Source: Actinokineospora enzanensis DSM 44649
GTDB taxonomy: Bacteria > Actinomycetota > Actinomycetes > Mycobacteriales > Pseudonocardiaceae
Reading direction: 5' to 3'
Assembly (NCBI RefSeq): GCF_000374445.1
Contig: NZ_KB894427.1
Coordinates: 62,001 to 126,000 of the forward strand
DNA length: 64,000 bases
Made by a program: the position numbers and the translations under genes. Of this stretch, positions 1 to 64,000 are shown piece by piece. Each line of letters starts with the position of its first letter. Positions within the stretch are counted from its first letter, which is position 1. The notes under the pieces were generated by a model, which saw only the letters and a program-made list of their open reading frames with translations, was not told where the DNA came from and did not search any database.

Positions 1-2
1 TG

Positions 3-359
3 TACATCTACGAGGACTACGCGCGGGCGACGGCCCCGGTCGCGACGGTGAAGAACGGGTTCGACAACTTCGAGTATCGGGATGGGGCCGCTACCCGGGA
101 GGGGGCGGACGGAGTGGATTCCGATCGGGCGGTGTTGGATCTCAACAAGGTGAACTGGGATGCACTGCCCGGGTTGTGGGACAAGGCGAACAAGGAGTTG
201 GGCGTGCCCGCTCCCACCATGCGGTATATCATCATCGACACCGACATCATTGACGGGTCCGCTTCGATGAGACTTTATGTGAATGATGATTATGGGGCTA
301 CCTACCTGGAGGCCGACCTTTCCGGGAAGGTTCAGCGCATGTACAAGCGCGATAAGTAG
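3..359 (+). CDS. C-terminal part of an unrecognised protein (cut by left edge)
   Basis: The frame is open from the first bases and ends at a TAG, so only the last 118 residues are present and the start lies outside the window. The visible part is soluble and acidic, with no membrane segment. It ends in a compact region (YIIIDTDIIDGSASMRLYV, then GATYLEADLSGKV) that reads like alternating beta strands of a small alpha/beta fold. I do not recognise the family. An internal ATG at 48 exists, but the frame continues upstream of it without a stop, so it is probably not the start. Function unknown. Confidence 0.7.
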   Translation, partial: YIYEDYARATAPVATVKNGFDNFEYRDGAATREGADGVDSDRAVLDLNKVNWDALPGLWDKANKELGVPAPTMRYIIIDTDIIDGSASMRLYVNDDYGATYLEADLSGKVQRMYKRDK

Positions 360-408
360 TCCGCCTACTGGGGAATCTCGCTCTGTGCGCGACCGGTTGG
401 GCCGGTGG

Positions 409-1246
409 TCAGGTCGTGGGGTGGCGCAGGGTTCCGGTGAACGGGCTGTGACCGGACAGGGTCACCGTGCAGACGAAGGCGCGGACCGCCGTGCCGGGAG
501 TGCCGTTCTCGAACTGCCAGAGGTAGCCCGGGTGGTAGCGGCGATCGAGGTCGCCGACCCACGCTTCGGCGGCGGGGCCGCAGAGTTCGCTGCTGAGCGT
601 GTTCATCTGGCCGATGGGTCGGGGTGTTCGGGAAGCTCGACGTCAGGTCGCGGAGGAGGGTGACCTCCTCGGTGTGCGGGCCGGTGCACGGGACGACCGT
701 GATCGGGTCCAGGTTGGTGTTCGTGGCCAGGCAGGATCCCGGTTTCAGCGTGGCGAAGACGTCGGCCTTGGTGGCGTCGGGACCGGACCGAGGGGCTGCG
801 GGGGCGGGGGTCCAGGGCTGCCGGGTGGCGGGCGGGACCTTGGTGCGGGTGGTGGGTTCAGGCTCCGCCACCCCGGGATCGGCTGCCGCCGGGTCGACCG
901 CGGCGGGGTCGGCGTTCCGCACGGACGGTGTGGGCTTGATGGTCGTGGTGGTCGAGCTGCCCGCCACGGGTGTCTTACTGCCGCCGGTGGGGTACAGCCA
1001 CGCGACCAGGGCGACGGCGGCGGTCACGGCGAGTAGGACGAAGACGACGTTTCTGGCGTTGTGGTCGGCGGGACGGGGTGCGACGGGCGCCGGGAGTTCC
1101 GGGGGTGTCCACGTGCGCCACGGCATGGGACTGTGCTGTGGCGTCGTGTGGTAGCGGCGGGTGTCGGACTCGGTGCGCTTCGCGTCATCGACCCAGGCCT
1201 CGTCGAAGGAGGGCCCGTCGTTCTCGTTCGCCCCAGGGTGTTCCAT
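409..1246 (-). pseudogene. Septum-formation-like membrane protein, frameshifted
   Basis: The N-terminal part (from ATG at 1246) is a Pro-rich cytoplasmic stretch, one membrane segment near residues 66-84 (NVVFVLLAVTAAVALVAWLY), a Thr/Pro/Ala linker, then the start of a Cys-containing extracellular domain (GSCLATN, VVPCTGPHTEEV). That pattern is typical of the actinobacterial septum formation family domain. Near position 615-625 the reading frame breaks. The expected rest (ELCGPAAEAWVG, YLWQFENG, AFVCTVTL) continues in another minus-strand frame down to a stop at 409. If the break is not real the gene is intact; if real, the frame runs on to 365 with an unrelated Arg/Pro-rich tail. A one-base indel, either mutation or sequencing error, explains it. 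Confidence 0.65.
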
Positions 1247-1332
1247 GGCCGAGACGGTAGGTGCGCCGGTGTGTCCACAATGGTATCGGGAGCGACTGGT
1301 CCGCTGATCGTCGTCCGGCGTTCAACCGCAGG

Positions 1333-1431
1333 TCAGGCGGGGCGGCGGAGGGCGCCCGGGGAGATGCCGAAGGTGCGTTTGACGGCCCGGCAGAAGGCGG
1401 CCGCGGAGCGGTAGCCGAAGCGGTGCCCGAC
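1333..1431 (-). pseudogene. AraC-family regulator, C-terminal remnant
   Basis: About 32 codons (HRFGYRSAAAFCRAVKRTFG, then ISPGALRRPA, stop) match the second helix-turn-helix and tail of AraC/XylS regulators, which end in patterns like F-x-R-x-F-K-R-x-F-G-x-S-P. Upstream of this, in gene direction, the similarity stops abruptly at about 1431, where a fragment of opposite orientation begins. There is no start codon or N-terminal ligand domain, so this is a relic. Confidence 0.6.
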
Positions 1432-1532
1432 TCTGCGAGGAGATCGTGGCCGCCGCCCAGATCGCCGCCGCACTCGGCCTATCCCCCCGCGATCTCGCCG
1501 ACTTCTGCCGCACCGCGAACCGGAACGCGTGA
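1431..1532 (+). pseudogene. Gene remnant, C-terminal fragment of unknown protein
   Basis: The plus-strand frame encodes about 33 residues (ending ALGLSPRDLADFCRTANRN, Ala, stop at 1530-1532) with ordinary actinobacterial codon use. It has no start codon of its own and abuts the AraC remnant head to head. It looks like the C-terminus of a lost gene. The family is not identified. Confidence 0.3.
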
Positions 1533-1559
1533 CCCGATCGACCGCGTGATCCGCCAAGG

Positions 1560-1592
1560 CCCCGCTTCCGGCCCAGGGATCCGGAAGCGGGG
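1560..1592. terminator. Hairpin between gene remnant and small secreted protein
   Basis: Arms CCCCGCTTCCGG and CCGGAAGCGGGG form a perfect 12-bp stem with a 9-nt loop. It sits between the plus-strand remnant and the 3' end of the minus-strand gene at 1688, so it can serve both directions. No long T run follows, which is common in high-GC actinomycetes. Confidence 0.55.
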
Positions 1593-1687
1593 CACCACAG
1601 GCCCGCGAATCGACCGGGAGCATCGGGGTCGCGGGCCCTCCACACGCCGCGCCGCGCGGGGTCAGTGCAGCGGCAGCGGCCAATTCG

Positions 1688-2086
1688 TCATCGCGGCAGA
1701 GAAAGAATCCCAGGCAACAGATCGGACAGCGAAATCGAATCCCGATCCACAACCACGTCAACCACGTCCAACAACGCCGGAACCACCGTGGCCGCCACCG
1801 CCACCGGCAGATCGCCTGCCGTCTGCGTGAACGCCTCCGTGTTGGCCAACAGATGCAGCGCATCCGGACTATCCGTGATCTCCCGCAGGTCATCGAACAC
1901 CGGCGGCAGATCGGCCAGCACCGCCTGAACCTGCACGGGCTCGGTAGCGGCAGCCAACTGATCGGACAGCGCGGCGAGACGCTCGGCGGGATCCGCGTCC
2001 GCCGCGGTCGCGCTGGTGACGGTCAGGCCCACGGCAGCCAGGGCGGCCAGACCCACAGCCAGGGTGCGCGACAGAGGGGTGTGCAT
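1688..2086 (-). CDS. Small secreted protein of unknown function
   Basis: 132 residues. I chose ATG at 2086 because AGGAAGGG lies just upstream and a clean signal peptide follows (MHTPLSRTLAVGLAALAAVG, cleavage near TATAADADP, about residue 30). Upstream in-frame starts give an Arg/Pro-rich leader without membrane character. The mature part is about 100 residues of acidic helix-prone sequence (ERLAALSDQLAAA, PPVFDDLREITD, VVPALLDVVDVVV). It has no cysteines or catalytic motif. Probably an exported helical protein; family not recognised. Confidence 0.7.
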   Translation of the reverse strand: MHTPLSRTLAVGLAALAAVGLTVTSATAADADPAERLAALSDQLAAATEPVQVQAVLADLPPVFDDLREITDSPDALHLLANTEAFTQTAGDLPVAVAATVVPALLDVVDVVVDRDSISLSDLLPGILSLPR

Positions 2087-2355
2087 CAGGGGAAAGCCCT
2101 TCCTGGTCGGGTCGCGAGGTGCTCGGGCTGCCCCAAGAGCTAGCAGCGACGACGCCCCGTGACCAATCGCGCACCTTGTGTGATTAAGCAAGCAGATACC
2201 TCTCACCGACCCACCCGCCCCGCGCGCACCGGGGAGCGAACCCCGGGCGGTGGGGGTCCGCGGCCGGGGAAGCACTGGATGTACGCCTCGGGATAGCGCG
2301 ATCGGTGGCAGGCTCGTCGAACGGGTGAAATCCGGCGGGTCACCCGGCCGGGGGT

Positions 2356-3180
2356 TCACCGAATGGAGATCACCAGCACCGCCGCGTCCAGCAGGGCCAC
2401 GCCCAGCATCGCGTGGAACGCCGCGCGCGAGCCGGGGCGACGGCCACGCACCAGTCCCACGGTCGTGACCGCGGTGGCCACCCCGAGCGCCACCAGGCCC
2501 AGGAGCCGTGCATCACCGGGAAGCCCGAACACGAGTGTGGCGGAGGCGGCCAGGACGAGCAGCGCGGCCGCAGTGCGAGAGGCGGCGGCGCCCAAGCGGT
2601 GCGGGAGGCCGAGAACACCGGTCGCGCGGTCGTCGGCGAAGTCCGGGAGGGTGTTGGCGAAATGGGCGGCGCAGCCCAGCAGCGACGCGGTCGCGGTCAG
2701 CCACCACGGCGGCCAGTAGGGGTCGGGCAGGGCGAGCGTGACGAACGCCGTCAACAGTCCGAACGAGAGGGCATAAGGGACGATCGAGAACACCGTCGCC
2801 TTCACCCGCAGGTCATACGCCCACGCGGACAACAACGCCACAATGTGCGCGAGCCCCGCGAAAAGGCAGGCAAACAAGGACAAAGCGACCGCGAGCACAG
2901 CGGAAACCCAGAACGACATCCGCACCACGGCGACCGATACCTGTCCTGTCGCAACAGGTTTGTCCGCGCGACCGACGGCAGCGTCCCGCGCAGCGTCGAC
3001 GACATCGTTGAGCCACCCCACCGACAGCTGCCCGGCGAACACCGCGGCCGCCACCAGTACCACGCGCCACGCGTTCTGCCCCAGCCCCACGGACAACGCG
3101 GCCGTGGCGAGCGTGACCGCGACGGCGGGTTCCGGATGGGCGGCGCGCAGCAGTGGGAGTCGCGTGGGCGGTGCAGTCAT
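2356..3180 (-). CDS. UbiA-family prenyltransferase
   Basis: 274 residues from ATG at 3180. Integral membrane enzyme of the UbiA superfamily, which transfers an isoprenyl chain from a prenyl diphosphate to an aromatic or other acceptor. The first Asp-rich motif is complete (NDVVDAARD, residues 58-66), and a second DFADD-type motif follows the mid-protein loop (FANTLPDFADDRATG). About eight hydrophobic segments are visible. It diverges, with a 53-bp gap, from a methyltransferase and a type III PKS, so a prenylated or methylated polyketide product is a reasonable inference. A membrane-lipid or quinone role cannot be excluded. Confidence 0.85.
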   Translation of the reverse strand: MTAPPTRLPLLRAAHPEPAVAVTLATAALSVGLGQNAWRVVLVAAAVFAGQLSVGWLNDVVDAARDAAVGRADKPVATGQVSVAVVRMSFWVSAVLAVALSLFACLFAGLAHIVALLSAWAYDLRVKATVFSIVPYALSFGLLTAFVTLALPDPYWPPWWLTATASLLGCAAHFANTLPDFADDRATGVLGLPHRLGAAASRTAAALLVLAASATLVFGLPGDARLLGLVALGVATAVTTVGLVRGRRPGSRAAFHAMLGVALLDAAVLVISIR

Positions 3181-3233
3181 CGAACGCCAGGGTATGTCAA
3201 GCGGCGTCCCGTCGGGTGTGTCAGCCTCGGACG

Positions 3234-3926
3234 GTGACCGCGCTCTACGACGACCTCGCCGGGCACTGGTGGCGACCGCGTGGGGCGTTCGCGATGCTGC
3301 GCTGGCTCGCCGCCGCGCGCGCCGAACTGGTCCCGACCGCGACAAGACCGGGGGCGGTGCTCGTGGACCTGGGTTGCGGCGGTGGTCTGCTGGCGCCGCA
3401 CATAGCGAGCAAAGGGTACGCACACATAGGGATCGACCTGTCGCACACCGGACCGCGAGTGGCAGCCGAACACGGTGTCACGGCGATACGCGGGGACGTG
3501 CTGGCCGTGCCGCTGCGCACGGGATGCGCGGACGTGGTGGTGGCCGGGGAGATCCTTGAACACGTGCCGGACCTGCCGCGCGCGGTCGCGGAGGCGTGCA
3601 GGCTGTTACGGCCGGGCGGTCTGCTGGTGCTCGACACCCTGGCGGACACCGCGCTGTGCCGGTTCCTGGCGATCACCGTGGCGGAACGGCTGCCGTCGGT
3701 CCCCCGGGGCGTGCACGACCCGGCCCTGCTGGTCGACCGGGCGGTGTTGGTGCGCGAGTGTGCTAAGCAGGGAGTGGGTTTGCGGTTGCGGGGTATCCGA
3801 CCGTCGTCGGTCGGTCTGGCCGGGTGGGCACTGGGCTCGGTCCGGCCGGTGCGGATGATGCCCGTGCCGACGACCGCCGTGCTGTTCCAGGGCGTTGGCG
3901 TGAAGGAGGCCGGATGGCGGTCGTGA
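3234..3926 (+). CDS. SAM-dependent methyltransferase (UbiG-like class I)
   Basis: 230 residues from GTG at 3234. Motif I is clear (VLVDLGCGGG, residues 42-51), followed by an acidic residue at the end of strand 2 (HIGIDLS), motif II-like DVVVAGEILEHV and RLLRPGGLLVLDT. This is the UbiG/Coq3-like layout for O- or C-methylation of small molecules. The last 13 bases overlap the PKS start, so the two are translationally coupled. With UbiA diverging upstream, the likely substrate is the polyketide made next door. Confidence 0.85.
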   Translation: MTALYDDLAGHWWRPRGAFAMLRWLAAARAELVPTATRPGAVLVDLGCGGGLLAPHIASKGYAHIGIDLSHTGPRVAAEHGVTAIRGDVLAVPLRTGCADVVVAGEILEHVPDLPRAVAEACRLLRPGGLLVLDTLADTALCRFLAITVAERLPSVPRGVHDPALLVDRAVLVRECAKQGVGLRLRGIRPSSVGLAGWALGSVRPVRMMPVPTTAVLFQGVGVKEAGWRS

Positions 3927-4966
3927 CCGGGATCGGTGCCGCGCTGCCCCGGTCGTACGACCAGGACGTGCTGTGGGAACGCGGTTTCCGCGCGCACTTC
4001 CGCGACCGCGGCCTGGCCCGCCGGGTGTTCGCCAACTGCGGCGTGCGGTCGCGGCACGCGGTGGTGGACCCGACGGCGGAGGGCGTGGCCGGGTGGTCGA
4101 CCGGGCGTCGGATGGCCCGCTATGCCGAGGAGGCCCCGCCACTGGCCCGCGCCGCCCTGCGCGACGCACTCGCCGAGTCCGGTTTGTCCCCAGCCGACCT
4201 GGGCCTGCTGGCGGTGGTGTCGTGCACCGGCTACACCACGCCCGGCCTGGACATCGGGCTGGCCGCGGACCTGGGACTGGCGGCGGACGCGCGACGGATC
4301 GTGATCGGCCACATGGGCTGCTACGCCGCGCTCCCCGGGCTGGGCGCGGTGGCCGACTTCGTGGACGCACGCGGCCTGCCCGCCGCGCTGGTGTGCGTGG
4401 AACTGACGTCGTTGCACGTCCAGCCGCCGGACGACGACCCGGAGCAGGTGGTGGCGCACGCGCTGTTCGGGGACGCGGCGGCCGCCGTGGTGGTGGCCCC
4501 GTCCGCGTCGGTGGCCCCGGTGACCCCGGCGGTGCCGGGGTGGGAGGTGCTGGACGTCGCCGCGCACACCGAGCCGGACGCGGCGGCCATGATGACCTGG
4601 CGGATCACCGACCACGGCTTCCGCATGGGCCTGTCCGCGCGGGTGCCGGACGTGCTGGCGGCGACCGTGCGGCCGGTGGTGGACAAGCTGTTGGCCCGGC
4701 ACGGGGCGGTGATCGAGGACGTGGCGGGCTGGGCGGTGCACCCGGGCGGGCCGCGCATCCTGGACACGGTGGGGACCGGGTTGGGCCTGCCCGAGCGGGC
4801 CCTGGCAGCATCGCGGGCGGTGCTCGCCGAGCGGGGCAACTGCTCGTCGGCGACGGTGGTGCTGGTGCTGCGCGAACTGGACGTGCGGCCGGAAGACCTG
4901 GCGGTGGCGATGGCGTTCGGACCCGGACTGACCCTGTACACGACCCTGCTGCGGCGGACGGCATGA
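3914..4966 (+). CDS. Type III polyketide synthase
   Basis: 350 residues from ATG at 3914, with GAAGGAGG just upstream inside the previous gene. The full Cys-His-Asn triad of the chalcone/stilbene synthase superfamily is present: Cys136 in GHMGCYAAL, His276 in WAVHPGGP, Asn309 in ERGNCSSATV. Homodimeric iterative enzymes of this family condense malonyl-CoA units on an acyl-CoA starter; bacterial members make alkylresorcinols, alkylpyrones or naphthalenes. The starter and chain length cannot be read from the sequence. Its TGA overlaps the ATG of the CorA-like gene. Confidence 0.92.
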   Translation: MAVVTGIGAALPRSYDQDVLWERGFRAHFRDRGLARRVFANCGVRSRHAVVDPTAEGVAGWSTGRRMARYAEEAPPLARAALRDALAESGLSPADLGLLAVVSCTGYTTPGLDIGLAADLGLAADARRIVIGHMGCYAALPGLGAVADFVDARGLPAALVCVELTSLHVQPPDDDPEQVVAHALFGDAAAAVVVAPSASVAPVTPAVPGWEVLDVAAHTEPDAAAMMTWRITDHGFRMGLSARVPDVLAATVRPVVDKLLARHGAVIEDVAGWAVHPGGPRILDTVGTGLGLPERALAASRAVLAERGNCSSATVVLVLRELDVRPEDLAVAMAFGPGLTLYTTLLRRTA

Positions 4967-5913
4967 CCACCACCCGCCTCTACCGCGCGGGTCGCCTGTC
5001 CGAAGAGGACTTCCCACTGTCCGAACTGGGCGAACGACTGTCCGAACCGGACACCGTGGCCTGGGTGGACATCGCGGACGACTCGGACCTGGCGATGGTC
5101 GGCGCGGAGCTGGGGCTGCACGAGCTGGCGCTGGAGGACGCGCGGCAGCGGGGGCAACGGCCGAAGATCGACCACTACAGGTCCCACCAGTTCCTGTCGA
5201 TCTACGGTGCTTCGCTGTCCGAGGACGGTTCGCTGTCGGTCCGCGAGCTGTCGGTGTTCGTGACGGCCCGCGCCCTGGTCACGGTGCACGACGGCTACGA
5301 CATGACCCAGGTGGCCCGCCGGTGGGACGAGTCGGTGCTGGAGTGCGACCGGGTGGGCGTGCTGCTGCACGGGCTGATCGACGTCGTGGTGGACGGCCAC
5401 CTGCAGGCGGCGTCCGCATTGGACGAACTGACCGAGGACCTGGAGGGCGTGGTCTTCGAGGACCGCCCCAACGTCCGGGAACTGCAACAGAACACCGTCC
5501 GCGTGCGACGGTCGTTGTCATCGTTGCGGCGGGTGGTGTTGCCGATGCGGGACATCATGACGGAGCTCCCCCGCGACACCCACCTGATCGACGCCCGGTT
5601 GCAGCCCTACTTCGCCGACATCCGCGACCACGTGACGCACGCGGCCGAGTGGACGGAGTCGTTGCGCGACCACGTGACGGCGCTGCGGGAGACCCAGCTC
5701 AACATCCAGAGCAACCGGCTCAACCTGATCATGAAGAAGGTCACCGGCTGGGCCGCCATCATCGCCATCCCGACCGCCATCACCGGCTTCTACGGCCAGA
5801 ACGTCCCCTACCCCGGCACCGGCGAGCCCTGGGGCTTCTGGGTGTCGACGGCCGTCATGGTGGTCGCGTCGTGCGCCCTCTACCTGATGTTCAAACGGAA
5901 GGACTGGCTTTGA
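4963..5913 (+). CDS. CorA-family divalent cation transporter with GQN in place of GMN
   Basis: 316 residues, starting at the ATGA overlap with the PKS. The first ~245 residues are soluble alpha/beta plus a long helical region (TEDLEGVVFEDRPNV, IDARLQPYFADIRDHV), as in the CorA cytoplasmic funnel. Two membrane helices follow at the C-terminus, ending in basic FKRKDWL. The selectivity signature YGMN at the end of helix 1 reads YGQN here (TGFYGQNVPYPG). CorA proteins form pentamers that conduct Mg2+ or Co2+; the Gln variant may alter selectivity. Its coupling to a PKS operon is unusual and may be incidental. Confidence 0.82.
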   Translation: MTTTRLYRAGRLSEEDFPLSELGERLSEPDTVAWVDIADDSDLAMVGAELGLHELALEDARQRGQRPKIDHYRSHQFLSIYGASLSEDGSLSVRELSVFVTARALVTVHDGYDMTQVARRWDESVLECDRVGVLLHGLIDVVVDGHLQAASALDELTEDLEGVVFEDRPNVRELQQNTVRVRRSLSSLRRVVLPMRDIMTELPRDTHLIDARLQPYFADIRDHVTHAAEWTESLRDHVTALRETQLNIQSNRLNLIMKKVTGWAAIIAIPTAITGFYGQNVPYPGTGEPWGFWVSTAVMVVASCALYLMFKRKDWL

Positions 5914-5923
5914 GGCTGACCGA

Positions 5924-5963
5924 GGCGGGGAGCCCGGTCCGACAGCAGGCCGGACACCCCGCC
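5924..5963. terminator. Possible weak terminator between corA-like gene and metH
   Basis: GGCGGGG and CCCCGCC can pair across a GC-rich loop that contains a second small stem (CCGG/CCGG). The position, between two convergent genes 58 bp apart, suits a bidirectional terminator. The stem is short, so this is tentative. Confidence 0.35.
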
Positions 5964-5971
5964 CCGGGACG

Positions 5972-9568
<3,597 letters not shown>

Positions 9569-9573
9569 GCACA

Positions 9574-9592
9574 CCTCCGTTGATCCCGGAGG
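9574..9592 (-). promoter_or_regulatory. Anti-Shine-Dalgarno hairpin of the SAH riboswitch
   Basis: On the minus strand CCTCCG (9592-9587), a 7-nt loop, and CGGAGG (9579-9574) form a perfect 6-bp stem that buries the GGAGG ribosome binding site of metH. Three bases (9592-9590) are shared with the riboswitch pseudoknot, so the two structures exclude each other. Ligand binding should free the binding site, giving a translational ON switch. Confidence 0.75.
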
Positions 9593-9660
9593 CGCCCTTT
9601 GCGGTGAGTGGAGCGAGCCGAGCGTGGCGGGTCTCGGGACCCGTTGCAGCGCCTCTCGGC
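9589..9660 (-). promoter_or_regulatory. SAH riboswitch upstream of metH
   Basis: Read on the minus strand, the leader has the conserved layout of the S-adenosylhomocysteine riboswitch. P1 is GCCGAG/CTCGGC (9660-9655 with 9622-9617). Inside it lies the core AGGCGCTGCAACGG, then hairpin GGGTC-CCGA-GACCC. After P1 comes GCAAAGGGCGCC, whose GCGCCT (9595-9590) pairs with AGGCGC (9654-9649) to close the pseudoknot. The family is known to turn on metH, ahcY or metF when SAH accumulates, which fits the gene directly downstream. Confidence 0.85.
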
Positions 9661-9917
9661 CTCGGCACTCCACCCTACCGGATGCCCTCCGGCCGGACGC
9701 CATGTTCCACCCTGCTGGATCACCCGTTGGTGGTAACCCGGCCTGGACCCGACAAGCCTTGTGGTCCAACGGAAAACGACCTCCGCGGCCGTCCACGACG
9801 GAGCCGCCTCGACCGGCGTTCGAGCGCCCCTCGACCGCCCGTGACCCACGTCACCGCGAGGTGGTCGGATGATGGCTCGTTAGGCTGCCGCACAACATCG
9901 CTTGGGGGGTGGGCACC

Positions 9918-10610
9918 ATGACTACGGAATTCCCGCTGTCGGACGAGGAAGCACTGTCGGACGAGGAGGTACAGCGCGTCTGGGCAGCCGACAGCACCGC
10001 GCGACGCGACCACTTCTTCACGACCGTCGCGACGACCGGGATCGTGTGGGCGTGGGACGAGGGCTACGGCGGACTGGAACGGGACGACCTGGACCACGCC
10101 CTGGTCCCGTTGTGGCCGCACCGCCGCCTGGCCGAGATGTCGGCGGCGGCGATGGGCCACGACCCCGGCCCGGTCACCCCGATCGCGCTGGACGAGGTAC
10201 TGGACGACCTGCTGGAGTGGTACCACGAGGAGGGCCACGAGATCGCGGTCCTCCCGACCGACGGGACCTTCACGGCCATCCTGTCCCTGGAACGGTTCCG
10301 GACGGAGGTGTTCGAGGCCCGGCTGCGCGCGGCGGGCTTGGCCGAGACCGAGTCCCGGATCCGTCGGGACGAGTTCCACGCGGACCAACGCCACCGGGCC
10401 TCCCGGCGACTGGACTGGAGCACGGACGACCGCCGCGACCTGGTGGCACGCCTGGCAGACGTCGAATGCTCGGACAAGTTCCTGGTGACCGAGGAGTGGG
10501 CATCGGCGCGCGGCACGGGGTGGCCCCGGGCGGCCCGGTCCCTGACCGTCCTGGGCATCACCTGCGACTGTGAAGCCAGGGACTACTTTTCGGCATCAGT
10601 CGGGCAGTAA
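9918..10610 (+). CDS. DUF2750-like protein of unknown function
   Basis: 230 residues from ATG at 9918, after a G-rich stretch; an in-frame GTG three codons earlier is an alternative. The N-terminal half matches the DUF2750 pattern (RDHFFTTVATTGIVWAWDEGY, then LVPLWPHRRLAEM), a small fold in which a Trp/Pro/His segment is conserved. The C-terminal half (about 130-230) is Arg/Asp-rich, with CDCEARDYF near the end and no known motif. No membrane segment. Function unknown; stands alone between metH and the XRE patch. Confidence 0.7.
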   Translation: MTTEFPLSDEEALSDEEVQRVWAADSTARRDHFFTTVATTGIVWAWDEGYGGLERDDLDHALVPLWPHRRLAEMSAAAMGHDPGPVTPIALDEVLDDLLEWYHEEGHEIAVLPTDGTFTAILSLERFRTEVFEARLRAAGLAETESRIRRDEFHADQRHRASRRLDWSTDDRRDLVARLADVECSDKFLVTEEWASARGTGWPRAARSLTVLGITCDCEARDYFSASVGQ

Positions 10611-10941
10611 CGGCCTGTCGTCACCGGAACAGTCCAAGGGGCGGGGCGGATGGCCTCACCCGTGGGGAGCGGGGGGTGGTCGCTCTGTCCACAGTGTGAC
10701 TAATGGGACGCGCGTCACGCTATGCGTGGATGCCTACGCCAAGCTATTGCGCAGCTAAATGCCCGCGCTGGCGGTCATAAGGAAGGCGATATTGCGGCGA
10801 GTGGCCGGGCGGCAGACACCACCGGGGCCAGCGGACACGATCACGTCAAAGGTGTGCATTGGTCCACTACCGACCGGATGTCCACCACACCCGCGCGCGG
10901 CCACGGCAGCACCACCACCACGTCCGGAGGAGCCTGTACAT

Positions 10942-11010
10942 ATGTGCGAACACGTACCACGCCCAGGTGATACCACGCCCCCCACCCATCCGGGTGGAAG
11001 CGTGACGTGA
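10942..11010 (+). CDS. Possible 22-codon ORF with strong ribosome binding site
   Basis: GGAGGAG lies 8 nt before the ATG. The peptide begins MCEHVPRPGDTT and ends PGGSVT, Pro/Gly/Thr-rich and not hydrophobic. It converges on the XRE-TPR regulator 20 bp away. The preceding 330 bases (10611-10941) hold no other gene I can support. A real small protein, a leader, or chance are all possible. Confidence 0.25.
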   Translation: MCEHVPRPGDTTPPTHPGGSVT

Positions 11011-11029
11011 CAAACCGGTGGCCAGCGGG

Positions 11030-12430
11030 TTACGTACTGGTGGTGCCAGCCAGCGACGCCACCAGGTCCCGCGCGCCGGAGTGGCGCGGGTAGAGCTTGG
11101 CGGCCTGCACGATCCACGCCTGGCGGTCGGTCAAGCGTGACGAACGGACAGCCGATGCAGCGGCAACCGCCGTGTTGGCCGCTTCCACTCCAGCGTCAGG
11201 GCCGCCAACACGCAGCGTGGCCGCCGCAATAGCCAAACCATCGCTAGCGCGTGCTCGCGCGTTTGTTTCCGGCCGAGCGTCGCGAGAGGCTGTGGCGTGT
11301 TGCAGCGCGAGCTCGCCAAACGACCGATCCCGCGACGACAATGCGGTGTAAGCCATCCCCGCAATGCCGTCGATTTCGGACTGCTTCATGAACACCAAAC
11401 AATTCGGAGCATCTCCGCGGTCGCGCCCCAATTCAGCCGATGCTCGCGCGAGTAGCGATTTCACATGCTGTGGTTTACCCATTTCGCCATAGGCCCACGC
11501 GGAATTGAGGTGCAGGAGAGCAAGTGCATGCGGACTATCGGCGTCTTGGGCGGCGGCCTGACCCAACTGCCACATTTTCAGCGCCGCGTCGGGATCGTTC
11601 TCATGCAGGAAGACACGGCCGAGACGGTACAAAATCGTCGCTGCCAAGTCGGGTTGTTCCGCGTCCTTGGCGATCGCCAACCCGGTACCAAGGTAGCGCT
11701 TGGCCGACGCGTGGTCCCCAGTGTCGAAGCTCGTCCAACCCGCGACGCTGTAGAGGTCGGCGTGCGCGACCTGAATGCGTCGTTTCACCTCATCGGTGGC
11801 GGGAGCTCCGGCCAGCGTCGCAGCCCAGCCCAGGTATCCGGCCGTGGCCGCCCGCACTGCGCCCCCGCCGGCCTGGCCGTCCTGCGCCCGCAGAGAACGC
11901 ACGGCGTTCTCCAAGGCCTCGGCATCGGAGTTGCCGACCTTACCCGGGAGCGCGGCCGTGGTTGGCGAGCCTGCCACGGCCACAAGGCGTTCTCGATCTG
12001 CGTCCGACAGGCCTCCCACGATCGCGGCCTGGGCTACCAACGCGATAAATGCCCGTCGCTGCATAGCGGCGTCTCCTTCCCAAGGTTCCCGGTCGCCGTG
12101 AAGCGCCACGTCGCCGGGCATATCGATCTTTAGCGGGTCAGACCCCGGTGCGTAGGCCAGCCCCATCAGCCCACGGGGGATGCCCAACCCCTCGGCGATC
12201 CGCTCCAGCACCACATAGGCCTGCACCAGGTGGCGGCCGTTCATGATCCGCGACACCTCCGGTTGGGCGTGACCAGTCAGGGCGGCGATCCGCTTCTGCG
12301 CTACCCCCGCCCGCTTGAGCAGCTGAAACACCGTGCCGATGTCATGCGCGGCCAGGGCGGCCCGCATCTCTGGGGCACTCCAGAGTTCCGGGTCAACCGG
12401 GGCCCTGGGGTCATCGTCACCGACGTTCAC
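11030..12430 (-). CDS. XRE-family regulator with C-terminal TPR-like repeats
   Basis: 466 residues from GTG at 12430, with GGAGG 7 nt upstream. A helix-turn-helix of the XRE/Cro type lies near residues 20-70 (IGTVFQLLKRAGVAQKRIAA, LTGHAQPEVSRIMNG). The rest is helical with TPR-like repeats (AHADLYSVAGWTSFDTGDH, ILYRLGRVFLHENDPDAAL, ALLHLNSAWAYGEMGKPQH). This architecture is common in actinomycetes as signal-responsive regulators, often inside accessory gene clusters; TPR domains in such proteins can bind peptides. It diverges from a three-gene operon, with an 11-bp inverted repeat between them. Confidence 0.82.
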   Translation of the reverse strand: MNVGDDDPRAPVDPELWSAPEMRAALAAHDIGTVFQLLKRAGVAQKRIAALTGHAQPEVSRIMNGRHLVQAYVVLERIAEGLGIPRGLMGLAYAPGSDPLKIDMPGDVALHGDREPWEGDAAMQRRAFIALVAQAAIVGGLSDADRERLVAVAGSPTTAALPGKVGNSDAEALENAVRSLRAQDGQAGGGAVRAATAGYLGWAATLAGAPATDEVKRRIQVAHADLYSVAGWTSFDTGDHASAKRYLGTGLAIAKDAEQPDLAATILYRLGRVFLHENDPDAALKMWQLGQAAAQDADSPHALALLHLNSAWAYGEMGKPQHVKSLLARASAELGRDRGDAPNCLVFMKQSEIDGIAGMAYTALSSRDRSFGELALQHATASRDARPETNARARASDGLAIAAATLRVGGPDAGVEAANTAVAAASAVRSSRLTDRQAWIVQAAKLYPRHSGARDLVASLAGTTST

Positions 12431-12529
12431 CTGTCTACCTCCGGGTGCTGCCTGGCGCGTCCCGTCCCACCGTAGCTGACCGATAGCGCACTGTGACCCA
12501 TTCGGAGCGGGCTGGCGTTCCCCGGCGGG

Positions 12530-12565
12530 GTTTATGTGCCAACTACATATCCACGGCACATAAAC
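12530..12565. promoter_or_regulatory. 11-bp inverted repeat, candidate operator between XRE-TPR gene and operon
   Basis: GTTTATGTGCC at 12530-12540 and GGCACATAAAC at 12555-12565 are perfect inverted repeats separated by 14 bp, giving same-face half-sites about two helical turns apart. It is A/T-richer than its surroundings and is the only strong dyad in the divergent region 12431-12742, so it is the natural candidate site for one of the two XRE proteins. Confidence 0.6.
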
Positions 12566-12742
12566 GGCATGGCGGTAGCCAATGCTCAACGGCATAGAGC
12601 TTTCCGCGAGCGCGCATCCCATACCGGGGACAGCCTGACCACGGCGCGCGGCGGCGTGGCCCTGGCGGCCCAGCTATCCCAGCAACCTTCCGCGAAATCC
12701 ACGCCGGTCGCGCGCCACCCGAACCCGAACGGGGAGGACCAC

Positions 12743-13162
12743 ATGGCCAAGCCGACCACCACCGACGACGCGCTGGGGGCGCTGATGCCGAACCTGTGCT
12801 TGCGCGAGCTGCGGCACCGCCGATGGCGCATCCAGCTGTTCGGTGACCGGGCCCGGCCGCTGGCCCTGGGCGCTACCCGCTGCCGGCGGGGCGTCGTGGA
12901 TGTCGGGGTCATCTGGAGCGCGGCGGCCGCCCTGGCCTACCGCACTCCCCAGCTCGACGGCCACGACCCGTTCCGGCCCGACTGGGTCGCCGACGACCAC
13001 GGCGGCCCCGCCGGGTGGGTTCTGCGGTGGCTGATGACCCTGCCCCCACCCGACCCGGAACGCACGGTTCTGCGGTCGGTTCGCTCTGCCTACGCCATCC
13101 CCCATGGCATCACCAGCACGATTTTTCCCGCCACATCAACAGAAAAGCGCTCACCACGATGA
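12743..13162 (+). CDS. Hypothetical protein, first gene of XRE operon
   Basis: 139 residues from ATG at 12743, with GGGAGGA upstream. Soluble and Arg/Pro/Trp-rich (LCLRELRHRRWRIQLFGDR, RPDWVADDHGGPAGWVLRWL). No recognised domain. Its TGA overlaps the ATG of the next gene, so it is translated together with the XRE protein. Longer in-frame starts upstream lack ribosome binding sites. Confidence 0.6.
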   Translation: MAKPTTTDDALGALMPNLCLRELRHRRWRIQLFGDRARPLALGATRCRRGVVDVGVIWSAAAALAYRTPQLDGHDPFRPDWVADDHGGPAGWVLRWLMTLPPPDPERTVLRSVRSAYAIPHGITSTIFPATSTEKRSPR

Positions 13163-13716
13163 CACAATCTACAATGGACTGGGGGGCGGTGAGTCGCGCC
13201 GTGCGCGTCCGCTCCGCGCAGTTTGGGTGGAAGGCCAAAGACCTCGCACACTACTCCGGCCTTTCGCTGAGCACTGTCCGATCCATCCAACGACACGACG
13301 CCACGCGCCCCCGCTGCCGCCAAACCCTGCGCGCGCTGTCGACCGCCTTGGGTTTTCAGCCTGAGCACCTTCTCCTGATCGCGCGTGGCACTACCTCGGA
13401 AGAACGGCGCCGCGCCGAGAAAGAATCGATCCTGGTCCGACTAGGAATCATCGACTGCCGCCTACAGGAGTTCGTCGACAAAGTTGTCACGCGGCGGCCA
13501 TGGTCGCTCCCCTTCCTGTCCGGACGTTTGAGCGACCTCACAGTCATCGTCGAACGCATCTCCACGGCGCTTGACAGCAACGACAGCGAGGACCTCAACA
13601 CTCCAGAAATACACATTGCCGTCGCCGATTTGCAGGTCACCGCAGAACACATCCTGGAATGTGTGCATTGGCTCCAGGACAACCCGCTTACTCCCACGGC
13701 CGAGGAACCCACGTGA
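13159..13716 (+). CDS. XRE-type helix-turn-helix protein
   Basis: 185 residues, starting in an ATGA overlap. Residues 8-65 form a Cro/CI-type DNA-binding domain (AVRVRSAQFGWKAKDLAHYS, LSLSTVRSIQRHD, LRALSTALGFQPEHLL). The C-terminal 110 residues are helical with no recognised motif and may be a dimerisation or sensor domain. It ends in a GTGA overlap with the next gene. Codon use is less GC-biased than in neighbouring core genes, in keeping with an acquired patch. Confidence 0.75.
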   Translation: MTQSTMDWGAVSRAVRVRSAQFGWKAKDLAHYSGLSLSTVRSIQRHDATRPRCRQTLRALSTALGFQPEHLLLIARGTTSEERRRAEKESILVRLGIIDCRLQEFVDKVVTRRPWSLPFLSGRLSDLTVIVERISTALDSNDSEDLNTPEIHIAVADLQVTAEHILECVHWLQDNPLTPTAEEPT

Positions 13717-14321
13717 ATATCACCGGAAACGTTATCGGCCGCCATGTTCCCTACATTGCGAGTTGGAGCAGCGAGACCGAAGCACCCAAACCAAAGGTCA
13801 TCCCACGCAGCCGGGGAATCGGGTTCGCCGACGAAACCATGACCGACCGAGACACACGTGGCATTCTCTGGGCCCGTACCCCGTCCACCCCCGGGCACGG
13901 CAAGCCGATGTTCGCGGCCGTTCACTCCCTGCGGCAACGACGCGCGATGCGCCGGTTGCTGTGTCAGGTGTGCGGCGGCCCCGCCGACCGCAACGCCAAC
14001 GGAGTGTTGTGGATGCTGCGGGACTTCCGCGCCGACTGGCCGGACTGGCCCGCCGGGATGGGGGTCACCGAGCCCCCGATCTGTCGGGCCTGCGCGGAGC
14101 ACTCCGCGCGTGTCTGTCCAGCGCTGCGGCGAGGGTACGCGCTGGTCCGAGTCGCCGACTGTACTGTGATCGGGGTACACGGCATCACCTACAACCCCCG
14201 CCACAGCGAGAAATCCGAAGCGGGGATACGCGAGTTCACCGACTACCGCCTGCCCTGGACCGTGGCCTACACCCTGGTGCGCGAACTACGAGACACCACC
14301 ATCGAAGAACCCGGCGCCTAG
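13713..14321 (+). CDS. Hypothetical protein with paired Cys motifs
   Basis: 202 residues from GTG at 13713 (overlap with the previous stop). The centre carries CQVCGGPA and, 40 residues later, CRACAEHSARVCPAL, a spacing that suggests a zinc knuckle. No catalytic motif. Proteins of this look occur with XRE regulators in actinomycete accessory regions, but I cannot name a function. Last gene of the operon; a strong terminator follows within 15 bp. Confidence 0.65.
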   Translation: MNITGNVIGRHVPYIASWSSETEAPKPKVIPRSRGIGFADETMTDRDTRGILWARTPSTPGHGKPMFAAVHSLRQRRAMRRLLCQVCGGPADRNANGVLWMLRDFRADWPDWPAGMGVTEPPICRACAEHSARVCPALRRGYALVRVADCTVIGVHGITYNPRHSEKSEAGIREFTDYRLPWTVAYTLVRELRDTTIEEPGA

Positions 14322-14333
14322 GAAACATCTGAC

Positions 14334-14371
14334 GGGGCCTGTTGTCTCACGCTGAGACAGCAGGCCCCTTT
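14334..14371 (+). terminator. Rho-independent terminator after XRE operon
   Basis: GGGGCCTGTTGTCTCA and TGAGACAGCAGGCCCC form a 16-bp stem with one G-T wobble around a CGC loop, followed by TTT. This is the most canonical terminator in the window. The remaining bases up to 14517 hold no gene I can support. Confidence 0.88.
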
Positions 14372-14517
14372 CGTTCGCGGCTACAAGGCTACAAGCCTTC
14401 TCTCGCCCTCCGATCAATAACTTCCGTCCGAGCGCGCCCAGCTCCGGCCAAGAAGACGCTCGCTCACAGCCGAGGCAAGGGCCCGCACTAGCCGTCTTTC
14501 ACGTGCAGGCGACAGGT

Positions 14518-15735
14518 CTACCGCCTGCCGGTAGAGCGCATCACAGTTCCAGCAACAATCTTCACGAGCGGCGCGTGGCCCAGCAACGTCGCCCGCGTGA
14601 CCGAGGCCGTGCCGAACCGGGTCCGGACGGCGTCGAGCGTGGTGTCCAATGTCGAGAGATCCGGACCGGCGAACGGGAGCTCCATCTGATGCGGACCACT
14701 ATTATCCAAATTGGACAGTGAGAGCCCGAGCAGGGTGAGCCCCCGGTCCAGGATCAACGGCAGCGCGGCGGCGAGCAGTGTTCTGGCAGTGGCCAGGAGA
14801 ACCTCGGTACTCGTGGTCGGCCGAGGCACGGTCAGCGACCGCGTCGCCCTGGTGTAGTCGGCGAACCGCAGCCTGAGCGTGACCGTCCGACAGGTCCGCT
14901 CGGCCTGCCGAAGACGCCTCGCCAACCGATCGACCAGCTCGGCGGCAACGACATCCAGCTCACCCGGCGTCCGACGCCGGGACCCGAGAGCCCGTTGCGC
15001 ACCGATGGACCGCCGACGCCGTCCCACCTGCACCGGCCGGGGATCACGGTTGTGCGCGAGGGCGTGGATGTGCCGTGCCGCCGCAGGCCCCAGAAACGAG
15101 ACCAGCTCCCGCACGTCGAACCCGGCGACCTGCCCGACCGTGCGGATCCCGTGCGAACGCAGCTTGGCCGAGGTCACCTTGCCCACCCCCCACAGCCGTT
15201 CGATGGGGAGCGGATGGAGGAAGTCCAGCTCACGCTCATGCGGGACGACCAGCAGCCCGTCCGGCTTGGCCACCCCACTGGCCACCTTGGCCAGGAACTT
15301 CGTCCGAGCCACCCCCACGGTGATCGGCAACCCCACCCGGTCCGCCACCGCCCGACGAAGCCCGGCGGCGATCACGGCGGGCGTGCCCGCGATCGCGCGC
15401 AGCCCGCCGACGTCCAGGAACGCCTCGTCGATGGACACCCCCTCCACCAGCGGCGTCGTATCCCGGAAGACCTCGAACACCGCCTTGGACGCGGCGGAGT
15501 AGGCGGACATCCGCGGCTGGACGACGATCGCCTCCGGACAGAGCGCCCGAGCCTGCCGCCCGTTCATCGCGGTCCGAACCCCCCGCGCCCTGGCCTCGTA
15601 GCTGGCGGCAAGCACCACTCCCGCACCGACGATCACCGGCCGCCCGCGCAACGCAGGGTCGTCCCGCTGCTCGACCGACGCATAGAACGCGTCCAGGTCG
15701 GCATGCAGGATCGGCCCCTCGCTCAGCACGAACAC
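14518..15735 (-). CDS. dinB: Y-family DNA polymerase IV
   Basis: 405 residues from GTG at 15735; a second in-frame GTG two codons later is an alternative start. Translesion polymerase with catalytic carboxylates in HADLDAFYASVEQRDD and SIDEAFLDVGG, the helix-hairpin-helix region (LWGVGKVTSAKLRSHGIRTV) and a little-finger domain. A clamp-binding peptide (QMELPF) lies about 50 residues from the C-terminus. A palindrome matching the SOS box covers the start codon, so LexA control is likely. Confidence 0.93.
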   Translation of the reverse strand: MFVLSEGPILHADLDAFYASVEQRDDPALRGRPVIVGAGVVLAASYEARARGVRTAMNGRQARALCPEAIVVQPRMSAYSAASKAVFEVFRDTTPLVEGVSIDEAFLDVGGLRAIAGTPAVIAAGLRRAVADRVGLPITVGVARTKFLAKVASGVAKPDGLLVVPHERELDFLHPLPIERLWGVGKVTSAKLRSHGIRTVGQVAGFDVRELVSFLGPAAARHIHALAHNRDPRPVQVGRRRRSIGAQRALGSRRRTPGELDVVAAELVDRLARRLRQAERTCRTVTLRLRFADYTRATRSLTVPRPTTSTEVLLATARTLLAAALPLILDRGLTLLGLSLSNLDNSGPHQMELPFAGPDLSTLDTTLDAVRTRFGTASVTRATLLGHAPLVKIVAGTVMRSTGRR

Positions 15736-15742
15736 ATGTTCG
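15729..15742. promoter_or_regulatory. SOS (LexA) box at dinB start
   Basis: On the minus strand CGAACATGTGTTCG fits the Gram-positive SOS box pattern CGAAC-N4-GTTCG exactly. It overlaps the dinB start codons, so a bound LexA would block the promoter or transcription start. It is the only match I noticed in the window. Confidence 0.75.
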
Positions 15743-15922
15743 CATGAATCCGGCAGAAGTCCAGGTCAGCACCGGTGACGACGCGTACCGCGACAAGCAC
15801 GCCGGGTACCAGGAACCCGCAGGCGACCGGCCTCCACGCACAGCCGACACCCCGGCCGAAATCCCCCGCACACAGAACCGCCCCGGCGAGGATGGGCTCG
15901 CCGGGGCAGTCCACACAGGCCG

Positions 15923-16456
15923 TCAGCCCGCGTACACCCGAGTCTCCGAAACCGACTCACGCGCCAGGAACCCGCCTGCGAACAGCTGGTTCACCCGCCC
16001 GGCCTCCTGCGAGTTCGGGTACGGGTTCCGACACGAGGTACCGGCACTACCACCGGACATCAGATACGAGCACACCCCGTTGTAGTTGTCCGGCAACCCG
16101 AGCCCGTGCCCCATCTCATGCGCCACGATCCGCAGCGCGTCGTTCCCGGCGGCCACGTCCCGGGTGTCGATGTAGATCGTCGCGCACCCCAACCCGCACG
16201 GATACGCACGCGACCCGCCACCGGTGGTGGCAGCGATCCGAATGGTCGCACTGCCCCCACGCACGAGACGCAGGTTCGGAACCCGGGAGTTCCAGATCTG
16301 GGCGGCCTGATCGGCCTGGGCGCTGTACGACGAAGCGCTGTAGTACACGGTCCGGGCCAGTGCCTGGGGAGCGGCCTCGGCCACGGCGGTACCCGCCAGG
16401 CCGAGCGTTAAAGCGGCCCCCAGCACAAGGGCCCGCGTGAAGCGACGCAGGGTCAT
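15923..16456 (-). CDS. Secreted snapalysin-like zinc metalloprotease
   Basis: 177-residue precursor from ATG at 16456, with GAGGAG upstream. A signal peptide ends near residue 29 (LGLAGTAVAEAAP). The zinc site HEMGHGLGLPD (His113, Glu114, His117, Asp123) is the short HExxH-x5-D signature of snapalysin (peptidase family M7), among the smallest known metalloproteases; the family length matches. Four cysteines (two pairs) could form disulfides. Monocistronic; the A/T-richer region 16475-16600 likely holds its promoter. Confidence 0.88.
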   Translation of the reverse strand: MTLRRFTRALVLGAALTLGLAGTAVAEAAPQALARTVYYSASSYSAQADQAAQIWNSRVPNLRLVRGGSATIRIAATTGGGSRAYPCGLGCATIYIDTRDVAAGNDALRIVAHEMGHGLGLPDNYNGVCSYLMSGGSAGTSCRNPYPNSQEAGRVNQLFAGGFLARESVSETRVYAG

Positions 16457-16650
16457 GAGTACTCCTCGGTCCACAGGGAGAGCGCCGACGGGACATCGGC
16501 AGGCCGAGTCTAGAAACCACGATCACACACAGATATAGCCTGACCACATAACGCGACCTTATTACCTGGGTCACACAGCCATACTCGCTGGTGACGGCAC
16601 CGGCCCCACTCTCGACATACCGGCCAAGTGGGGATTTCCCAGACAAAGCG

Positions 16651-17019
16651 TCACTCCTCCGGATCCCCCTGCGCCGCGAGCAGCTCATGGCCGTGCTCGG
16701 TCACCCAGTCCCCCAGCGCGCGCATCGGTCCAGCCACCAGGCTCTTGCCCAGGGCCGTCAGCGCGTACTCGACCCGGGGCGGCGCGGCCGGGTACTCGGC
16801 ACGGCCCACCAGGCCGTTCCGCACGAGCCTGCGGAGCGACTCGGTGAGGGCCTTGTCGCTGACGCCGCCGATGTCGGCGCGCAGGTCGACGCGGCGGCGG
16901 GCGCCCACGCCCAGGGCGAGGAGGACCACCGGGTCCCACCGGTGGGCGAGCAGGTCGGTGGCCGCGCGCAGGGGGCAGTCCGCGACAAGCTCGTCGCGGG
17001 CCCTTCGGTATCCGAGCAC
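16651..17019 (-). CDS. HxlR-family winged-helix regulator
   Basis: 122 residues from GTG at 17019. Typical HxlR layout: Cys in the N-terminal part (VADCPLRAATDLLAHRWDPV), winged helix (IGGVSDKALTESLRRLVRNG, LVGRAEYPAAPPRVEYALTA) and helical tail. Many family members sense electrophiles or oxidants through that Cys and repress a divergent oxidoreductase gene. That is the arrangement here, with a 16-bp palindrome in the 90-bp gap. Confidence 0.88.
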   Translation of the reverse strand: MLGYRRARDELVADCPLRAATDLLAHRWDPVVLLALGVGARRRVDLRADIGGVSDKALTESLRRLVRNGLVGRAEYPAAPPRVEYALTALGKSLVAGPMRALGDWVTEHGHELLAAQGDPEE

Positions 17020-17044
17020 ACGACCATTGTGGCGCCGGATGTGC

Positions 17045-17060
17045 GCACCGTTCGGTGCGT
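17045..17060. promoter_or_regulatory. Palindrome, likely HxlR operator
   Basis: CGCACCG-TT-CGGTGCG is a perfect 16-bp palindrome midway between the HxlR gene and the oxidoreductase. A -10-like TATCGT lies 13 bp downstream (17073-17078), so a bound regulator would cover the -35 region of the oxidoreductase promoter. Confidence 0.6.
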
Positions 17061-17109
17061 GTCGGGATCCCTATCGTCGGAGGTCCGGACGGACACAGGA
17101 GGAACGAAG

Positions 17110-17724
17110 ATGCGGATCGGCATCCTGGGGACCGGCATGGTCGCCACGGCGCTCGGGTCGGCGTGGGCGCGGGCCGGGCACGAGGTCGTCGTCGGTGGGC
17201 GGTCACCGGAGAAGGCGCGGGCGCTCGCCGCGGAATGGGGCGCGCGGGCGGCGACACCGCGCGAGGTGGCCGTGGAGAGCGACGCCGTGCTGTTGGCGGT
17301 GTTGTGGGACGGGGTGGACGACATGCTGCGTCTGGCGGGCGCCGCCGAGGGCACCTTGTCGGGCAAGCCGTTGATGGACGCGACGAACGCGGTCGACCAC
17401 GGCATCGGCGTGCTGCACCGCGCGAACGCCGAGCACGTCGCGGAGACCGCCATCGGGGCGCAGGTGGTGAAAGCGTTCCACCTCTATCCCGCCGAGCAGT
17501 GGAACGGTGACACCAGCGGTGTCGTCGTCCCGCTCAGCGGTGACGACGAAGGCGCGCTGGCGGTCGTCTCGGGTCTGGTGCGCGACACCGGGGCCGAGCC
17601 ATGGCACTTCGGGAAGCTCGACAGCGCAAGGCAACTGGAGGAGGTCGCGGGCTTCGTGATCCGGCTGTTCTTCGCCGGTGCCGACCCGCGCGCCGCCATC
17701 CCGGGCCGTTCCCGGCGCGGATAG
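17110..17724 (+). CDS. NADP-dependent oxidoreductase, coenzyme F420-dependent family
   Basis: 204 residues from ATG at 17110, with AGGAGG upstream. The N-terminus is a dinucleotide fold with fingerprint GILGTGMVATALGSAWARAG and a GGRSPEKA motif after strand 2, where Arg/Ser favour NADPH. It resembles the NADP oxidoreductase/F420-dependent reductase group. HAFHLYP-type (VVKAFHLYPAEQW) and C-terminal helical parts are present. Substrate unknown; control by the divergent HxlR protein suggests a role in redox or electrophile stress. Confidence 0.82.
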   Translation: MRIGILGTGMVATALGSAWARAGHEVVVGGRSPEKARALAAEWGARAATPREVAVESDAVLLAVLWDGVDDMLRLAGAAEGTLSGKPLMDATNAVDHGIGVLHRANAEHVAETAIGAQVVKAFHLYPAEQWNGDTSGVVVPLSGDDEGALAVVSGLVRDTGAEPWHFGKLDSARQLEEVAGFVIRLFFAGADPRAAIPGRSRRG

Positions 17725-17740
17725 CCGTTGCACACGAAGA

Positions 17741-17777
17741 GAACCGGCCCCCGGACGAGAAGTCCGGGGACCGGTTC
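17741..17777. terminator. Terminator between oxidoreductase and GH18 chitinase
   Basis: GAACCGG-C-CCCCGGA and TCCGGGG-A-CCGGTTC pair into a near-perfect stem with a 7-nt loop. It serves the plus-strand oxidoreductase and, from the other side, the convergent chitinase gene. Confidence 0.7.
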
Positions 17778-17854
17778 GAGTGGACCGCGGGGCGGCCGCC
17801 GGGCCGGGTACACCGACGGCCGCTCCGCGTGGCTTACCTCAACTCATCTCGACT

Positions 17855-20269
17855 TCAGCAGGCCCCGAGGTCCTGCCACACGCCCCACTGGCCGCTCTTG
17901 TCGGGCTGGTCGCCCTGCGTCCACCATTTGGCCTTGTACTGGTGTCCGTTGTAGGACACCGTCTGGCCACCGGTGTAGACCTTCGCCGCGTCCCAGGCCG
18001 CCGCGGCACACGTCGGCGGCTTGGTGGTGGTGGTGGTGGTCGTCGTGGTCGTGCTCGACGTCGGCGGGGTCGTGGTGGTCGTCGACGTCGGCGGGGTGCC
18101 GGTCGTCGTGGTGGTCGTGGTCGTCGTCGTGGACGTCGGCGGGGTGCCGCCGGTGCCGTGCAGGTACTCCTGCGCCGCCGTGTAGGACTTGCCGCCGAAG
18201 GTGATCGTGATGTTCGACGGGGTCGTGATCGGCAGGTAGTAGGACAGCTGCACCTGGGCGCTCTGGCCGGGGGCCAGGGTCTGGTACGAGGGCAGCTTCA
18301 GGGAGAACCGGTGCAGGTCGCCCTTGAGGCCGCCGACGTTGTTGCCCGTGTGCCCGGTGGAGACCACCGACAGACTCCAGCCGGACTGCTGCGCGATGGT
18401 CGGCGGGGCCGAGGTGCCGTAGTCGAACTGGATCTCGGTGCCGCCGGGCAGCGTCTGGGTGGAGCTGTTGGTGATCGTCGCCTTCGGCGTGATCGGGTAG
18501 TTGGCGTCGCCGACCGGGAAGCCGCCGAGGCTGAGCTTCACGTCCAGCGTGTCCTTCGGCATGGAGATCTTCGCCTTGGCCGCGCCGTAGGGGGTCGCCG
18601 CCTTGAACTTGTCGTAGAGCAGGCTGGTCAGCGTGTTGCCCATGCCCCATTGCTGCTTGGCGGTGTCATAGGCGTAGTCGCCTGCCAGCTCCCAGATCAT
18701 GACGCCGCCGATGCCGCGGTCCATGACGTACTGGGCCTTGGTGCCGATCGACTGCTCGTTCTCCGTGGAGAGGAACACCTTCTTCTGCGCGTTCCACAGC
18801 CACGGGGCGACCAGGGTCGAGTCGTACTGCGGCGTGTAGGTGCCGGTGACGCGGTCGGTCGGGTCGTTGGCCGGGTCGAGCCCGTAGGACTCGGCGTAGT
18901 CGCCGATCTTGCCGTCCTGCAGGTTCTTCGCGTGCCACAACGGGTTCGAGCCGGACGCGACCTCGTCACCCGCGGCACCCAGGTCGTGCCAGAGGTTGTC
19001 GGCGCCGATCGCGCCGTTGCCGCAGGGGACCTTGGAGCCGACCGTGCCACCCGTGCCCGCCGGACACTTCGTCTGGTCCGGCAGGGCCGCTTGACCCCAC
19101 AGACCGTTCGACGCGCCGCCGGAGACGTCCTTCCAACCGCGGGTGTAGTACGGGATGCCGATGTTGATCCGGCCCGCACCCATCGCGCCGCGGAAGTAGT
19201 GGTACGCCCAGTCGGTGTTCAGATAGCCGAGCTGGCCGTACTGCTGGGTGGTGTAGTACTGCCAGAAGTTCAGCTCCGCGTCCTTGCCGTCGTCGTAGAG
19301 GGCGGCGTTCGGACCGACGAAGTTGTTCCAGGCACCGTGCAGGTCGTACGTCATCATGTTGACGTAGTCCAGGTACTGGGTGATCTGGTAGGTCTCCATG
19401 CCGCGGAGCATGTAGCCGGACGACGGCGCGGCCACGGTGAGCATGTAGTACTTGTTGTCCGCGGTGCTGGCGGCGTCCAGCTTCTCGCGCAGCGTCTTCA
19501 TCAGGGTGACGAAGTTGGCCATCAGCTTGGCGCGCCGCGGGTTGGAGAAGTTGAAGTCGTCCGGGTTGCCGGAGTTGTTCATCGACGTGGCGTACTCGTA
19601 GTCGATGTCCACGCCGTTGAACCCGTACTTGCGGATGAAGTCGACCGCCGAGTCGGCGAAGGTGTTGATCTTCGCCGGGGTGTCGGTCATGGTGTAGAAG
19701 CCGCCGTCGGCCACCCGCTTGCCGTCCGCGCCGAGGTAGCCGCCGGTCTCCGCCCAGCCGCCGACCGAGATCAGCGTCTTGACGTTCGGGTGCAGCTTCT
19801 TGAACTTGTTGAGCAGGTTGAACTCGCCCTTGTACGGGAAGGACGGGTCCATCTCCGCGCCGGGGACGCCCGGCCACTCCTCGCCGATCGAGGGGTTGTC
19901 CGGGGTCTGGTCGCCGACCGAGACCTTGCCCTGGCCGTCGAGGTGCGCGAACGCGTAGTTGATGTGGGTGATCTTGTCCCACGGGATGTTGTTGGCCAGG
20001 TACGCGGGGGTGCCGTTCTTCCCGTCGCGCCAGCTGGTGAAGTAGCCGATGACGCGGCGCGGATGGTCCGCGCCCATCTTCTCGCGGCCGTCGGTGTCGT
20101 AGGCGAGGCAGTAGGGAACCGCGAGGTTCCCGGTGGTGGCCAAGCCGTCCGGTCGACATTCGGACTGGTCGGCGGCCTGGGCGACGGTACTGCCGGTGGC
20201 GGCCACCGCCACGGTGATACCGGAGAGCAGAGCCAGCAAGAACAGCAGGGGAAGGCTCTTTCTGACCAC
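17855..20269 (-). CDS. Secreted GH18 chitinase with chitin-binding domain
   Basis: 804 residues from GTG at 20269, with GGAGGTGAAGC upstream. Signal peptide to about residue 33; GH18 barrel from about 70 to 560, with the SVGGW strand (residues 168-172) and the catalytic strand NGVDIDYE, where Glu225 is the acid and Asp221/Asp223 assist. The first Asp of the usual DxxDxDxE is Asn218. A beta-sandwich domain follows (about 585-715), then Thr-rich PPTST linkers and a CBM5/12 chitin-binding module (AWDAAKVYTGGQTVSYNGHQ, WWTQGDQP) at the end. It cleaves extracellular chitin. Two DasR-type sites lie upstream. Confidence 0.95.
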   Translation of the reverse strand: MVRKSLPLLFLLALLSGITVAVAATGSTVAQAADQSECRPDGLATTGNLAVPYCLAYDTDGREKMGADHPRRVIGYFTSWRDGKNGTPAYLANNIPWDKITHINYAFAHLDGQGKVSVGDQTPDNPSIGEEWPGVPGAEMDPSFPYKGEFNLLNKFKKLHPNVKTLISVGGWAETGGYLGADGKRVADGGFYTMTDTPAKINTFADSAVDFIRKYGFNGVDIDYEYATSMNNSGNPDDFNFSNPRRAKLMANFVTLMKTLREKLDAASTADNKYYMLTVAAPSSGYMLRGMETYQITQYLDYVNMMTYDLHGAWNNFVGPNAALYDDGKDAELNFWQYYTTQQYGQLGYLNTDWAYHYFRGAMGAGRINIGIPYYTRGWKDVSGGASNGLWGQAALPDQTKCPAGTGGTVGSKVPCGNGAIGADNLWHDLGAAGDEVASGSNPLWHAKNLQDGKIGDYAESYGLDPANDPTDRVTGTYTPQYDSTLVAPWLWNAQKKVFLSTENEQSIGTKAQYVMDRGIGGVMIWELAGDYAYDTAKQQWGMGNTLTSLLYDKFKAATPYGAAKAKISMPKDTLDVKLSLGGFPVGDANYPITPKATITNSSTQTLPGGTEIQFDYGTSAPPTIAQQSGWSLSVVSTGHTGNNVGGLKGDLHRFSLKLPSYQTLAPGQSAQVQLSYYLPITTPSNITITFGGKSYTAAQEYLHGTGGTPPTSTTTTTTTTTTGTPPTSTTTTTPPTSSTTTTTTTTTTKPPTCAAAAWDAAKVYTGGQTVSYNGHQYKAKWWTQGDQPDKSGQWGVWQDLGAC
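18020..18150 (-). repeat. Low-complexity Thr/Pro linker coding repeat in chitinase
   Basis: Runs of ACC/ACG codons interrupted by GTPPTS or TPPTS units encode two to three Thr-rich linkers between the beta-sandwich domain and the CBM5/12 module. Such tracts can expand or contract by slippage and are typical O-glycosylated or flexible spacers. Confidence 0.8.
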
Positions 20270-20323
20270 GCTTCACCTCCTGGGGACACTTGGTGCAGGG
20301 TTGCAGGGATTCTGGTGATCGTA

Positions 20324-20339
20324 ATTGGTCTAAACCAGC
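20324..20339. promoter_or_regulatory. DasR-type site 1 upstream of GH18 chitinase
   Basis: ATTGGTCTAAACCAGC agrees at 12 of 16 positions with the DasR responsive element ACTGGTCTAGACCACT. It lies 55 bp upstream of the chitinase start. DasR, a GntR-family regulator, controls chitin and N-acetylglucosamine genes in streptomycetes and relatives. Confidence 0.7.
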
Positions 20340-20346
20340 CAACTCA

Positions 20347-20362
20347 ACCGGTCTAGACCAAT
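20347..20362. promoter_or_regulatory. DasR-type site 2 upstream of GH18 chitinase
   Basis: ACCGGTCTAGACCAAT agrees at 14 of 16 positions with the DasR element; the core GGTCTAGACC is a perfect palindrome. Its centre is 23 bp from that of site 1. From here to 20684 there is only the presumed promoter of the carboxypeptidase; no gene is visible. Confidence 0.8.
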
Positions 20363-20684
20363 TTTTCCTTCCCAGTCTCACTGGTTCTTTGTCACCGATC
20401 ATCCGACGATCAGGTGAACCGGCGACAACTACCGTCCTTATTGGACTATTCCCAGGCCGGTGCCGGGTGGGCGGTTCGGGGTGTCGATCCCATTTTCCCA
20501 ACCGCTCCATAGGTGTCCGCTATGCATTGTTGGGATGGGTGGAGACCGTACGGGGTAGGGCACGCTCGGTGAGTCCCGATCGCGCGCTGTGCACCGCGGT
20601 GCGCGAACCGATCTGCGGCGCGCCGGACCCGCCCCGCCCTGCCGCGAGGGTTCGCCGGGCCGCGAACCGCGAGGAGGTGCGAGG

Positions 20685-22100
20685 GTGCCGATCACCCGCC
20701 GCCCTGTGCCCGCGCTGACCGTGGCCGCCATGGCCGCGGCCGCGCTGCTGGCCGGGGTGTACCCCGGGGCCGCCGCCCCGGCCACACCCGACTCCGTCGC
20801 CGCGCAGTCCCCCGCGCCCGGCGCGACCTACGTCTACCGCGTCCCCGGTGGCGTCGCGCGGGCCGAGCAGCTGCAGCGACTGGGCTTCGACATCCTGGAG
20901 GACCGCGCGGGCGACGACCTGTTCGTGCTCGGCGGAAGCGAGACCGCGGGCGAGCTGCGTGCCGCGGGCTTCGCGCCCCGGGTCGACCAGACACTGCCCG
21001 CCGTCTCCTGGACCCCGCCCGCGCGCAGCGGTCAGGCCCCATCGCTGGACGCCTCGGTGGCCGAGGAGACCTACTACGGCGGCTACCGGACCGTGAACGC
21101 GCAGTACGCCCACCTCGACCAGGTCGCCCGCGCGCACGCGGACCTGGCGACGGTCGTCGACTACGGCGACTCGTGGCGCAAGACGCGCGGCTCCGGCGGC
21201 TACGACCTCAAGGCCGTCTGCGTCACCAAGCGCAACGCCGGTGACTGCGCGTTGAACCCCAACGCGCCCAAGCCCCGGCTGTTCGTGATGGGCCAGCTGC
21301 ACGCCCGGGAGATCACCACCGGCGACATGGCCTACCGCTGGATCGACCACCTGGTGCAGAACTACGGCACCGACGCCCAGGTGACCGCGCTGCTCGACAG
21401 CACCGAGGTGTGGGTCGTGCCGATCGCCAACCCGGACGGCGTCGACATCGTCCAGCGCGGCGGCGGGCGCCCCTACCTGCAACGCAAGAACGGCAACAAC
21501 AGCAACGGCCCGAGCTGCGGCACCACCGGCGGATCCAGCCAGGTCGGCATCGACCTCAACCGCAACACCGACTCCGGCTACGGCGTGGGCAGCTCGACCC
21601 AGCCCTGCTCGGAGACCTACCGCGGGCCCGCCGCCAACTCGGAGCCGGAGACCAAGGCGCTGCAGTCGCTGTGGCGCTCGCTCTATCGTGACCGGCGCGG
21701 CACCGGCACCGCCGCGCCCGCCCCGGCGGACACCACCGGCATGGTCATCAGCATGCACAGCTACTCCAACCTGGTGCTGTTCCCGTGGGGCTTCAACTCC
21801 GCGGTGCGGTCGGGCAACGACGCGAGCCTGCGCGCGATGGGCAGGCAGATGGCGTCGCTGGCGGGTGGCTGGCGCTACGGGCAGCCGGGCGAGGTCCTCT
21901 ACAACGCGGGCGGCGCGACCGACGACTGGGTCTACGACGACCTGGGCGTGGCGAGCTTCGTCTGGGAGATCGGCGGGTCCAGCGGCAGCTGCTCCGGGTT
22001 CACCCCGGCGTACTCCTGCCAGGCAGGCACGTTCTGGCCGAAGATCAAGTCCATGCTGACCTACGCGGGCACCAAGACCGCGCGGCCGTACGGGACCTGA
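20685..22100 (+). CDS. Secreted M14 zinc carboxypeptidase
   Basis: 471 residues from GTG at 20685, with GAGGAGG upstream. A signal peptide ends near residue 33 (AGVYPGAAAPA). A propeptide of about 95 residues precedes the catalytic domain. Zinc ligands are in HAREITTGD (His206, Glu209) and the later His of SMHSYSNLVLFPWG. Substrate-binding NPDG and DLNRN are intact, and the catalytic Glu is in FVWEIGGSSG. It removes C-terminal residues from peptides outside the cell. The paired Cys GDCALNP and SCGTTGG regions suggest disulfides. Confidence 0.93.
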   Translation: MPITRRPVPALTVAAMAAAALLAGVYPGAAAPATPDSVAAQSPAPGATYVYRVPGGVARAEQLQRLGFDILEDRAGDDLFVLGGSETAGELRAAGFAPRVDQTLPAVSWTPPARSGQAPSLDASVAEETYYGGYRTVNAQYAHLDQVARAHADLATVVDYGDSWRKTRGSGGYDLKAVCVTKRNAGDCALNPNAPKPRLFVMGQLHAREITTGDMAYRWIDHLVQNYGTDAQVTALLDSTEVWVVPIANPDGVDIVQRGGGRPYLQRKNGNNSNGPSCGTTGGSSQVGIDLNRNTDSGYGVGSSTQPCSETYRGPAANSEPETKALQSLWRSLYRDRRGTGTAAPAPADTTGMVISMHSYSNLVLFPWGFNSAVRSGNDASLRAMGRQMASLAGGWRYGQPGEVLYNAGGATDDWVYDDLGVASFVWEIGGSSGSCSGFTPAYSCQAGTFWPKIKSMLTYAGTKTARPYGT

Positions 22101-22189
22101 GCACCACCGGGGGCGCCCAGTCGAGACAGGGGCGGCGGCACCCCCACCTCCCCGCGGGCGATGCCTGCGCCCGCCGGGAGGTTGCCCGC

Positions 22190-22223
22190 GAGGGCCGGGC
22201 GCACCCTCACGCGCCCGGCCCTC
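22190..22223 (+). terminator. Terminator after M14 carboxypeptidase
   Basis: GAGGGCCGGGCGC and GCGCCCGGCCCTC form a perfect 13-bp stem with an 8-nt loop, 90 bp after the stop codon. Confidence 0.65.
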
Positions 22224-22420
22224 GCCCCGTTCGCGGCCACCCGCGCGCCCCACGACGGTCCGCATCCTGGAACCCGACGGGAATCCCGAGAACTTTTCCG
22301 CCGAAACCCCTGACACAGACCCGGTCGTACACTCTATGGTGTAACCGTTCCGCGGGCGGGCGCCCGACCGCCGGAACGCGTTCGCGGGTCCGAGCCCTCG
22401 CCGAGACCCACCCGAGCGCC

Positions 22421-22457
22421 GGGTCTGGTCGCGTTATGCAGGGGCGCGACCAGACCC
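22421..22457. repeat. 13-bp hairpin in long intergenic region
   Basis: GGGTCTGGTCGCG and CGCGACCAGACCC pair perfectly around an 11-nt loop. There is no T run, and it is 230 bp beyond the carboxypeptidase terminator. The 22224-22696 stretch also holds a 14-bp palindrome (22473-22486, CGGACCGCGGTCCG) and a short 16-bp tandem repeat near 22580-22612, but no gene. Confidence 0.5.
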
Positions 22458-22696
22458 CCGGGCGCGGTGGCGCGGACCGCGGTCCGTGCCGGAACACGGT
22501 CCGAGTCGGACGCCGCCCGGCCGAAGTCGGTGATGCGAAGCCGTTTCGGGCACGCGGTCCCATCCGGACGCTCCCCGGCCGACACCGAACCCAGCCGACA
22601 CCGAACCCGGCGGACACCACCCCCGGACACCGGCCCCCGTCGGGTCGACCCTCGGGTTCGGACATCCGGCGGGCCCGTCGGTCCGGCCCACTGGTT

Positions 22697-22710
22697 ACGG
22701 TGTACACCGT
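22697..22710. promoter_or_regulatory. Palindrome over leaderless start of DUF1772 gene
   Basis: ACGGTGTACACCGT is a perfect 14-bp palindrome whose right end covers the first bases of the GTG at 22709. A related imperfect dyad TACAC-N6-GTGTA lies at 22328-22343. A -10-like TACGGT (22696-22701) overlaps the left half. A regulator bound here would block both the -10 element and the transcription start. Confidence 0.55.
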
Positions 22711-23152
22711 GGACGCTCTCCGGGTGTTGACGGTCGCCGCCGCCGTGGGCGGTGGGCTGATGGCCGGGATCTTCTTCGCGTTCTCGGTGTTCGTGATGCG
22801 GGCACTCGCTTCGTTGCCCGCCGAGCGGGGCATCGCGGCCATGCAGGCGCTCAACCGGACCATCCTCACGCCGCTGTTCCTGCTGCTGTTCCTGGGCGTG
22901 GGCGTGCTCGGCGCGGTCCTGGCCGTCATCGGGCCGCCGAGCTGCCTGGTCGGCGGGGCCCTCTACGTGCTCGGGGTGCTGGTGGTGACCGGCGCGCGCA
23001 ACGTGCCGTGGAACAACGAGCTGGACGCGCTGGCACCGAACACCGCCGAGGCAGCCGACTACTGGGCCGGCTACCTCCGGCGGTGGACGGCGTGGAACCA
23101 CGTGCGAACGGTCGCCTCGACAGGAGCGGCCGTGGCGTACGTGGTCACGTGA
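22709..23152 (+). CDS. DUF1772 (anthrone-oxygenase-like) membrane protein
   Basis: 147 residues. GTG at 22709 is preferred because a TANNNT -10-like element lies 7 bp upstream, the spacing for a leaderless mRNA; GTG at 22700 is an alternative. Four hydrophobic segments (GGGLMAGIFFAFSVFVMRAL, LTPLFLLLFLGVGVLG and others), the NVPWNNELDAL motif and the terminal WTAWNHVRTVASTGA are typical of DUF1772. A few members are anthrone oxygenases, most are uncharacterised. No aromatic polyketide genes are adjacent, so function is open. Confidence 0.8.
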   Translation: MDALRVLTVAAAVGGGLMAGIFFAFSVFVMRALASLPAERGIAAMQALNRTILTPLFLLLFLGVGVLGAVLAVIGPPSCLVGGALYVLGVLVVTGARNVPWNNELDALAPNTAEAADYWAGYLRRWTAWNHVRTVASTGAAVAYVVT

Positions 23153-23435
23153 CCCGCGTCCGGGTCCGACCTGCGATCAGACGACTATCGAACAGCACGG
23201 CGGCGGCGGGAAAGCCGCGATGCGAACGCCTCGACCCCCAGGGCGTCGCGCGCCGTGCCCCGGCTCCCGATCGGACCCTCCGGTCCGGACCCCGCCCGTC
23301 GCCGGGTCGGTGGGCCGGCCCGCCGGACGGTCCAGTCCGTCTGGTCCGGTTGGACCAGCACGACCACACAGCTCGGTCGCCGGTCGATCCATCGGTCGAT
23401 CAGTACCGCTGTACTGCTGCCGTACTGCCTGCCCG

Positions 23436-23681
23436 TCAGTCGCAGTCGACCATCGACTCGCACTCCATCCGAGGCGGCGCTGCCGGGGCCGGGACGGTGC
23501 GCGCGTCCCTGAGTCTGCGGCAGAACTCCTCGACGAGGTAGTCGTTGGCGTCGTGGTCGTTGGCGTCGGCGTTGGCGAGGAAGTACCCCAGTAGGGCCTC
23601 GGCCGCGTCGGCGCGGTCGACAATGACGGGATCGTGCGTCGACCTCAGGTGGCCGGTGTCGCCGTATATGTTCTCGTGCAT
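23436..23681 (-). CDS. Small acidic hypothetical protein
   Basis: 81 residues from ATG at 23681, after a G-rich stretch that may serve as a weak ribosome binding site. Helix-prone centre (RADAAEALLGYFLANADAND, LVEEFCRRLRD) and an acidic tail with two Cys (RMECESMVDCD). No homology recognised. The gene is isolated; coding potential is plausible from its clear codon bias, but the call is moderate. Confidence 0.5.
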   Translation of the reverse strand: MHENIYGDTGHLRSTHDPVIVDRADAAEALLGYFLANADANDHDANDYLVEEFCRRLRDARTVPAPAAPPRMECESMVDCD

Positions 23682-23879
23682 ACCCCCCACCCCCTCGGGT
23701 GTGACTCACTGCCGGTCACGTGTTCCAGAATGCCACTCAAACACCACGAGGTGATCACGATCGGGTGAATTGGCCCGCACTTTTTTTCGCGAGCCAACCC
23801 GCCAACGGTCGTCATTACACCACCTTACCGCCATAACGCGCCCAAACGGCGCATCATTCGACCAATTCCGCAATGCCAA

Positions 23880-23896
23880 ATCTGCAACTTGCAGAT
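23880..23896. promoter_or_regulatory. Perfect 17-bp palindrome in A/T-richer intergenic DNA
   Basis: ATCTGCAA-C-TTGCAGAT is a perfect dyad. The surrounding 23700-24050 is clearly lower in GC than the rest and contains the A-tract near 23995-24012. No regulator gene is adjacent. From 23690 to 24769 I see no gene that I can support; a frame at 24055-24450 is noted separately as doubtful. Confidence 0.4.
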
Positions 23897-24769
23897 CCAT
23901 TCCTGCAGCTCAGGGGCATAGTACTCGACCATTCATCCGATGCTATGACCCACCCAGGGGTGCGCGGAGAGGGTCGGATCCGACCGTCCGTGCGCTAAAA
24001 ATAAAAAATAAGTTCGCTCCAGGACAAGTCGCGCAGTGACCCTGTGCGCATCCCATGAGGAAGGAGCAAACCTTACTCATGACCGGGGTCACACCACCAG
24101 CAGGTGTCGAATTTCCGACGCCCGGTGAACAAAACCGCAACCGGAGCGCCCACCTGGGGGAACAGCGAGATATCTACACGGTGAAGCCTTTTGGGAGTGA
24201 TCACGCGCGGATGCCGAAACCGGCCTGGACGGTCACGAACGGTCGCCGCGGCGCGCGCCTGCCCGCCCGACCCGCACCCGGCCGCCTGCATCCGGGCGGG
24301 CCGGTCGCGGTGCGTGTCGATCTCTCCACCGAGCGCGAGAGGAACGTCGGACGCCCGGACCGGGTGCCGCCGGGGTCGGCCGGGACGGATCCCGCCCGCC
24401 GACCGACCCCGGCCCGGCGATCACCCGGTCCGGTACACAGTGGACAGTGAGGCCCGCGACGGCCGGGGCGGGCAGCCGGGCGACCATCCGGTGGGCCGGA
24501 CTCGGCCGACCGGGTAACCCGCTGCCTTTCCCGGCGCGGGCGGATCCTCCAGGATGCCGCACCGCGGCGGGGCGCGCCAGGGAACCCGACCCCTGTTCCG
24601 GGAAACGTCAGCCGGATGCCGCACCGGGCTGTCACGAAGTCATAACGACGTGCCACTGTGCATTTCCCGGCGACATCTCCGCGAGAACAGTGCGAGCAAA
24701 CCGAACACACCCCGGCGGCCGGAGCGCCCGGCCGGAACCCGGGGCGCGGCAACGCTTTCGGGAGGCTTC

Positions 24770-26059
24770 GTGGGCAAGCACGGTCTCGTCGTCCGCATTT
24801 CCGCCGCCGCTTCCGCCCTGGTGCTGGGCGTGAGCGGGTGCGGCTCGGAATCGGCGAACCCCGATTCCCCGAGCCCGCCCGCGTTGGCCGGTGTCGGGCC
24901 GATCACGCTGGTCACCGGGAAAGACTTCTCCGGAAACCTGCAACACCAACTCGACGAATGGAACGGGCAGCATCCCGACCAGCCGGTGCAGCTCATCGAA
25001 CTGCCGGAGAACGCCGACGCGCAGCGGCAGCAGATGGTGCAGAACGCGCAGACCCGGTCCGACGCCTACACGGTGCTCAACCTGGACGTGGTCTGGACCG
25101 CCGAGTTCGCCGCCAACCAGTGGGTGGTGCAGCTGCCGGAGGCCGAGTTCCCGCTGGGCAGCCTGGTGCCCGCGACGGTGGACACGGCCAGGTACTTCAA
25201 GCGGCTCTACGCCGTCCCGATGAACTCCGACGGCGGCCTGCTCTACTACCGCAAGGACCTGCTGGACGCGGCGGGCCTGACCGCGCCGAAGACCTGGTCG
25301 GAGATGTCCGCCGACTGCGCGAAGGTGCTGCCCGCCAACCCCGGCGTGTCCTGCTACGCCGGGCAGTTCGAGAAGTACGAGGGCCTGACGGTGAACTTCG
25401 CCGAGGCGGTGCACTCGGCGGGCGGCAGCGTGGTCGGCGAGGACGGCAAGCCGACGGTGAACACCGAGGCGGCCCGGCGCGGCCTGTCGTTCCTGGTGGA
25501 CGGGGTGCGGACCGGGGAGATCCCGCAGAAGGCGCGCACCTTCAAGGAGGAGGAGAGCAGGCGCGCGTTCCAGGCCGGTGAGCTGCTGTTCCAGCGCCAG
25601 TGGCCATACCAGTACGCCAAGGCCCAGGCGACCGACGGCTCGTCCGCGGTGGCCGGGAAGTTCGGCGTGGCCACGCTGCCGGGGCTGAGCGGGCCCGGGG
25701 TGTCGTCGCTGGGCGGTCACAACCTGGCGGTCAGCGCGTTCGCCAAGAACAAGCGGTCCGGCCTGGAGCTGATCAAGTTCCTGACCGGCGAGCAGCAGCA
25801 GCGGGCCAACCTGGAGAAGACCTCGCAGGCCCCATCCTGGGCCTCGCTCTACGACGAGCCCGCGCTGGTGGCCAGGTTCCCGTACCTGACCGAGCTCAAG
25901 AAGAGCATCCTGGGCGCCAAGCGGCGGCCCGCGGTGGTCAAGTACCAGGAGGTCTCGGTGGCCATCCAGGAGGCCGCCTACGGGGCGATGAGCGGCACCA
26001 CCGGCGTGGACCAGGCGCTGGCGACGCTGCAGGGCAAGCTCGACGCGCTCACCCGATGA
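24770..26059 (+). CDS. Sugar ABC transporter substrate-binding lipoprotein
   Basis: 429 residues from GTG at 24770, with GGGAGG just upstream. Lipobox GVSGC gives lipid-anchored Cys24. The rest is a family 1 extracellular solute-binding protein (YAVPMNSDGGLLYYRKDLLD, TWSEMSADCAKV, NLAVSAFAKNKRSGLELIKF), as in maltose/trehalose binding proteins such as LpqY. Its ATG-coupled neighbours are two permeases. The sugar is not certain; a trehalose- or maltose-type alpha-glucoside is the closest guess. Confidence 0.88.
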   Translation: MGKHGLVVRISAAASALVLGVSGCGSESANPDSPSPPALAGVGPITLVTGKDFSGNLQHQLDEWNGQHPDQPVQLIELPENADAQRQQMVQNAQTRSDAYTVLNLDVVWTAEFAANQWVVQLPEAEFPLGSLVPATVDTARYFKRLYAVPMNSDGGLLYYRKDLLDAAGLTAPKTWSEMSADCAKVLPANPGVSCYAGQFEKYEGLTVNFAEAVHSAGGSVVGEDGKPTVNTEAARRGLSFLVDGVRTGEIPQKARTFKEEESRRAFQAGELLFQRQWPYQYAKAQATDGSSAVAGKFGVATLPGLSGPGVSSLGGHNLAVSAFAKNKRSGLELIKFLTGEQQQRANLEKTSQAPSWASLYDEPALVARFPYLTELKKSILGAKRRPAVVKYQEVSVAIQEAAYGAMSGTTGVDQALATLQGKLDALTR

Positions 26060-26955
26060 CCCGGCGCGGGTCCGGGCGGCTCGCGGCGGGCCTGGTCTCC
26101 CCCACCCTGGTGGTGCTGGCGCTGGTGGTGGCCTACCCGGTGATCTCGGCGGTGCGGCTGGCGTTCTACCGGCGCGAGGACGGGATCGACCCGGAGACCG
26201 GGTTGATCCGCGCGGGCGAGCGGTTCGTCGGCCTGGACAACTTCGCCGAGATGTTCGGCGGCGACTCGACGGGCCGGTTCCTCGACGCGTTGGCCAACAC
26301 CACCACGTTCACCCTCGCCGGGGTGTCGCTGGAGGTCGTGCTCGGCGTGCTGATGGCGTTGGTGATGCACCGGGCGTTCCGCGGCCGGGCGCTGGTGCGG
26401 GCCAGCATCCTGGTGCCCTGGGCGGTGCCCACGGCCATCGCGGGCCTGTTGTGGCGGTGGGTGTTCCAGGCCGACGGGGTGGCCAACGACCTGCTGCCCG
26501 GCCCGCCGGTGCTGTGGACCACGGACGGGTTCCAGGCGTGGGTGGCGGTGGTGGTGGCCGACACGTGGAAGACCGCGCCGTTCATCGGGCTGCTGGTGCT
26601 GGCCGGGCTGCAGGTGATCCCGAACGAGATCCACGAGGCGGCCCGGCTGGACGGCGCCACCGGGTGGCGGGCGTTCTTCTCGATCACGCTGCCGCTGGTG
26701 AAGCCGACGCTGCTGGTGGCCGTGCTGTTCCGGGTGCTGGACACGCTGCGCATGTTCGACCTGCCCTACACGCTGATCGGGCCGGGCAAGGAGGCGACCG
26801 ACACGGTGACGGTGCTGGCGTTCGAGGAGGCGGTCACCTTCGGCCGGTTCGGCCCGGCCTCGGCGTACGCGGTGACGCTGTTCGCGTACGTGGCGGTGGT
26901 GGCGTTCGTGTTCGTGCGGCTGCTGGGCGCGGACGTGCTGGGGAGCAGGCGATGA
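26056..26955 (+). CDS. Sugar ABC transporter permease 1 (MalF/SugA type)
   Basis: 299 residues, starting in an ATGA overlap. About six membrane helices; the EAA loop that contacts the ATPase is EAARLDGATGWRAFFSITLP. The proximal region (LAFYRREDGIDPETG, ERFVGLDNFAEMF) is typical of SugA-type subunits. It forms the channel heterodimer with the next gene. Confidence 0.9.
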   Translation: MTRRGSGRLAAGLVSPTLVVLALVVAYPVISAVRLAFYRREDGIDPETGLIRAGERFVGLDNFAEMFGGDSTGRFLDALANTTTFTLAGVSLEVVLGVLMALVMHRAFRGRALVRASILVPWAVPTAIAGLLWRWVFQADGVANDLLPGPPVLWTTDGFQAWVAVVVADTWKTAPFIGLLVLAGLQVIPNEIHEAARLDGATGWRAFFSITLPLVKPTLLVAVLFRVLDTLRMFDLPYTLIGPGKEATDTVTVLAFEEAVTFGRFGPASAYAVTLFAYVAVVAFVFVRLLGADVLGSRR

Positions 26956-27761
26956 GGGCGCGCTACCTGGGCATCGCGGCGATCGTGGTGTACTGCCTGG
27001 CGCCGTTCTACTGGATGCTGGTGTCCAGCCTGCGCCGCACCAACGACATCTTCGACTCCTCGCCGTGGCCCAGCCCGCTGTCGTTCGAGTCCTACACGGC
27101 CGCTTTCGCGCCCGGCAACGGTTTCCTGCGGGCGCTGCTCAACAGCTTCATCGTCGCGGGCGTGACCACGGCGCTGGTGCTGCTGTTCGCGACGCTGGCC
27201 GCCTACGCGCTGGCCCGGGTGGAGTTCCGGTTCAAGAACGCGGTGCTCGCGCTGATCATCGCCACCAGCATGTTCCCCGGCATCTCGCTGCTGGTGCCGC
27301 TACTGCGGCTGTTCTCCGACATCGGCTGGATCAACACCTACCAGGCGATGATCGTGCCGAACATGGGCGCGGTGCTCCCGCTGGCGGTGTGGAACCTGAC
27401 CGCGTTCTTCCGCCAGATGCCGCACGAGCTGGAGGAGGCCGCGCAGATCGACGGCTGCACGCAGGGCCAGGCGTTCATCCGGGTCATCCTGCCGGTCGCC
27501 GCGCCCGGGGTGTTCACCACCGCGATCATCACCTTCATCGCCGCCTGGAACGAGTTCATCATCGCGCTGTCGGTGGTCAACCGGCAGGAGCTGAAGACCG
27601 CGCCGGTGATCACCAGCCAGTTCACCGGAACCAGCCGGTTCGACTCGCCGTTCGGCACCCAGATGGCGGCGGGCGTGATCGTGACGATCCCGCTGGTGAT
27701 CCTGGTACTGCTGTTCCAACGCCGGATCGTGGCGGGGCTGACGGCGGGCGGGGTGAAATAG
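26952..27761 (+). CDS. Sugar ABC transporter permease 2 (MalG/SugB type)
   Basis: 269 residues, ATGA overlap with permease 1. EAA loop ELEEAAQIDGCTQGQAFIRV; six membrane helices. The operon ends here without an ATP-binding gene, so energising by a shared multiple-sugar ATPase (MsiK-like) elsewhere is expected, as in streptomycetes. A sequence GTCCACTGTGTAC lies between its stop and the convergent gene. Confidence 0.9.
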   Translation: MRARYLGIAAIVVYCLAPFYWMLVSSLRRTNDIFDSSPWPSPLSFESYTAAFAPGNGFLRALLNSFIVAGVTTALVLLFATLAAYALARVEFRFKNAVLALIIATSMFPGISLLVPLLRLFSDIGWINTYQAMIVPNMGAVLPLAVWNLTAFFRQMPHELEEAAQIDGCTQGQAFIRVILPVAAPGVFTTAIITFIAAWNEFIIALSVVNRQELKTAPVITSQFTGTSRFDSPFGTQMAAGVIVTIPLVILVLLFQRRIVAGLTAGGVK

Positions 27762-27783
27762 GACCGTCCACTGTGTACGTCAG

Positions 27784-28233
27784 TCAGTCGGCATCCTTCT
27801 GCTCCGGCGGGACGACCGGAGTCCAGAACCCGTCGAGGATGGGGGATGGGGCGACAGGTGGGATGGCGGCGGCCCGGCGGCGCGCCACGAGCGTCTCGAC
27901 GACCAAGGTGACCAGGGCGGCTGCGTAGAGCAGGGCGACGGGCGACCAGGCGACGGCGTGGAAGAAGCCGAAGAACGCGGCGTATGCGGGCGGTGCCCAC
28001 CGCCACGCGCGCAGGCCCAGCATCAGGCGGACCAGCACGACGGCGACGACGGCGGTGAGCGCCATGACCGTGAGCCCCAGCAGGCCCAGGATCCCGTCCT
28101 CGATGGGGTTGCCGCCGACACCCGACGGGTCGTCCGGCGACGGGCCGCCCACGTCCACCAGCGACAGGATGTACACCTGGACACCCGCGCACACCAACAC
28201 GATCCAGTCCGACCAGCGCATCGCCACGGACAC
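27784..28233 (-). CDS. Four-helix membrane protein, unknown
   Basis: 149 residues from GTG at 28233 (ATG at 28221 possible). Four predicted membrane segments: WIVLVCAGVQVYILSLV, LLGLTVMALTAVVAVVLV, WAPPAYAAFFGFFHAVAW and VALLYAAALVTLVVETLV. There is a Pro/Gly-rich extracellular loop and a short polar tail. No recognised domain. Convergent with the sugar permease operon, 22 bp apart. Confidence 0.65.
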   Translation of the reverse strand: MSVAMRWSDWIVLVCAGVQVYILSLVDVGGPSPDDPSGVGGNPIEDGILGLLGLTVMALTAVVAVVLVRLMLGLRAWRWAPPAYAAFFGFFHAVAWSPVALLYAAALVTLVVETLVARRRAAAIPPVAPSPILDGFWTPVVPPEQKDAD

Positions 28234-28348
28234 CGCCCCCGTCCACCTCGACCCGGTTCAGCCGAACCGAATAGTCGCATGTGGACGTAATGTGTGGACT
28301 CCGGGGAGAAGACCTACACCTGGCGAACCCGACGCGCGCCGGGTGGGA

Positions 28349-29317
28349 TCACGCGGCGAACTCGGCCGTGGCGCGGTCGTGGGCCGACTGGTCGGCGCCC
28401 AGCTGGTCCAGACCCAGCCGGGCGGCGCCGACGATCGGGGGCGTCCGGGCGACCAGCAGGCGGGCGTGCGGGGCGCGGGCGGCATAGCCCGCCTCGACCG
28501 CGGACATCAACCGGGCGGGACCGCCGGTGAGCACGCCGCCGCCCAGTACGACATCGGTGGGCGTGTCCAGCAGGTCCAACCGGCGGATCACCGACAGGCC
28601 GAGCAGACACACCTCCTCGGCCATCCGGTCCACAAGGGACACCGCGACCGGGTCGGTGGAAGCGAACAGCGGATGGGTCAGCTCGGTGAGCCGGTGCCGG
28701 GGGATCTCACCACAGTGGATCGCGATGGCGACCTCGGTCGCACTGGCCGCGTCGAAGTGCGCGCGCACCGCGTCGACCAGCTCGGTCGGCTCGCCGCGGC
28801 CGTCCTCGGCGCGCACGGCGTGCCAGAGGACCAGCTTGCCCAGGTGTCCCCCGCCGCCCCAGTCGCCGGTCAGCGAGCCGAGGGACGGGAAGCGGGCGAC
28901 GCGGCCGTCCGGGCCGACGCCCGCCGCGTTGACGCCCGCGCCGCACACGACGGCCACGCCCCACTCGCGCGTGGTGCCCGCGCGCAGCAGGGCGAAGGTG
29001 TCGTTGCCGATCTCGACCGTGGTGCCGATCCGCCTGCGCAGGAACTCCTCGCGCAGCGCGACCTCCTCCTCGGGCAGGTCCGCGCCCGCGAGGTAGGCGG
29101 CGACGTGGTCGGCGAACGGCGCCTCGGTCGACAGCAGTTCGGCGGCGGTGCGGACCACCACGTCGACGGCGGCGGCCACGCCCACCGAGTGCGGTTCGAA
29201 CCCGGGACCGCGCCCGCGCGCGAGCACGGTCCCGTCCGCGCGCAGCAGCGCGATGTCCGTCTTGCTGTTGCCGCCGTCGACGGCGAGCAGCGTCCTGCCC
29301 GCCGGGTGCACGGTCAC
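28349..29317 (-). CDS. BadF/BadG-family sugar kinase (CsnK-like glucosamine kinase)
   Basis: 322 residues from GTG at 29317, overlapping the upstream stop. The actin-like ATPase fold is clear: phosphate 1 motif LLAVDGGNSKTDIAL, phosphate 2 VVCGAGVNAAG, DWGGGGHLGK and adenosine motif VVLGGGVLTGG. In Streptomyces the csnK gene of the csnR-K operon occupies the same last position and encodes a glucosamine kinase of this family. The gene order here supports the same role: phosphorylating glucosamine released from imported oligomers. Confidence 0.82.
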   Translation of the reverse strand: MTVHPAGRTLLAVDGGNSKTDIALLRADGTVLARGRGPGFEPHSVGVAAAVDVVVRTAAELLSTEAPFADHVAAYLAGADLPEEEVALREEFLRRRIGTTVEIGNDTFALLRAGTTREWGVAVVCGAGVNAAGVGPDGRVARFPSLGSLTGDWGGGGHLGKLVLWHAVRAEDGRGEPTELVDAVRAHFDAASATEVAIAIHCGEIPRHRLTELTHPLFASTDPVAVSLVDRMAEEVCLLGLSVIRRLDLLDTPTDVVLGGGVLTGGPARLMSAVEAGYAARAPHARLLVARTPPIVGAARLGLDQLGADQSAHDRATAEFAA

Positions 29318-30576
29318 TTGACCGGTGCCCAGGGCAGGAACTCGTGGTTGACCTCGATCAGCCGCGCGGCCAGCTTCTCCGCCACCGACACCTGGCCGAT
29401 CAGCGGGTGCGCCAGCAGCGCCTCGGTGACCAGGTCGGCCCCACCGGTGATGGCGGCGCGCACGGCCAGCGTCTCGTAGGCGGACACGTGCCCGATCAGC
29501 CCGGCCATCAGCGGCGACACCGGGGCCACCGGCCAGGTCTGCGCGCCCGCGGCGGTGACCGTGGCGGGCACCTCGACGACCGCGTTGTCCGGCAGGAACG
29601 GCAGCGTGCCGTTGTTGCGGACGTTGACCACGTGCACGTCGCCGCCCTCGCCGAACAGCGACGCCAGCAGCGCCACCGCCGCCTCCGAGTAGAACGCCCC
29701 GCCGCGGCTGCCCAGCAGGTCCGGCTTGGTGTCCACGGCCGGGTCGGCGTAGAGCTCCAGCAGCTTGCGCTCCACGTCGGCGACCGCGCTGGCCCTGGTC
29801 GGCGACACCCGCTGCTCCTCGACCACGGCGTCGTGCTCGTAGAAGTAGCGCAGGTAGTAGGAGGGCACCACGCCCAGCTTGCGCAGCACGTGCTCGGGCA
29901 GGCCGACCTGCTTGGCCACCGCCGCGCCGTGCTCGTCGAGCAGCCGGGGCAGCACGTCCTCGCCGCGCACGTAGACCGCGCGCTCCCAGGTGAGGTGGTT
30001 GAGCCCGACGTGGTCGAGCGCCACCCTGGCCGGGTCGACGTCCAGCAGCGCGGCGAACCGCCGCTGGAAGCCGATGGCCACGTTGCACAACCCGATCGCC
30101 CGGTGCCCGGCGTCCAGCAGGGCCCGGGTGACGATGCCGACCGGGTTGGTGAAGTCCACGATCCAGGCCCGGGGAGCGACCGCGGCGATCCGGGCGGCCA
30201 CGTCGAGCACCACCGGCACGGTGCGCAGGGCCATGGCCAGCCCGCCCGCCCCGGTGGTCTCCTGCCCGACGCAGCCGCACTCCAGCGGCACCGTCTCGTC
30301 CTGGTGGCGCATGGCCTGGCCGCCGACGCGGAGCTGGACCAGCACCGCGTCCGCGCCCGCCACGCCCAGCTCCAGCTCGGTGCTGGTGCGCAGGCGGGCG
30401 GGGTGTCCGGCGCGCGCGAGGATGCGCCCGGACACCCCGGCCACCAGCTCCAGCCGGTGTTCGTCGGTGTCGATCAGCACCAGCTCGCTGACCGGCAGCT
30501 CGGCGTGCAGCCGCGCGATGCCGTCGACCAGCTCCGGGGTGTAGGTCGAGCCGCCGCCGACGACCGCGAGTTTCAC
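29314..30576 (-). CDS. GH4 glycosidase (CsnH-like)
   Basis: 420 residues from GTG at 30576. Family 4 glycosidases use NAD+ and a metal through a redox-elimination mechanism. Visible are the NAD motif AVVGGGSTYTPELVDG, the metal ligands Cys164 (LCNVAIGF) and His194 (GLNHLTW), and the GAFYSEAAVALL region. The usual length is 420-450. GTGA overlaps couple it to the permease upstream and the kinase downstream. By synteny with csnH it would split chito-oligosaccharides or a related glucosaminide in the cytoplasm; the alternative is a phospho-beta-glucosidase. Confidence 0.85.
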   Translation of the reverse strand: MKLAVVGGGSTYTPELVDGIARLHAELPVSELVLIDTDEHRLELVAGVSGRILARAGHPARLRTSTELELGVAGADAVLVQLRVGGQAMRHQDETVPLECGCVGQETTGAGGLAMALRTVPVVLDVAARIAAVAPRAWIVDFTNPVGIVTRALLDAGHRAIGLCNVAIGFQRRFAALLDVDPARVALDHVGLNHLTWERAVYVRGEDVLPRLLDEHGAAVAKQVGLPEHVLRKLGVVPSYYLRYFYEHDAVVEEQRVSPTRASAVADVERKLLELYADPAVDTKPDLLGSRGGAFYSEAAVALLASLFGEGGDVHVVNVRNNGTLPFLPDNAVVEVPATVTAAGAQTWPVAPVSPLMAGLIGHVSAYETLAVRAAITGGADLVTEALLAHPLIGQVSVAEKLAARLIEVNHEFLPWAPVK

Positions 30577-31484
30577 TTGATGGCTCCCGAGGTGAGTCCG
30601 GCCTGGATCTGACGCTGGAAGGCCAGGTAGACCAACAGCGCCGGGATGATCGTCATGCTCAACGCGGCGAACAGGCCGGGCCAGTCGGCCTGGTAGCCCG
30701 CGTTCGTCGAGATGTTGGCGATGCCCTGGGTGAGCACCCACTTGTCCGGCACCGACCCGGACAGCAGCACGATCGGCAGCAGGTACTGGTTCCACTGGCC
30801 GATCACGTTGAAGATCGTGATGCTGATCAGGCCCGGCTTGGCCATCGGCACCATGATCTGGAAGAACGTCCTGGTGTGCGAGGCGCCGTCGATCATGGCA
30901 GCCTCCGCGATGGACACCGGCAGGCTGCGGAAGAACGCGGACAGGAAGAAGACCGTGAACGGCAGCGAGTACGCGATGTACACCAGGATGAGCCCGAGGT
31001 GGGTGTCGAGCAGGCCCAGGTTGCGCACGACGAAGAACAGCGGCACCAGCGCCAGGAACACCGGGAACACCATGCCGGAGACGAACAGGGTGTAGATGAG
31101 CCGGTTGCCCCGGAACCGGAACCGCGCCAGCACGTACGCGGCCATGGAGCCGAGCAGCATCGTGCCCGCGGTGGAGCAGACCACCACGAGGACGCTGTTC
31201 CACAGGTACTGGCCGATGTTGGCCTTCTCCCACGCGCGACCCCACGAGTCGAACTTTATCGACGTGGGCAAGCTCAGCGGGTCGGTGAAGATCTGCGTGT
31301 TCGTCTTGAACGAGGCCAGGAACGTCCACAGGATCGGCGCGATCACGGTGATCGCCCAGAGCACCAGCGCCGCGTGCGAGAGACCGCCCAGGACGGGGTT
31401 GCTCCGGCGCTCCGCCCGCCCCGGGGCGGCCCGCGTCGGCTGCGCGGGCTCGGCGGGGCGTTCGGCTGTCATGTTGGCGGTCAT
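30573..31484 (-). CDS. Chito-oligosaccharide ABC permease (CsnG-like)
   Basis: 303 residues from ATG at 31484 in an ATGA overlap. A polar N-terminal extension of about 35 residues is followed by six membrane helices and the EAA loop SIAEAAMIDGASHTRTFFQI. Member of the MalG-type permeases; pairs with the gene upstream. Confidence 0.88.
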   Translation of the reverse strand: MTANMTAERPAEPAQPTRAAPGRAERRSNPVLGGLSHAALVLWAITVIAPILWTFLASFKTNTQIFTDPLSLPTSIKFDSWGRAWEKANIGQYLWNSVLVVVCSTAGTMLLGSMAAYVLARFRFRGNRLIYTLFVSGMVFPVFLALVPLFFVVRNLGLLDTHLGLILVYIAYSLPFTVFFLSAFFRSLPVSIAEAAMIDGASHTRTFFQIMVPMAKPGLISITIFNVIGQWNQYLLPIVLLSGSVPDKWVLTQGIANISTNAGYQADWPGLFAALSMTIIPALLVYLAFQRQIQAGLTSGAIK

Positions 31485-32383
31485 GCGTACTCGATCCGTT
31501 CCCGCCGGGTCACCCGCAGGGTGAGCACGGCGAACAGCAGGCTCAGGACGAACAGCGCGACACCCATCGCCGAGGCGACGCCGTACTTGGAGAACCGGAA
31601 GGTGCGCCAGATCTCCAGCGGCAGCACGGTGGTCGAGCCGTCCGGGCCGCCCTGGTCCACCGACAGCGTGGACACGATGGCGAACCCGTCGAAGGCCAGG
31701 ATGCCCAGGTAGACCCAGGCGACCTGGACGGTGTCCCAGAGCAGCGGCAGGGTGACCCGGAAGAACATGCCCATCCGGGTGCAGCCGTCCAGCTCGGCGG
31801 CCTCGATGACCTCCTTGGGGATGGAGGACATGCCCGCGGCGAAGAGCACCACGTAGAAGCCGACCTGCTGCCAGATCAGCACCGCGATCAGCGCCCACAG
31901 CGCCAGGCCGGGTTGGGTGAGCCAGCCGACCGGGGCGATGCCGAAGATGTCCAGGATGCCGTTGAGCACGCCGCCCTTGTCCGGGCGGTACACCGCCTGG
32001 AACAGCACGCCGATCACCGCGACCGCGAGGACCTGCGGGAAGAAGAACACGGCCTGGTAGAAGCGTGAGCCCTTCACGCCTCTCGTGCCCGCCCCCATGT
32101 TCAGCAGGAAGGCGAAGAACAGGGCGATGACCAGCGTCACCGCGGGCAGCGAGAGCAGCAGCAGCAGGTGGTGGCCCACCGCGGCCTTGAACGCGTCGTT
32201 GTGGAACAGGTCCTCGAAGTTCTTGAACCCGACCCACTGCGGGGGCTTCGAGAAGCCCTTCCAGTCCGTGAACGCGAGGTAGAACGCCTGGAAGTAGGGC
32301 CCGATGACGAACACCAGGTACAGGATGACCGGCAGCGCCAGGAAGCCGATGACGAACCTGGCGCCGCCGCGGGGCATCCTCAC
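31481..32383 (-). CDS. Chito-oligosaccharide ABC permease (CsnF-like)
   Basis: 300 residues from GTG at 32383, overlapping the stop of the binding protein. MalF-type permease with WKGFSKPPQWVGFKNFEDLF in the first periplasmic loop and EAA loop VIEAAELDGCTRMGMFFRVT. All five genes of the operon overlap by 4 bp, so subunit stoichiometry is set by coupled translation. Confidence 0.88.
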   Translation of the reverse strand: MRMPRGGARFVIGFLALPVILYLVFVIGPYFQAFYLAFTDWKGFSKPPQWVGFKNFEDLFHNDAFKAAVGHHLLLLLSLPAVTLVIALFFAFLLNMGAGTRGVKGSRFYQAVFFFPQVLAVAVIGVLFQAVYRPDKGGVLNGILDIFGIAPVGWLTQPGLALWALIAVLIWQQVGFYVVLFAAGMSSIPKEVIEAAELDGCTRMGMFFRVTLPLLWDTVQVAWVYLGILAFDGFAIVSTLSVDQGGPDGSTTVLPLEIWRTFRFSKYGVASAMGVALFVLSLLFAVLTLRVTRRERIEYA

Positions 32384-33807
32384 GAGGTGCGGTTCTGCTT
32401 GGTCACGGACGAGTCGTTGCGCACGGCGTCGGCCTTGGCCTGCACGTCCTTGCAGAACTGCTCGGCGTTGATGCGACCGAACATCAGCGCGTTGGTCTTG
32501 GAGCGCAGCTCGGTCTCGAACTCCTTGTACCAGTCCTCGAACAGGTTGTAGGTGATGATGTTGCTACCGGCCTTGTTCAGGGCGTCGTTGGTGCTCTTGT
32601 TGCCCGGCGAGAGCGGCAGGCCGTCGGCCGCGCCCTTGACCACGGTGATGTTGCCGGTCTTCTCGGTGAAGCCGCGCGCGCCGTCCTTGGACAGCATCAT
32701 CCGCAGGTACTCCAGGCCACCGGCGGTGTTCTTCGCCTTGGACGGCACGATGTAGGCCTCGCCTGCCGCGGCGCGCAGGGCGCCGAAGGGCAGCTTGTCC
32801 GAGGAGGACACGCTCGGGGTGGCGGTGAGCGCGTACTGGAAGGTCGCCGGGGTCTGCTCCTTCTGCTCGTTCTCCAGCCAGGAGCCGGACGGGTAGAAGC
32901 CGACGTGGCCCTGGTTCTGCGAGGTCTGCACCTCGGTGTGGGTCAGGCCCTCGAAGCTGGGGTCGAGGTACTTCTTGCCGATCGCGGCCCACTTCTCGGC
33001 CGACTGGCGGACCGGGTCGGAGGTCCAGACGCCGTCCTTGAGGTTGTCCATGTCGATGAGCACCTGGTTGCCCGCGATCTTCGCGGCGGTGATGGCGATC
33101 ATCCAGTACATGTAGTACGAGGCGTTCTTGCCCGCGTAGGCGAACGGCTGCAGGCCGGCGGCCTTGATCTTGCCGAGGAGGGCGTCGAACTCCTCGAAGG
33201 TGGTGGCCGGGGTCCAGTTGTTCTTGGCGAACAGCGCCGAGTCGTACCAGAGGCCGTACGCGGTGTAGATGTACTTCATCTGGAACGGCTTGCCCGCGAT
33301 CAGGCCCGCCTCGATGGTGCCCGGCATCAGCGTGTCGCGGACCTTGCCGGAGCCGCCGAGCGCCGGGGCGTCGAACAGCTGGGAGAGGTCGAGCAGCTGG
33401 TTCTCGGACTGCAGGGCGCCCGCGTCCATCAGGTCGCTGCCGGAGTTGGCGATCACGTCCGGCAGGTCGCCGCCCGCGAAGCGGGGCTGCTGGGTCTGCG
33501 CGATCTGCTGGGTCGGGACGTGCTTGATGGTGGCCTGCGGGAAGGCCTTCTTGTACATCGGCTCGTGCACGTCGGTCGCGTAGGCGTCGCCGAGACCGCC
33601 CTTGAAGATGACGACCTCAAGCGGGGCGTCGGCCTTCACACCGAACGGGTTCTCCGCGGAGACCGGGCCCGCGGGCGCGGTGGTGGACGGGGTGCCGGAG
33701 TCCGAGGACCCGAAGGCACAGGCCGACAGCGGACCGGCCGCGAGCGCGGCCATCCCCAGCCCCTTGAGCATCGTTCGGCGACTGGGATTCTGCGGTAGCG
33801 CGGACAT
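32380..33807 (-). CDS. Chito-oligosaccharide-binding lipoprotein (CsnE/NgcE-like)
   Basis: 475 residues from ATG at 33807, with AAGGAG upstream. Twin-arginine-type leader (NPSRRTMLKGLGMAALAAG) ending in lipobox LSAC (Cys30), so a Tat-exported lipoprotein is likely. The body is a family 1 solute-binding protein (IANSGSDLMDAGALQSENQ, SYYMYWMIAITAAKIAG, VGFYPSGSWLENEQKEQTP), matching NgcE/CsnE-type aminosugar binding proteins. It leads the operon. A DasR-type site lies 95 bp upstream. No csnR-type ROK repressor gene is present in front, unlike in Streptomyces. Confidence 0.85.
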   Translation of the reverse strand: MSALPQNPSRRTMLKGLGMAALAAGPLSACAFGSSDSGTPSTTAPAGPVSAENPFGVKADAPLEVVIFKGGLGDAYATDVHEPMYKKAFPQATIKHVPTQQIAQTQQPRFAGGDLPDVIANSGSDLMDAGALQSENQLLDLSQLFDAPALGGSGKVRDTLMPGTIEAGLIAGKPFQMKYIYTAYGLWYDSALFAKNNWTPATTFEEFDALLGKIKAAGLQPFAYAGKNASYYMYWMIAITAAKIAGNQVLIDMDNLKDGVWTSDPVRQSAEKWAAIGKKYLDPSFEGLTHTEVQTSQNQGHVGFYPSGSWLENEQKEQTPATFQYALTATPSVSSSDKLPFGALRAAAGEAYIVPSKAKNTAGGLEYLRMMLSKDGARGFTEKTGNITVVKGAADGLPLSPGNKSTNDALNKAGSNIITYNLFEDWYKEFETELRSKTNALMFGRINAEQFCKDVQAKADAVRNDSSVTKQNRTS

Positions 33808-33901
33808 GTTCGGGGCTCCTTCGACCGTCACGCGACCGGTTCGCGAGGCCCGCCCACTATCGGGGCGGCCCCCCTGGCCGGGCAATCGGACAGATGGGTG
33901 A

Positions 33902-33917
33902 TTTGGTCTAGACCATA
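33902..33917. promoter_or_regulatory. DasR-type site upstream of csn-like operon
   Basis: TTTGGTCTAGACCATA contains a perfect 12-bp palindrome TGGTCTAGACCA and agrees at 12 of 16 positions with the DasR element. It sits between the operon and the long non-coding region. Confidence 0.75.
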
Positions 33918-34786
33918 CTCCGGGGATATCCGCTTGGCCAGCACTGATACCGAACTGGATCATGCCAGATTCCAACGCACCACCGCGTGCCGGATCGGGT
34001 GATTTTGCCACTTGACGGTGTCGTCGGAAGACACCAGAGTATGCCGTTTCGGTCGCGGTTACCCGTCGGTCGGATCGGTTCCGGTTTGTCGGATCCTTCT
34101 CGGTGGACACGCTCCCGGAACGGTCGCGCGCGGCTCCGGCGGGGCGCCGCGGTCCAATCGCAACAGAGCTGTCACCGAGGCGTTGTCAACCGTGCGGGAC
34201 CCGCCCGACTTCGTTCCGTAGCCAGGGAAAGCGGCTCGTCGGCGGAGAGCGCTCCGGGACCCCCGTCCGCGCCGCTCCCCCGCCTTCTCCAACGATCCGA
34301 CCCCCGATGGTGTTCCGATGTGGAGAAGTAACCGCGGCCGACCCGAAGCGGTCGACGGGCGCCCGGAACGCCATTCCCGGCAGCCCGCGGCGGATTCCGG
34401 CCGATTAATGTCGGACATCAGATGTCCTCACCCGAACCGGTGGCCGCCCCCGGGCAAGATCCACCGGGGATCGGGATTGTCGACGAGCGGGCGCGGAATG
34501 GCACACAAGGGCATGGGGCGGCCGTGGGAAAGCCGCGGACCGCCATTGTTGCCGGGCAAGATCCACGATCCCGCCGCATTGTCCCGACCGCGCGGATTGG
34601 GCGCCGAATCCGCGGGCAACCGCCCCGACCCGGCCGCACCGGCGCGCGGCGGCCGGTATGCACCGTAGGTATAGCAGACCGCCCGCGGCGGGCACCACGT
34701 GGACACGGGCAACCCTGTTGCCCGATCGAACACCCCGCCCGGGTCAGGACGGGCACGGTTTCGCCTGGCAGGCCGTGTGGCACGGT
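33918..34786. other. Long intergenic region with a 15-bp direct repeat
   Basis: About 870 bases separate the csn-like operon and the fluoride-channel genes. CCGGGCAAGATCCAC occurs at 34450-34464 and again at 34552-34566, 102 bp apart, flanked by G/C-rich dyads. Open frames on both strands here have atypical composition and no ribosome binding sites. I see no gene and no match to the fluoride riboswitch consensus. Confidence 0.5.
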
Positions 34787-35158
34787 ATGCCGGTGCGCAA
34801 CGAACCGATCCCGGCACGCACCGTCGCCGCCGTCTCGGCGGGCGGCGTGCTCGGCGCGCTGGCCAGGTACGGGATCGGCGTGGCCTGGCCCGGCCCGTGG
34901 GCCACGGTGGCGATCAACCTGGTGGGCTGCCTGGTCATGGGCTGCGTGATCGTGGCGGTGCCCGAGCGGCTGCGGCCGTTCCTGGCCACCGGCGTGCTCG
35001 GCGGGTTCACCACCTTCTCCACCTACTGCGGCGACGTACAGCACCTGTTCGCGACCGGGCGCTCGGTCGAGGGCGGCCTCTATATGGTGCTGACGCTGGT
35101 CGGCGCGCTGGCCGCCGCCGCGCTGGGGGCGGCCGTGACGCGCCGGGTGGTCGAGTGA
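34787..35158 (+). CDS. crcB: Fluoride exporter subunit (CrcB/Fluc)
   Basis: 123 residues from ATG at 34787. Four membrane helices with the conserved GALARYGIG and GGFTTFSTYCGD (the TTFST break) of Fluc channels, which expel fluoride. It overlaps the next crcB gene by 4 bp. Two-gene pairs are expected to form heterodimeric channels. Confidence 0.9.
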   Translation: MPVRNEPIPARTVAAVSAGGVLGALARYGIGVAWPGPWATVAINLVGCLVMGCVIVAVPERLRPFLATGVLGGFTTFSTYCGDVQHLFATGRSVEGGLYMVLTLVGALAAAALGAAVTRRVVE

Positions 35159-35472
35159 ACGTGCTGGTCGTCGCGCTGGGCGCGGCCGTGGGGGCGCCGC
35201 TGCGGTACGTCATCGGCCGCAGGCTGCGCACTCCGTGGGGCACGCTGGTGGCCAACCTGCTGGGCAGCTTCGTGCTGGGCGTGGTGATCGCGACCGCCGA
35301 CCCGCAGTGGCGGCTGCTGCTGGGCACCGGCTTCTGCGGCGCCCTGACCACGTACTCCACCTTCGCCTACGAGACCACGCTGCTGTCCCGGCGGCGGGCA
35401 CTGGTCAACATCGGGGTGTCCGTGGCGGGCGGGATCGCGGCATTCTGGACGGGACTGGTCCTCGCCGGATAG
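35155..35472 (+). CDS. crcB: Fluoride exporter subunit, second copy (CrcB/Fluc)
   Basis: 105 residues from GTG at 35155 in a GTGA overlap. GAPLRYVIGR, NLLGSFVLG and GALTTYSTFAYE motifs are intact. It is shorter than its partner, lacking an N-terminal extension. Together they form the paired dual-gene arrangement known from many Gram-positive bacteria. Confidence 0.9.
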   Translation: MNVLVVALGAAVGAPLRYVIGRRLRTPWGTLVANLLGSFVLGVVIATADPQWRLLLGTGFCGALTTYSTFAYETTLLSRRRALVNIGVSVAGGIAAFWTGLVLAG

Positions 35473-35483
35473 GGGTCGCCCGC

Positions 35484-36122
35484 ATGAAGATCTACGCCGA
35501 CCGCCCGGCGCGGCGGGGCGCGCAGCTGCTCGCCGACGCCGCGGCGGTGCTGGTGGTGGTGCTGTCGGTCTGGCTCGCCCTGCACGTCCGCGACACCGTG
35601 CTCGACCTGCGCGCGCCCGGCGACCGGCTGATCGACGCGGGCACCGCGCTGCGCGGCACGTTCGACACCGCCGCGGCCAAGGCCGAGGAGCTGCCGCTGG
35701 TGGGCGACGCGTTGGCGCGGGCGCTGCGGCCGGGCTCGGACGCGGGCACCCGGATCATGGACGCCGGGTGGCGGCAGATCGCAGCGGTGGAGAACCTGGC
35801 GTTCTGGCTGACGTTCGTGCTGGTCGCGGTGCCGGTGGTGCTGGTGCTGACCACCTGGCTGCCACTGCGGGTGCGCTACGCCCGCCAGGCCACCGGCGCG
35901 CTGCGGCTGCGTGCGCTCGGCGCGGCGGGCCACGACGTGCTGGCCCTGCGCGCGCTGGCCACCCAGCCGCTGGGCACGCTGGCGGACACCGGCCCGGTCG
36001 CGGGCGGCTGGCGGACGGGCGACCCGGCGGCCATCCGGGTGTTGGCCGACCTGGAGCTGCACCGGCTGGGGCTGCGCCGGGTGTCGAACGACGGGGACGC
36101 GGCCCCCTCCGGTCGGCCCTAG
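35484..36122 (+). CDS. Two-helix membrane protein, unknown
   Basis: 212 residues from ATG at 35484. One membrane helix near residues 16-36 (DAAAVLVVVLSVWLALHV), an extracytoplasmic helical region of about 75 residues, a second helix near 110-130 (AFWLTFVLVAVPVVLVLTTW) and an Arg-rich cytoplasmic domain with a Leu-rich heptad-like stretch. It follows crcB by 11 bp and may be co-transcribed. Family not recognised. Confidence 0.65.
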   Translation: MKIYADRPARRGAQLLADAAAVLVVVLSVWLALHVRDTVLDLRAPGDRLIDAGTALRGTFDTAAAKAEELPLVGDALARALRPGSDAGTRIMDAGWRQIAAVENLAFWLTFVLVAVPVVLVLTTWLPLRVRYARQATGALRLRALGAAGHDVLALRALATQPLGTLADTGPVAGGWRTGDPAAIRVLADLELHRLGLRRVSNDGDAAPSGRP

Positions 36123-36191
36123 CCGCCGCGACCGCGGGCGTGGTTCGGTCGGAGGCCGACCGGTTTCGCCACACGACCGCGGGAGGTCTGG

Positions 36192-38681
36192 ATGGGTCGG
36201 CTCGCCCTCGTACTGCTCTTGCTCGCAGGCACGCTGACCGCGTTGACGGAGCCCGCGCGGGCCGCGACGGGACCCCGGCTGGCGGTGGGCGAGGTCGTCG
36301 ACATCGCGCCGGGTACCCGACCGGGTGATCACGCGCTGGACCGGCCGCCGCTGCGCGACGACCCGGGCGGGGAGCGGTTCTACTTCGTGATGCCGGACCG
36401 GTTCGCCGACGGCGACCCCGGCAACGACCGGGGCGGCTCCCCCAGCACCGATCGGCTGGTGACCGGGTTCGACCCGACCGACAAGGGCTTCTACCACGGC
36501 GGCGACCTGGCGGGGCTGCGCGCGCGGCTCGGCTACCTCAAGGGCATGGGCACCACGGCCATCTGGATGACGCCGATGTTCGCCAACAAGTGGGTGCAGG
36601 GCTCCGGCACGGACGTCTCCGCGGCCTACCACGGGTACTGGACCACCGACTTCACCCGGCTGGACCCGCACTTCGGCACCACCGACGACATGCGCGCGGT
36701 GATCGCGGACGCGCACCGGCTGGGGATGCGGGTGTTCTTCGACATCGTCGCCAACCACACCGCCGACGTGATCGACTACGCCGAACACAGCCATGAGTAC
36801 CGCAACACGCGCGACTTCCCCTACCGGGACCGGGCCGGGAGCCCGGTGGACGTCAAGGAACGGGCGGGCCGGGCGGACTTCCCGGAGATCACCGCCTTCC
36901 CCTACACGCCGGTGGTGTCGGACCCGCACGCGAAGTCCCCCGCCTGGCTGAACGACCCGACGCTCTACCACAACCGGGGCGACTCGACCTTCACCGGCGA
37001 GTCGACGGAGTACGGGGACTTCTCCGGCCTGGACGACCTGATGACGGAGAATCCGCGGGTCGTGCGCGGCATGGAGGACATCTTCACCTCGTGGATCGAC
37101 ACCCTGGACATCGACGGCTACCGGGTGGACACGGTCAAGCACGTCAACCTGGAGTTCTGGCAGGCCCTGTCGCCGTATGTGAAGGCGTACGCGCGAACGC
37201 ACGGCAAGCCCGACTTCTTCGTCTTTGGCGAGGTCTACGACGCCGACCCGACCGTCACCTCGAACTACACCACGCGCGGGCGGATGCAGGCCACACTGGA
37301 CTTCCCGTTCCGGGCAGGCGCGTTGGACCTGTTGTCCGGCAAGGGGTCCACGCACCTGGCGTCGGTCCTGCTCGACGACGACCGCTACACCGACGCGGAC
37401 TCCAACGCCTACTCGCTGCCGACGTTCCTGGGCAACCACGACATGGGCCGTCTCGCGTGGATGCTGCGCGACCGAGGCGTCCCGGAGCCGGAACTGTTGC
37501 GCAGGCTGGAACTGGGCAACGCGCTGATGTACCTGTGGCGGGGCAATCCCGTGGTGTACTACGGCGACGAGCAGGGCTTCGCCGGTGGCGGCGGGGACAA
37601 GCTCGCGCGGCAGGACATGTTCGCCAGCCGGACCCCGGAGTACGCGGCCGAGAAGTTCGTCGGCGCGGACCGGACCGGGGCGCAGGACAACTTCGACCCG
37701 GACCATCCGCTGTACCGACAGCTGGCGTCCCTGTCATCCTTTGTGGACCGTGATGGCGTGTGGCGCCGGGGCGCGCAAACGCTTCGCTACGCCCAGGGCG
37801 ACGTCCTGGCGTTCAGCCGGGCCGACGCCCGCGAGCACCTCGTGGTCGTCAACGCGGGCACCCGACCGGCCACAGTGGACATCCCGGTGTCCTCCCGCTG
37901 TTTCCACCCCGAGTTGTCCACCGCCCCCACCGCCGACCCGACCGCCCTGGACAGCGCGGGGCCGACGGCAGGCCATGATCGAACCGTACGGGTGACCGTG
38001 CCGCCACTGTCCCTGACCGCCTACCGCGCCGACGACCGGCTTGACACGAGCGCGCCCGCCCCGACCCTGGCGCTCCCGCCCACCGGGACCGTGCTGGACA
38101 ACCGGGTCGAACTGCGCGCCGACGGGGTGACCTCGGCCTTCGCCCGGGTGAGCTTCGCCGCCCGGGTCGAAGGCCGTCGGGAGTGGACCCCGCTGGGCAC
38201 CGACGACGCGGCGCCGTACCGGGTGTTCGCCGACGTGGCCGGACTTCCGGGAGCGGCGGCGGGCAAACGGGTCGAGCTCCGGGCGGTCGCCGACGACGGG
38301 TCCCGGCTGGGCGCGGACGGCGCGGCGATGACGCTGGTGACCGCCCCGCCGCTGCCGCCGTCCCCGGAGTGGCTGGTCGTCCACTACAACCGCCCGGCGG
38401 GCGACTACGCGGGCTGGGGCCTGCACGTGTGGGGTGATGTGGAGTCGCCGACGTCGTGGCAGTCGCCGCTGCCGCTGGCAGGCGAGACACCATACGGACG
38501 GGTGGCGTCGATCCGGCTGCTGCCCGGCGCGCACCAGGTCGGCTTCGTCGTCCACCAGGGCGACACCAAGGACGGTGGCGACCGGCTGGTGAACCCGGTC
38601 GAGCACGCCGAGGTATGGCTCCGCCAGGGCGATGACACCGTCCACACCAGTGAACCTTCGACCACTCCCGGCGGCCGATAG
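36192..38681 (+). CDS. Secreted GH13 alpha-amylase/pullulanase-type enzyme with CBM41-like domain
   Basis: 829 residues from ATG at 36192. Signal peptide to about residue 25. The GH13 motifs are complete: DIVANHT (184-190), YRVDTVKH with nucleophile Asp313, acid/base Glu347 in FGEVYD, and GNHD (about 414-417). The middle domain is beta-rich. The last 100 residues (WLVVHYNRPAGDYAGWGLHV, GAHQVGFVVHQGDTKD) match the pullulanase-associated CBM41 domain, so starch- or glycogen-type alpha-glucans are the likely substrate. The alpha-glucoside-like ABC importer at 24.8 kb could take up products, but there is no direct link. Confidence 0.9.
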   Translation: MGRLALVLLLLAGTLTALTEPARAATGPRLAVGEVVDIAPGTRPGDHALDRPPLRDDPGGERFYFVMPDRFADGDPGNDRGGSPSTDRLVTGFDPTDKGFYHGGDLAGLRARLGYLKGMGTTAIWMTPMFANKWVQGSGTDVSAAYHGYWTTDFTRLDPHFGTTDDMRAVIADAHRLGMRVFFDIVANHTADVIDYAEHSHEYRNTRDFPYRDRAGSPVDVKERAGRADFPEITAFPYTPVVSDPHAKSPAWLNDPTLYHNRGDSTFTGESTEYGDFSGLDDLMTENPRVVRGMEDIFTSWIDTLDIDGYRVDTVKHVNLEFWQALSPYVKAYARTHGKPDFFVFGEVYDADPTVTSNYTTRGRMQATLDFPFRAGALDLLSGKGSTHLASVLLDDDRYTDADSNAYSLPTFLGNHDMGRLAWMLRDRGVPEPELLRRLELGNALMYLWRGNPVVYYGDEQGFAGGGGDKLARQDMFASRTPEYAAEKFVGADRTGAQDNFDPDHPLYRQLASLSSFVDRDGVWRRGAQTLRYAQGDVLAFSRADAREHLVVVNAGTRPATVDIPVSSRCFHPELSTAPTADPTALDSAGPTAGHDRTVRVTVPPLSLTAYRADDRLDTSAPAPTLALPPTGTVLDNRVELRADGVTSAFARVSFAARVEGRREWTPLGTDDAAPYRVFADVAGLPGAAAGKRVELRAVADDGSRLGADGAAMTLVTAPPLPPSPEWLVVHYNRPAGDYAGWGLHVWGDVESPTSWQSPLPLAGETPYGRVASIRLLPGAHQVGFVVHQGDTKDGGDRLVNPVEHAEVWLRQGDDTVHTSEPSTTPGGR

Positions 38682-38784
38682 CGGACGGCTCGGTCTCTTT
38701 CGTGCCACCACCCCATCGAGGTGTGGCAACCCCGGGAAACGGGTACTTCCGCTGGCGCGCACCCGAAACGAGGAGCCCCAGCAG

Positions 38785-39102
38785 GTGAAGACCGATCCCC
38801 ACGCACTGGCCATCACACGTCTCGGCGACGGCGCGCTGGCCCTGAGCGGCGAGCTGGACTACACGACCGCCCCGGAGCTCACCGCCGCCGTCGCCGCGCT
38901 GCCGCTCGTCGACGGCGCCACCCTCACCCTCGACCTGGGCGAGCTGGCCTTCTGCGACTCCAGCGGCCTGTCCGCACTGCTCGCCGCATACAAGCGGATG
39001 GTCGGCCTGGGCGGCAGATTGTCGGTCTCCGCGCTCGACCCCAACCTTGAGCGCGTGTTCGCCATCACCGGCCTGTCCGACATGTTCGCCCCCGGACACT
39101 GA
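38785..39102 (+). CDS. STAS-domain anti-anti-sigma factor
   Basis: 105 residues from GTG at 38785. A single STAS domain with the phosphorylatable serine in FCDSSGLSALLAAYKR, as in SpoIIAA/RsbV-type proteins that bind an anti-sigma kinase when unphosphorylated. No kinase or sigma factor gene is adjacent, so the partner lies elsewhere. The PP2C phosphatase at 43.7 kb could be related, but that is only proximity. Confidence 0.85.
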   Translation: MKTDPHALAITRLGDGALALSGELDYTTAPELTAAVAALPLVDGATLTLDLGELAFCDSSGLSALLAAYKRMVGLGGRLSVSALDPNLERVFAITGLSDMFAPGH

Positions 39103-39276
39103 CCGCGCACGTCGTTCACACCCAGGGTGACCAGGGCTGACGTGGCCGCGCGTCCGATCATGGCAGGCTACCGATTCGTTATCCGCGAGAGTGCCGACTA
39201 AATCACGAAAATTCCGGACAATACGGATGTATCGACCGGGTGAACGGCCGGTGTCGCGCACGTCGCACTGGACATC

Positions 39277-39320
39277 TGAAGCGAGGCTTACCTAACGTTT
39301 GCCAGGTAAGGCTGACCGAA
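39277..39320. promoter_or_regulatory. Tandem iron boxes (DtxR/IdeR type) upstream of efeUOB
   Basis: Two 19-bp windows, 39277-39295 and 39302-39320, each agree at 14 of 19 positions with TTAGGTTAGGCTAACCTAA. The cores are AGGCTTACCTAA and AGGTAAGGCTGACC, with centres 25 bp apart. Their place just upstream of efeU predicts repression by iron-loaded IdeR/DmdR. Confidence 0.75.
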
Positions 39321-39337
39321 CTCGCGAGAGGGTGACC

Positions 39338-40186
39338 GTGGAATACGTGTTCAGCAGCGCGCTGATCGGGCTCCGGGAGGGCCTGGAGGCGACGCTGGTG
39401 GTCACCATCCTGCTCGCCTACCTGGTCAAGACCGGCCGCCGGGAGTCCCTCCGCTGGGTCTGGGCCGGGGTGGCCGCCGCGGTGGTGCTGTCCGTCGCAG
39501 TCGGCGCGCTGATCACCTACACCAGCGCGACGCTGGACTGGAAGGCGCAGGAGACCTTCGGCGGCGCGATGTCGCTGGTCGCGGTCGCGTTCGTGACCGG
39601 CATGATCTTCTGGATGCGCGGCACCGCCCGCAAGATCAGCGGCGAGCTGCGCGGCAAGCTGTCCGACGCGATCGCCATCGGCCCGCTCGCCGTGGTCGTG
39701 GTCGCCTTCCTGTCGGTCGGCCGCGAGGGCCTGGAGACCGCCGTCTTCTTCTACGCGACCACCGAGTCCGCGCACGAGAACCTCGGCCCGCTGGTCGGCT
39801 TCCTGATCGGCATCGTGCTGGCGGTGGCGCTGGGCTGGGCCATGTACCGGGGCGCGGTGAAGATCAACCTGACCCGGTTCTTCACCGTCACCGGCGTGCT
39901 GCTCGTCTTCATCGCCGCGGGCGTGCTCGGCTACGGGCTGCACGACCTGCAGGAGGGCGGCGTGCTGCCCGGCCTGGACGCGCTGGCCTTCGACCTGTCC
40001 GGCCCGATGCCCGAGGACTCCTGGTACGGCGCCCTGCTCAAGGGGATCTTCAACTACTCCGCGCAGACCACCAAGCTGCAGGGCTACGCCTGGCTCGGCT
40101 ACGTGGTGGTCGTGCTCACGCTCTTCCTCTGGCCCGCGCGCAAGCCCGCGGCCAGGCCCGCCACCGTCCAAGGAGTACAGCAGTGA
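39338..40186 (+). CDS. efeU: Iron permease EfeU
   Basis: 282 residues from GTG at 39338 (GAGAGG 6 nt upstream; GTG at 39332 is also possible). Seven membrane helices with two iron-binding REGLE motifs (GLREGLEATLVV, GREGLETAVFFY), as in the Ftr1/EfeU family. It imports ferric iron after EfeB oxidation. Coupled to efeO by a 4-bp overlap. Confidence 0.93.
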   Translation: MEYVFSSALIGLREGLEATLVVTILLAYLVKTGRRESLRWVWAGVAAAVVLSVAVGALITYTSATLDWKAQETFGGAMSLVAVAFVTGMIFWMRGTARKISGELRGKLSDAIAIGPLAVVVVAFLSVGREGLETAVFFYATTESAHENLGPLVGFLIGIVLAVALGWAMYRGAVKINLTRFFTVTGVLLVFIAAGVLGYGLHDLQEGGVLPGLDALAFDLSGPMPEDSWYGALLKGIFNYSAQTTKLQGYAWLGYVVVVLTLFLWPARKPAARPATVQGVQQ

Positions 40187-41334
40187 CCGCAGTGACCGCC
40201 CGCGCGTGCCTCGCGGGACTGGCGACCCTCTCGCTGGCCGCCCTCGCCGCCTGCGGCAGCGGCGACAAGGCCGACACCGCCCAGGCCGCCGCGGGCGGAC
40301 CCATCGCGGTCGAGGCCAAGGACGACAGCTGCGGCGTGGGCCGCGCCGAGGCGGACGCGGGCAAGATCACCTTCGAGGTGAGCAACAAGGGCACCCGGGT
40401 CACCGAGTTCTACCTGTACGCCGAGGGCGACCGGATCATGGGCGAGGTCGAGAACATCACCCCCGGCCTGACCCGAAAGCTGATCGTCGAGGTCCCCGAC
40501 GGCGGCAAGTACCAGACCTCCTGCCGCCCCGGCATGACCGGCGACGGCATCCGCGCGGACTTCACCGTCAAGGGCAGCGCCACCCGGCAGGTCGACGCCG
40601 ACACCAGGCTGGCCGAGGCCACCGCGGGCTACCAGCGCTACGTCAACGACCAGGTCGAGCCGTTGCAGACCAAGACCGGCGAGTTCGTGGCCGCGGTCAA
40701 GGCGGGCAAGGTCGACGAGGCCAAGAAGCTGTACCCGGTCGCGCGCACCTACTGGGAGCGGATCGAGCCGGTCGCGGAGAGCTTCGGCGACCTCGACCCG
40801 CGGGTCGACGCGCGCGAGGCGGACCTGGAGCCCGGCCAGGAGTTCAGCGGCTTCCACCGGCTGGAGAAGGACCTGTGGGTCACCGGCCTGCAGGCGGACA
40901 GCGGCAAGATCGCCGACCAGCTGCAGACCGACGTCACCGAGATCGTCACCCGCGCCAAGACCGTGCAGCTGACCCCGTTGCAGCTGGCCAACGGCGCCAA
41001 GGAGCTGCTCGACGAGGTGGCCACCGGCAAGATCACCGGCGAGGAGGACACCTTCTCGCACACCGACCTGTGGGACTTCCAGGCCAACGTGGAGGGCTCC
41101 CAGGCCGCCGTCGCCGCGCTGCGGCCGGTCGTCCAGGAGCGCGACGCCGCCCTGGCCAAGACCATCGACGACCGCTTCGCCGCGGTGACCCGCCTGCTGG
41201 ACGAGCAGCGCACCGCCGACGGCTTCAAGCTCTACACCGACCTGTCCCAGGACCAGGTCAAGGCCTTCGCCGAGGCCGTCGACGCGCTGGGCGAGCCGAT
41301 CAGCAAGGTGGCCGAGGTGGTGGCCCAGAAGTGA
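40183..41334 (+). CDS. efeO: Iron-binding lipoprotein EfeO
   Basis: 383 residues from GTG at 40183. Lipobox LAAC (Cys24). An N-terminal cupredoxin-like domain (ITFEVSNKGTRVTEFYLYAE, with Cys-containing DDSCGVG and TSCRPGM) precedes a C-terminal M75 peptidase/imelysin-like domain with the HRLEKDLW iron site. It hands iron to EfeU at the membrane face. Confidence 0.93.
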   Translation: MTAVTARACLAGLATLSLAALAACGSGDKADTAQAAAGGPIAVEAKDDSCGVGRAEADAGKITFEVSNKGTRVTEFYLYAEGDRIMGEVENITPGLTRKLIVEVPDGGKYQTSCRPGMTGDGIRADFTVKGSATRQVDADTRLAEATAGYQRYVNDQVEPLQTKTGEFVAAVKAGKVDEAKKLYPVARTYWERIEPVAESFGDLDPRVDAREADLEPGQEFSGFHRLEKDLWVTGLQADSGKIADQLQTDVTEIVTRAKTVQLTPLQLANGAKELLDEVATGKITGEEDTFSHTDLWDFQANVEGSQAAVAALRPVVQERDAALAKTIDDRFAAVTRLLDEQRTADGFKLYTDLSQDQVKAFAEAVDALGEPISKVAEVVAQK

Positions 41335-42572
41335 CGATCTCCCGACGCGGTCTCATCGGCCTGGCGGGCGCGGGCATCGCGGTCGCCGGGGTGGGCACGG
41401 CCGCGGGGGTACTGGCCGCGGGCGACCAACCCGCCCCGGCCCCCCGCGCCGACACCGCCACCCCCGTCCCCTTCCGCGGCGACCACCAGGCGGGCATCAT
41501 CACCCCCGCCCAGGACCGCATGCACTTCGTCGCCTTCGACGTGACCACCCGGGACCGCGCGGACCTGATCGACCTCCTGAAGGACTGGACGGCGGCCGCC
41601 GAACGCATGACCGCGGGCCACGAGGCGACCGAGGGCGGCGCGGTCGGCGGTGTCGCGGAGGCACCGCCGTCGGACACCGGGGAGGCACTGGACCTGCCCG
41701 CGTCGGCCCTGACGCTGACGATCGGCTTCGGACCGTCCCTGTTCGACGACCGCTTCGGCCTGGCCGCGCGACGGCCGGAGGCGTTGGTCGACCTGCCGCA
41801 CTTCCCCGGGGATGACCTGGACCCCAAGCGAAGCGGCGGCGACATCTGCGTCCAGGCGTGCGCGAACGACCCGCAGGTGGCCGTGCACGCGATCCGGAAC
41901 CTGGCGCGGATCGGGTTCGGGAAGGTGGCCGTGCGGTGGTCCCAGCTCGGGTTCGGTCGGACCTCGTCCACGTCCACCGCGCAGGCGACGCCCCGGAACC
42001 TGTTCGGGTTCAAGGACGGGACGAACAACCTGAAGGCCGAGGATCCTGCAGGCCTGCAGGATCACGTGTGGGTGGCCGACGGTCCCGAGTGGATGGTCGG
42101 GGGCAGTTACCTGGTCGCACGGCGGATCCGGATGCACATCGAGATCTGGGACCGGACCTCACTGCGGGAGCAGGAGGAGGTCGTGGGACGGGCCAAGGGA
42201 ACCGGGGCGCCGTTGGGGCAGGACGCCGAGTTCGACGCGGTGGACCTGCATGTCCGGGGCGCGGGCGGGGTGCCGTTGATCCCCGAGGACTCGCACATCC
42301 GGTTGGCCTCCGCGGAGAACCTCGGCGGGGTCCGGATCCTGCGGCGGGGTTACAACTTCACGGACGGGTCGGACGGGTTCGGACATCTGGACGCCGGGTT
42401 GTTCTTCGTCTGCTTCAACAAGGACACCCGGAAGCAGTTCGTGCCCATGCAGACGGCGTTGTCGGGCAAGGATCGGATGATGGAGTACCTGGAGCACACC
42501 GGGTCTGGCCACTTCGCCTGCCCGCCCGGCCTGAGGCCCGGGGCGTACTGGGGCGAGTCCCTGTTCGCTTGA
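41331..42572 (+). CDS. efeB: Deferrochelatase/Dyp-type peroxidase EfeB
   Basis: 413 residues from GTG at 41331. Tat signal (SRRGLIGLAGAG). The Dyp signature GFKDGTNN (about residues 225-232) and the proximal haem region (RRGYNFTDG) are conserved, and the length is normal. Secreted haem enzyme, thought to oxidise ferrous iron or free iron from haem for uptake by EfeUO. Last gene of the operon. Confidence 0.93.
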   Translation: MTISRRGLIGLAGAGIAVAGVGTAAGVLAAGDQPAPAPRADTATPVPFRGDHQAGIITPAQDRMHFVAFDVTTRDRADLIDLLKDWTAAAERMTAGHEATEGGAVGGVAEAPPSDTGEALDLPASALTLTIGFGPSLFDDRFGLAARRPEALVDLPHFPGDDLDPKRSGGDICVQACANDPQVAVHAIRNLARIGFGKVAVRWSQLGFGRTSSTSTAQATPRNLFGFKDGTNNLKAEDPAGLQDHVWVADGPEWMVGGSYLVARRIRMHIEIWDRTSLREQEEVVGRAKGTGAPLGQDAEFDAVDLHVRGAGGVPLIPEDSHIRLASAENLGGVRILRRGYNFTDGSDGFGHLDAGLFFVCFNKDTRKQFVPMQTALSGKDRMMEYLEHTGSGHFACPPGLRPGAYWGESLFA

Positions 42573-42580
42573 CGGCCGTA

Positions 42581-42614
42581 CCGGCTGCCGATCCCAGGCC
42601 GAGTCGGCAGCCGG
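42581..42614. terminator. Terminator between efeB and spermidine-synthase-like gene
   Basis: CCGGCTGCCGA and TCGGCAGCCGG form a perfect 11-bp stem with a 12-nt loop between two convergent genes that are 43 bp apart. Confidence 0.7.
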
Positions 42615-42615
42615 A

Positions 42616-43464
42616 TCAGAACGAGTCGGTGGGGGGTACAGGCACGTCCACTCCCTCCACATCCGTCAGCACCCGAGCAGGCCCCACCAACGCCCGCAGC
42701 TCCGCCGCCATCACGCACCGCGAAGGAAACACCGCCGCGGCAGCCCGTGCGGCCACCTCCGCCACCGGCAGCTCCACCGCCGACGCGGCCAGCACGATGT
42801 TCCCGAACCGCCGTCCCTTCAGCACCCCGGGCTCGGCCACCAACATCACCACCCCGAACACCGCCGACAACGTGGCCACCGCGCGAGCGGCGAACCGCAA
42901 CCCTGGCCCATCCGAGAGGTTGGCCAGATAGACCCCGTTCCCCCGCAGGACCCGCGACAGGTCCCGAGTCGACTCCACACTGAACAACCCCCCGGACAAC
43001 ACCCCCTTCTCGTACGCGTCCACCACCACGAGATCCACGGACGCGTCCGCCACCGACCGGGTCAGCGCGCGCCCGTCCCCCACCTGCAACGTCATCCCCG
43101 GCACCGCGTCCACCCCGAACTGCTCCCGCACCAACGAGACCAGCAACGGGTCCGCGTCCACCACGGTCTGCGCGGACCCGCGCCGGGTCACCGCGATGTA
43201 GTGCGGCAGGGTGCAGGCACCGCCCCCGATGTGCAGGGCGTCCACGGCGGCACCGGCGGGCCACGCGCAGTCCACGACATCGGCGATCCGCCGGACGTAG
43301 TCGAACTCCAGGTGCGTCGGGTCCGCGAGATCCACATAGGACTGCGCCACCCCGTCCACACTGAGCAGCCAGCCGTCCGACCGGTCGAGGTCGCGCAGCA
43401 CCTCGGCCGTGCCGAACCGGACCGGGAACCGCCCCTGCCTGGGGCGCGCCTCGCCATCACACAC
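42616..43464 (-). CDS. Spermidine-synthase-like methyltransferase-fold protein
   Basis: 282 residues from GTG at 43464; there is no strong ribosome binding site, so the start is uncertain. The sequence has the beta-hairpin N-domain (LLSVDGVAQSYVDLADPTHL), the nucleotide fold with ALHIGGGACTLPHYIA, DADPLLVSLV and the VDLVVVDAYEKG strand. These match polyamine-synthase-like proteins. Many actinobacterial members lack proven aminopropyltransferase activity, so the substrate is unknown. Confidence 0.78.
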   Translation of the reverse strand: MCDGEARPRQGRFPVRFGTAEVLRDLDRSDGWLLSVDGVAQSYVDLADPTHLEFDYVRRIADVVDCAWPAGAAVDALHIGGGACTLPHYIAVTRRGSAQTVVDADPLLVSLVREQFGVDAVPGMTLQVGDGRALTRSVADASVDLVVVDAYEKGVLSGGLFSVESTRDLSRVLRGNGVYLANLSDGPGLRFAARAVATLSAVFGVVMLVAEPGVLKGRRFGNIVLAASAVELPVAEVAARAAAAVFPSRCVMAAELRALVGPARVLTDVEGVDVPVPPTDSF

Positions 43465-43673
43465 GGGCACAGGAGACCACGTTGGCGCGGAAAAGGCACG
43501 CGCGGGTCGCTCCACAGGCGCGCCGCCACAGGCGAGTACGGCTCGTCGACGCCCTTCCCGGTCGGACCGGTCCCGGGAGCGATCCCGCACGACGGGCCGG
43601 TGACCAGACGTGGTGGACGGGCATCGGAGTCCCGGACGGTCGGGAGTCGCCTGCGTGGACGCACGGGCAGGGC

Positions 43674-44486
43674 TCAGCCTGCCGCCTCTCCCGGAATGCT
43701 CGCCGCGATCACCGCGACGGTGACGTTGTCGTGGCCGCCCGCGGCCAGCGCGCTGTCGAGCAGGGTCCTGGCCGTGTCCGCCGGGGTGCCCTGGTGGTCG
43801 ACGGGGGCGATCAGGCCCGCGTCGAGGTAGCGGGACAGGCCGTCGCTGCACAGGACCACCAGGCCGGGGCCGTCCGGGACGAACCGGTGCACGTGCGGGG
43901 GCGCGTCGCCCGCGTCGGCGCCGAGCCAGCGCGCCAGGGCGTGGGCGGCGGGGTCGGACAGGCGCGGGTCGTCCGGGGTGGCGCCGTCGGCGAGGAGTCC
44001 GCCCGCGGGCGTGTCGTCGACGGTGAGTCTGCGCGTGCCCGTGGGGTCCGCCCAGTACGCGGGGCTGTCGCCGACCCAGCCGACGGTGACGCCGGTGTCG
44101 TCCACCAACGCGGACACGTACGTGCAGCCCGGCGGGTCGTCCGGGTCGGGCGCGGTCACGGCGGCCGCGACCTCGGCGGCGGCGACCATGCCCGCGGTGA
44201 TCGCGGCGACCGGCTCCTCCCCGCGCGCGACAGCGGCGAGCAGCGTCCGCAAACCCGCCTCGGCGGCCACGGCGGCAGCGACACCCGAGCCCGGGGAGGA
44301 CGCCACACCGTCGCACACCACGGCCGCGGCGGCGGGACCGAGCGTGCCGACGGCGATCGCGTCCTCGTTGTGGTCGCGGTGCCCACCGGGGTCGGTGATC
44401 CCGGCGACGACGTCCAGGTCGAGCAGGCCTGGGGTGTCGGTGAACAGCATGCCTGCGCACTGCCCGCGGGGTTCCGTGGCGGCCAT
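43674..44486 (-). CDS. PP2C-family Ser/Thr protein phosphatase
   Basis: 270 residues from ATG at 44486 (ATG at 44450 possible). The metal-binding motifs of PP2C phosphatases are intact: GHRDHNEDAIAVG, VVCDGVASSP, VGWVGDSPAY, LCSDGLSRYL and GGHDNVTVAVI. Soluble, without extra domains. It may reverse Ser/Thr kinase signalling or act on a STAS protein. The 209 bases between it and the neighbouring minus-strand gene hold nothing I can support. Confidence 0.9.
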   Translation of the reverse strand: MAATEPRGQCAGMLFTDTPGLLDLDVVAGITDPGGHRDHNEDAIAVGTLGPAAAAVVCDGVASSPGSGVAAAVAAEAGLRTLLAAVARGEEPVAAITAGMVAAAEVAAAVTAPDPDDPPGCTYVSALVDDTGVTVGWVGDSPAYWADPTGTRRLTVDDTPAGGLLADGATPDDPRLSDPAAHALARWLGADAGDAPPHVHRFVPDGPGLVVLCSDGLSRYLDAGLIAPVDHQGTPADTARTLLDSALAAGGHDNVTVAVIAASIPGEAAG

Positions 44487-44753
44487 GTCAGACCATCGCC
44501 CCGGGACGGCGCTCGCCGACCCGGTCGACCAGCCGGGAACGCGCGCCGCGATCCCCGGAACGGACGGACGACACGCCGGACTCCCTCCCCGGTGCGCTTT
44601 CCCCTACCCCTGGGTGATCGTTCGATCACCAGGACGGCGTTAGCGGAACATGCCCGTCATCACTCGAACGGTGACTTTTCGGGGATCGCGACGAATTCTC
44701 GCCAGGATTCGACCGGTTCGGGTGGTGAACGCTTTTCGGAGACGCGCGAAACG

Positions 44754-44804
44754 CCACCGGCCCGCGCGCGCCCGCTGGATTCGCGGGGGCGGGCGGGCCG
44801 GTGG
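44754..44804 (-). terminator. Terminator downstream of lsr2
   Basis: CCACCGGCCCGC and GCGGGCCGGTGG form a perfect 12-bp stem around a G/C-rich loop, with TTT following on the minus strand. A second perfect dyad, GGTGATCG-TT-CGATCACC, lies at 44613-44630 on the PP2C side of the gap; the rest of 44487-44874 is non-coding. Confidence 0.6.
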
Positions 44805-44874
44805 GTACGTCCGGGTGATTCGACCGCGCGCGGCCGGTCGGTGCGAGACCGACCGGAATCGGCGGCCGAATGGC

Positions 44875-45288
44875 TCAGCCGGAGAAGGCCGCCTTGCGGG
44901 CCTTGCTCGCGCGCCTCGGCTTCGCCGGGGCGGGCTCGGGCTCCGGCTCGGCGTGCGCGGTCTCGAACGCCTCGACCACGGCCGAGGGAATGCGACCACG
45001 CTCGGAGATGTCGTGGCCATTGCGCCGAGCCCATTCCCGGATGGCCTTGGTCTGCTCCTTGCTGCGGGCCTCCGACTGCCGGGCCGGGGCCGACCGCTTG
45101 ATCCGGCCGCCGGTGCGCCGCGCAGCGGCCACGAAGTCGGCCAGGTCGGCGCGCAGCCGCTCGGCATTGGTCTCGGTCAGGTCGATCTCGTAGGTCACGC
45201 CGTCCAGGCTGAACTCGACCGACCGGATGTCTTCGCCGGTCGAACCGTCGAGGTCGTCGTAGAGCTGGACGATGGTCTTCTGAGCCAT
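44875..45288 (-). CDS. lsr2: Nucleoid-associated protein Lsr2
   Basis: 137 residues from ATG at 45288, with GAGG upstream. The N-terminal dimerisation domain ([39 protein letters not shown]) and the C-terminal DNA-binding domain ([20 protein letters not shown]) with the RGR minor-groove hook are intact. Lsr2 coats A/T-rich and foreign DNA and silences it. An extra 35-residue acidic/basic tail ([20 protein letters not shown]) extends the usual ~110-residue protein. Confidence 0.93.
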
Positions 45289-45522
45289 GCGGCACCTCAT
45301 TGCACAACGGGTTGCGTGAATTGCTGGTTGGCGTGGAAGTTAGCAGCCCGAAGCACCACTCGCGGAGCGACCCGGCCGGTGTCCACTCCGGAAATCCCGG
45401 CCGCGGGCCGGTCGAGGCTCCGATGTGGACCCCGGTCGGGCGTCACGTCTGCCGGTCACGCCCACCGGCCACCAGTATCGGCGCACCGGCGCGAACCCGC
45501 TGTGTGTGAACCAGCTCTCGAC

Positions 45523-45586
45523 TTGTCCGACGGTGTGGTTGTCCCACGTTGTAGTAGTCCCACGGTGTAAGTGTCCCGATGGCGCG
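45523..45586 (+). repeat. 16-bp tandem repeat upstream of pcaL-like gene
   Basis: Three full units (TTGTCCGACGGTGTGG, TTGTCCCACGTTGTAG, TAGTCCCACGGTGTAA) and a fourth partial unit follow without gaps. Each shares GTCC-x-ACG-x-TGT. It lies 343-406 bp before the fused lactonase-decarboxylase gene, in a 640-bp region (45289-45928) where I see no gene. Possible regulatory array or slippage product. Confidence 0.6.
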
Positions 45587-45928
45587 AGGACAACACGTCG
45601 AACTGCGCGATGTCCCGGCACAGGACGGACAAACCAGCAGATCGATCGCATTCACACGCACCGGCCCCCTGGGAAACGCGCCGGAAAACCGGAGACGCGG
45701 CAGCGGAAAGGCCGCGCCGGACCGTGATCACCACTCTGTGTTCCGTATCGCGTACGTATCGCGATCGTGTCAGCCGGTCCCGGCACACCACGCGATGGGA
45801 CCACCCGCCGCCCGCTCGTTCCCCACCGATCGCGGGCACGGGTCGGGGCACCGGAAGGAACCGGTCCGCGCCTGGGAAACGCATTCACGTAGCGTTCGGG
45901 GAAAGAGCGCGACCAATCGGGAGGGCCG

Positions 45929-47038
45929 TTGTCCGCGATACCACTCCACCACGAGGTGACCGGCCGTGCGAACGCCCCGGTGGTCGTCCTGGCCAACTCC
46001 CTGGGCACCGATCTCTCGATGTGGGACGCGCTGGTCCCGGCCCTGGTCGAGGCGGGCTACCGGGTCGTGCGGTTCGACCACCGGGGCCATGGCGGCTCGC
46101 CCGTTCCCCCCGGCCCGTACACGCTCGACGAGCTGGGCGGCGACCTGATCGCCCTGCTGGACCACCTGCGGATCCGGCGCGCGTCGATCGTGGGCGTGTC
46201 GCTGGGCGGCATGGTGGGGATGTGGATGGCCCGGTACGCACCGGACCGCGTGCAGCACCTGGTCCTGTGCTGCACGTCCGCCGACCTGCGGCCCACCGCG
46301 AACTGGAGCTCCCGGGCCGAGCTGGTGCTGGCATCGGGGGTCGAGGCGATCGCCGACCGGTCGTTGGGGCGGTGGGTCACCCCGGCATACGCGGATGTCG
46401 CTCGGCTCCGGGAGATGCTGCTGCGGGTTCCGGCGGTGGGGTACGCGGGGGCCTGCGGGGCCATCGGGTCGATGTACCTCGTGGACGAGCTGCCCTCGAT
46501 CGTGGCGCCGACGCTGGTCGTCTCGGGGACCGAGGACCCGGCCACGCCCGCGGAGCACGGGCGTCGGATCGCGTCCGGGATCCCCGGGGCCCGGTTCGAG
46601 GTCGTCGCCGGGGCCGCCCACCTGGGGGTCGTGGAGCGGCCCGAGGAGTTCGCCCGGCTGATCCTGTCCGGGCTGCCGCCTGCCAGGGGGGAGGCGATGC
46701 GCCGGTCGGTGTTGGGGGACGCCCATGTGGACCGGACCCGGGTCACCGAGTTCAACCGGCCATTCCAGGAATACATCACCGAATCGGTCTGGGGCGCGTT
46801 GTGGACCCGGCCGGGATTGGACCGACGGACGCGGAGCGCGGTGACGCTCGCGTTGTTGACGGGGTTGCGGGCACACGACGAGTTGGCGTTGCACGTTCGG
46901 GCGGCGATTCGGAACGGGCTGACGCGGGAGGAGATCGGCGAGATCCTGCTGCATTCCGGTGCCTATGTCGGCGTGCCCGCCGCGAACTCGGCCTTCTCGG
47001 TGGCCCAGCGAATCTTCGACGAGGACGACACCCGATAA
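45929..47038 (+). CDS. pcaL: Fused 3-oxoadipate enol-lactonase / 4-carboxymuconolactone decarboxylase
   Basis: 369 residues from TTG at 45929, with GGGAGGG just upstream. The N-terminal ~255 residues are an alpha/beta hydrolase: oxyanion region VVLANSLGTDLSMWD, nucleophile Ser91 in GVSLGGMVG, His in VAGAAHLGVVE. The C-terminal ~110 residues are a carboxymuconolactone decarboxylase (LTGLRAHDELALHVRAAIRN, ILLHSGAYVGVPAANSAF). Together they catalyse two successive steps of the protocatechuate branch of the beta-ketoadipate pathway. No other pca genes are adjacent. Confidence 0.9.
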   Translation: MSAIPLHHEVTGRANAPVVVLANSLGTDLSMWDALVPALVEAGYRVVRFDHRGHGGSPVPPGPYTLDELGGDLIALLDHLRIRRASIVGVSLGGMVGMWMARYAPDRVQHLVLCCTSADLRPTANWSSRAELVLASGVEAIADRSLGRWVTPAYADVARLREMLLRVPAVGYAGACGAIGSMYLVDELPSIVAPTLVVSGTEDPATPAEHGRRIASGIPGARFEVVAGAAHLGVVERPEEFARLILSGLPPARGEAMRRSVLGDAHVDRTRVTEFNRPFQEYITESVWGALWTRPGLDRRTRSAVTLALLTGLRAHDELALHVRAAIRNGLTREEIGEILLHSGAYVGVPAANSAFSVAQRIFDEDDTR

Positions 47039-47041
47039 CCA

Positions 47042-47091
47042 CAAGCGGACGGGCCTCCGCGCGTCATGGCGGCGGCCCGTCCTGCGCTTGG
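47042..47091. terminator. Terminator between pcaL-like and TenA-like genes
   Basis: CAAGCGGACGGGCC pairs with GGCCCGTCCTGCGCTTG, with a small internal bulge, between convergent genes. Confidence 0.6.
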
Positions 47092-47104
47092 AACGCGGTC
47101 CCGG

Positions 47105-47764
47105 TCAGACGGTGAGATCCGCCAGCGTGTTCCAGAACATCAGCTCGTATCCCTGCAGGAGCCGTCCGTACCCGATCGACGTCTTCGGCTTCCACCCGTC
47201 ATCCAAGGCCTGCTGCAACGCCACCACGTACAACTCCTCCAGCTCCGGCACCGGCGCGGCGAAGAAGTCGAAGAAGGCCGTCCCCTTCTCGTCGAACCCG
47301 TAGTGCTCCCGCAGCCCGGCGGAGATCGTCGCGCAATACCCGCCCCACGCCGCGAAGTTCGCCAGGATGGCCAACAACGCGTCCCGCGGACTCCCGTTCA
47401 ACGCCAACCAGGCCAGGTACGCCGGATACGCCTGGCACCCGGGCTGCGGCTGGTAGTTCAGAACGTCGTCCTCGCTCAGCCCGCAGGCCGCCGCGAAGTC
47501 CTTCAGGTTCACCAGGGAGATCCCCTCCCCCTGGGCCAGGCTGCTGAACACCTCCCGCGCCGCCGGGTCCACCGCCTGCGCGGCCAACGTGAGGAAGGTT
47601 CGCCAGTCGCTGTTGATGATGCGGTGTTGCTCGGCCGCCAAGGCACCCAGGACCGACAGTGGCGCCGCGCCCGAGGCGACCAACGGAACGAAACGGTTGT
47701 CGTGTTCGCCGGGGAGCAGTTCGCGCTGCACCTTCTCCAGCAGCTCCTTGGCCGATCGGGTCAT
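47105..47764 (-). CDS. TenA/PqqC-like (haem-oxygenase fold) protein
   Basis: 219 residues from ATG at 47764. All-helical, with the pattern of the TenA/Thi-4/PqqC family (LAAEQHRIINSDWRTFLTLA, LANFAAWGGYCATISAGL, LEELYVVALQQALDDGWKP). No thiamine genes are adjacent, and the typical TenA active-site Cys is not obvious, so thiaminase activity is uncertain; an iron-dependent oxygenase-like role is possible. It diverges from the GH19 chitinase with a DasR-type site in between. Confidence 0.7.
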   Translation of the reverse strand: MTRSAKELLEKVQRELLPGEHDNRFVPLVASGAAPLSVLGALAAEQHRIINSDWRTFLTLAAQAVDPAAREVFSSLAQGEGISLVNLKDFAAACGLSEDDVLNYQPQPGCQAYPAYLAWLALNGSPRDALLAILANFAAWGGYCATISAGLREHYGFDEKGTAFFDFFAAPVPELEELYVVALQQALDDGWKPKTSIGYGRLLQGYELMFWNTLADLTV

Positions 47765-47837
47765 GTCGGGGCCTCCTGGGTCGTCCGCGTCGACCCGGTC
47801 AGACTAGATCATCTAGAGATCTCCGGACAGCCGGGCG

Positions 47838-47853
47838 AGTGGTCTAGACCTTG
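47838..47853. promoter_or_regulatory. DasR-type site upstream of GH19 chitinase
   Basis: AGTGGTCTAGACCTTG has the perfect core GGTCTAGACC (47841-47850) and a good left half of the DasR element. It is 123 bp before the chitinase start and 74 bp before the TenA-like gene. Confidence 0.7.
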
Positions 47854-47975
47854 ACGGGAACTGGCCTGATCGGCTTAGGTGAATTTCGGTCCAATCCTGC
47901 CTGTCCCCGGCGGGAATGGGCCATGACCCTGCGGCCGGTCTGGTCCCGGACCGGCACCCTGTGAGGAGTGATCGC

Positions 47976-49106
47976 GTGTCGAGGAACCGAATCGTCGCGG
48001 TGGTGGCCGCGGTGGCGGCGGCGGGCGGGCTGGCGTTGATCCTGCCGTCCGTGTCCGCGCAGGCGGCGGCCGACTGTGCCACGCCGTGGAGCAGCAGTAC
48101 CGTCTACACCGGTGGAAAGTCCGCGTCCTACACCGGACACAACTGGACCGCCAAGTGGTGGACCCAGGGCGAGACGCCCGGACAGGCACAGGTCTGGACC
48201 GACTCGGGCGCCTGCGGTGGCGGCGGTGGCACCCCGCCGACGACCACCACGACCAAGCCGACCACGCAGCCGCCCGGCACCTGCAGCTACCCGGACTGGG
48301 TGCAGGGCCGCGACTACAAGACCGGCGACATCGTCCGTTACGTCGACAACAACTACTACATCGCCGAGCACGACAACCCTGGCTACAGCCCGGTCGTGAG
48401 CACCTGGTACTGGGACCCCTACACCAGCTGCGGCACTCCCCCGTCGACGACGACCACCCCGCCCACCTCGCAACCGCCCAACACCAGCGGTTTCGTCGTG
48501 TCCGAGGCGCAGTTCAACCAGATGTTCCCCAGCCGGAACACCTTCTACACCTACAAGGGCCTCACCGACGCGCTGGCCGCCTACCCCGGGTTCGCCAACA
48601 CCGGCACGGAGACCACGAAGCGCCAGGAGGCCGCGGCGTTCCTGGCGAACGTCAACCACGAGACCGGCGGGTTGGTCTACATCAAGGAGACCAACACCGC
48701 CAACTACCCGCACTACTGCGACGCCAGCCAGTCCTACGGCTGCCCGGCGGGCCAGGCCGCGTACTACGGGCGCGGTCCGATCCAGCTGAGCTGGAACTTC
48801 AACTACAAGGCCGCCGGTGACGCGCTCGGCATCGACCTGCTGCGCAACCCGTTCCTGGTCGAGCAGGACCCGGCCGTGGCCTGGAAGACCGCACTCTGGT
48901 ACTGGAACACCCAGAAGGGCCCCGGCACGATGACCCCGCACGAGGCCATCGTCAACGGCCGCGGCTTCGGCGAGACCATCCGCAGCATCAACGGCGCGCT
49001 GGAGTGCAACGGCGGCAACCCCGCCCAGGTGCAGAGCCGGATCAACGCCTACCAGAAGTTCACCCAGCTGCTCGGCGTCGTCCCCGGGGACAACCTGAGC
49101 TGCTGA
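47976..49106 (+). CDS. Secreted GH19 chitinase with two CBM5/12 modules
   Basis: 376 residues from GTG at 47976, with GAGGAG 7 nt upstream. Signal peptide to about residue 32. Two chitin-binding modules follow (residues 34-80 with NWTAKWWTQGETPG; 103-152 with GDIVRYVDNNYYIAEHDNPG), separated by Thr/Pro linkers. The GH19 domain runs from about 172 to the end, with catalytic Glu229 (NHETGG) and Glu238 (YIKETN) and the YYGRGPIQLSWNFNY signature. An inverting endochitinase that complements the retaining GH18 enzyme at 18-20 kb. Confidence 0.95.
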   Translation: MSRNRIVAVVAAVAAAGGLALILPSVSAQAAADCATPWSSSTVYTGGKSASYTGHNWTAKWWTQGETPGQAQVWTDSGACGGGGGTPPTTTTTKPTTQPPGTCSYPDWVQGRDYKTGDIVRYVDNNYYIAEHDNPGYSPVVSTWYWDPYTSCGTPPSTTTTPPTSQPPNTSGFVVSEAQFNQMFPSRNTFYTYKGLTDALAAYPGFANTGTETTKRQEAAAFLANVNHETGGLVYIKETNTANYPHYCDASQSYGCPAGQAAYYGRGPIQLSWNFNYKAAGDALGIDLLRNPFLVEQDPAVAWKTALWYWNTQKGPGTMTPHEAIVNGRGFGETIRSINGALECNGGNPAQVQSRINAYQKFTQLLGVVPGDNLSC

Positions 49107-49115
49107 CCCAGGGTT

Positions 49116-49164
49116 CGGCCCGGGTCGTCGAGAAGCGCCGTTCCGACGACCCGGGCCGTTCTTA
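49116..49164 (+). terminator. Terminator after GH19 chitinase
   Basis: CGGCCCGGGTCGTCG and CGACGACCCGGGCCG form a perfect 15-bp stem, followed by TTCTTATTT. Confidence 0.88.
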
Positions 49165-49315
49165 TTTCAACGAACCGTCATCGCAAGGTCATGTCCCGGG
49201 TCGGATTCCCGCTGTGCCACTCTGTCCGGGTGGTCGACATCGCCGCATCCGCCCGTTCTTCCCGCGCCCGAGGCGAATATCCGGCCCGGGTACCGGTGCG
49301 CGCGGGGGCTGCCCG

Positions 49316-51418
49316 GTGACCGCCGGTCCGGGGCGGATGTGGGTCCTGTACCTGGTCGTCGGCGCCGCGGCCGTGGTCGCCTACTACCTGGCCCCGGTCA
49401 CCGCGGGCGGGTTCCCGCTGCGCGTGGTGCTGTACTGCCTGGTGAGCACGTCCGCGGCGGTCGCGGTCTGCTACGGCGTGCTGCGCAACCGGCCGCGCCC
49501 CCGGCTGCCGTGGGTGATGATCGCGGCCGGTCAGCTCGTCTACGCGCTCGCCGACGGCTACTTCTACATCTCGCACTACGCCTTCGGCCTCACCGCCTAC
49601 CCGTCCCCGGCCGACCTGTTCTACCTCGGGCACTACCCGCTCGCCGTGGTCGGCATCGTGCTGCTGATCCGCCGCCGCACCCCCGGCCGCGACCTCGCCG
49701 GGCTGCTGGACGCGGCGACGCTCGCGGTGGTGGCGGCGATGATGTCCTGGGTCTACGTGATCGGCCCGCAGACCCGGCTGGAGATCCCGCTGCTGGTCAA
49801 GCTGGCCTCGCTGGGCTACCCGGTGATGGACCTGGCGCTGCTGACCGTCGCGCTCGGGCTGGTGCTCGGCTCCGGCTCCCGGCCCCGGGCGTTCTTCCTG
49901 TTCATCGGCTGGCTCGCGGCGATCATGACCGCGGACACGATCTACGTGCTGCAACAGCTGGCGGGCACCTACCAGGCGGGCAACTTCCTGGACGCCATCT
50001 GGCTGGCGGGCAACCTGGCACTGGGCGCGAGCGCGCTGCACCCCACCATGCGGCTGCTGGCCGAGCCGTCCCCGGTGCCGGACGCGCCGCTGAACCCGGT
50101 GCGCATCGCCGGGCTGTCGGCAGCCGCGCTGGTGGCGCCGGGCGTGCTGCTGGTGGAGTGGGCGGACGGCTCGGTCCGCGACGTGCCGGTGGTGGCCGGG
50201 GCGTGCGCGCTGCTGTTCGCGCTGACCATCACCCGGCTCGCCGGACTGGTGTCCGACCAGCGCAGGCTGGCCATCACCGACGCGCTGACCGGCCTGCACA
50301 CCCGCCGGTTCTTCGCCGCGCAGCTGCCGCTGGAGATCGCCCGCGCGAAACGCTCCGGCGGCACGGTTGCGGTGCTGATCGCCGATGTCGACCACTTCAA
50401 GACGATCAACGACCGGCACGGCCACCCGGCGGGCGACCAGGTGCTGGTGGAGATCGCGGTGCGGCTGCGCGCGGCGGTGCGCGCGGGCGAGGTACTGGCC
50501 CGCTACGGCGGCGAGGAGTTCGCGCTGATCATCCCGAACGCGGACGCGGAGACCCTGCCGGTGATCGCGGGCAGGCTGCGCGCGCGGGTGGCTGGCACGC
50601 CGATCGTGGTCGGGCCGCGGCGCACCATCCCGGTGACGATCTCCATCGGCACCGCCGTCTACCCGGACCACGACGACGATCCGGGCCAGCTGGTGTCGAT
50701 CGCGGACCGGGCGCTCTACGCGGCCAAGGCCGCGGGCCGGGACCGGGTCGTGGTCGGCCATGTCCGCGCCCCGGACGCGCCGTCCGGGCTGGAGTACCTG
50801 TTCCTGGTGGCCGACCGGGTGGACGGGCTGTCCGCGAACCCGGACCACGGCCGCGCGGTGGCGGGCTGGGCGCGACTGCTGGCCGACGAGTCCGGCGCGG
50901 ACGCGGCGACCGCGCGCACCGCCGAGCTGGCCGGGCGGCTGCACCACATCGGCCGGATCGTGCTGCCGCGCGCGGTGCTGACCACACCGGACCGGCTCGG
51001 CCCGGCGGAGTGGGAGCTGGTGCGCGCGCTGCCCGAGCACGGCGCGCGGATGGTGTCCGTCGTGCCGGGACACGCCGACGTGGCCGAGGTGGTCCGGCGG
51101 CAGCAGGAGCGCTGGGACGGCACCGGATACCCGGAAGGTCTACAAGGGGAGATGATCCATCCGGCCGCACGGGTGCTCGCGGTGTGCGTGGCGTGGGTGG
51201 CCATGCGGTCGGACCGGCCGTACCGGGCGGCACTGTCGGAAGCGGAGGCGCGCGCGGAGATCCGCCGCGGCCGGGGGACCCAGTTCGATCCCGGACTGGC
51301 CGATCTCTTCCTGGTCCTGCGCGAGCGCGGCATCGCCCGCGCGTCCACCGAGACCACCGAGACTGCCGCGACCGGCACAGCGCTCGACTCCGTCGAGCCG
51401 GTCGAGCGGTCCTCTTAG
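49316..51418 (+). CDS. Membrane diguanylate cyclase with degenerate HD-GYP domain
   Basis: 700 residues from GTG at 49316 (ATG at 49337 possible). About nine membrane segments fill residues 1-300. A GGDEF domain follows, with an intact active site YGGEEF (about 400) plus ADVDHFKTINDRHGHPAGDQ, so c-di-GMP synthesis is likely. The last ~170 residues match an HD-GYP domain but have lost its ligands: HD reads HH (RLHHIGRIVLP) and the second motif reads QQERWDGTGYP instead of HHE-type. It is probably non-catalytic, perhaps a sensor or dimer partner. Confidence 0.85.
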   Translation: MTAGPGRMWVLYLVVGAAAVVAYYLAPVTAGGFPLRVVLYCLVSTSAAVAVCYGVLRNRPRPRLPWVMIAAGQLVYALADGYFYISHYAFGLTAYPSPADLFYLGHYPLAVVGIVLLIRRRTPGRDLAGLLDAATLAVVAAMMSWVYVIGPQTRLEIPLLVKLASLGYPVMDLALLTVALGLVLGSGSRPRAFFLFIGWLAAIMTADTIYVLQQLAGTYQAGNFLDAIWLAGNLALGASALHPTMRLLAEPSPVPDAPLNPVRIAGLSAAALVAPGVLLVEWADGSVRDVPVVAGACALLFALTITRLAGLVSDQRRLAITDALTGLHTRRFFAAQLPLEIARAKRSGGTVAVLIADVDHFKTINDRHGHPAGDQVLVEIAVRLRAAVRAGEVLARYGGEEFALIIPNADAETLPVIAGRLRARVAGTPIVVGPRRTIPVTISIGTAVYPDHDDDPGQLVSIADRALYAAKAAGRDRVVVGHVRAPDAPSGLEYLFLVADRVDGLSANPDHGRAVAGWARLLADESGADAATARTAELAGRLHHIGRIVLPRAVLTTPDRLGPAEWELVRALPEHGARMVSVVPGHADVAEVVRRQQERWDGTGYPEGLQGEMIHPAARVLAVCVAWVAMRSDRPYRAALSEAEARAEIRRGRGTQFDPGLADLFLVLRERGIARASTETTETAATGTALDSVEPVERSS

Positions 51419-51618
51419 GACTCCGCGGGCGCCGGTAGCGCACCGCGGATCGGACCTCTACCGCCGTTCGGGCACGATCCCGTCGAGAACCCGCCACCCG
51501 GCCCGACCGACACCCCGGTCGGTGACCGAACGCAGCCGAGGCGTGATCACGATCACGCGAGCGGCCGGATGCCGTATTTGTCCGCACCCCGCGCGCGGGT
51601 CGCTGACCACCGCGAACA

Positions 51619-51633
51619 GGTCCACAGTGGACC
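51619..51633. repeat. Palindrome GGTCCAC-AGT... in intergenic region
   Basis: GGTCCACAGTGGACC is a near-perfect 15-bp dyad. TCCACAGTG or TCCACTGTG cores recur in several other intergenic regions of the window (see findings). The rest of 51421-51866 has no gene; another dyad, GTGATCACGATCAC, lies near 51542-51556. Confidence 0.5.
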
Positions 51634-51866
51634 CGCAAACCGGGCCGGACCGGGCCGTCGATAACAACGCGGCCACGACTGGGTGAAGATCGTCGATCTG
51701 CCGTCGCGCGAAGGCACCCCCGGGTGGACGTCCGCCCGGCCCGTCCGACAGAGTGCACACACTCAGTCGTCATACCCGATCCCCATATCGCCTCGACACC
51801 CGATCCGCACATCTCGACGAAGGCGAACCGCGTTCATCCGCAACCGGCCGGAGGAGGACCGCGCAG

Positions 51867-53270
51867 GTGAGTCCGAAGATCGACATAGACCCCGAGCACG
51901 CCGTGGCGCTGGCCGAGCGCTTCTCCCTGGCCGACAAGATCCGCTACGCCTGCCGGCACGTCGAGCCGCCGACCACCCTCGGGGTCAAGCAGTGGCTGGC
52001 CGCCTACGGGGTCACCATCACCCGCGCCTACGCCACCGGCATCATCAACACCTGGCGCGGCGAGAACCGGATCGGCGACACCGGGGACCTGGTGGCGATG
52101 AGCCCCGAGCTGCTGGCCGAGCTGGACGCGCTGCGCTCGCACGAGCCCGCCGACCCGGTCCCCGCGGACGAGAACCCGACGCTGGTCGACCTCAAGCCGG
52201 TCACCGACGTCGACCTGTCGACCAGCACCGAGCCGACCGGCCCGGCCGCGGTCGCGACCCCCGATATCCCCAGTGGCGCCAGCCCCGACCCCGACTCGGA
52301 CACCGTGGACACCGACAGAACCGACACGCTCGACCAGGCGGCCGCCGCGACCGCCACGGCGACCATGAGCAACCCGGCCCGCCTGACCGTCACCGACGCC
52401 GTCGACACCGACGACACTGTGCCCGCCGCGCCTGCCGAGACCGCCGTCGAGCAGGCCGCGGACCCGACCGCCGACGTGCGGCCGGTGGCGACCGAGGCGC
52501 AGGCGGCATCCGTCACCGTGACGACTCCGGCCGCGGACACCGCTCCGGACCCGGCGCCCGCCGAGGCCACCCCCGAACCCGCGCAGCCGACCGCGTCCAA
52601 CGCGATCGTGGTGGCCGGGCAGGCGCCCGCCGTGCAGCCGGTCGACTACGTCGAGGCGCGCGCCGAGCGGGTGCAGTCGCCGCTGGTGGAACCCGCCGCG
52701 CCGCTGACCACGCAGGTGCCGACGGTGCTGTCCTGGTCGGCGAACATGGCCTGGATCGTGGTGCTGGTCGCGGCCATGGGCATCTCCTGGTGGTCGCTGT
52801 TCGAGTACGCCCGCGCGTTCAGCATCCCGACGCCGCTGGCCGCCGTCGTGTCGCTGGTGTTCGACGCGTCCGCGCTGATCGTGGCCGGGCTGGCGCACCG
52901 CTACGCGCTCTCGCCGTACTCCGGCGCGGGCCCGCGCTTCGCCCTGCTCGCGCTGCTGGCGGGCAGCGTGTACCTGAACTGGGAGCACGCGGCGGGCAAG
53001 GGCTACGGCATCGAGGCGTCGATCATGTTCGCGGCCCCGGCCGCGGTCGGCATCCTGCTGTTCGAGCTGCACATCGGCTGGCACTCGCGCAGCGAGCGGC
53101 GGGCCCGCGGCCGGGTGGCCCGGTCCCTGCCGGTGATCGGCGCCTGGGGCTGGTTCCTGCACCCGTTGCAGAGCGTGACGACGCTGTGGCAGGTCACCCA
53201 CGCGCGCGGCCGGTCGGTCCGCGAGGCGGAGCTGGAGAGCATCGAGCAGGTCCGGGTGCACGGGCACTAG
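51867..53270 (+). CDS. DUF2637 membrane protein with Ala/Thr/Pro-rich linker
   Basis: 467 residues from GTG at 51867, with GAGGAGG upstream. Residues 1-90 look like a DNA-binding or adaptor domain (EHAVALAERFSLADKIRYAC, TLGVKQWLAAYGVTITRAYA). A long disordered Ala/Thr/Asp linker runs to about 285. Four membrane helices of the DUF2637 type follow (NMAWIVVLVAAMGISWWSLF, AAVVSLVFDASALIVAGLAH). DUF2637 proteins are frequent on actinomycete plasmids and integrative elements, but no transfer or replication gene is adjacent here. Function unknown. Confidence 0.75.
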   Translation: MSPKIDIDPEHAVALAERFSLADKIRYACRHVEPPTTLGVKQWLAAYGVTITRAYATGIINTWRGENRIGDTGDLVAMSPELLAELDALRSHEPADPVPADENPTLVDLKPVTDVDLSTSTEPTGPAAVATPDIPSGASPDPDSDTVDTDRTDTLDQAAAATATATMSNPARLTVTDAVDTDDTVPAAPAETAVEQAADPTADVRPVATEAQAASVTVTTPAADTAPDPAPAEATPEPAQPTASNAIVVAGQAPAVQPVDYVEARAERVQSPLVEPAAPLTTQVPTVLSWSANMAWIVVLVAAMGISWWSLFEYARAFSIPTPLAAVVSLVFDASALIVAGLAHRYALSPYSGAGPRFALLALLAGSVYLNWEHAAGKGYGIEASIMFAAPAAVGILLFELHIGWHSRSERRARGRVARSLPVIGAWGWFLHPLQSVTTLWQVTHARGRSVREAELESIEQVRVHGH

Positions 53271-53775
53271 TGGCCCGAGCCGGAACGTCGGCGGTGTCCG
53301 ACCTCCCGGCTCGGGTCACCGACCCGACCTCGACGCGGCGAGGACCCGGCGGACACCCCGGACAGGGGCGTCCGTTCCGCGAACAACCCACCCGGTGGAT
53401 CGGGGTGGTCGGGGGCCGGACCCCACCGCCGTGGGCGTATGCCGTACGTGCTCCGGTACGGTAGAGGCCTGGGGGCGGGAGAGGAGCACCATGGACCTGG
53501 CGCGGTCGGCACCGGTCCGACGATCGGACCCGGCGGTTCGTCCGTCCACTTCGGACGATCCGGGCCCGGCGCGGCGCCCGGCTCCCGGGAGCCGCGGGCG
53601 GCGGAATCCCACTCCCCGGTCGACCGGGAGCGCTCCCACCGGCCGCCTCGCGGCGCCGACAGTCCACACGCGAACGACCGCACCGATCACCGTCGGTGAT
53701 CCGGACCGGACCGCAATGGTCCGGGCCGGCGAGTCTGCGACCACACCCGACCGGACCAGTTAGGATCGGGCCACC

Positions 53776-54564
53776 ATGGCAAAGGACGCGACGAAGGACC
53801 ACACCGGCGGCGGCGACCCCAAGCGCAGCCTGATGCTGCTGTGGCGCAGACAGAACCAGACACCGGTGCGCAACGGCAGACGCGACCTCAGCGTCGACCG
53901 GATCGTGCTCGCGGCGATCGAGGTGGCCGACGGGGAGGGGCTCGGCGCGCTGTCGATGCGCCGGGTCGCCGACAAGCTCAACGTCGGCACCATGTCGCTG
54001 TACACGTACGTGCCCGGCAAGGCCGAGCTGATCGACCTGATGCTGGACACGGTGTACGCCGAGACGGCCCGCCCGGAGCCTGCCGAGGACGGCTGGCGGG
54101 AGCGGCTGGCGCGGGTAGCGCGGGAGAACTGGGCGCTCTACCACCGGCACCCGTGGATGCTCGGGGTCGGCGTGAGCAGGCCGCCGCTCGGCCCCAACGT
54201 GATGGCCAAGTACGACTACGAGCTGGGCACGGTGGCGGGCATCGGGCTCAGCGAGGTCGAGATGGACACCGTGCTGAACCTGGTCATCGGGCACGCGGAG
54301 ACCTCCGCGCGGCGGGCGCTGGAGACCGGCGCGACCGAGGGCGCCACCGGCATCAGCGACGAGCAGTGGTGGCAGGCGCGCGGCCCGGTGCTGAGCACGC
54401 TGATGGACCCGGGCAGCTACCCGCTGGCCGCGTCGGTGAGCGCGGCGGTCACCGAGGCGGCGGGCGGGGCGCCGGATCCGGCGCGCACCTTCGAGTTCGG
54501 CCTGGCCCGCATCCTGGACGGGGTGGCGGCACTGATCGCGTCCCGGCGCGGACAACCGGCCTGA
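53776..54564 (+). CDS. TetR-family regulator (TetR_C type), upstream of LLM gene
   Basis: 262 residues from ATG at 53776. HTH in residues 40-85 (IVLAAIEVADGEGLGALSMR, RVADKLNVGTMSLYTYVPGK) with the TetR_C-like ligand domain (LDTVYAETARPEP, ENWALYHRHPWMLGV). A -10-like TAGGAT lies 9 bp before the ATG, so the mRNA may be nearly leaderless. It precedes the first LLM oxidoreductase and is a candidate regulator of it. The 500 bases upstream (53271-53775) contain a possible DUF2637 terminator (53274-53315) and no gene. Confidence 0.88.
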   Translation: MAKDATKDHTGGGDPKRSLMLLWRRQNQTPVRNGRRDLSVDRIVLAAIEVADGEGLGALSMRRVADKLNVGTMSLYTYVPGKAELIDLMLDTVYAETARPEPAEDGWRERLARVARENWALYHRHPWMLGVGVSRPPLGPNVMAKYDYELGTVAGIGLSEVEMDTVLNLVIGHAETSARRALETGATEGATGISDEQWWQARGPVLSTLMDPGSYPLAASVSAAVTEAAGGAPDPARTFEFGLARILDGVAALIASRRGQPA

Positions 54565-54711
54565 CCGTCCCTCGCGGGACCGTCGTCGGCCCGGTGTAGG
54601 TCCTTTGTGGTCGAACCCGGTCCGACCGAGGTGGACGGTCCCGGTCGGACACGCGGCCGTCCGCCGGGGCGCCCGGTCCGTGGTCGAGGTGACGCTGCGC
54701 GGGGACCGCCA

Positions 54712-54877
54712 CTAGTGCCTCGCCCCAGGACGTTGACCACGTCTCGACCTGCCCACGCCGAGCCTGGCGGCGTTGCCGAAACGACCAAGTACATCCAGTA
54801 CGAGGCCGTCCCGGCGTCTTGCCAGACACGACGTGGACAGGCCGATACGCGGCCAACGTCCTGGGGCGAGGCACTAG
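54712..54877. mobile_element. MITE-like inverted-repeat element with CTAG ends
   Basis: The ends carry perfect 24-bp inverted repeats (54712-54735 and 54854-54877; outermost CTAGTGCCTCGCCCC). The interior is also imperfectly self-complementary down to a GTACATCCAGTAC-like centre near 54790-54800, so the whole ~166 bp folds on itself. CTAG at both outer ends fits a 4-bp target duplication of the IS5 type. There is no transposase gene. The right end supplies the TAGCCT promoter element of the next gene. Confidence 0.6.
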
Positions 54878-54880
54878 CCT
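54875..54880 (+). promoter_or_regulatory. -10 element for leaderless LLM gene 1
   Basis: TAGCCT fits TANNNT and lies 7 bp before the GTG at 54888, the spacing of leaderless actinobacterial promoters. The second LLM gene has the same TAGCCT at the same distance. Confidence 0.55.
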
Positions 54881-54887
54881 GCACCTG

Positions 54888-55844
54888 GTGAGCACCGACT
54901 CAGCCGCCCCCAGCCTGCGGATCTTCACCGAGCCGCAGCAGGGCGCCAGCTACGACGACCTCCTGACCGTGGCCCGGCACGCCGAGGCCACCGGTTACGA
55001 CGCGTTCTTCCGCTCCGACCACTACCTGCACATGGGCTCGGCGACCGGCCTGCCCGGTCCCACCGACGCCTGGATCACCCTGGCCGGTCTGGCCCGCGAG
55101 ACCAGCCGGATCCGGCTGGGCACCCTGATGACCGCCGCCACCTTCCGCCACCCCGGCCCGCTCGCCATCACCGTCGCCCAGGTCGACCGGATGTCCGGCG
55201 GCCGCGTCGAGTTCGGCCTTGGCACCGGCTGGTACGCCGAGGAGCACACCGCCTACGGCATCCCCTTCCCCGGCCTGGGCGAACGCTTCGACCGGTTCGC
55301 CGAGCAGCTGGAGGTGATCACCGGCCTGTGGTCGACCCCGGAGGGCGAGGAGTTCTCCTTCGATGGCGAGCACTACACCATCACCGCCTCCCCGGCCCGC
55401 CCGAAACCGGCCCAACGACCCGGCCCGCCGATCCTGATCGGCGGCGGCGGCCCGAAGCGCACCCCGGCCCTGGCGGCCCGCTTCGCCACCGAGTTCAACC
55501 TCCCGTTCGTCGACCTCGACACCGCCACCGAACGCCTGGCCCGGGTCGACGCCGCCTGCGCGGAGATCGGCCGCGACCCCGCCGAGATCATCCGCTCGGT
55601 GGCCCTGGTCGCCTGCGTCGGCCGTGACGACGCCGAGGTCTCCCGCCGCGCCGGGCGCATCGGGCGTCAGGTGGACGAGCTGCGCGCCAACGGGCTCACC
55701 GGCACGCCCGCGGAGATCGTGGACCGCATCGGGGTCTGGCGCGAGCGCACCGGGATCACCCGGCTGTACCTGCAGATCCTGGACCTGGCCGACCTGGACC
55801 ACCTGGACCTGATCGCCGAACAGGTCGCCCCCCAACTCGGTTGA
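54888..55844 (+). CDS. LLM-class F420-dependent oxidoreductase, copy 1
   Basis: 318 residues from GTG at 54888; leaderless start. Luciferase-like barrel with typical blocks: DAFFRSDHYLHMG, IRLGTLMTAATFRHPGPLAI, VAQVDRMSGGRVEFGLGTGW, GIPFPGLGERFDRFAEQLEV, PILIGGGGPKRTPALAARFA. This family uses reduced F420 (or FMN) to reduce or oxygenate small organic molecules; the substrate is unknown. It is closely similar throughout to the second copy 139 bp downstream, pointing to a local duplication. Confidence 0.9.
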   Translation: MSTDSAAPSLRIFTEPQQGASYDDLLTVARHAEATGYDAFFRSDHYLHMGSATGLPGPTDAWITLAGLARETSRIRLGTLMTAATFRHPGPLAITVAQVDRMSGGRVEFGLGTGWYAEEHTAYGIPFPGLGERFDRFAEQLEVITGLWSTPEGEEFSFDGEHYTITASPARPKPAQRPGPPILIGGGGPKRTPALAARFATEFNLPFVDLDTATERLARVDAACAEIGRDPAEIIRSVALVACVGRDDAEVSRRAGRIGRQVDELRANGLTGTPAEIVDRIGVWRERTGITRLYLQILDLADLDHLDLIAEQVAPQLG

Positions 55845-55947
55845 GCCGCGGTCGGGCCGGACAGAGCGGTCCGGCCCGCCGCGGATCGTCGTAGCGCGTA
55901 TGGACAACCCCGGCCTTTACTCGGATGACGCTGCCGCGTCAGGATCC

Positions 55948-55972
55948 CTAGTGGTGCGACCCGCACCACTAG
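55948..55972. promoter_or_regulatory. 25-bp palindromic operator over the -10 of LLM gene 2
   Basis: CTAGTGGTGCG-ACC-CGCACCACTAG is a perfect inverted repeat (11 bp arms). Its right end overlaps the -10 TAGCCT (55970-55975), which lies 7 bp before the GTG at 55983. The size and symmetry suit a TetR-family dimer. A related half-site, GCGAGGCACTAG, overlaps the -10 of LLM gene 1. Confidence 0.7.
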
Positions 55973-55982
55973 CCTGCACAAC

Positions 55983-56912
55983 GTGCGCACCGACCCCACC
56001 CCACAGCTACGGATCTTCACCGCCCCACAGCAAGGCGCCACCTACGACGACCTCCGCGCCATCGCCAAGCACGCCGAGGACACCGGCTACGACGGGTTCT
56101 TCTGTTCCGACCACTACCGCCACATCGGCGACACCGACGGCCTCCCCGGCCCCACCGACGCCTGGACCACCCTGGCGGGGCTGGCCCGGGACACCACCCG
56201 CATCACCCTCGGCACCCTGATGACCGCCGCCACCTTCCGCCACCCCGGCCCGCTCGCCATCACCGTCGCCCAGGTCGACCGGATGTCCGGCGGCCGGGTG
56301 GAGCTGGGTCTCGGCGCGGGCTGGTACGCCGAGGAGCACACCGCCTACGGCATCCCCTTCCCCGATCTCCGGGAACGCTTCGACCGGTTCGCCGAGCAGC
56401 TCGAAGTGATCACCGGTCTCTGGGACGCCCCCGGCGCGTTCTCCTTCCACGGCAAGCACTACACGCTCACCGACGCCCCCGCCCTGCCCAAGCCGACCAG
56501 GAGGCCGCCGGTCATCATCGGTGGCGGCGGCGCCAAGCGCACCCCGGCGTTGGCGGCGCGGTTCGCCAACGAGTTCAACCTGCCCTACCTGGAACAACCG
56601 GCTGCCATCGAACGGCTCCACCGCGTCGACGCCGCCTGCGAGGCAATCGGCCGCGATCCCGCCGAGATCACCCGCTCGATCGCCCTGACCACCTGTGTGG
56701 GCCGCACCGAAGCCGAGCTGACCCGAAGGGCGGACCGGATCGGCCGGAGCCTCGAAGATCTCCGGGCGACCGGCCTGGCGGGCACCCCCGCCGAGGTCGT
56801 CGACCGACTGGGCACCTGGCAGGAGGTCGGCATCACCCGCGTCTACCTGGAGATACTCGACCTCGACGACCGGGACCACCTCGACCTCATCGCCGATCGG
56901 GTGCGTCCCTAG
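55983..56912 (+). CDS. LLM-class F420-dependent oxidoreductase, copy 2
   Basis: 309 residues from GTG at 55983; leaderless start. Same blocks as copy 1 (GFFCSDHYRHIG, LTLGTLMTAATF-type, GWYAEEHTAYGIPFP, VIIGGGGAKRTPALAARF) with scattered substitutions and a shorter loop near residue 175. The last 26 bp overlap the 3' end of the convergent TetR gene. Control by the palindrome over its promoter is likely. Confidence 0.9.
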   Translation: MRTDPTPQLRIFTAPQQGATYDDLRAIAKHAEDTGYDGFFCSDHYRHIGDTDGLPGPTDAWTTLAGLARDTTRITLGTLMTAATFRHPGPLAITVAQVDRMSGGRVELGLGAGWYAEEHTAYGIPFPDLRERFDRFAEQLEVITGLWDAPGAFSFHGKHYTLTDAPALPKPTRRPPVIIGGGGAKRTPALAARFANEFNLPYLEQPAAIERLHRVDAACEAIGRDPAEITRSIALTTCVGRTEAELTRRADRIGRSLEDLRATGLAGTPAEVVDRLGTWQEVGITRVYLEILDLDDRDHLDLIADRVRP

Positions 56913-57615
56913 GGATCCGCGACGCCAGGCCCTCGACGATCATGTCGAGGCCGAAGGCGAAACGTTCCGCCTTGTCGCCCGCGGACAGGTCCGGGCCGAG
57001 TTCGACGGTCATCGGGAACTGCTCCGCGGGCAGGCTGGCGAAGTAGTCGCCGACCTTCTCGTAGTACTCCGCGCGGTCGCGGCCCTGGCGTTCCAGGTCG
57101 GCGCTGATCGTGTCCTCCACCGCGTTGGCCGACACGAACAACGCGAGCACGTCCACCGACCACGCCACCGCCTGGCGCGGGACACCCGCGGCGTAGAGCA
57201 GCGCGAGGGTGAACTCCGAGATCCGCATCGAGTTCGGGCCGAGCGGGACGCGGGCCAGCGCGGTGTGGGCGATGTCGCCGTTGCGCGAGAGCGCGTGGTA
57301 GACGTCGGTCCACAGCGCGACGATCTGCTCCCGCCACCGGGCCGGGTCCGGTTCCGGGATCGGGATGTCGCCCGCGATCTCGTCGAACACCAGGTCCATC
57401 AGCTCGTCCTTGTTGGCCACGTGCGCGTACAGCGACGCCGGGCCGGTCCCCAGTTCGGCGGCCACCCGCCGCATGGTCACGCCGTCGACGCCCTCGGCGC
57501 GCAGCATGCGCAGGGCGGCGGCGACGATCACCTCGCGGCTGAGGCTGCGGCGGGGGGCGCGGGTCTTGCGCGGGGTCCACCAGGGCGGCTCGGGTCGGTC
57601 CTCGGCGGTGGTCAC
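56887..57615 (-). CDS. TetR-family regulator, divergent from MFS exporter
   Basis: 242 residues from GTG at 57615, chosen because TACCCT lies 6 bp upstream as a leaderless -10; GTG at 57621 is possible. HTH: LRMLRAEGVDGVTMRRVAAE, LGTGPASLYAHVANKDELMD. The ligand domain is of the TetR_C type (AWSVDVLALFVSANAVEDTI). It is divergent from the DHA2 exporter with dyads in the gap, the classic layout of a drug-responsive repressor. Confidence 0.88.
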   Translation of the reverse strand: MTTAEDRPEPPWWTPRKTRAPRRSLSREVIVAAALRMLRAEGVDGVTMRRVAAELGTGPASLYAHVANKDELMDLVFDEIAGDIPIPEPDPARWREQIVALWTDVYHALSRNGDIAHTALARVPLGPNSMRISEFTLALLYAAGVPRQAVAWSVDVLALFVSANAVEDTISADLERQGRDRAEYYEKVGDYFASLPAEQFPMTVELGPDLSAGDKAERFAFGLDMIVEGLASRIPRDAPDRR

Positions 57616-57656
57616 CAGCACAGGGTAGTTGACACGAACGCCGTTCGCCAGTAGAC

Positions 57657-57676
57657 AGTGTTCGTCAACGAACGCT
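57657..57676. promoter_or_regulatory. Operator between TetR and MFS genes
   Basis: AGTGTTCGT-CA-ACGAACGCT is a 20-bp dyad with one mismatch pair. CGAACGCCGTTCG (57635-57647) and GAACGCTGTTC nearby repeat the GAACG/CGTTC half-sites. Several half-sites in about 45 bp suggest cooperative or multi-dimer binding. Confidence 0.6.
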
Positions 57677-57722
57677 GTTCGTTCCGGACCGGTGTTCGAT
57701 TTTCGATCGAGGGGTGGACGAG

Positions 57723-59174
57723 ATGACCACGATGGAAGCCGCGCGGGGGGACACCGCGCCCGCCGACCAGCCGTACCGATGGCGCTGGCTGGTGCTGGTG
57801 GCGGTGCTGACCGCGGAGATCATGGACCTGCTGGACGCCACCGTCGTCGGCATCGCCGCGCCGTCGATCCAGGAGCACCTCGGCGGCGGCAGCACGTTGA
57901 TCCAGTGGGTCGCCGCGGGCTACACGCTCGCCTTCGCGGTCGGTCTCATCACCGGCGGCAGGCTGGGTGACCTGCTCGGACGCCGCCGGATGTTCCTCAT
58001 CGGGCTGATCGGGTTCATCACCGCGTCCACGCTGTGCGGGGCGGCGCTCTCGCCCGCGATGCTGATCACCAGCCGGGTGCTCCAGGGCCTGTTCGGCGCG
58101 GCGCTGATCCCGCAGGGCCTCGGCCTGATCCGGGCGACGTTCCCGCCGAAGGAGCTGGGCGCGGCGTTCGGCGCGTTCGGCCCGGCCATGGGCCTGTCCA
58201 CGGTCGGCGGCCCGATCCTGGCGGGCGCGCTGATCGGCTGGGACCCGGGCGGCGCGGGCTGGCGCACGGTGTTCCTGATCAACATCCCGATCGGCCTCGC
58301 CTGCCTGGCGCTGGCCTGGAAGACCATGCCGGAGTCGCGTTCCGCGGACGCCCCGCGCCCGGACCCGGTCGGCATGGTGCTGGTCAGCCTGGGTCTGCTG
58401 CTGTTGATCTATCCGCTGGTGCAGGGCCGCGAGCTGGGCTGGCCGGGCTGGTGCTTCGCCATGCTGATCGCCTCGGTGCCGGTGCTGGCCGCGTTCGGCG
58501 TGCACCAGGTGCGGCGCAAGCGGTCCGGCCGGGCGCCGCTGGTGGAGCCCGAGCTGTTCCGGTCGCGGGCGTTCAGCGGCGGCCTGGTGGTCGGCGTGAC
58601 GTTCTTCGCCGCGATGGTCGGCCTGATGCTGACCTTCGGCCTGTACCTGCAGCTCGGCGAGGGGTTCACCGCACTGGACGCGGGCATCGCGCAGGCCCCG
58701 TGGGCGCTGGGCACGGCGATCGGCGCGGGGCTGTCCGGCGCCTGGCTCGGCCCGAAGTACGGCCGCCCGGTGCTGCAGATCGGCGCGCTGGTGATGGCCG
58801 CGGGCATGGCCGGGCTGATCCTCACCCTGCACCTGGTGACCGGGCCGCTGGGCACCTGGGACCTGGTGCCCGCGCTGCTGGTCGCCGGGCTGGGCATGGG
58901 CCTGCTGATCGCGCCGTTCTTCGACATCGTGCTGGCGGGCGTGACGCTGCCGATGGTCGGCTCGGCCTCGGGCGTGCTCAACGCGGTGCAGCAGCTGGGC
59001 GGCTCGGCAGGCGTCGCGGTGCTGGGCACGGTGTTCTTCCAGCTGTTCGAGTCGGACTCGCGGGCGGACGCGTTGCCGGTGGTGCTGTGGATCTCCGTGG
59101 GCATGATCGTGGCCACCGCGGCGCTCGGGTTCCTGCTGCCGCGGCGGGCACGGCCGGAGGAGGCCGCGGCATAG
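57723..59174 (+). CDS. DHA2-family MFS drug exporter
   Basis: 483 residues from ATG at 57723, with GAGGGG 8 nt upstream. Fourteen membrane segments; motif A (GRLGDLLGRRRMFLIG) and motif C-like GPAMGLSTVGGPILAG are present, as in DHA2 proton antiporters. Its TetR neighbour suggests induced efflux of a toxic compound or secondary metabolite. Confidence 0.9.
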   Translation: MTTMEAARGDTAPADQPYRWRWLVLVAVLTAEIMDLLDATVVGIAAPSIQEHLGGGSTLIQWVAAGYTLAFAVGLITGGRLGDLLGRRRMFLIGLIGFITASTLCGAALSPAMLITSRVLQGLFGAALIPQGLGLIRATFPPKELGAAFGAFGPAMGLSTVGGPILAGALIGWDPGGAGWRTVFLINIPIGLACLALAWKTMPESRSADAPRPDPVGMVLVSLGLLLLIYPLVQGRELGWPGWCFAMLIASVPVLAAFGVHQVRRKRSGRAPLVEPELFRSRAFSGGLVVGVTFFAAMVGLMLTFGLYLQLGEGFTALDAGIAQAPWALGTAIGAGLSGAWLGPKYGRPVLQIGALVMAAGMAGLILTLHLVTGPLGTWDLVPALLVAGLGMGLLIAPFFDIVLAGVTLPMVGSASGVLNAVQQLGGSAGVAVLGTVFFQLFESDSRADALPVVLWISVGMIVATAALGFLLPRRARPEEAAA

Positions 59175-59177
59175 GAC

Positions 59178-59217
59178 GGTGTGGACGGCGCGGGTGGGGG
59201 TCCGCGCCGTCCGCACC
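59178..59217. terminator. Terminator between MFS and MDMPI-like genes
   Basis: GGTGTGGACGGCGCGG pairs with CCGCGCCGTCCGCACC (one G-T pair) with an 8-nt loop, between convergent genes 58 bp apart. Confidence 0.75.
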
Positions 59218-59232
59218 GGTCAGAACATTCGG

Positions 59233-59946
59233 TCAGAACGGGGTGCTCGCCAGCCACGCGTCGAGCGGGGCGCGGTCACCGACGATCTCCACCCGCTCCG
59301 GGGGCAGCCTGCGCAGCAGCACCAGGAGCAGGTCGGCGGCCGGGGCACGCAGCGCGACGGTCGCCTTCTCGTGCGCGTGCGTCCACTTCGGACCGGAAGT
59401 GATCAGCCACTCCCCCGCGTCGTCGGTGGCGTGCAGGTGCAGCGAGGTGCCGTCGGCCAGCGGGTCCTGCTGCGGTGGGCGGGCCGCCACCAGGTCCAGC
59501 CACTCGGAGACCGAGTCGGCGGCGGTGGCGGGCGCGACCTCGAACGGCACGTCCAGGGCGAGGGCCAGGTCGGCGTGGTGCACGACGGTCTCGGCCATCC
59601 GCCTGCGCAGCCACCAGGCGGCAGGCCGGTCGCCGACGAACGTCCACACCGGCGTCTCCGGGCCCACCAGGTCGACGGCCTTGTCGAGCAGGTCGGGGCC
59701 CCGGCGCAGCCACTCGACGACGGCCGCAGGGTCCTCCGGCAGCGCGGTGTCCTCGACCTGGTCGGGGTGGATGAACTCGCCGAGCTGGACGACCCTGGCG
59801 CACCAGCGGTCGCCGCGGCCGACGTGCGCGACGAGCTGCCGGACGGTCCACCCGGGACACGACGGGATCTCGACGGTGGGGTCGGCGGAGCGGAACAACT
59901 CGACCAGGTGGTGGTTCTGGGTGCGCCAGGCGGCCAGGTAATCCAT
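59233..59946 (-). CDS. Mycothiol-dependent maleylpyruvate isomerase-like protein
   Basis: 237 residues from ATG at 59946. The N-terminal MDMPI/DinB-like helical bundle has its metal-binding His in RQLVAHVGRGDRW and RRMAETVVHHADLALAL; a C-terminal sterol-carrier-like domain follows (LHLHATDDAGEWLITSGP, LLLVLLRRLPPERVEIVGD). Most members are unassigned mycothiol- or bacillithiol-type transferases. Function inferred only to this level. Confidence 0.8.
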   Translation of the reverse strand: MDYLAAWRTQNHHLVELFRSADPTVEIPSCPGWTVRQLVAHVGRGDRWCARVVQLGEFIHPDQVEDTALPEDPAAVVEWLRRGPDLLDKAVDLVGPETPVWTFVGDRPAAWWLRRRMAETVVHHADLALALDVPFEVAPATAADSVSEWLDLVAARPPQQDPLADGTSLHLHATDDAGEWLITSGPKWTHAHEKATVALRAPAADLLLVLLRRLPPERVEIVGDRAPLDAWLASTPF

Positions 59947-60115
59947 GCCGCCCAGCCTAACGGCCCACCCCGACAGAACCGCCGCCCGCCATTTCCGGCC
60001 GGTTTCCGGTCATTGATTCACCGAATGGGAGATGCCGTTATCTCGTGGATATTTCGCGCGGACAACGGATCGGGGCAAATCCGGTAAACGGTAATCACCG
60101 CGTGGTGGCTCACAG

Positions 60116-60625
60116 TCAGCGCCTGCGCAGGTCGGCCAGCACACGCTCCAGGTACTCCTCCAGCGGCGCGGTGCGGTTGCCGTCCAGCTCGACCTCGACC
60201 GGGGCCGGGTAGGGCTCCCAGGCGGTGATCAGGGCGCGGACCACCGTGCCGTCCGCGCGCAGGGCGGCGCTGTCACCGCGCGCGACCGGCGCGCAGACCG
60301 GGCGGACCGTGGTCTGGGCCATGCTGATGACCACGCCCCGGCCGAGGCTCCAGCCGCGCACCTCGCCCGGCTCCACCACCACCCGGTGCCGGACCTTGGC
60401 CCCCTCGGTGGTCTCCCGGTGCTCGCCGCGGGACAGCTTCTCGGCGCGCTCGATCGGCAGCGGCGCGGGCAGCAGCCCCTCGGCGAACGCGGCCGCCGGG
60501 AAGTCCCGCACGGCCTGCTCGACCAGGGCGACCACCTCGGGGCCGACCAGCTTGCGCCGCTCGGCGTCGCGGGCGAGCCACCGGGTCCAGGCGGGCGGGT
60601 CGAGCAACGTGCTCAGGTCGATCAC
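60116..60625 (-). CDS. Hypothetical cytoplasmic protein
   Basis: 169 residues from GTG at 60625. Helical start (PPAWTRWLARDAERRKLVGP, EVVALVEQAVRDFPAAAF), then beta-rich (VRHRVVVEPGEVRGWSLGRG). No signal peptide, cysteine pair or known motif. Family not recognised. The 170 bases before its stop (59947-60115) contain no gene. Confidence 0.6.
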   Translation of the reverse strand: MIDLSTLLDPPAWTRWLARDAERRKLVGPEVVALVEQAVRDFPAAAFAEGLLPAPLPIERAEKLSRGEHRETTEGAKVRHRVVVEPGEVRGWSLGRGVVISMAQTTVRPVCAPVARGDSAALRADGTVVRALITAWEPYPAPVEVELDGNRTAPLEEYLERVLADLRRR

Positions 60626-60886
60626 GGGCGAGATCGTACGGCCGGCACGGATCCGACGACGCTGTGACCTTCATCGGACCCGACCGTCTGGTGACCCTGC
60701 GACACCCGTTCGCTGCGCCGCGTGAGCGCTCCCGGTCGCGGACACCGCTCGTCGACATTGCCGCCGGGCCCTCCGCATGGGTGACGACGGGTCCGGACAC
60801 TCCCGTTGTCCACTGTGCACGAATTGCGGCGATGGACGCCGACCGACAATTCGCGTGGCCCGCCAACGCCGGGAATGATCGGTCAT

Positions 60887-61363
60887 ATGGCCGATGACAT
60901 CCCGGTAGCCCAGGACGAGACGCCCGGTCAGCGGCTGAACCGGAACCTGGGCGAGCTGCTGCAGGAGTTGCGCGTGGCGCAGGCGGGCGTGCAGATCCTG
61001 TTCGGCTTCCTGCTGTCGATCACCTTCACGGAGGTCTACGCGCACGGCACCGACACGTTCGAACGCGTGACGCACCTGGTGGCGGTCGGGTTCGCGGTGG
61101 CGTCGGTCGGCCTGCTGACCGCGCCCGCCGCCTGGCACCGGCTGCTGTTCCGGCGCGGCAAACGCGCCGAGATCATGCGGCTGGCGACCAGGTCCACCAT
61201 CGCGGGCCTGATCTGCCTGTGCCTGGCGGTGATCTCGTCGGTGCTCCTGCTGGCCGAGATGGTGATCGGCGGCTGGGTGGCCTTCGTGGTCGCGGGCGGC
61301 TGCGGCCTCCTGTTCGGACTGCTGTGGTTCGCGGTGCCGCTGCGGCTGCGCGCGGACGTCTGA
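60887..61363 (+). CDS. DUF6328-type four-helix membrane protein
   Basis: 158 residues from ATG at 60887. An N-terminal amphipathic stretch (ETPGQRLNRNLGELLQELRV, AQAGVQILFGFLLSITF) is followed by three more membrane segments and RRGKRAEIMRLATRS in the central loop, the pattern of the DUF6328 family. Function unknown. It ends 2 bp from the stop of the convergent regulator. The upstream non-coding part (60626-60886) contains TTGTCCACTGTGCAC at 60807-60821. Confidence 0.75.
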   Translation: MADDIPVAQDETPGQRLNRNLGELLQELRVAQAGVQILFGFLLSITFTEVYAHGTDTFERVTHLVAVGFAVASVGLLTAPAAWHRLLFRRGKRAEIMRLATRSTIAGLICLCLAVISSVLLLAEMVIGGWVAFVVAGGCGLLFGLLWFAVPLRLRADV

Positions 61364-61365
61364 TC

Positions 61366-63555
61366 TCAGGCCTCGGCGGGAAACAGCTCCCGGGCCAACG
61401 CCACCCGAGCCCATGCCTCCCCCAGGACCACCGGGTTCAACGTCACCCCTTCCGCGTCCGACAACGACCACAGCTCCACCGCTGCCCGATGCTCCCCCCG
61501 CCCGGCAGCCGTGTTCCCCAACCCGACCAACGCCCGAGCCCGCTCGTAGGGCACGCTCGCCAACGCCGCCAGATCCGCGGCCTCCGTGTAATACCGCCGA
61601 GCGTCCTCCCACTCCCCCGCCCGAAAGCTCACCCAGGCAAGACAGTTAAGGCACATCACCGACTCCACCGGCAACTGTGCGCCCTCCTGCGCGGCCCGCG
61701 CGTATTCGCGTGCCTCCCCGAACCGGTCCAACGCGGTCAGCGCAAGCGCGATCCCCCGCTGCGCGATCACCGCGTTCCGCACCCGCCCGGCCCGCTGGTA
61801 CACCCCCAACACCACAGTCAGCTCCTGCGCGGTGACCTCCGGTTGCCCCTGATAAAGCCGCACCCACGCAAGACTCGAACGAGCATCCACCTCACCCCGA
61901 TGATCCCCCGCGGCCGCATAGGCGACCCGGGCACGGGAATGACAGTCGGCGGCGTCGGCCAGATGCCCGAGTTCGACATGCGCCATGCCCAGGCTGTTCC
62001 AGATCATCCCGACGGCCGCGGCGTCCTCAATGGAATCCGCGGTGGCCAAGGCGGTCTGGTAAGTGGCGATATAGGGCTCGAAAAGCTTGTCCCGGAAGAA
62101 GAACGCGCGAAGCACGAACGCGAGCTGCCAACAGCGCGCATCACCGGCGGCCAGTTCGGTGATGCCGACCAGGGTGGGCCACCGAGCGCGCAGCCAGGCC
62201 AACGCGCCCTCGGCATCCCCGAACGGAACGCTGTGCGGCGCCGGGGTGTTCATGGGGGGCCGGAAACGGTACGGCTCCAACAACTCGTCGGCGTACACGA
62301 GAGTGCCCAGCGCGTGGTCCACGAGCCTGCTCGTGGCGGCGGCGCGGGCGGCGGTGTCCAGTTCGGGCCGGGCGTAGCGGTCGGCGAAGGCGCGCACGAG
62401 ATCGTGCATCTCGATGTCACCGCGGTCGTCCCGGGTGACCAGATGGGCGTCGTGCAGCCGATCGAGAGCCGAGTCGGCGCCGCCCTCGGTCACGCCCAGC
62501 AGGCTCTCGGCGGCCACCGTGGTGATCGGGGTCGGCGGGTGCAGTGCGAGGAGGCCGAGCAGGGTCCGCGCGGCGGGGACGAGTTCGCGGTAGGAGACCA
62601 GGAAGGCGGCCGCCACGCTGCGTTCGCCATCGTCGAGCGCGGACAAGGTGGTCGACTCGCGGGCCAGCCGGTCGCGCAGCCGGTCGGCGCTCCATCCGCC
62701 TGCGGCCAGGCGGGCGGCGACGATGCGCACGGCCATGGGAAGGCCGCCGCAGTGCGACAGGATGTCGGACAGGACGGTCTCGTCGGACGGCGCGCGGTCG
62801 CCCGCGACGGCACGCAACAGGGTTGCCGCCGACTCCGAGTCGACCATCCCGACCGCCAGGTGCCGGGCGTCGTCGAGCGCGGGCATCCGTTCGCGGCTGG
62901 TGACGAGGACCCGACAACCGGCGCCGTCGGGCAACAACGGGCCCACCTGCGCGGCGGACCGGGCGTTGTCCAGCACCAACAGCACCCGGCGGTCACGCAG
63001 AACGCCTCGCAGCAGCGCGGCGCGGCCGTCGAGGTCCCGGGGGACGCGGTCGCCGGGTATGTCGAGCAGCCGCAACAATCGGTTGGCGGCCTCCCCCGGT
63101 GGCAGCGCGGACCCGGCGGCGCTGTGTCCGCGCAGGTCCAGGAACAGGCAGCCGTCCGGGAACCGGGCGGCGGCACGGTTGGCGGCGCGCACGACCAGCG
63201 CCGTCTTCCCGACCCCGGCCAGGCCGCTGACCACGCAGACCCGGTCGCGGCCGCCGGTGAGCACCTCGGCCAGCTCGGCCAACTCGGTGGCGCGACCGAC
63301 GAAGTGCCGGGTGTCCGCGGTCAGCCCGGACAGTCCGCGCGGCGCGGGCGCGGGCCGTTCCACCAGGGCCGCGAGCTCTCCCCCCGCGTCCAGCACCCGG
63401 TCACAGGAGCGCGCGAGCTCCGGGTTGGCGCGCAGTCGACCATTCTCGATCTTACTGAGATATCCCTTGGTGAAGTGGGTCGCGGCGGCCAGCGCGGCCA
63501 GCGACCACCCCCGCTCCTGCCGCCTGCGTCGCAATTCCGTGCCGAACTCGGACAT
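61366..63555 (-). CDS. XRE/NB-ARC/TPR signal-transducing regulator (STAND ATPase)
   Basis: 729 residues from ATG at 63555, with GAAGGG upstream. Domains: XRE helix-turn-helix (6-60, LAALAAATHFTKGYLSKIEN); NB-ARC ATPase (about 85-370) with Walker A VSGLAGVGKTALV, Walker B RRVLLVLDNARS, sensor-like LVTSRERMP and GLPL-type GGLPMAVRI; then TPR repeats from about 460 to the end (GMIWNSLGMAHVELGHLADA, YTEAADLAALASVPYERARA). STAND proteins fire when a ligand binds the repeats. The 15-codon ORF 100 bp upstream on the same strand is a candidate ligand gene. Confidence 0.9.
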   Translation of the reverse strand: MSEFGTELRRRRQERGWSLAALAAATHFTKGYLSKIENGRLRANPELARSCDRVLDAGGELAALVERPAPAPRGLSGLTADTRHFVGRATELAELAEVLTGGRDRVCVVSGLAGVGKTALVVRAANRAAARFPDGCLFLDLRGHSAAGSALPPGEAANRLLRLLDIPGDRVPRDLDGRAALLRGVLRDRRVLLVLDNARSAAQVGPLLPDGAGCRVLVTSRERMPALDDARHLAVGMVDSESAATLLRAVAGDRAPSDETVLSDILSHCGGLPMAVRIVAARLAAGGWSADRLRDRLARESTTLSALDDGERSVAAAFLVSYRELVPAARTLLGLLALHPPTPITTVAAESLLGVTEGGADSALDRLHDAHLVTRDDRGDIEMHDLVRAFADRYARPELDTAARAAATSRLVDHALGTLVYADELLEPYRFRPPMNTPAPHSVPFGDAEGALAWLRARWPTLVGITELAAGDARCWQLAFVLRAFFFRDKLFEPYIATYQTALATADSIEDAAAVGMIWNSLGMAHVELGHLADAADCHSRARVAYAAAGDHRGEVDARSSLAWVRLYQGQPEVTAQELTVVLGVYQRAGRVRNAVIAQRGIALALTALDRFGEAREYARAAQEGAQLPVESVMCLNCLAWVSFRAGEWEDARRYYTEAADLAALASVPYERARALVGLGNTAAGRGEHRAAVELWSLSDAEGVTLNPVVLGEAWARVALARELFPAEA

Positions 63556-63655
63556 GGGCCGATCATCCCTTCACCGCGGTCGTCTGAGCTGGTCGGACAC
63601 GGCCGGTCGGCCCGGCCGGGCCACGGCCGCCCGCCGTGGCCCGGACTCCCGCCGA

Positions 63656-63703
63656 TCAGCCGAAGATGGCGTCGAGCAGGGCGATGATGACGTGCGTGTG
63701 CAT
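63656..63703 (-). CDS. 15-codon hydrophobic peptide upstream of STAND regulator
   Basis: The minus strand reads AAGGAG-TAGCC-ATG and encodes MHTHVIIALLDAIFG, then TGA. The ribosome binding site and spacing are optimal, and the ORF stops 100 bp before the regulator start in the same direction. The peptide is hydrophobic after two His residues, without a cleavable signal peptide. It could be a signalling peptide, a membrane-active peptide or a leader. Too short for homology to decide. Confidence 0.5.
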   Translation of the reverse strand: MHTHVIIALLDAIFG

Positions 63704-63835
63704 GGCTACTCCTTCCACCTTGTCCCGGGTCCCGACGCGCCGCCCGCGGCGGGGGGCCGGACTGCGAGGTCCGTCGACCGGACGTCACAATCGTCGAATC
63801 GGGACCGGGAAGAAGGAAGGAGTTTCGCGTTGAAC

Positions 63836-63906
63836 GGTTTCCGGGAAACCCCGCAACCGGTTCCATGCTGCCGGGTTTCCCATTTCCGGAAACACCCGGA
63901 AACCCG
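63836..63906. promoter_or_regulatory. Cluster of GGTTTCC/GGAAACC dyads
   Basis: GGTTTCCGGGAAACC (63836-63850) is a 15-bp palindrome. About 20 bp further, 63871-63906 holds GGGTTTCC, TTCCGGAAAC and CCGGAAACCC. At least five GGAAAC-type half-sites lie in 70 bp between the peptide ORF and the plus-strand start at the right edge, a likely regulator array. Confidence 0.55.
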
Positions 63907-63923
63907 GTCACGATAGGAGGACC

Positions 63924-63962
63924 ATGGACGGCGGAACCGGACGCTTCGGCTCTCGGGAGTGA
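63924..63962 (+). CDS. 12-codon ORF, possible leader peptide
   Basis: AGGAGG lies 3-8 nt before ATG; the product is MDGGTGRFGSRE. Its stop overlaps an ATG (TGATG), and a GTG follows at 63966, both continuing to the edge. It may be a leader or a chance ORF. Confidence 0.3.
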   Translation: MDGGTGRFGSRE

Positions 63963-63965
63963 TGG

Positions 63966-64000
63966 GTGGAGACACGGATCAAACAGTTGTTCGAGGAATT
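63966..64000 (+). CDS. Possible gene start cut by the right edge
   Basis: GTG at 63966, after CGGGAG, reads VETRIKQLFEE before the edge. An alternative ATG at 63962 in another frame reads MGGDTDQTVVRG. Too little is visible to choose. Confidence 0.35.
   Translation, partial: METRIKQLFEE

Follow-up and report, generated by a model that had tools for sequence, protein, structure and literature searches.

The window, a stretch of 64,000 nucleotides from Actinokineospora enzanensis DSM 44649, contains a GH18 chitinase gene, a five-gene ABC-transporter operon and a GH19 chitinase gene, and near-perfect palindromes resembling the dre operators of the regulator DasR are present upstream of each of them. 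The genes were called by our own script and not by a standard gene finder, and the relevant features are as follows.

17855..20269, minus strand: GH18 chitinase (GH18, ChiC domain and CBM5/12; Pfam)
20326..20337, plus strand: dre 1, TGGTCTAAACCA, 62 bp 5' of the GH18 start
20349..20360, plus strand: dre 2, CGGTCTAGACCA, 85 bp 5' of the GH18 start
28349..29317, minus strand: csnK-like BadF-family sugar kinase (PF01869)
29314..30576, minus strand: csnH-like GH4 glycosidase (Pfam GH4, longer ORF)
30573..31484, minus strand: permease in the ngcG position (BPD_transp_1, longer ORF; named from position)
31481..32377, minus strand: permease in the ngcF position (BPD_transp_1; named from position)
32380..33807, minus strand: ngcE, GlcNAc/diacetylchitobiose-binding protein (TIGR03851 equivalog, 611.8 bits, cut-off 399.65)
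33904..33915, plus strand: dre 3, TGGTCTAGACCA, perfect, about 100 bp 5' of ngcE
47840..47851, plus strand: dre 4, TGGTCTAGACCT, flanked by a TENA-like gene and the GH19 gene
47976..49106, plus strand: GH19 chitinase with CBM5/12 (Pfam; script-chosen start, ORF from 47916)

All four sites are intergenic and lie where an earlier note on this DNA had placed them. The core reported there as common to them, GGTCTAGACC, was found by a scan of the window to be exact in three (20350, 33905 and 47841), but the fourth copy, at 20327, is GGTCTAAACC, which departs from it by one mismatch. With up to one mismatch allowed, GGTCTAGACC has nine matches in the window compared with a mean of 1.52 in shuffled sequences, none of 100 shuffles yielding nine or more, and the remaining five one-mismatch matches (17972, 25090, 28405, 39424 and 48191) are all intragenic according to the script's gene calls. 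No further sites had been noticed there in the window, and this is borne out by the 12-mer TGGTCTAGACCA, which at up to one mismatch matches dre 1 to dre 4 alone and at two mismatches has no additional intergenic match in the window. The published 16-bp consensus, given in PMC6097792 as A(G/C)TGGTCTAGACCA(G/C)T, is matched by the four sites, in coordinate order, at 13, 14, 12 and 13 of 16 positions by hand count. The description of the sites as lying directly upstream of aminosugar genes holds for the GH18 gene (two sites), the transporter operon and the GH19 gene, but the promoter that holds the last of these sites is divergent, the TENA-like gene being 81 bp and the GH19 start 131 bp away from the site. 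The pair formed by dre 1 and dre 2, with its 23-bp period, is kept in all five of the genus relatives for which the chiC upstream region was fetched.

Genome-wide, 41 dre sites were detected as against 17 for the reversed pattern, and 33 of the 41 are intergenic (P about 1e-19, with intergenic sequence making up 15.8% of the stretches taken); these 33 sites correspond, upon recounting, to 27 promoters. Based upon the window shuffles, the reversed-pattern control and the intergenic excess, chance palindromes were ruled out. Genes for GH18, GH19, GH20, AA10, NagA, NagB-II-like, transporter or DasR proteins adjoin 22 of the 33 intergenic sites, a count that includes two loci (L044 and L056) whose GH18 assignment is weakly supported and one dre at a distance of 766 bp upstream. 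Other genes adjoin the remaining 11, and attempts to name the family of three dre neighbours (L026, L031 and L048) gave no clear family. The earlier note had named two refutations, many equal-scoring sites beside unrelated genes and the lack of a dasR orthologue; such sites are not mostly beside unrelated genes, and a dasR orthologue is present. This protein, DasR1 (contig C8), matches S. coelicolor DasR (PDB 9i0v) at 320 bits and has a counterpart in 16 of 16 genomes of the genus and in 48 of 60 of the family, and a second copy, DasR2 (contig C45), scores 265 bits. The two are 65% identical, and a one-mismatch dre is located upstream of each at its own promoter. These sequence comparisons support the existence of a DasR regulon in this actinomycete, which is known biology and was to be expected. 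The prediction of common DasR-like control across 30 kb is therefore supported at the sequence level with regard to DasR, but no result sets the 30 kb apart as a unit; contig C25 carries four dre promoters inside 61 kb (Poisson about 0.03–0.04, an estimate chosen post hoc), and their clustering is only marginal.

The middle operon, which had been described as csn-like, carries a GH4 gene (csnH) and a kinase gene (csnK), as csnREFGHK does, but this label fits only two of its five genes. It was rejected because a CsnEFG-type transporter is absent from the operon, its binding protein being of the NgcE type and not the CsnE type and its permeases being unlike csnFG (the transporter shows about 23–31% to csnEFG where BLAST aligns). 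The nearest solved structures to the GH4 protein are 6-phospho-beta-glucosidases (5c3m and 1s6y), and it exhibits 89% identity to the GH4 protein of Actinokineospora diospyrosa and 55–74% to those of csn-type clusters outside the genus. The kinase shows 39–61% to the kinases adjoining GH4 in relatives outside the genus. The ngcE product has, as judged by eye, a twin-arginine start. In terms of its predicted products, the operon is a hybrid consisting of an NgcE-type chitobiose transporter, a csnH-like GH4 enzyme and a csnK-like kinase. It starts with ngcE, and csnR, encoding a ROK repressor, is not its first gene. The CsnR box AGGAAANTTTCCT was not found at 33800–34200 with up to 4 mismatches allowed, and across the genome it has 3 matches, equal to the 3 in the control. 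The nine ROK proteins of this genome show at most 34% identity and at most 87 bits to the csnR products of two relatives (G339 and G162), which are 51% identical to each other (307–343 bits). In view of these distant ROK proteins and the control-level number of boxes, a csnR orthologue acting in trans was rejected for this assembly.

The GH4 operon is present in 13 of 16 genomes of the genus, and it occurs in several regulatory forms. In G339, csnR and an exact CsnR box are found without a dre, and in G162 csnR and an exact CsnR box are accompanied by two one-mismatch dre; in both, csnR heads the same ngcEFG-GH4-kinase order. Eight genomes have an exact dre (8 of 8, aligned), and neither csnR in the operon nor a CsnR box. 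Two genomes (G333 and G341) contain a canonical csnREFGHK cluster with an exact dre, and G235 has GH4 and the kinase alone, ngcEFG, dre and the second DasR all being absent from it. In a GH4 tree, G339 branches first, followed by G162, then G235 and then the eight (SH-aLRT 97, 95, 98 and 94, from a quick search with no bootstrap). DasR2 is present in 9 of 9 genomes with a dre on the ngcEFG-GH4-kinase operon as against 0 of 7 others. The rpoB tree, which gives no direction as it has no outgroup, groups G235 with genomes lacking DasR2 (84/95), and due to this misfit between the GH4 tree and both rpoB and gene content, loss or transfer of operons must be added to the hand-over proposed below.

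A dre with at most one mismatch precedes 12 of 115 GH4 loci, compared with 0.02 expected from shuffles; L129, on the same contig as L320, was left out of this walk, ten loci are cut near the operon start, and L118, whose upstream neighbour is on the same strand, stands outside the count, its dre having been seen separately. The named GH4 loci are the best 80 of at least 592 matches and lean to close relatives and Streptomyces. Three other lineages (G333/G341, G144 and G017) also have a dre at csn-type clusters, and for this reason capture by DasR may have recurred.

It is probable, based upon these sequence data, that the sites are DasR dre operators and that the ngcEFG-csnH-csnK operon descends from a CsnR-controlled one and is now under DasR alone. 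An alternative in which the middle operon was never controlled by CsnR in this line, and ngcEFG with a dre of its own picked up csnHK, is considered unlikely. It derives some plausibility from S. coelicolor, where DasR binds a weaker dre at ngcE (matching at 12 of 16 positions, as reported in PMC6167110), and also from the promoters. When the longest stretch shared outside the dre was compared between the dual-site and the dre-only promoters, G132 exceeded shuffles (0.3%) and the window did so marginally (5%), the other six of the eight being at chance level. The dual-site promoter is thus not clearly homologous to the dre-only promoters, and due to this weak likeness the latter may be a new one. 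However, csnR and an exact CsnR box precede the same gene order in G339 and G162, whose GH4 sequences branch outside the dre-only group, and none of the 18 ngcE loci fetched outside the genus, which are a part of the matches, has an intergenic dre with up to one mismatch (one has two 2-mismatch matches).

With regard to the regulator, the sites could be bound mainly by another GntR/HutC protein with a similar operator, e.g., a PhnF-like one, as eight UTRA-domain regulators are encoded in the genome and PhnF proteins are among the solved relatives of both DasR copies. This appears very improbable, however, since chitin and GlcNAc genes make up most of the targets, as they do for DasR, a dre is present at the promoter of each of the two DasR genes, and the UTRA protein that comes next has no more than 37% identity to DasR1. 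A division of the sites between the two DasR copies, resulting in two overlapping regulons and not one, is doubtful, although of these alternatives it is the one to be taken most seriously. Their 65% identity and the recognition helix and wing changes that the aligned DasR2 sequences have in common (K in place of Q after VR, and GSG in place of GKG; alignment read without row L360) are in its favour, as is the larger number of exact dre per genome with DasR2 (2–8) than without it (0–2; Mann-Whitney p 0.001, kinship ignored; 0–3 for the reversed pattern). Against such a division, R46, R56 and G77, as read from the alignment, are present in both copies and match in spacing the base-contacting Arg, Arg and Gly of NagR (PMC4333415).

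For the preferred reading, the direction of change that we infer comes from the three operon forms, which branch in the GH4 tree in a sequence consistent with CsnR having handed control over to DasR. Within the genus, dre sites would first have joined the CsnR box and csnR, both of which would then have been lost. We lean slightly towards the view that a catabolic operon thereby switched its master regulator within one genus, from CsnR through both to DasR alone in eight species, alongside the presence of DasR2 and a larger number of exact dre in the genome, and that DasR may have captured such operons more than once.

DasR is a GlcNAc-responsive repressor, and GlcNAc-6P and GlcN-6P are among the ligands known to release it. 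In the proposed mechanism, in which binding, repression, substrate and enzyme order are inferred, DasR would control the GH18 chitinase, the GH19 chitinase, the five-gene uptake operon and about two dozen other promoters. NgcEFG would import the chitin disaccharide, which the BadF kinase and the GH4 enzyme would phosphorylate and split, and the resulting GlcNAc-6P and GlcN-6P would release DasR, forming a positive feedback loop. As chitinase transcription changes little in an S. coelicolor dasR deletant (according to PMC6097792), a dre is no guarantee of a strong effect.

The sites, regulators, operon anatomy, conservation and operon forms, all read from sequence, resemble several known systems. 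The S. coelicolor DasR regulon shares the dre core, a DasR orthologue, dre at dasR promoters and targets that include chitinase, AA10, NagA, NagB-like and uptake genes, whereas here there are two DasR genes, and an operon that includes csnH- and csnK-type genes carries a dre. The csnREFGHK operon of S. coelicolor and S. lividans, as described in PMC6097792, is likewise an ABC-transporter operon that closes with genes for a GH4 protein and a saccharide kinase, arranged in the order seen in the window, but here a dre stands in place of csnR and the CsnR box, and the transporter is of the NgcE type. The ngcEFG GlcNAc/chitobiose transporter is matched by passing the NgcE equivalog and by the upstream dre, as for S. 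coelicolor ngcE; here, in contrast, it is joined to GH4 and kinase genes, and the dre is perfect in its 12-bp core. In Streptosporangium roseum, chitinase genes are reported in PMC6097792 to carry CsnR boxes, and a DasR was not identified; one regulator serves both the chitin and chitosan branches there as well, whereas here the dre is on csn-type genes and csnR is gone.

What is new is that, within a single genus, the middle operon occurs with three arrangements of regulatory sites, i.e., with a CsnR box only, with both and with a dre only. Switches of operon regulators are usually inferred from their end states, but here the dual-site form survives and can be tested. The change of regulator coincides with duplication of DasR, a protein tied to antibiotic production. 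According to a 2018 review, the chitosan genes are without dre sites, and the present finding runs counter to the published view of separate chitin (DasR) and chitosan (CsnR) circuits.

The four DasR-type sites (dre) proposed in the earlier note are present as it described, and no fifth intergenic site was observed in the window. When up to one mismatch was allowed, the matches to the 12-bp core TGGTCTAGACCA in the window were exactly these four, and the two-mismatch copies of this core included no additional intergenic one. A 10-mer, also with up to one mismatch, has nine copies in the window vs. 1.52 expected, a number reached in 0 of 100 shuffles; its remaining five copies fall within genes called by our own script. 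The GH18 chitinase is preceded by two dre, at 62 and 85 bp upstream, and the ABC-transporter operon by one at ~100 bp. The fourth site, dre 4, is placed between the GH19 chitinase and a TENA-like gene. An A+T-rich, partly palindromic stretch containing TCTAGA (47800-47825) lies between this site and the TENA-like gene. The tandem dre with its 23-bp period is retained in all five genus relatives for which the chiC upstream region was fetched; flanks of 13-20 kb from six relatives yielded no GH19 gene. Two other features of this region were observed: a likely iron uptake system of FTR1 iron permease and imelysin-type genes (39332-41334, plus strand), and a further sugar ABC transporter (24770-27761, plus strand) adjoining the ngcEFG operon. 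The binding protein of the latter transporter is near the ngcEFG operon in six of six relatives examined, and no intergenic dre with up to two mismatches was found there.

In the whole genome (8.12 Mb in 87 contigs, 99% complete), the 12-bp core with up to one mismatch has 41 matches vs. 17 for the reversed pattern. Genes were called in stretches extracted around all 41 matches, of which 33 are intergenic and eight lie inside called genes (P about 1e-19, given that 15.8% of the extracted sequence is intergenic). The 33 sites correspond, by our count, to 27 promoters. Chitin/aminosugar-type neighbours (GH18, GH19, GH20, AA10 LPMO, NagA, a NagB-II-like SIS gene, the ngcE operon, the binding protein next to DasR2, and the DasR genes) were assigned to 22 of the 33 sites, including two loci (L044 and L056) with a carbohydrate-binding domain and only a weak or by-eye GH18 part, and one site (L046:7429) located 766 bp upstream of its gene. 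The other 11 sites (loci L026, L031, L039, L042, L045, L047 twice, L048, L053, and L054 twice) are beside other or unnamed genes, e.g., CutC, RraA-like, SodC-like, SMP-30-like, and MauE-like genes. At L054:6580-6691, two TGGTCTGGACCA sites 100 bp apart precede a CutC-family gene (6799-7494, plus strand) with no obvious link to chitin. Exact dre precede an SMP-30/PQQ-like protein of 314 aa that is below Pfam cut-offs (L042:7004) and a MauE/DUF417-like protein of 158 aa (L039:7243), and a one-mismatch dre precedes a protein with weak likeness to Cu/Zn superoxide dismutase (L045:6945).

The earlier note had predicted a common DasR-like control, and of the eight HutC-type regulators (Pfam UTRA) in this genome two are DasR homologues, viz. 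DasR1 on contig C8 and DasR2 on contig C45, which score 320 and 265 bits, respectively, to S. coelicolor DasR (PDB 9i0v) and are 65% identical to each other. The operator bases of NagR are contacted by Arg38, Arg48, and Gly69 (PMC4333415, in part), and these Arg, Arg, and Gly residues are found at matching spacing in both copies. Upstream of each DasR gene is a one-mismatch dre common to a divergent gene, which for DasR1 is NagB-II-like (208 bits, below the model cut-off of 430) and for DasR2 encodes a sugar-binding protein, labelled DasA-like from its position only. DasR1 is the ordinary copy of the family, present in 16/16 genus and 48/60 family genomes. In the 60-genome family sample a second DasR at about 66% was found only in this genome; five others have one at 48-50%.

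The middle operon consists of ngcE, whose product passes the NCBI NgcE equivalog model (611.8 bits vs. a cut-off of 399.65), followed by two permeases, a GH4 enzyme, and a BadF-family kinase. The nearest solved relatives of the GH4 enzyme are 6-phospho-beta-glucosidases (5c3m, 1s6y), and the kinase shows weak likeness to GlcNAc/MurNAc kinases. Compared with the chitosan operon csnREFGHK (PMC6097792, in part), the GH4 enzyme and kinase are counterparts of csnH and csnK, whereas the transporter shares only about 23-31% identity with csnEFG in those cases in which BLAST yields an alignment at all. Hence, the csn-like character stated earlier applies to the enzymes but not to the transporter with its NgcE-type binding protein, and by sequence the operon is a hybrid.

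In 150 genomes of the order, 24 GH4 loci of at least 55% were detected, and 80 named loci were retained from a scan of genome contigs (the best 80 of 592 matches). Among 105 loci with an intact operon start, csnR is within the operon in 70 and a CsnR box (up to two mismatches) is present in 58. For the named loci among these best 80 of 592, the corresponding values are 51/73 and 47/73, and a dre was found in 0/73. Across 115 GH4 loci, a dre with at most one mismatch was detected by our script at 12 promoters vs. 0.02 expected; a thirteenth is L118 of G017, a genome of the same order. Both G017 and G144, the latter of the same family, have a csnR cluster preceded by a CsnR box (one mismatch in G017, two in G144) together with a one-mismatch dre. 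The GH4 gene is present in 13/16 genus genomes, in the arrangements listed below.

Arrangements of the GH4 operon in genomes (G-handles) of the genus
G000, G132, G192, G334, G336, G337, G338, G340: dre-only form; ngcEFG-GH4-kinase, exact dre
G339: CsnR-only form; csnR then ngcEFG-GH4-kinase, exact CsnR box
G162: dual form; csnR, exact CsnR box, two one-mismatch dre
G235: reduced form; GH4 and kinase only
G333, G341: canonical csnREFGHK cluster with exact dre

At this operon, the eight dre-only genomes lack csnR and any CsnR box within two mismatches, and the G339 operon showed no dre even when three mismatches were allowed. Near the csnR start of G333 and G341, where a CsnR box was not seen, there is a palindrome TTAGTTAG...CTAACTAA, and a similar one, without a dre, is present in the second csn cluster of G162. 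In the csnR promoters of one csnR subtype (L325:3200-3230, L326, L327) this palindrome replaces the CsnR box, and it is possibly a second type of CsnR operator.

In a GH4 tree (quick search, 58 rows picked from the loci), G339, G162, G235, and the eight dre-only genomes branched in turn (SH-aLRT 97, 95, 98, 94), and the neighbours of the genus group were Streptosporangiaceae (support 81-87). Among these loci, the ngcEFG-GH4 genes of a Streptosporangiaceae MAG (L153) are accompanied by no more than a two-mismatch CsnR box, and in Nonomuraea antri (L161) the order is CsnR box-GH4-kinase-ngcEFG-csnR. A long block surrounding the dre is conserved among the eight dre-only promoters, and those of G339 and G162 share 18 bp including the CsnR box. 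DasR2 occurs in 9/9 genomes whose ngcEFG-type operon carries a dre and in 0/7 others, and exact dre number 2-8 per genome with DasR2 vs. 0-2 without it (reversed control 0-3; p 0.001). As a single branch of the rpoB tree (84/95) parts the nine from the seven, these co-occurrences may represent one event rather than nine cases. G235 grouped with the seven in this tree, contrary to its place in the GH4 tree, a conflict that must be explained by loss or transfer. It is likely that the sites are DasR operators and that the middle operon was handed over from CsnR to DasR within the genus; we place it no higher because six of the eight comparisons between the dual and dre-only promoters were at chance level and because of the G235 conflict.

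The csnR products of G339 and G162 are 51% identical to each other (307-343 bits), whereas the nine ROK-family matches in this genome reach at most 34% identity and 87 bits to either of them. The genome has no excess of CsnR boxes (three one-mismatch matches, the same as the reversed control). As the assembly is 99% complete, a csnR gene may nevertheless lie in a gap.

In the accessible literature, from which most subscription papers are outside the scope, a dre on csn-type genes is not described in the portions covered of a 2018 review and of PMC6520443, both of which mention CsnR and DasR; according to the review, chitosan genes lack dre sites. Nothing on such a dre appeared among the matches listed for Actinokineospora and chitinase or for NgcE, GH4, and chitosan (including PMC11430731, in part). 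In S. coelicolor, both GlcNAc-6P and GlcN-6P are reported to free DasR from a dre of ngcE (PMC6167110, in part). Under DasR control, chiC, the GH19 gene, and ngcEFG-csnHK would be repressed, NgcEFG would import chitobiose, and the kinase and GH4 enzyme would convert it to phosphorylated aminosugars, which would release DasR. A GH46 chitosanase, the only chitosanase family covered, was not found in this genome, and its absence would suit an operon that now serves chitin rather than chitosan.
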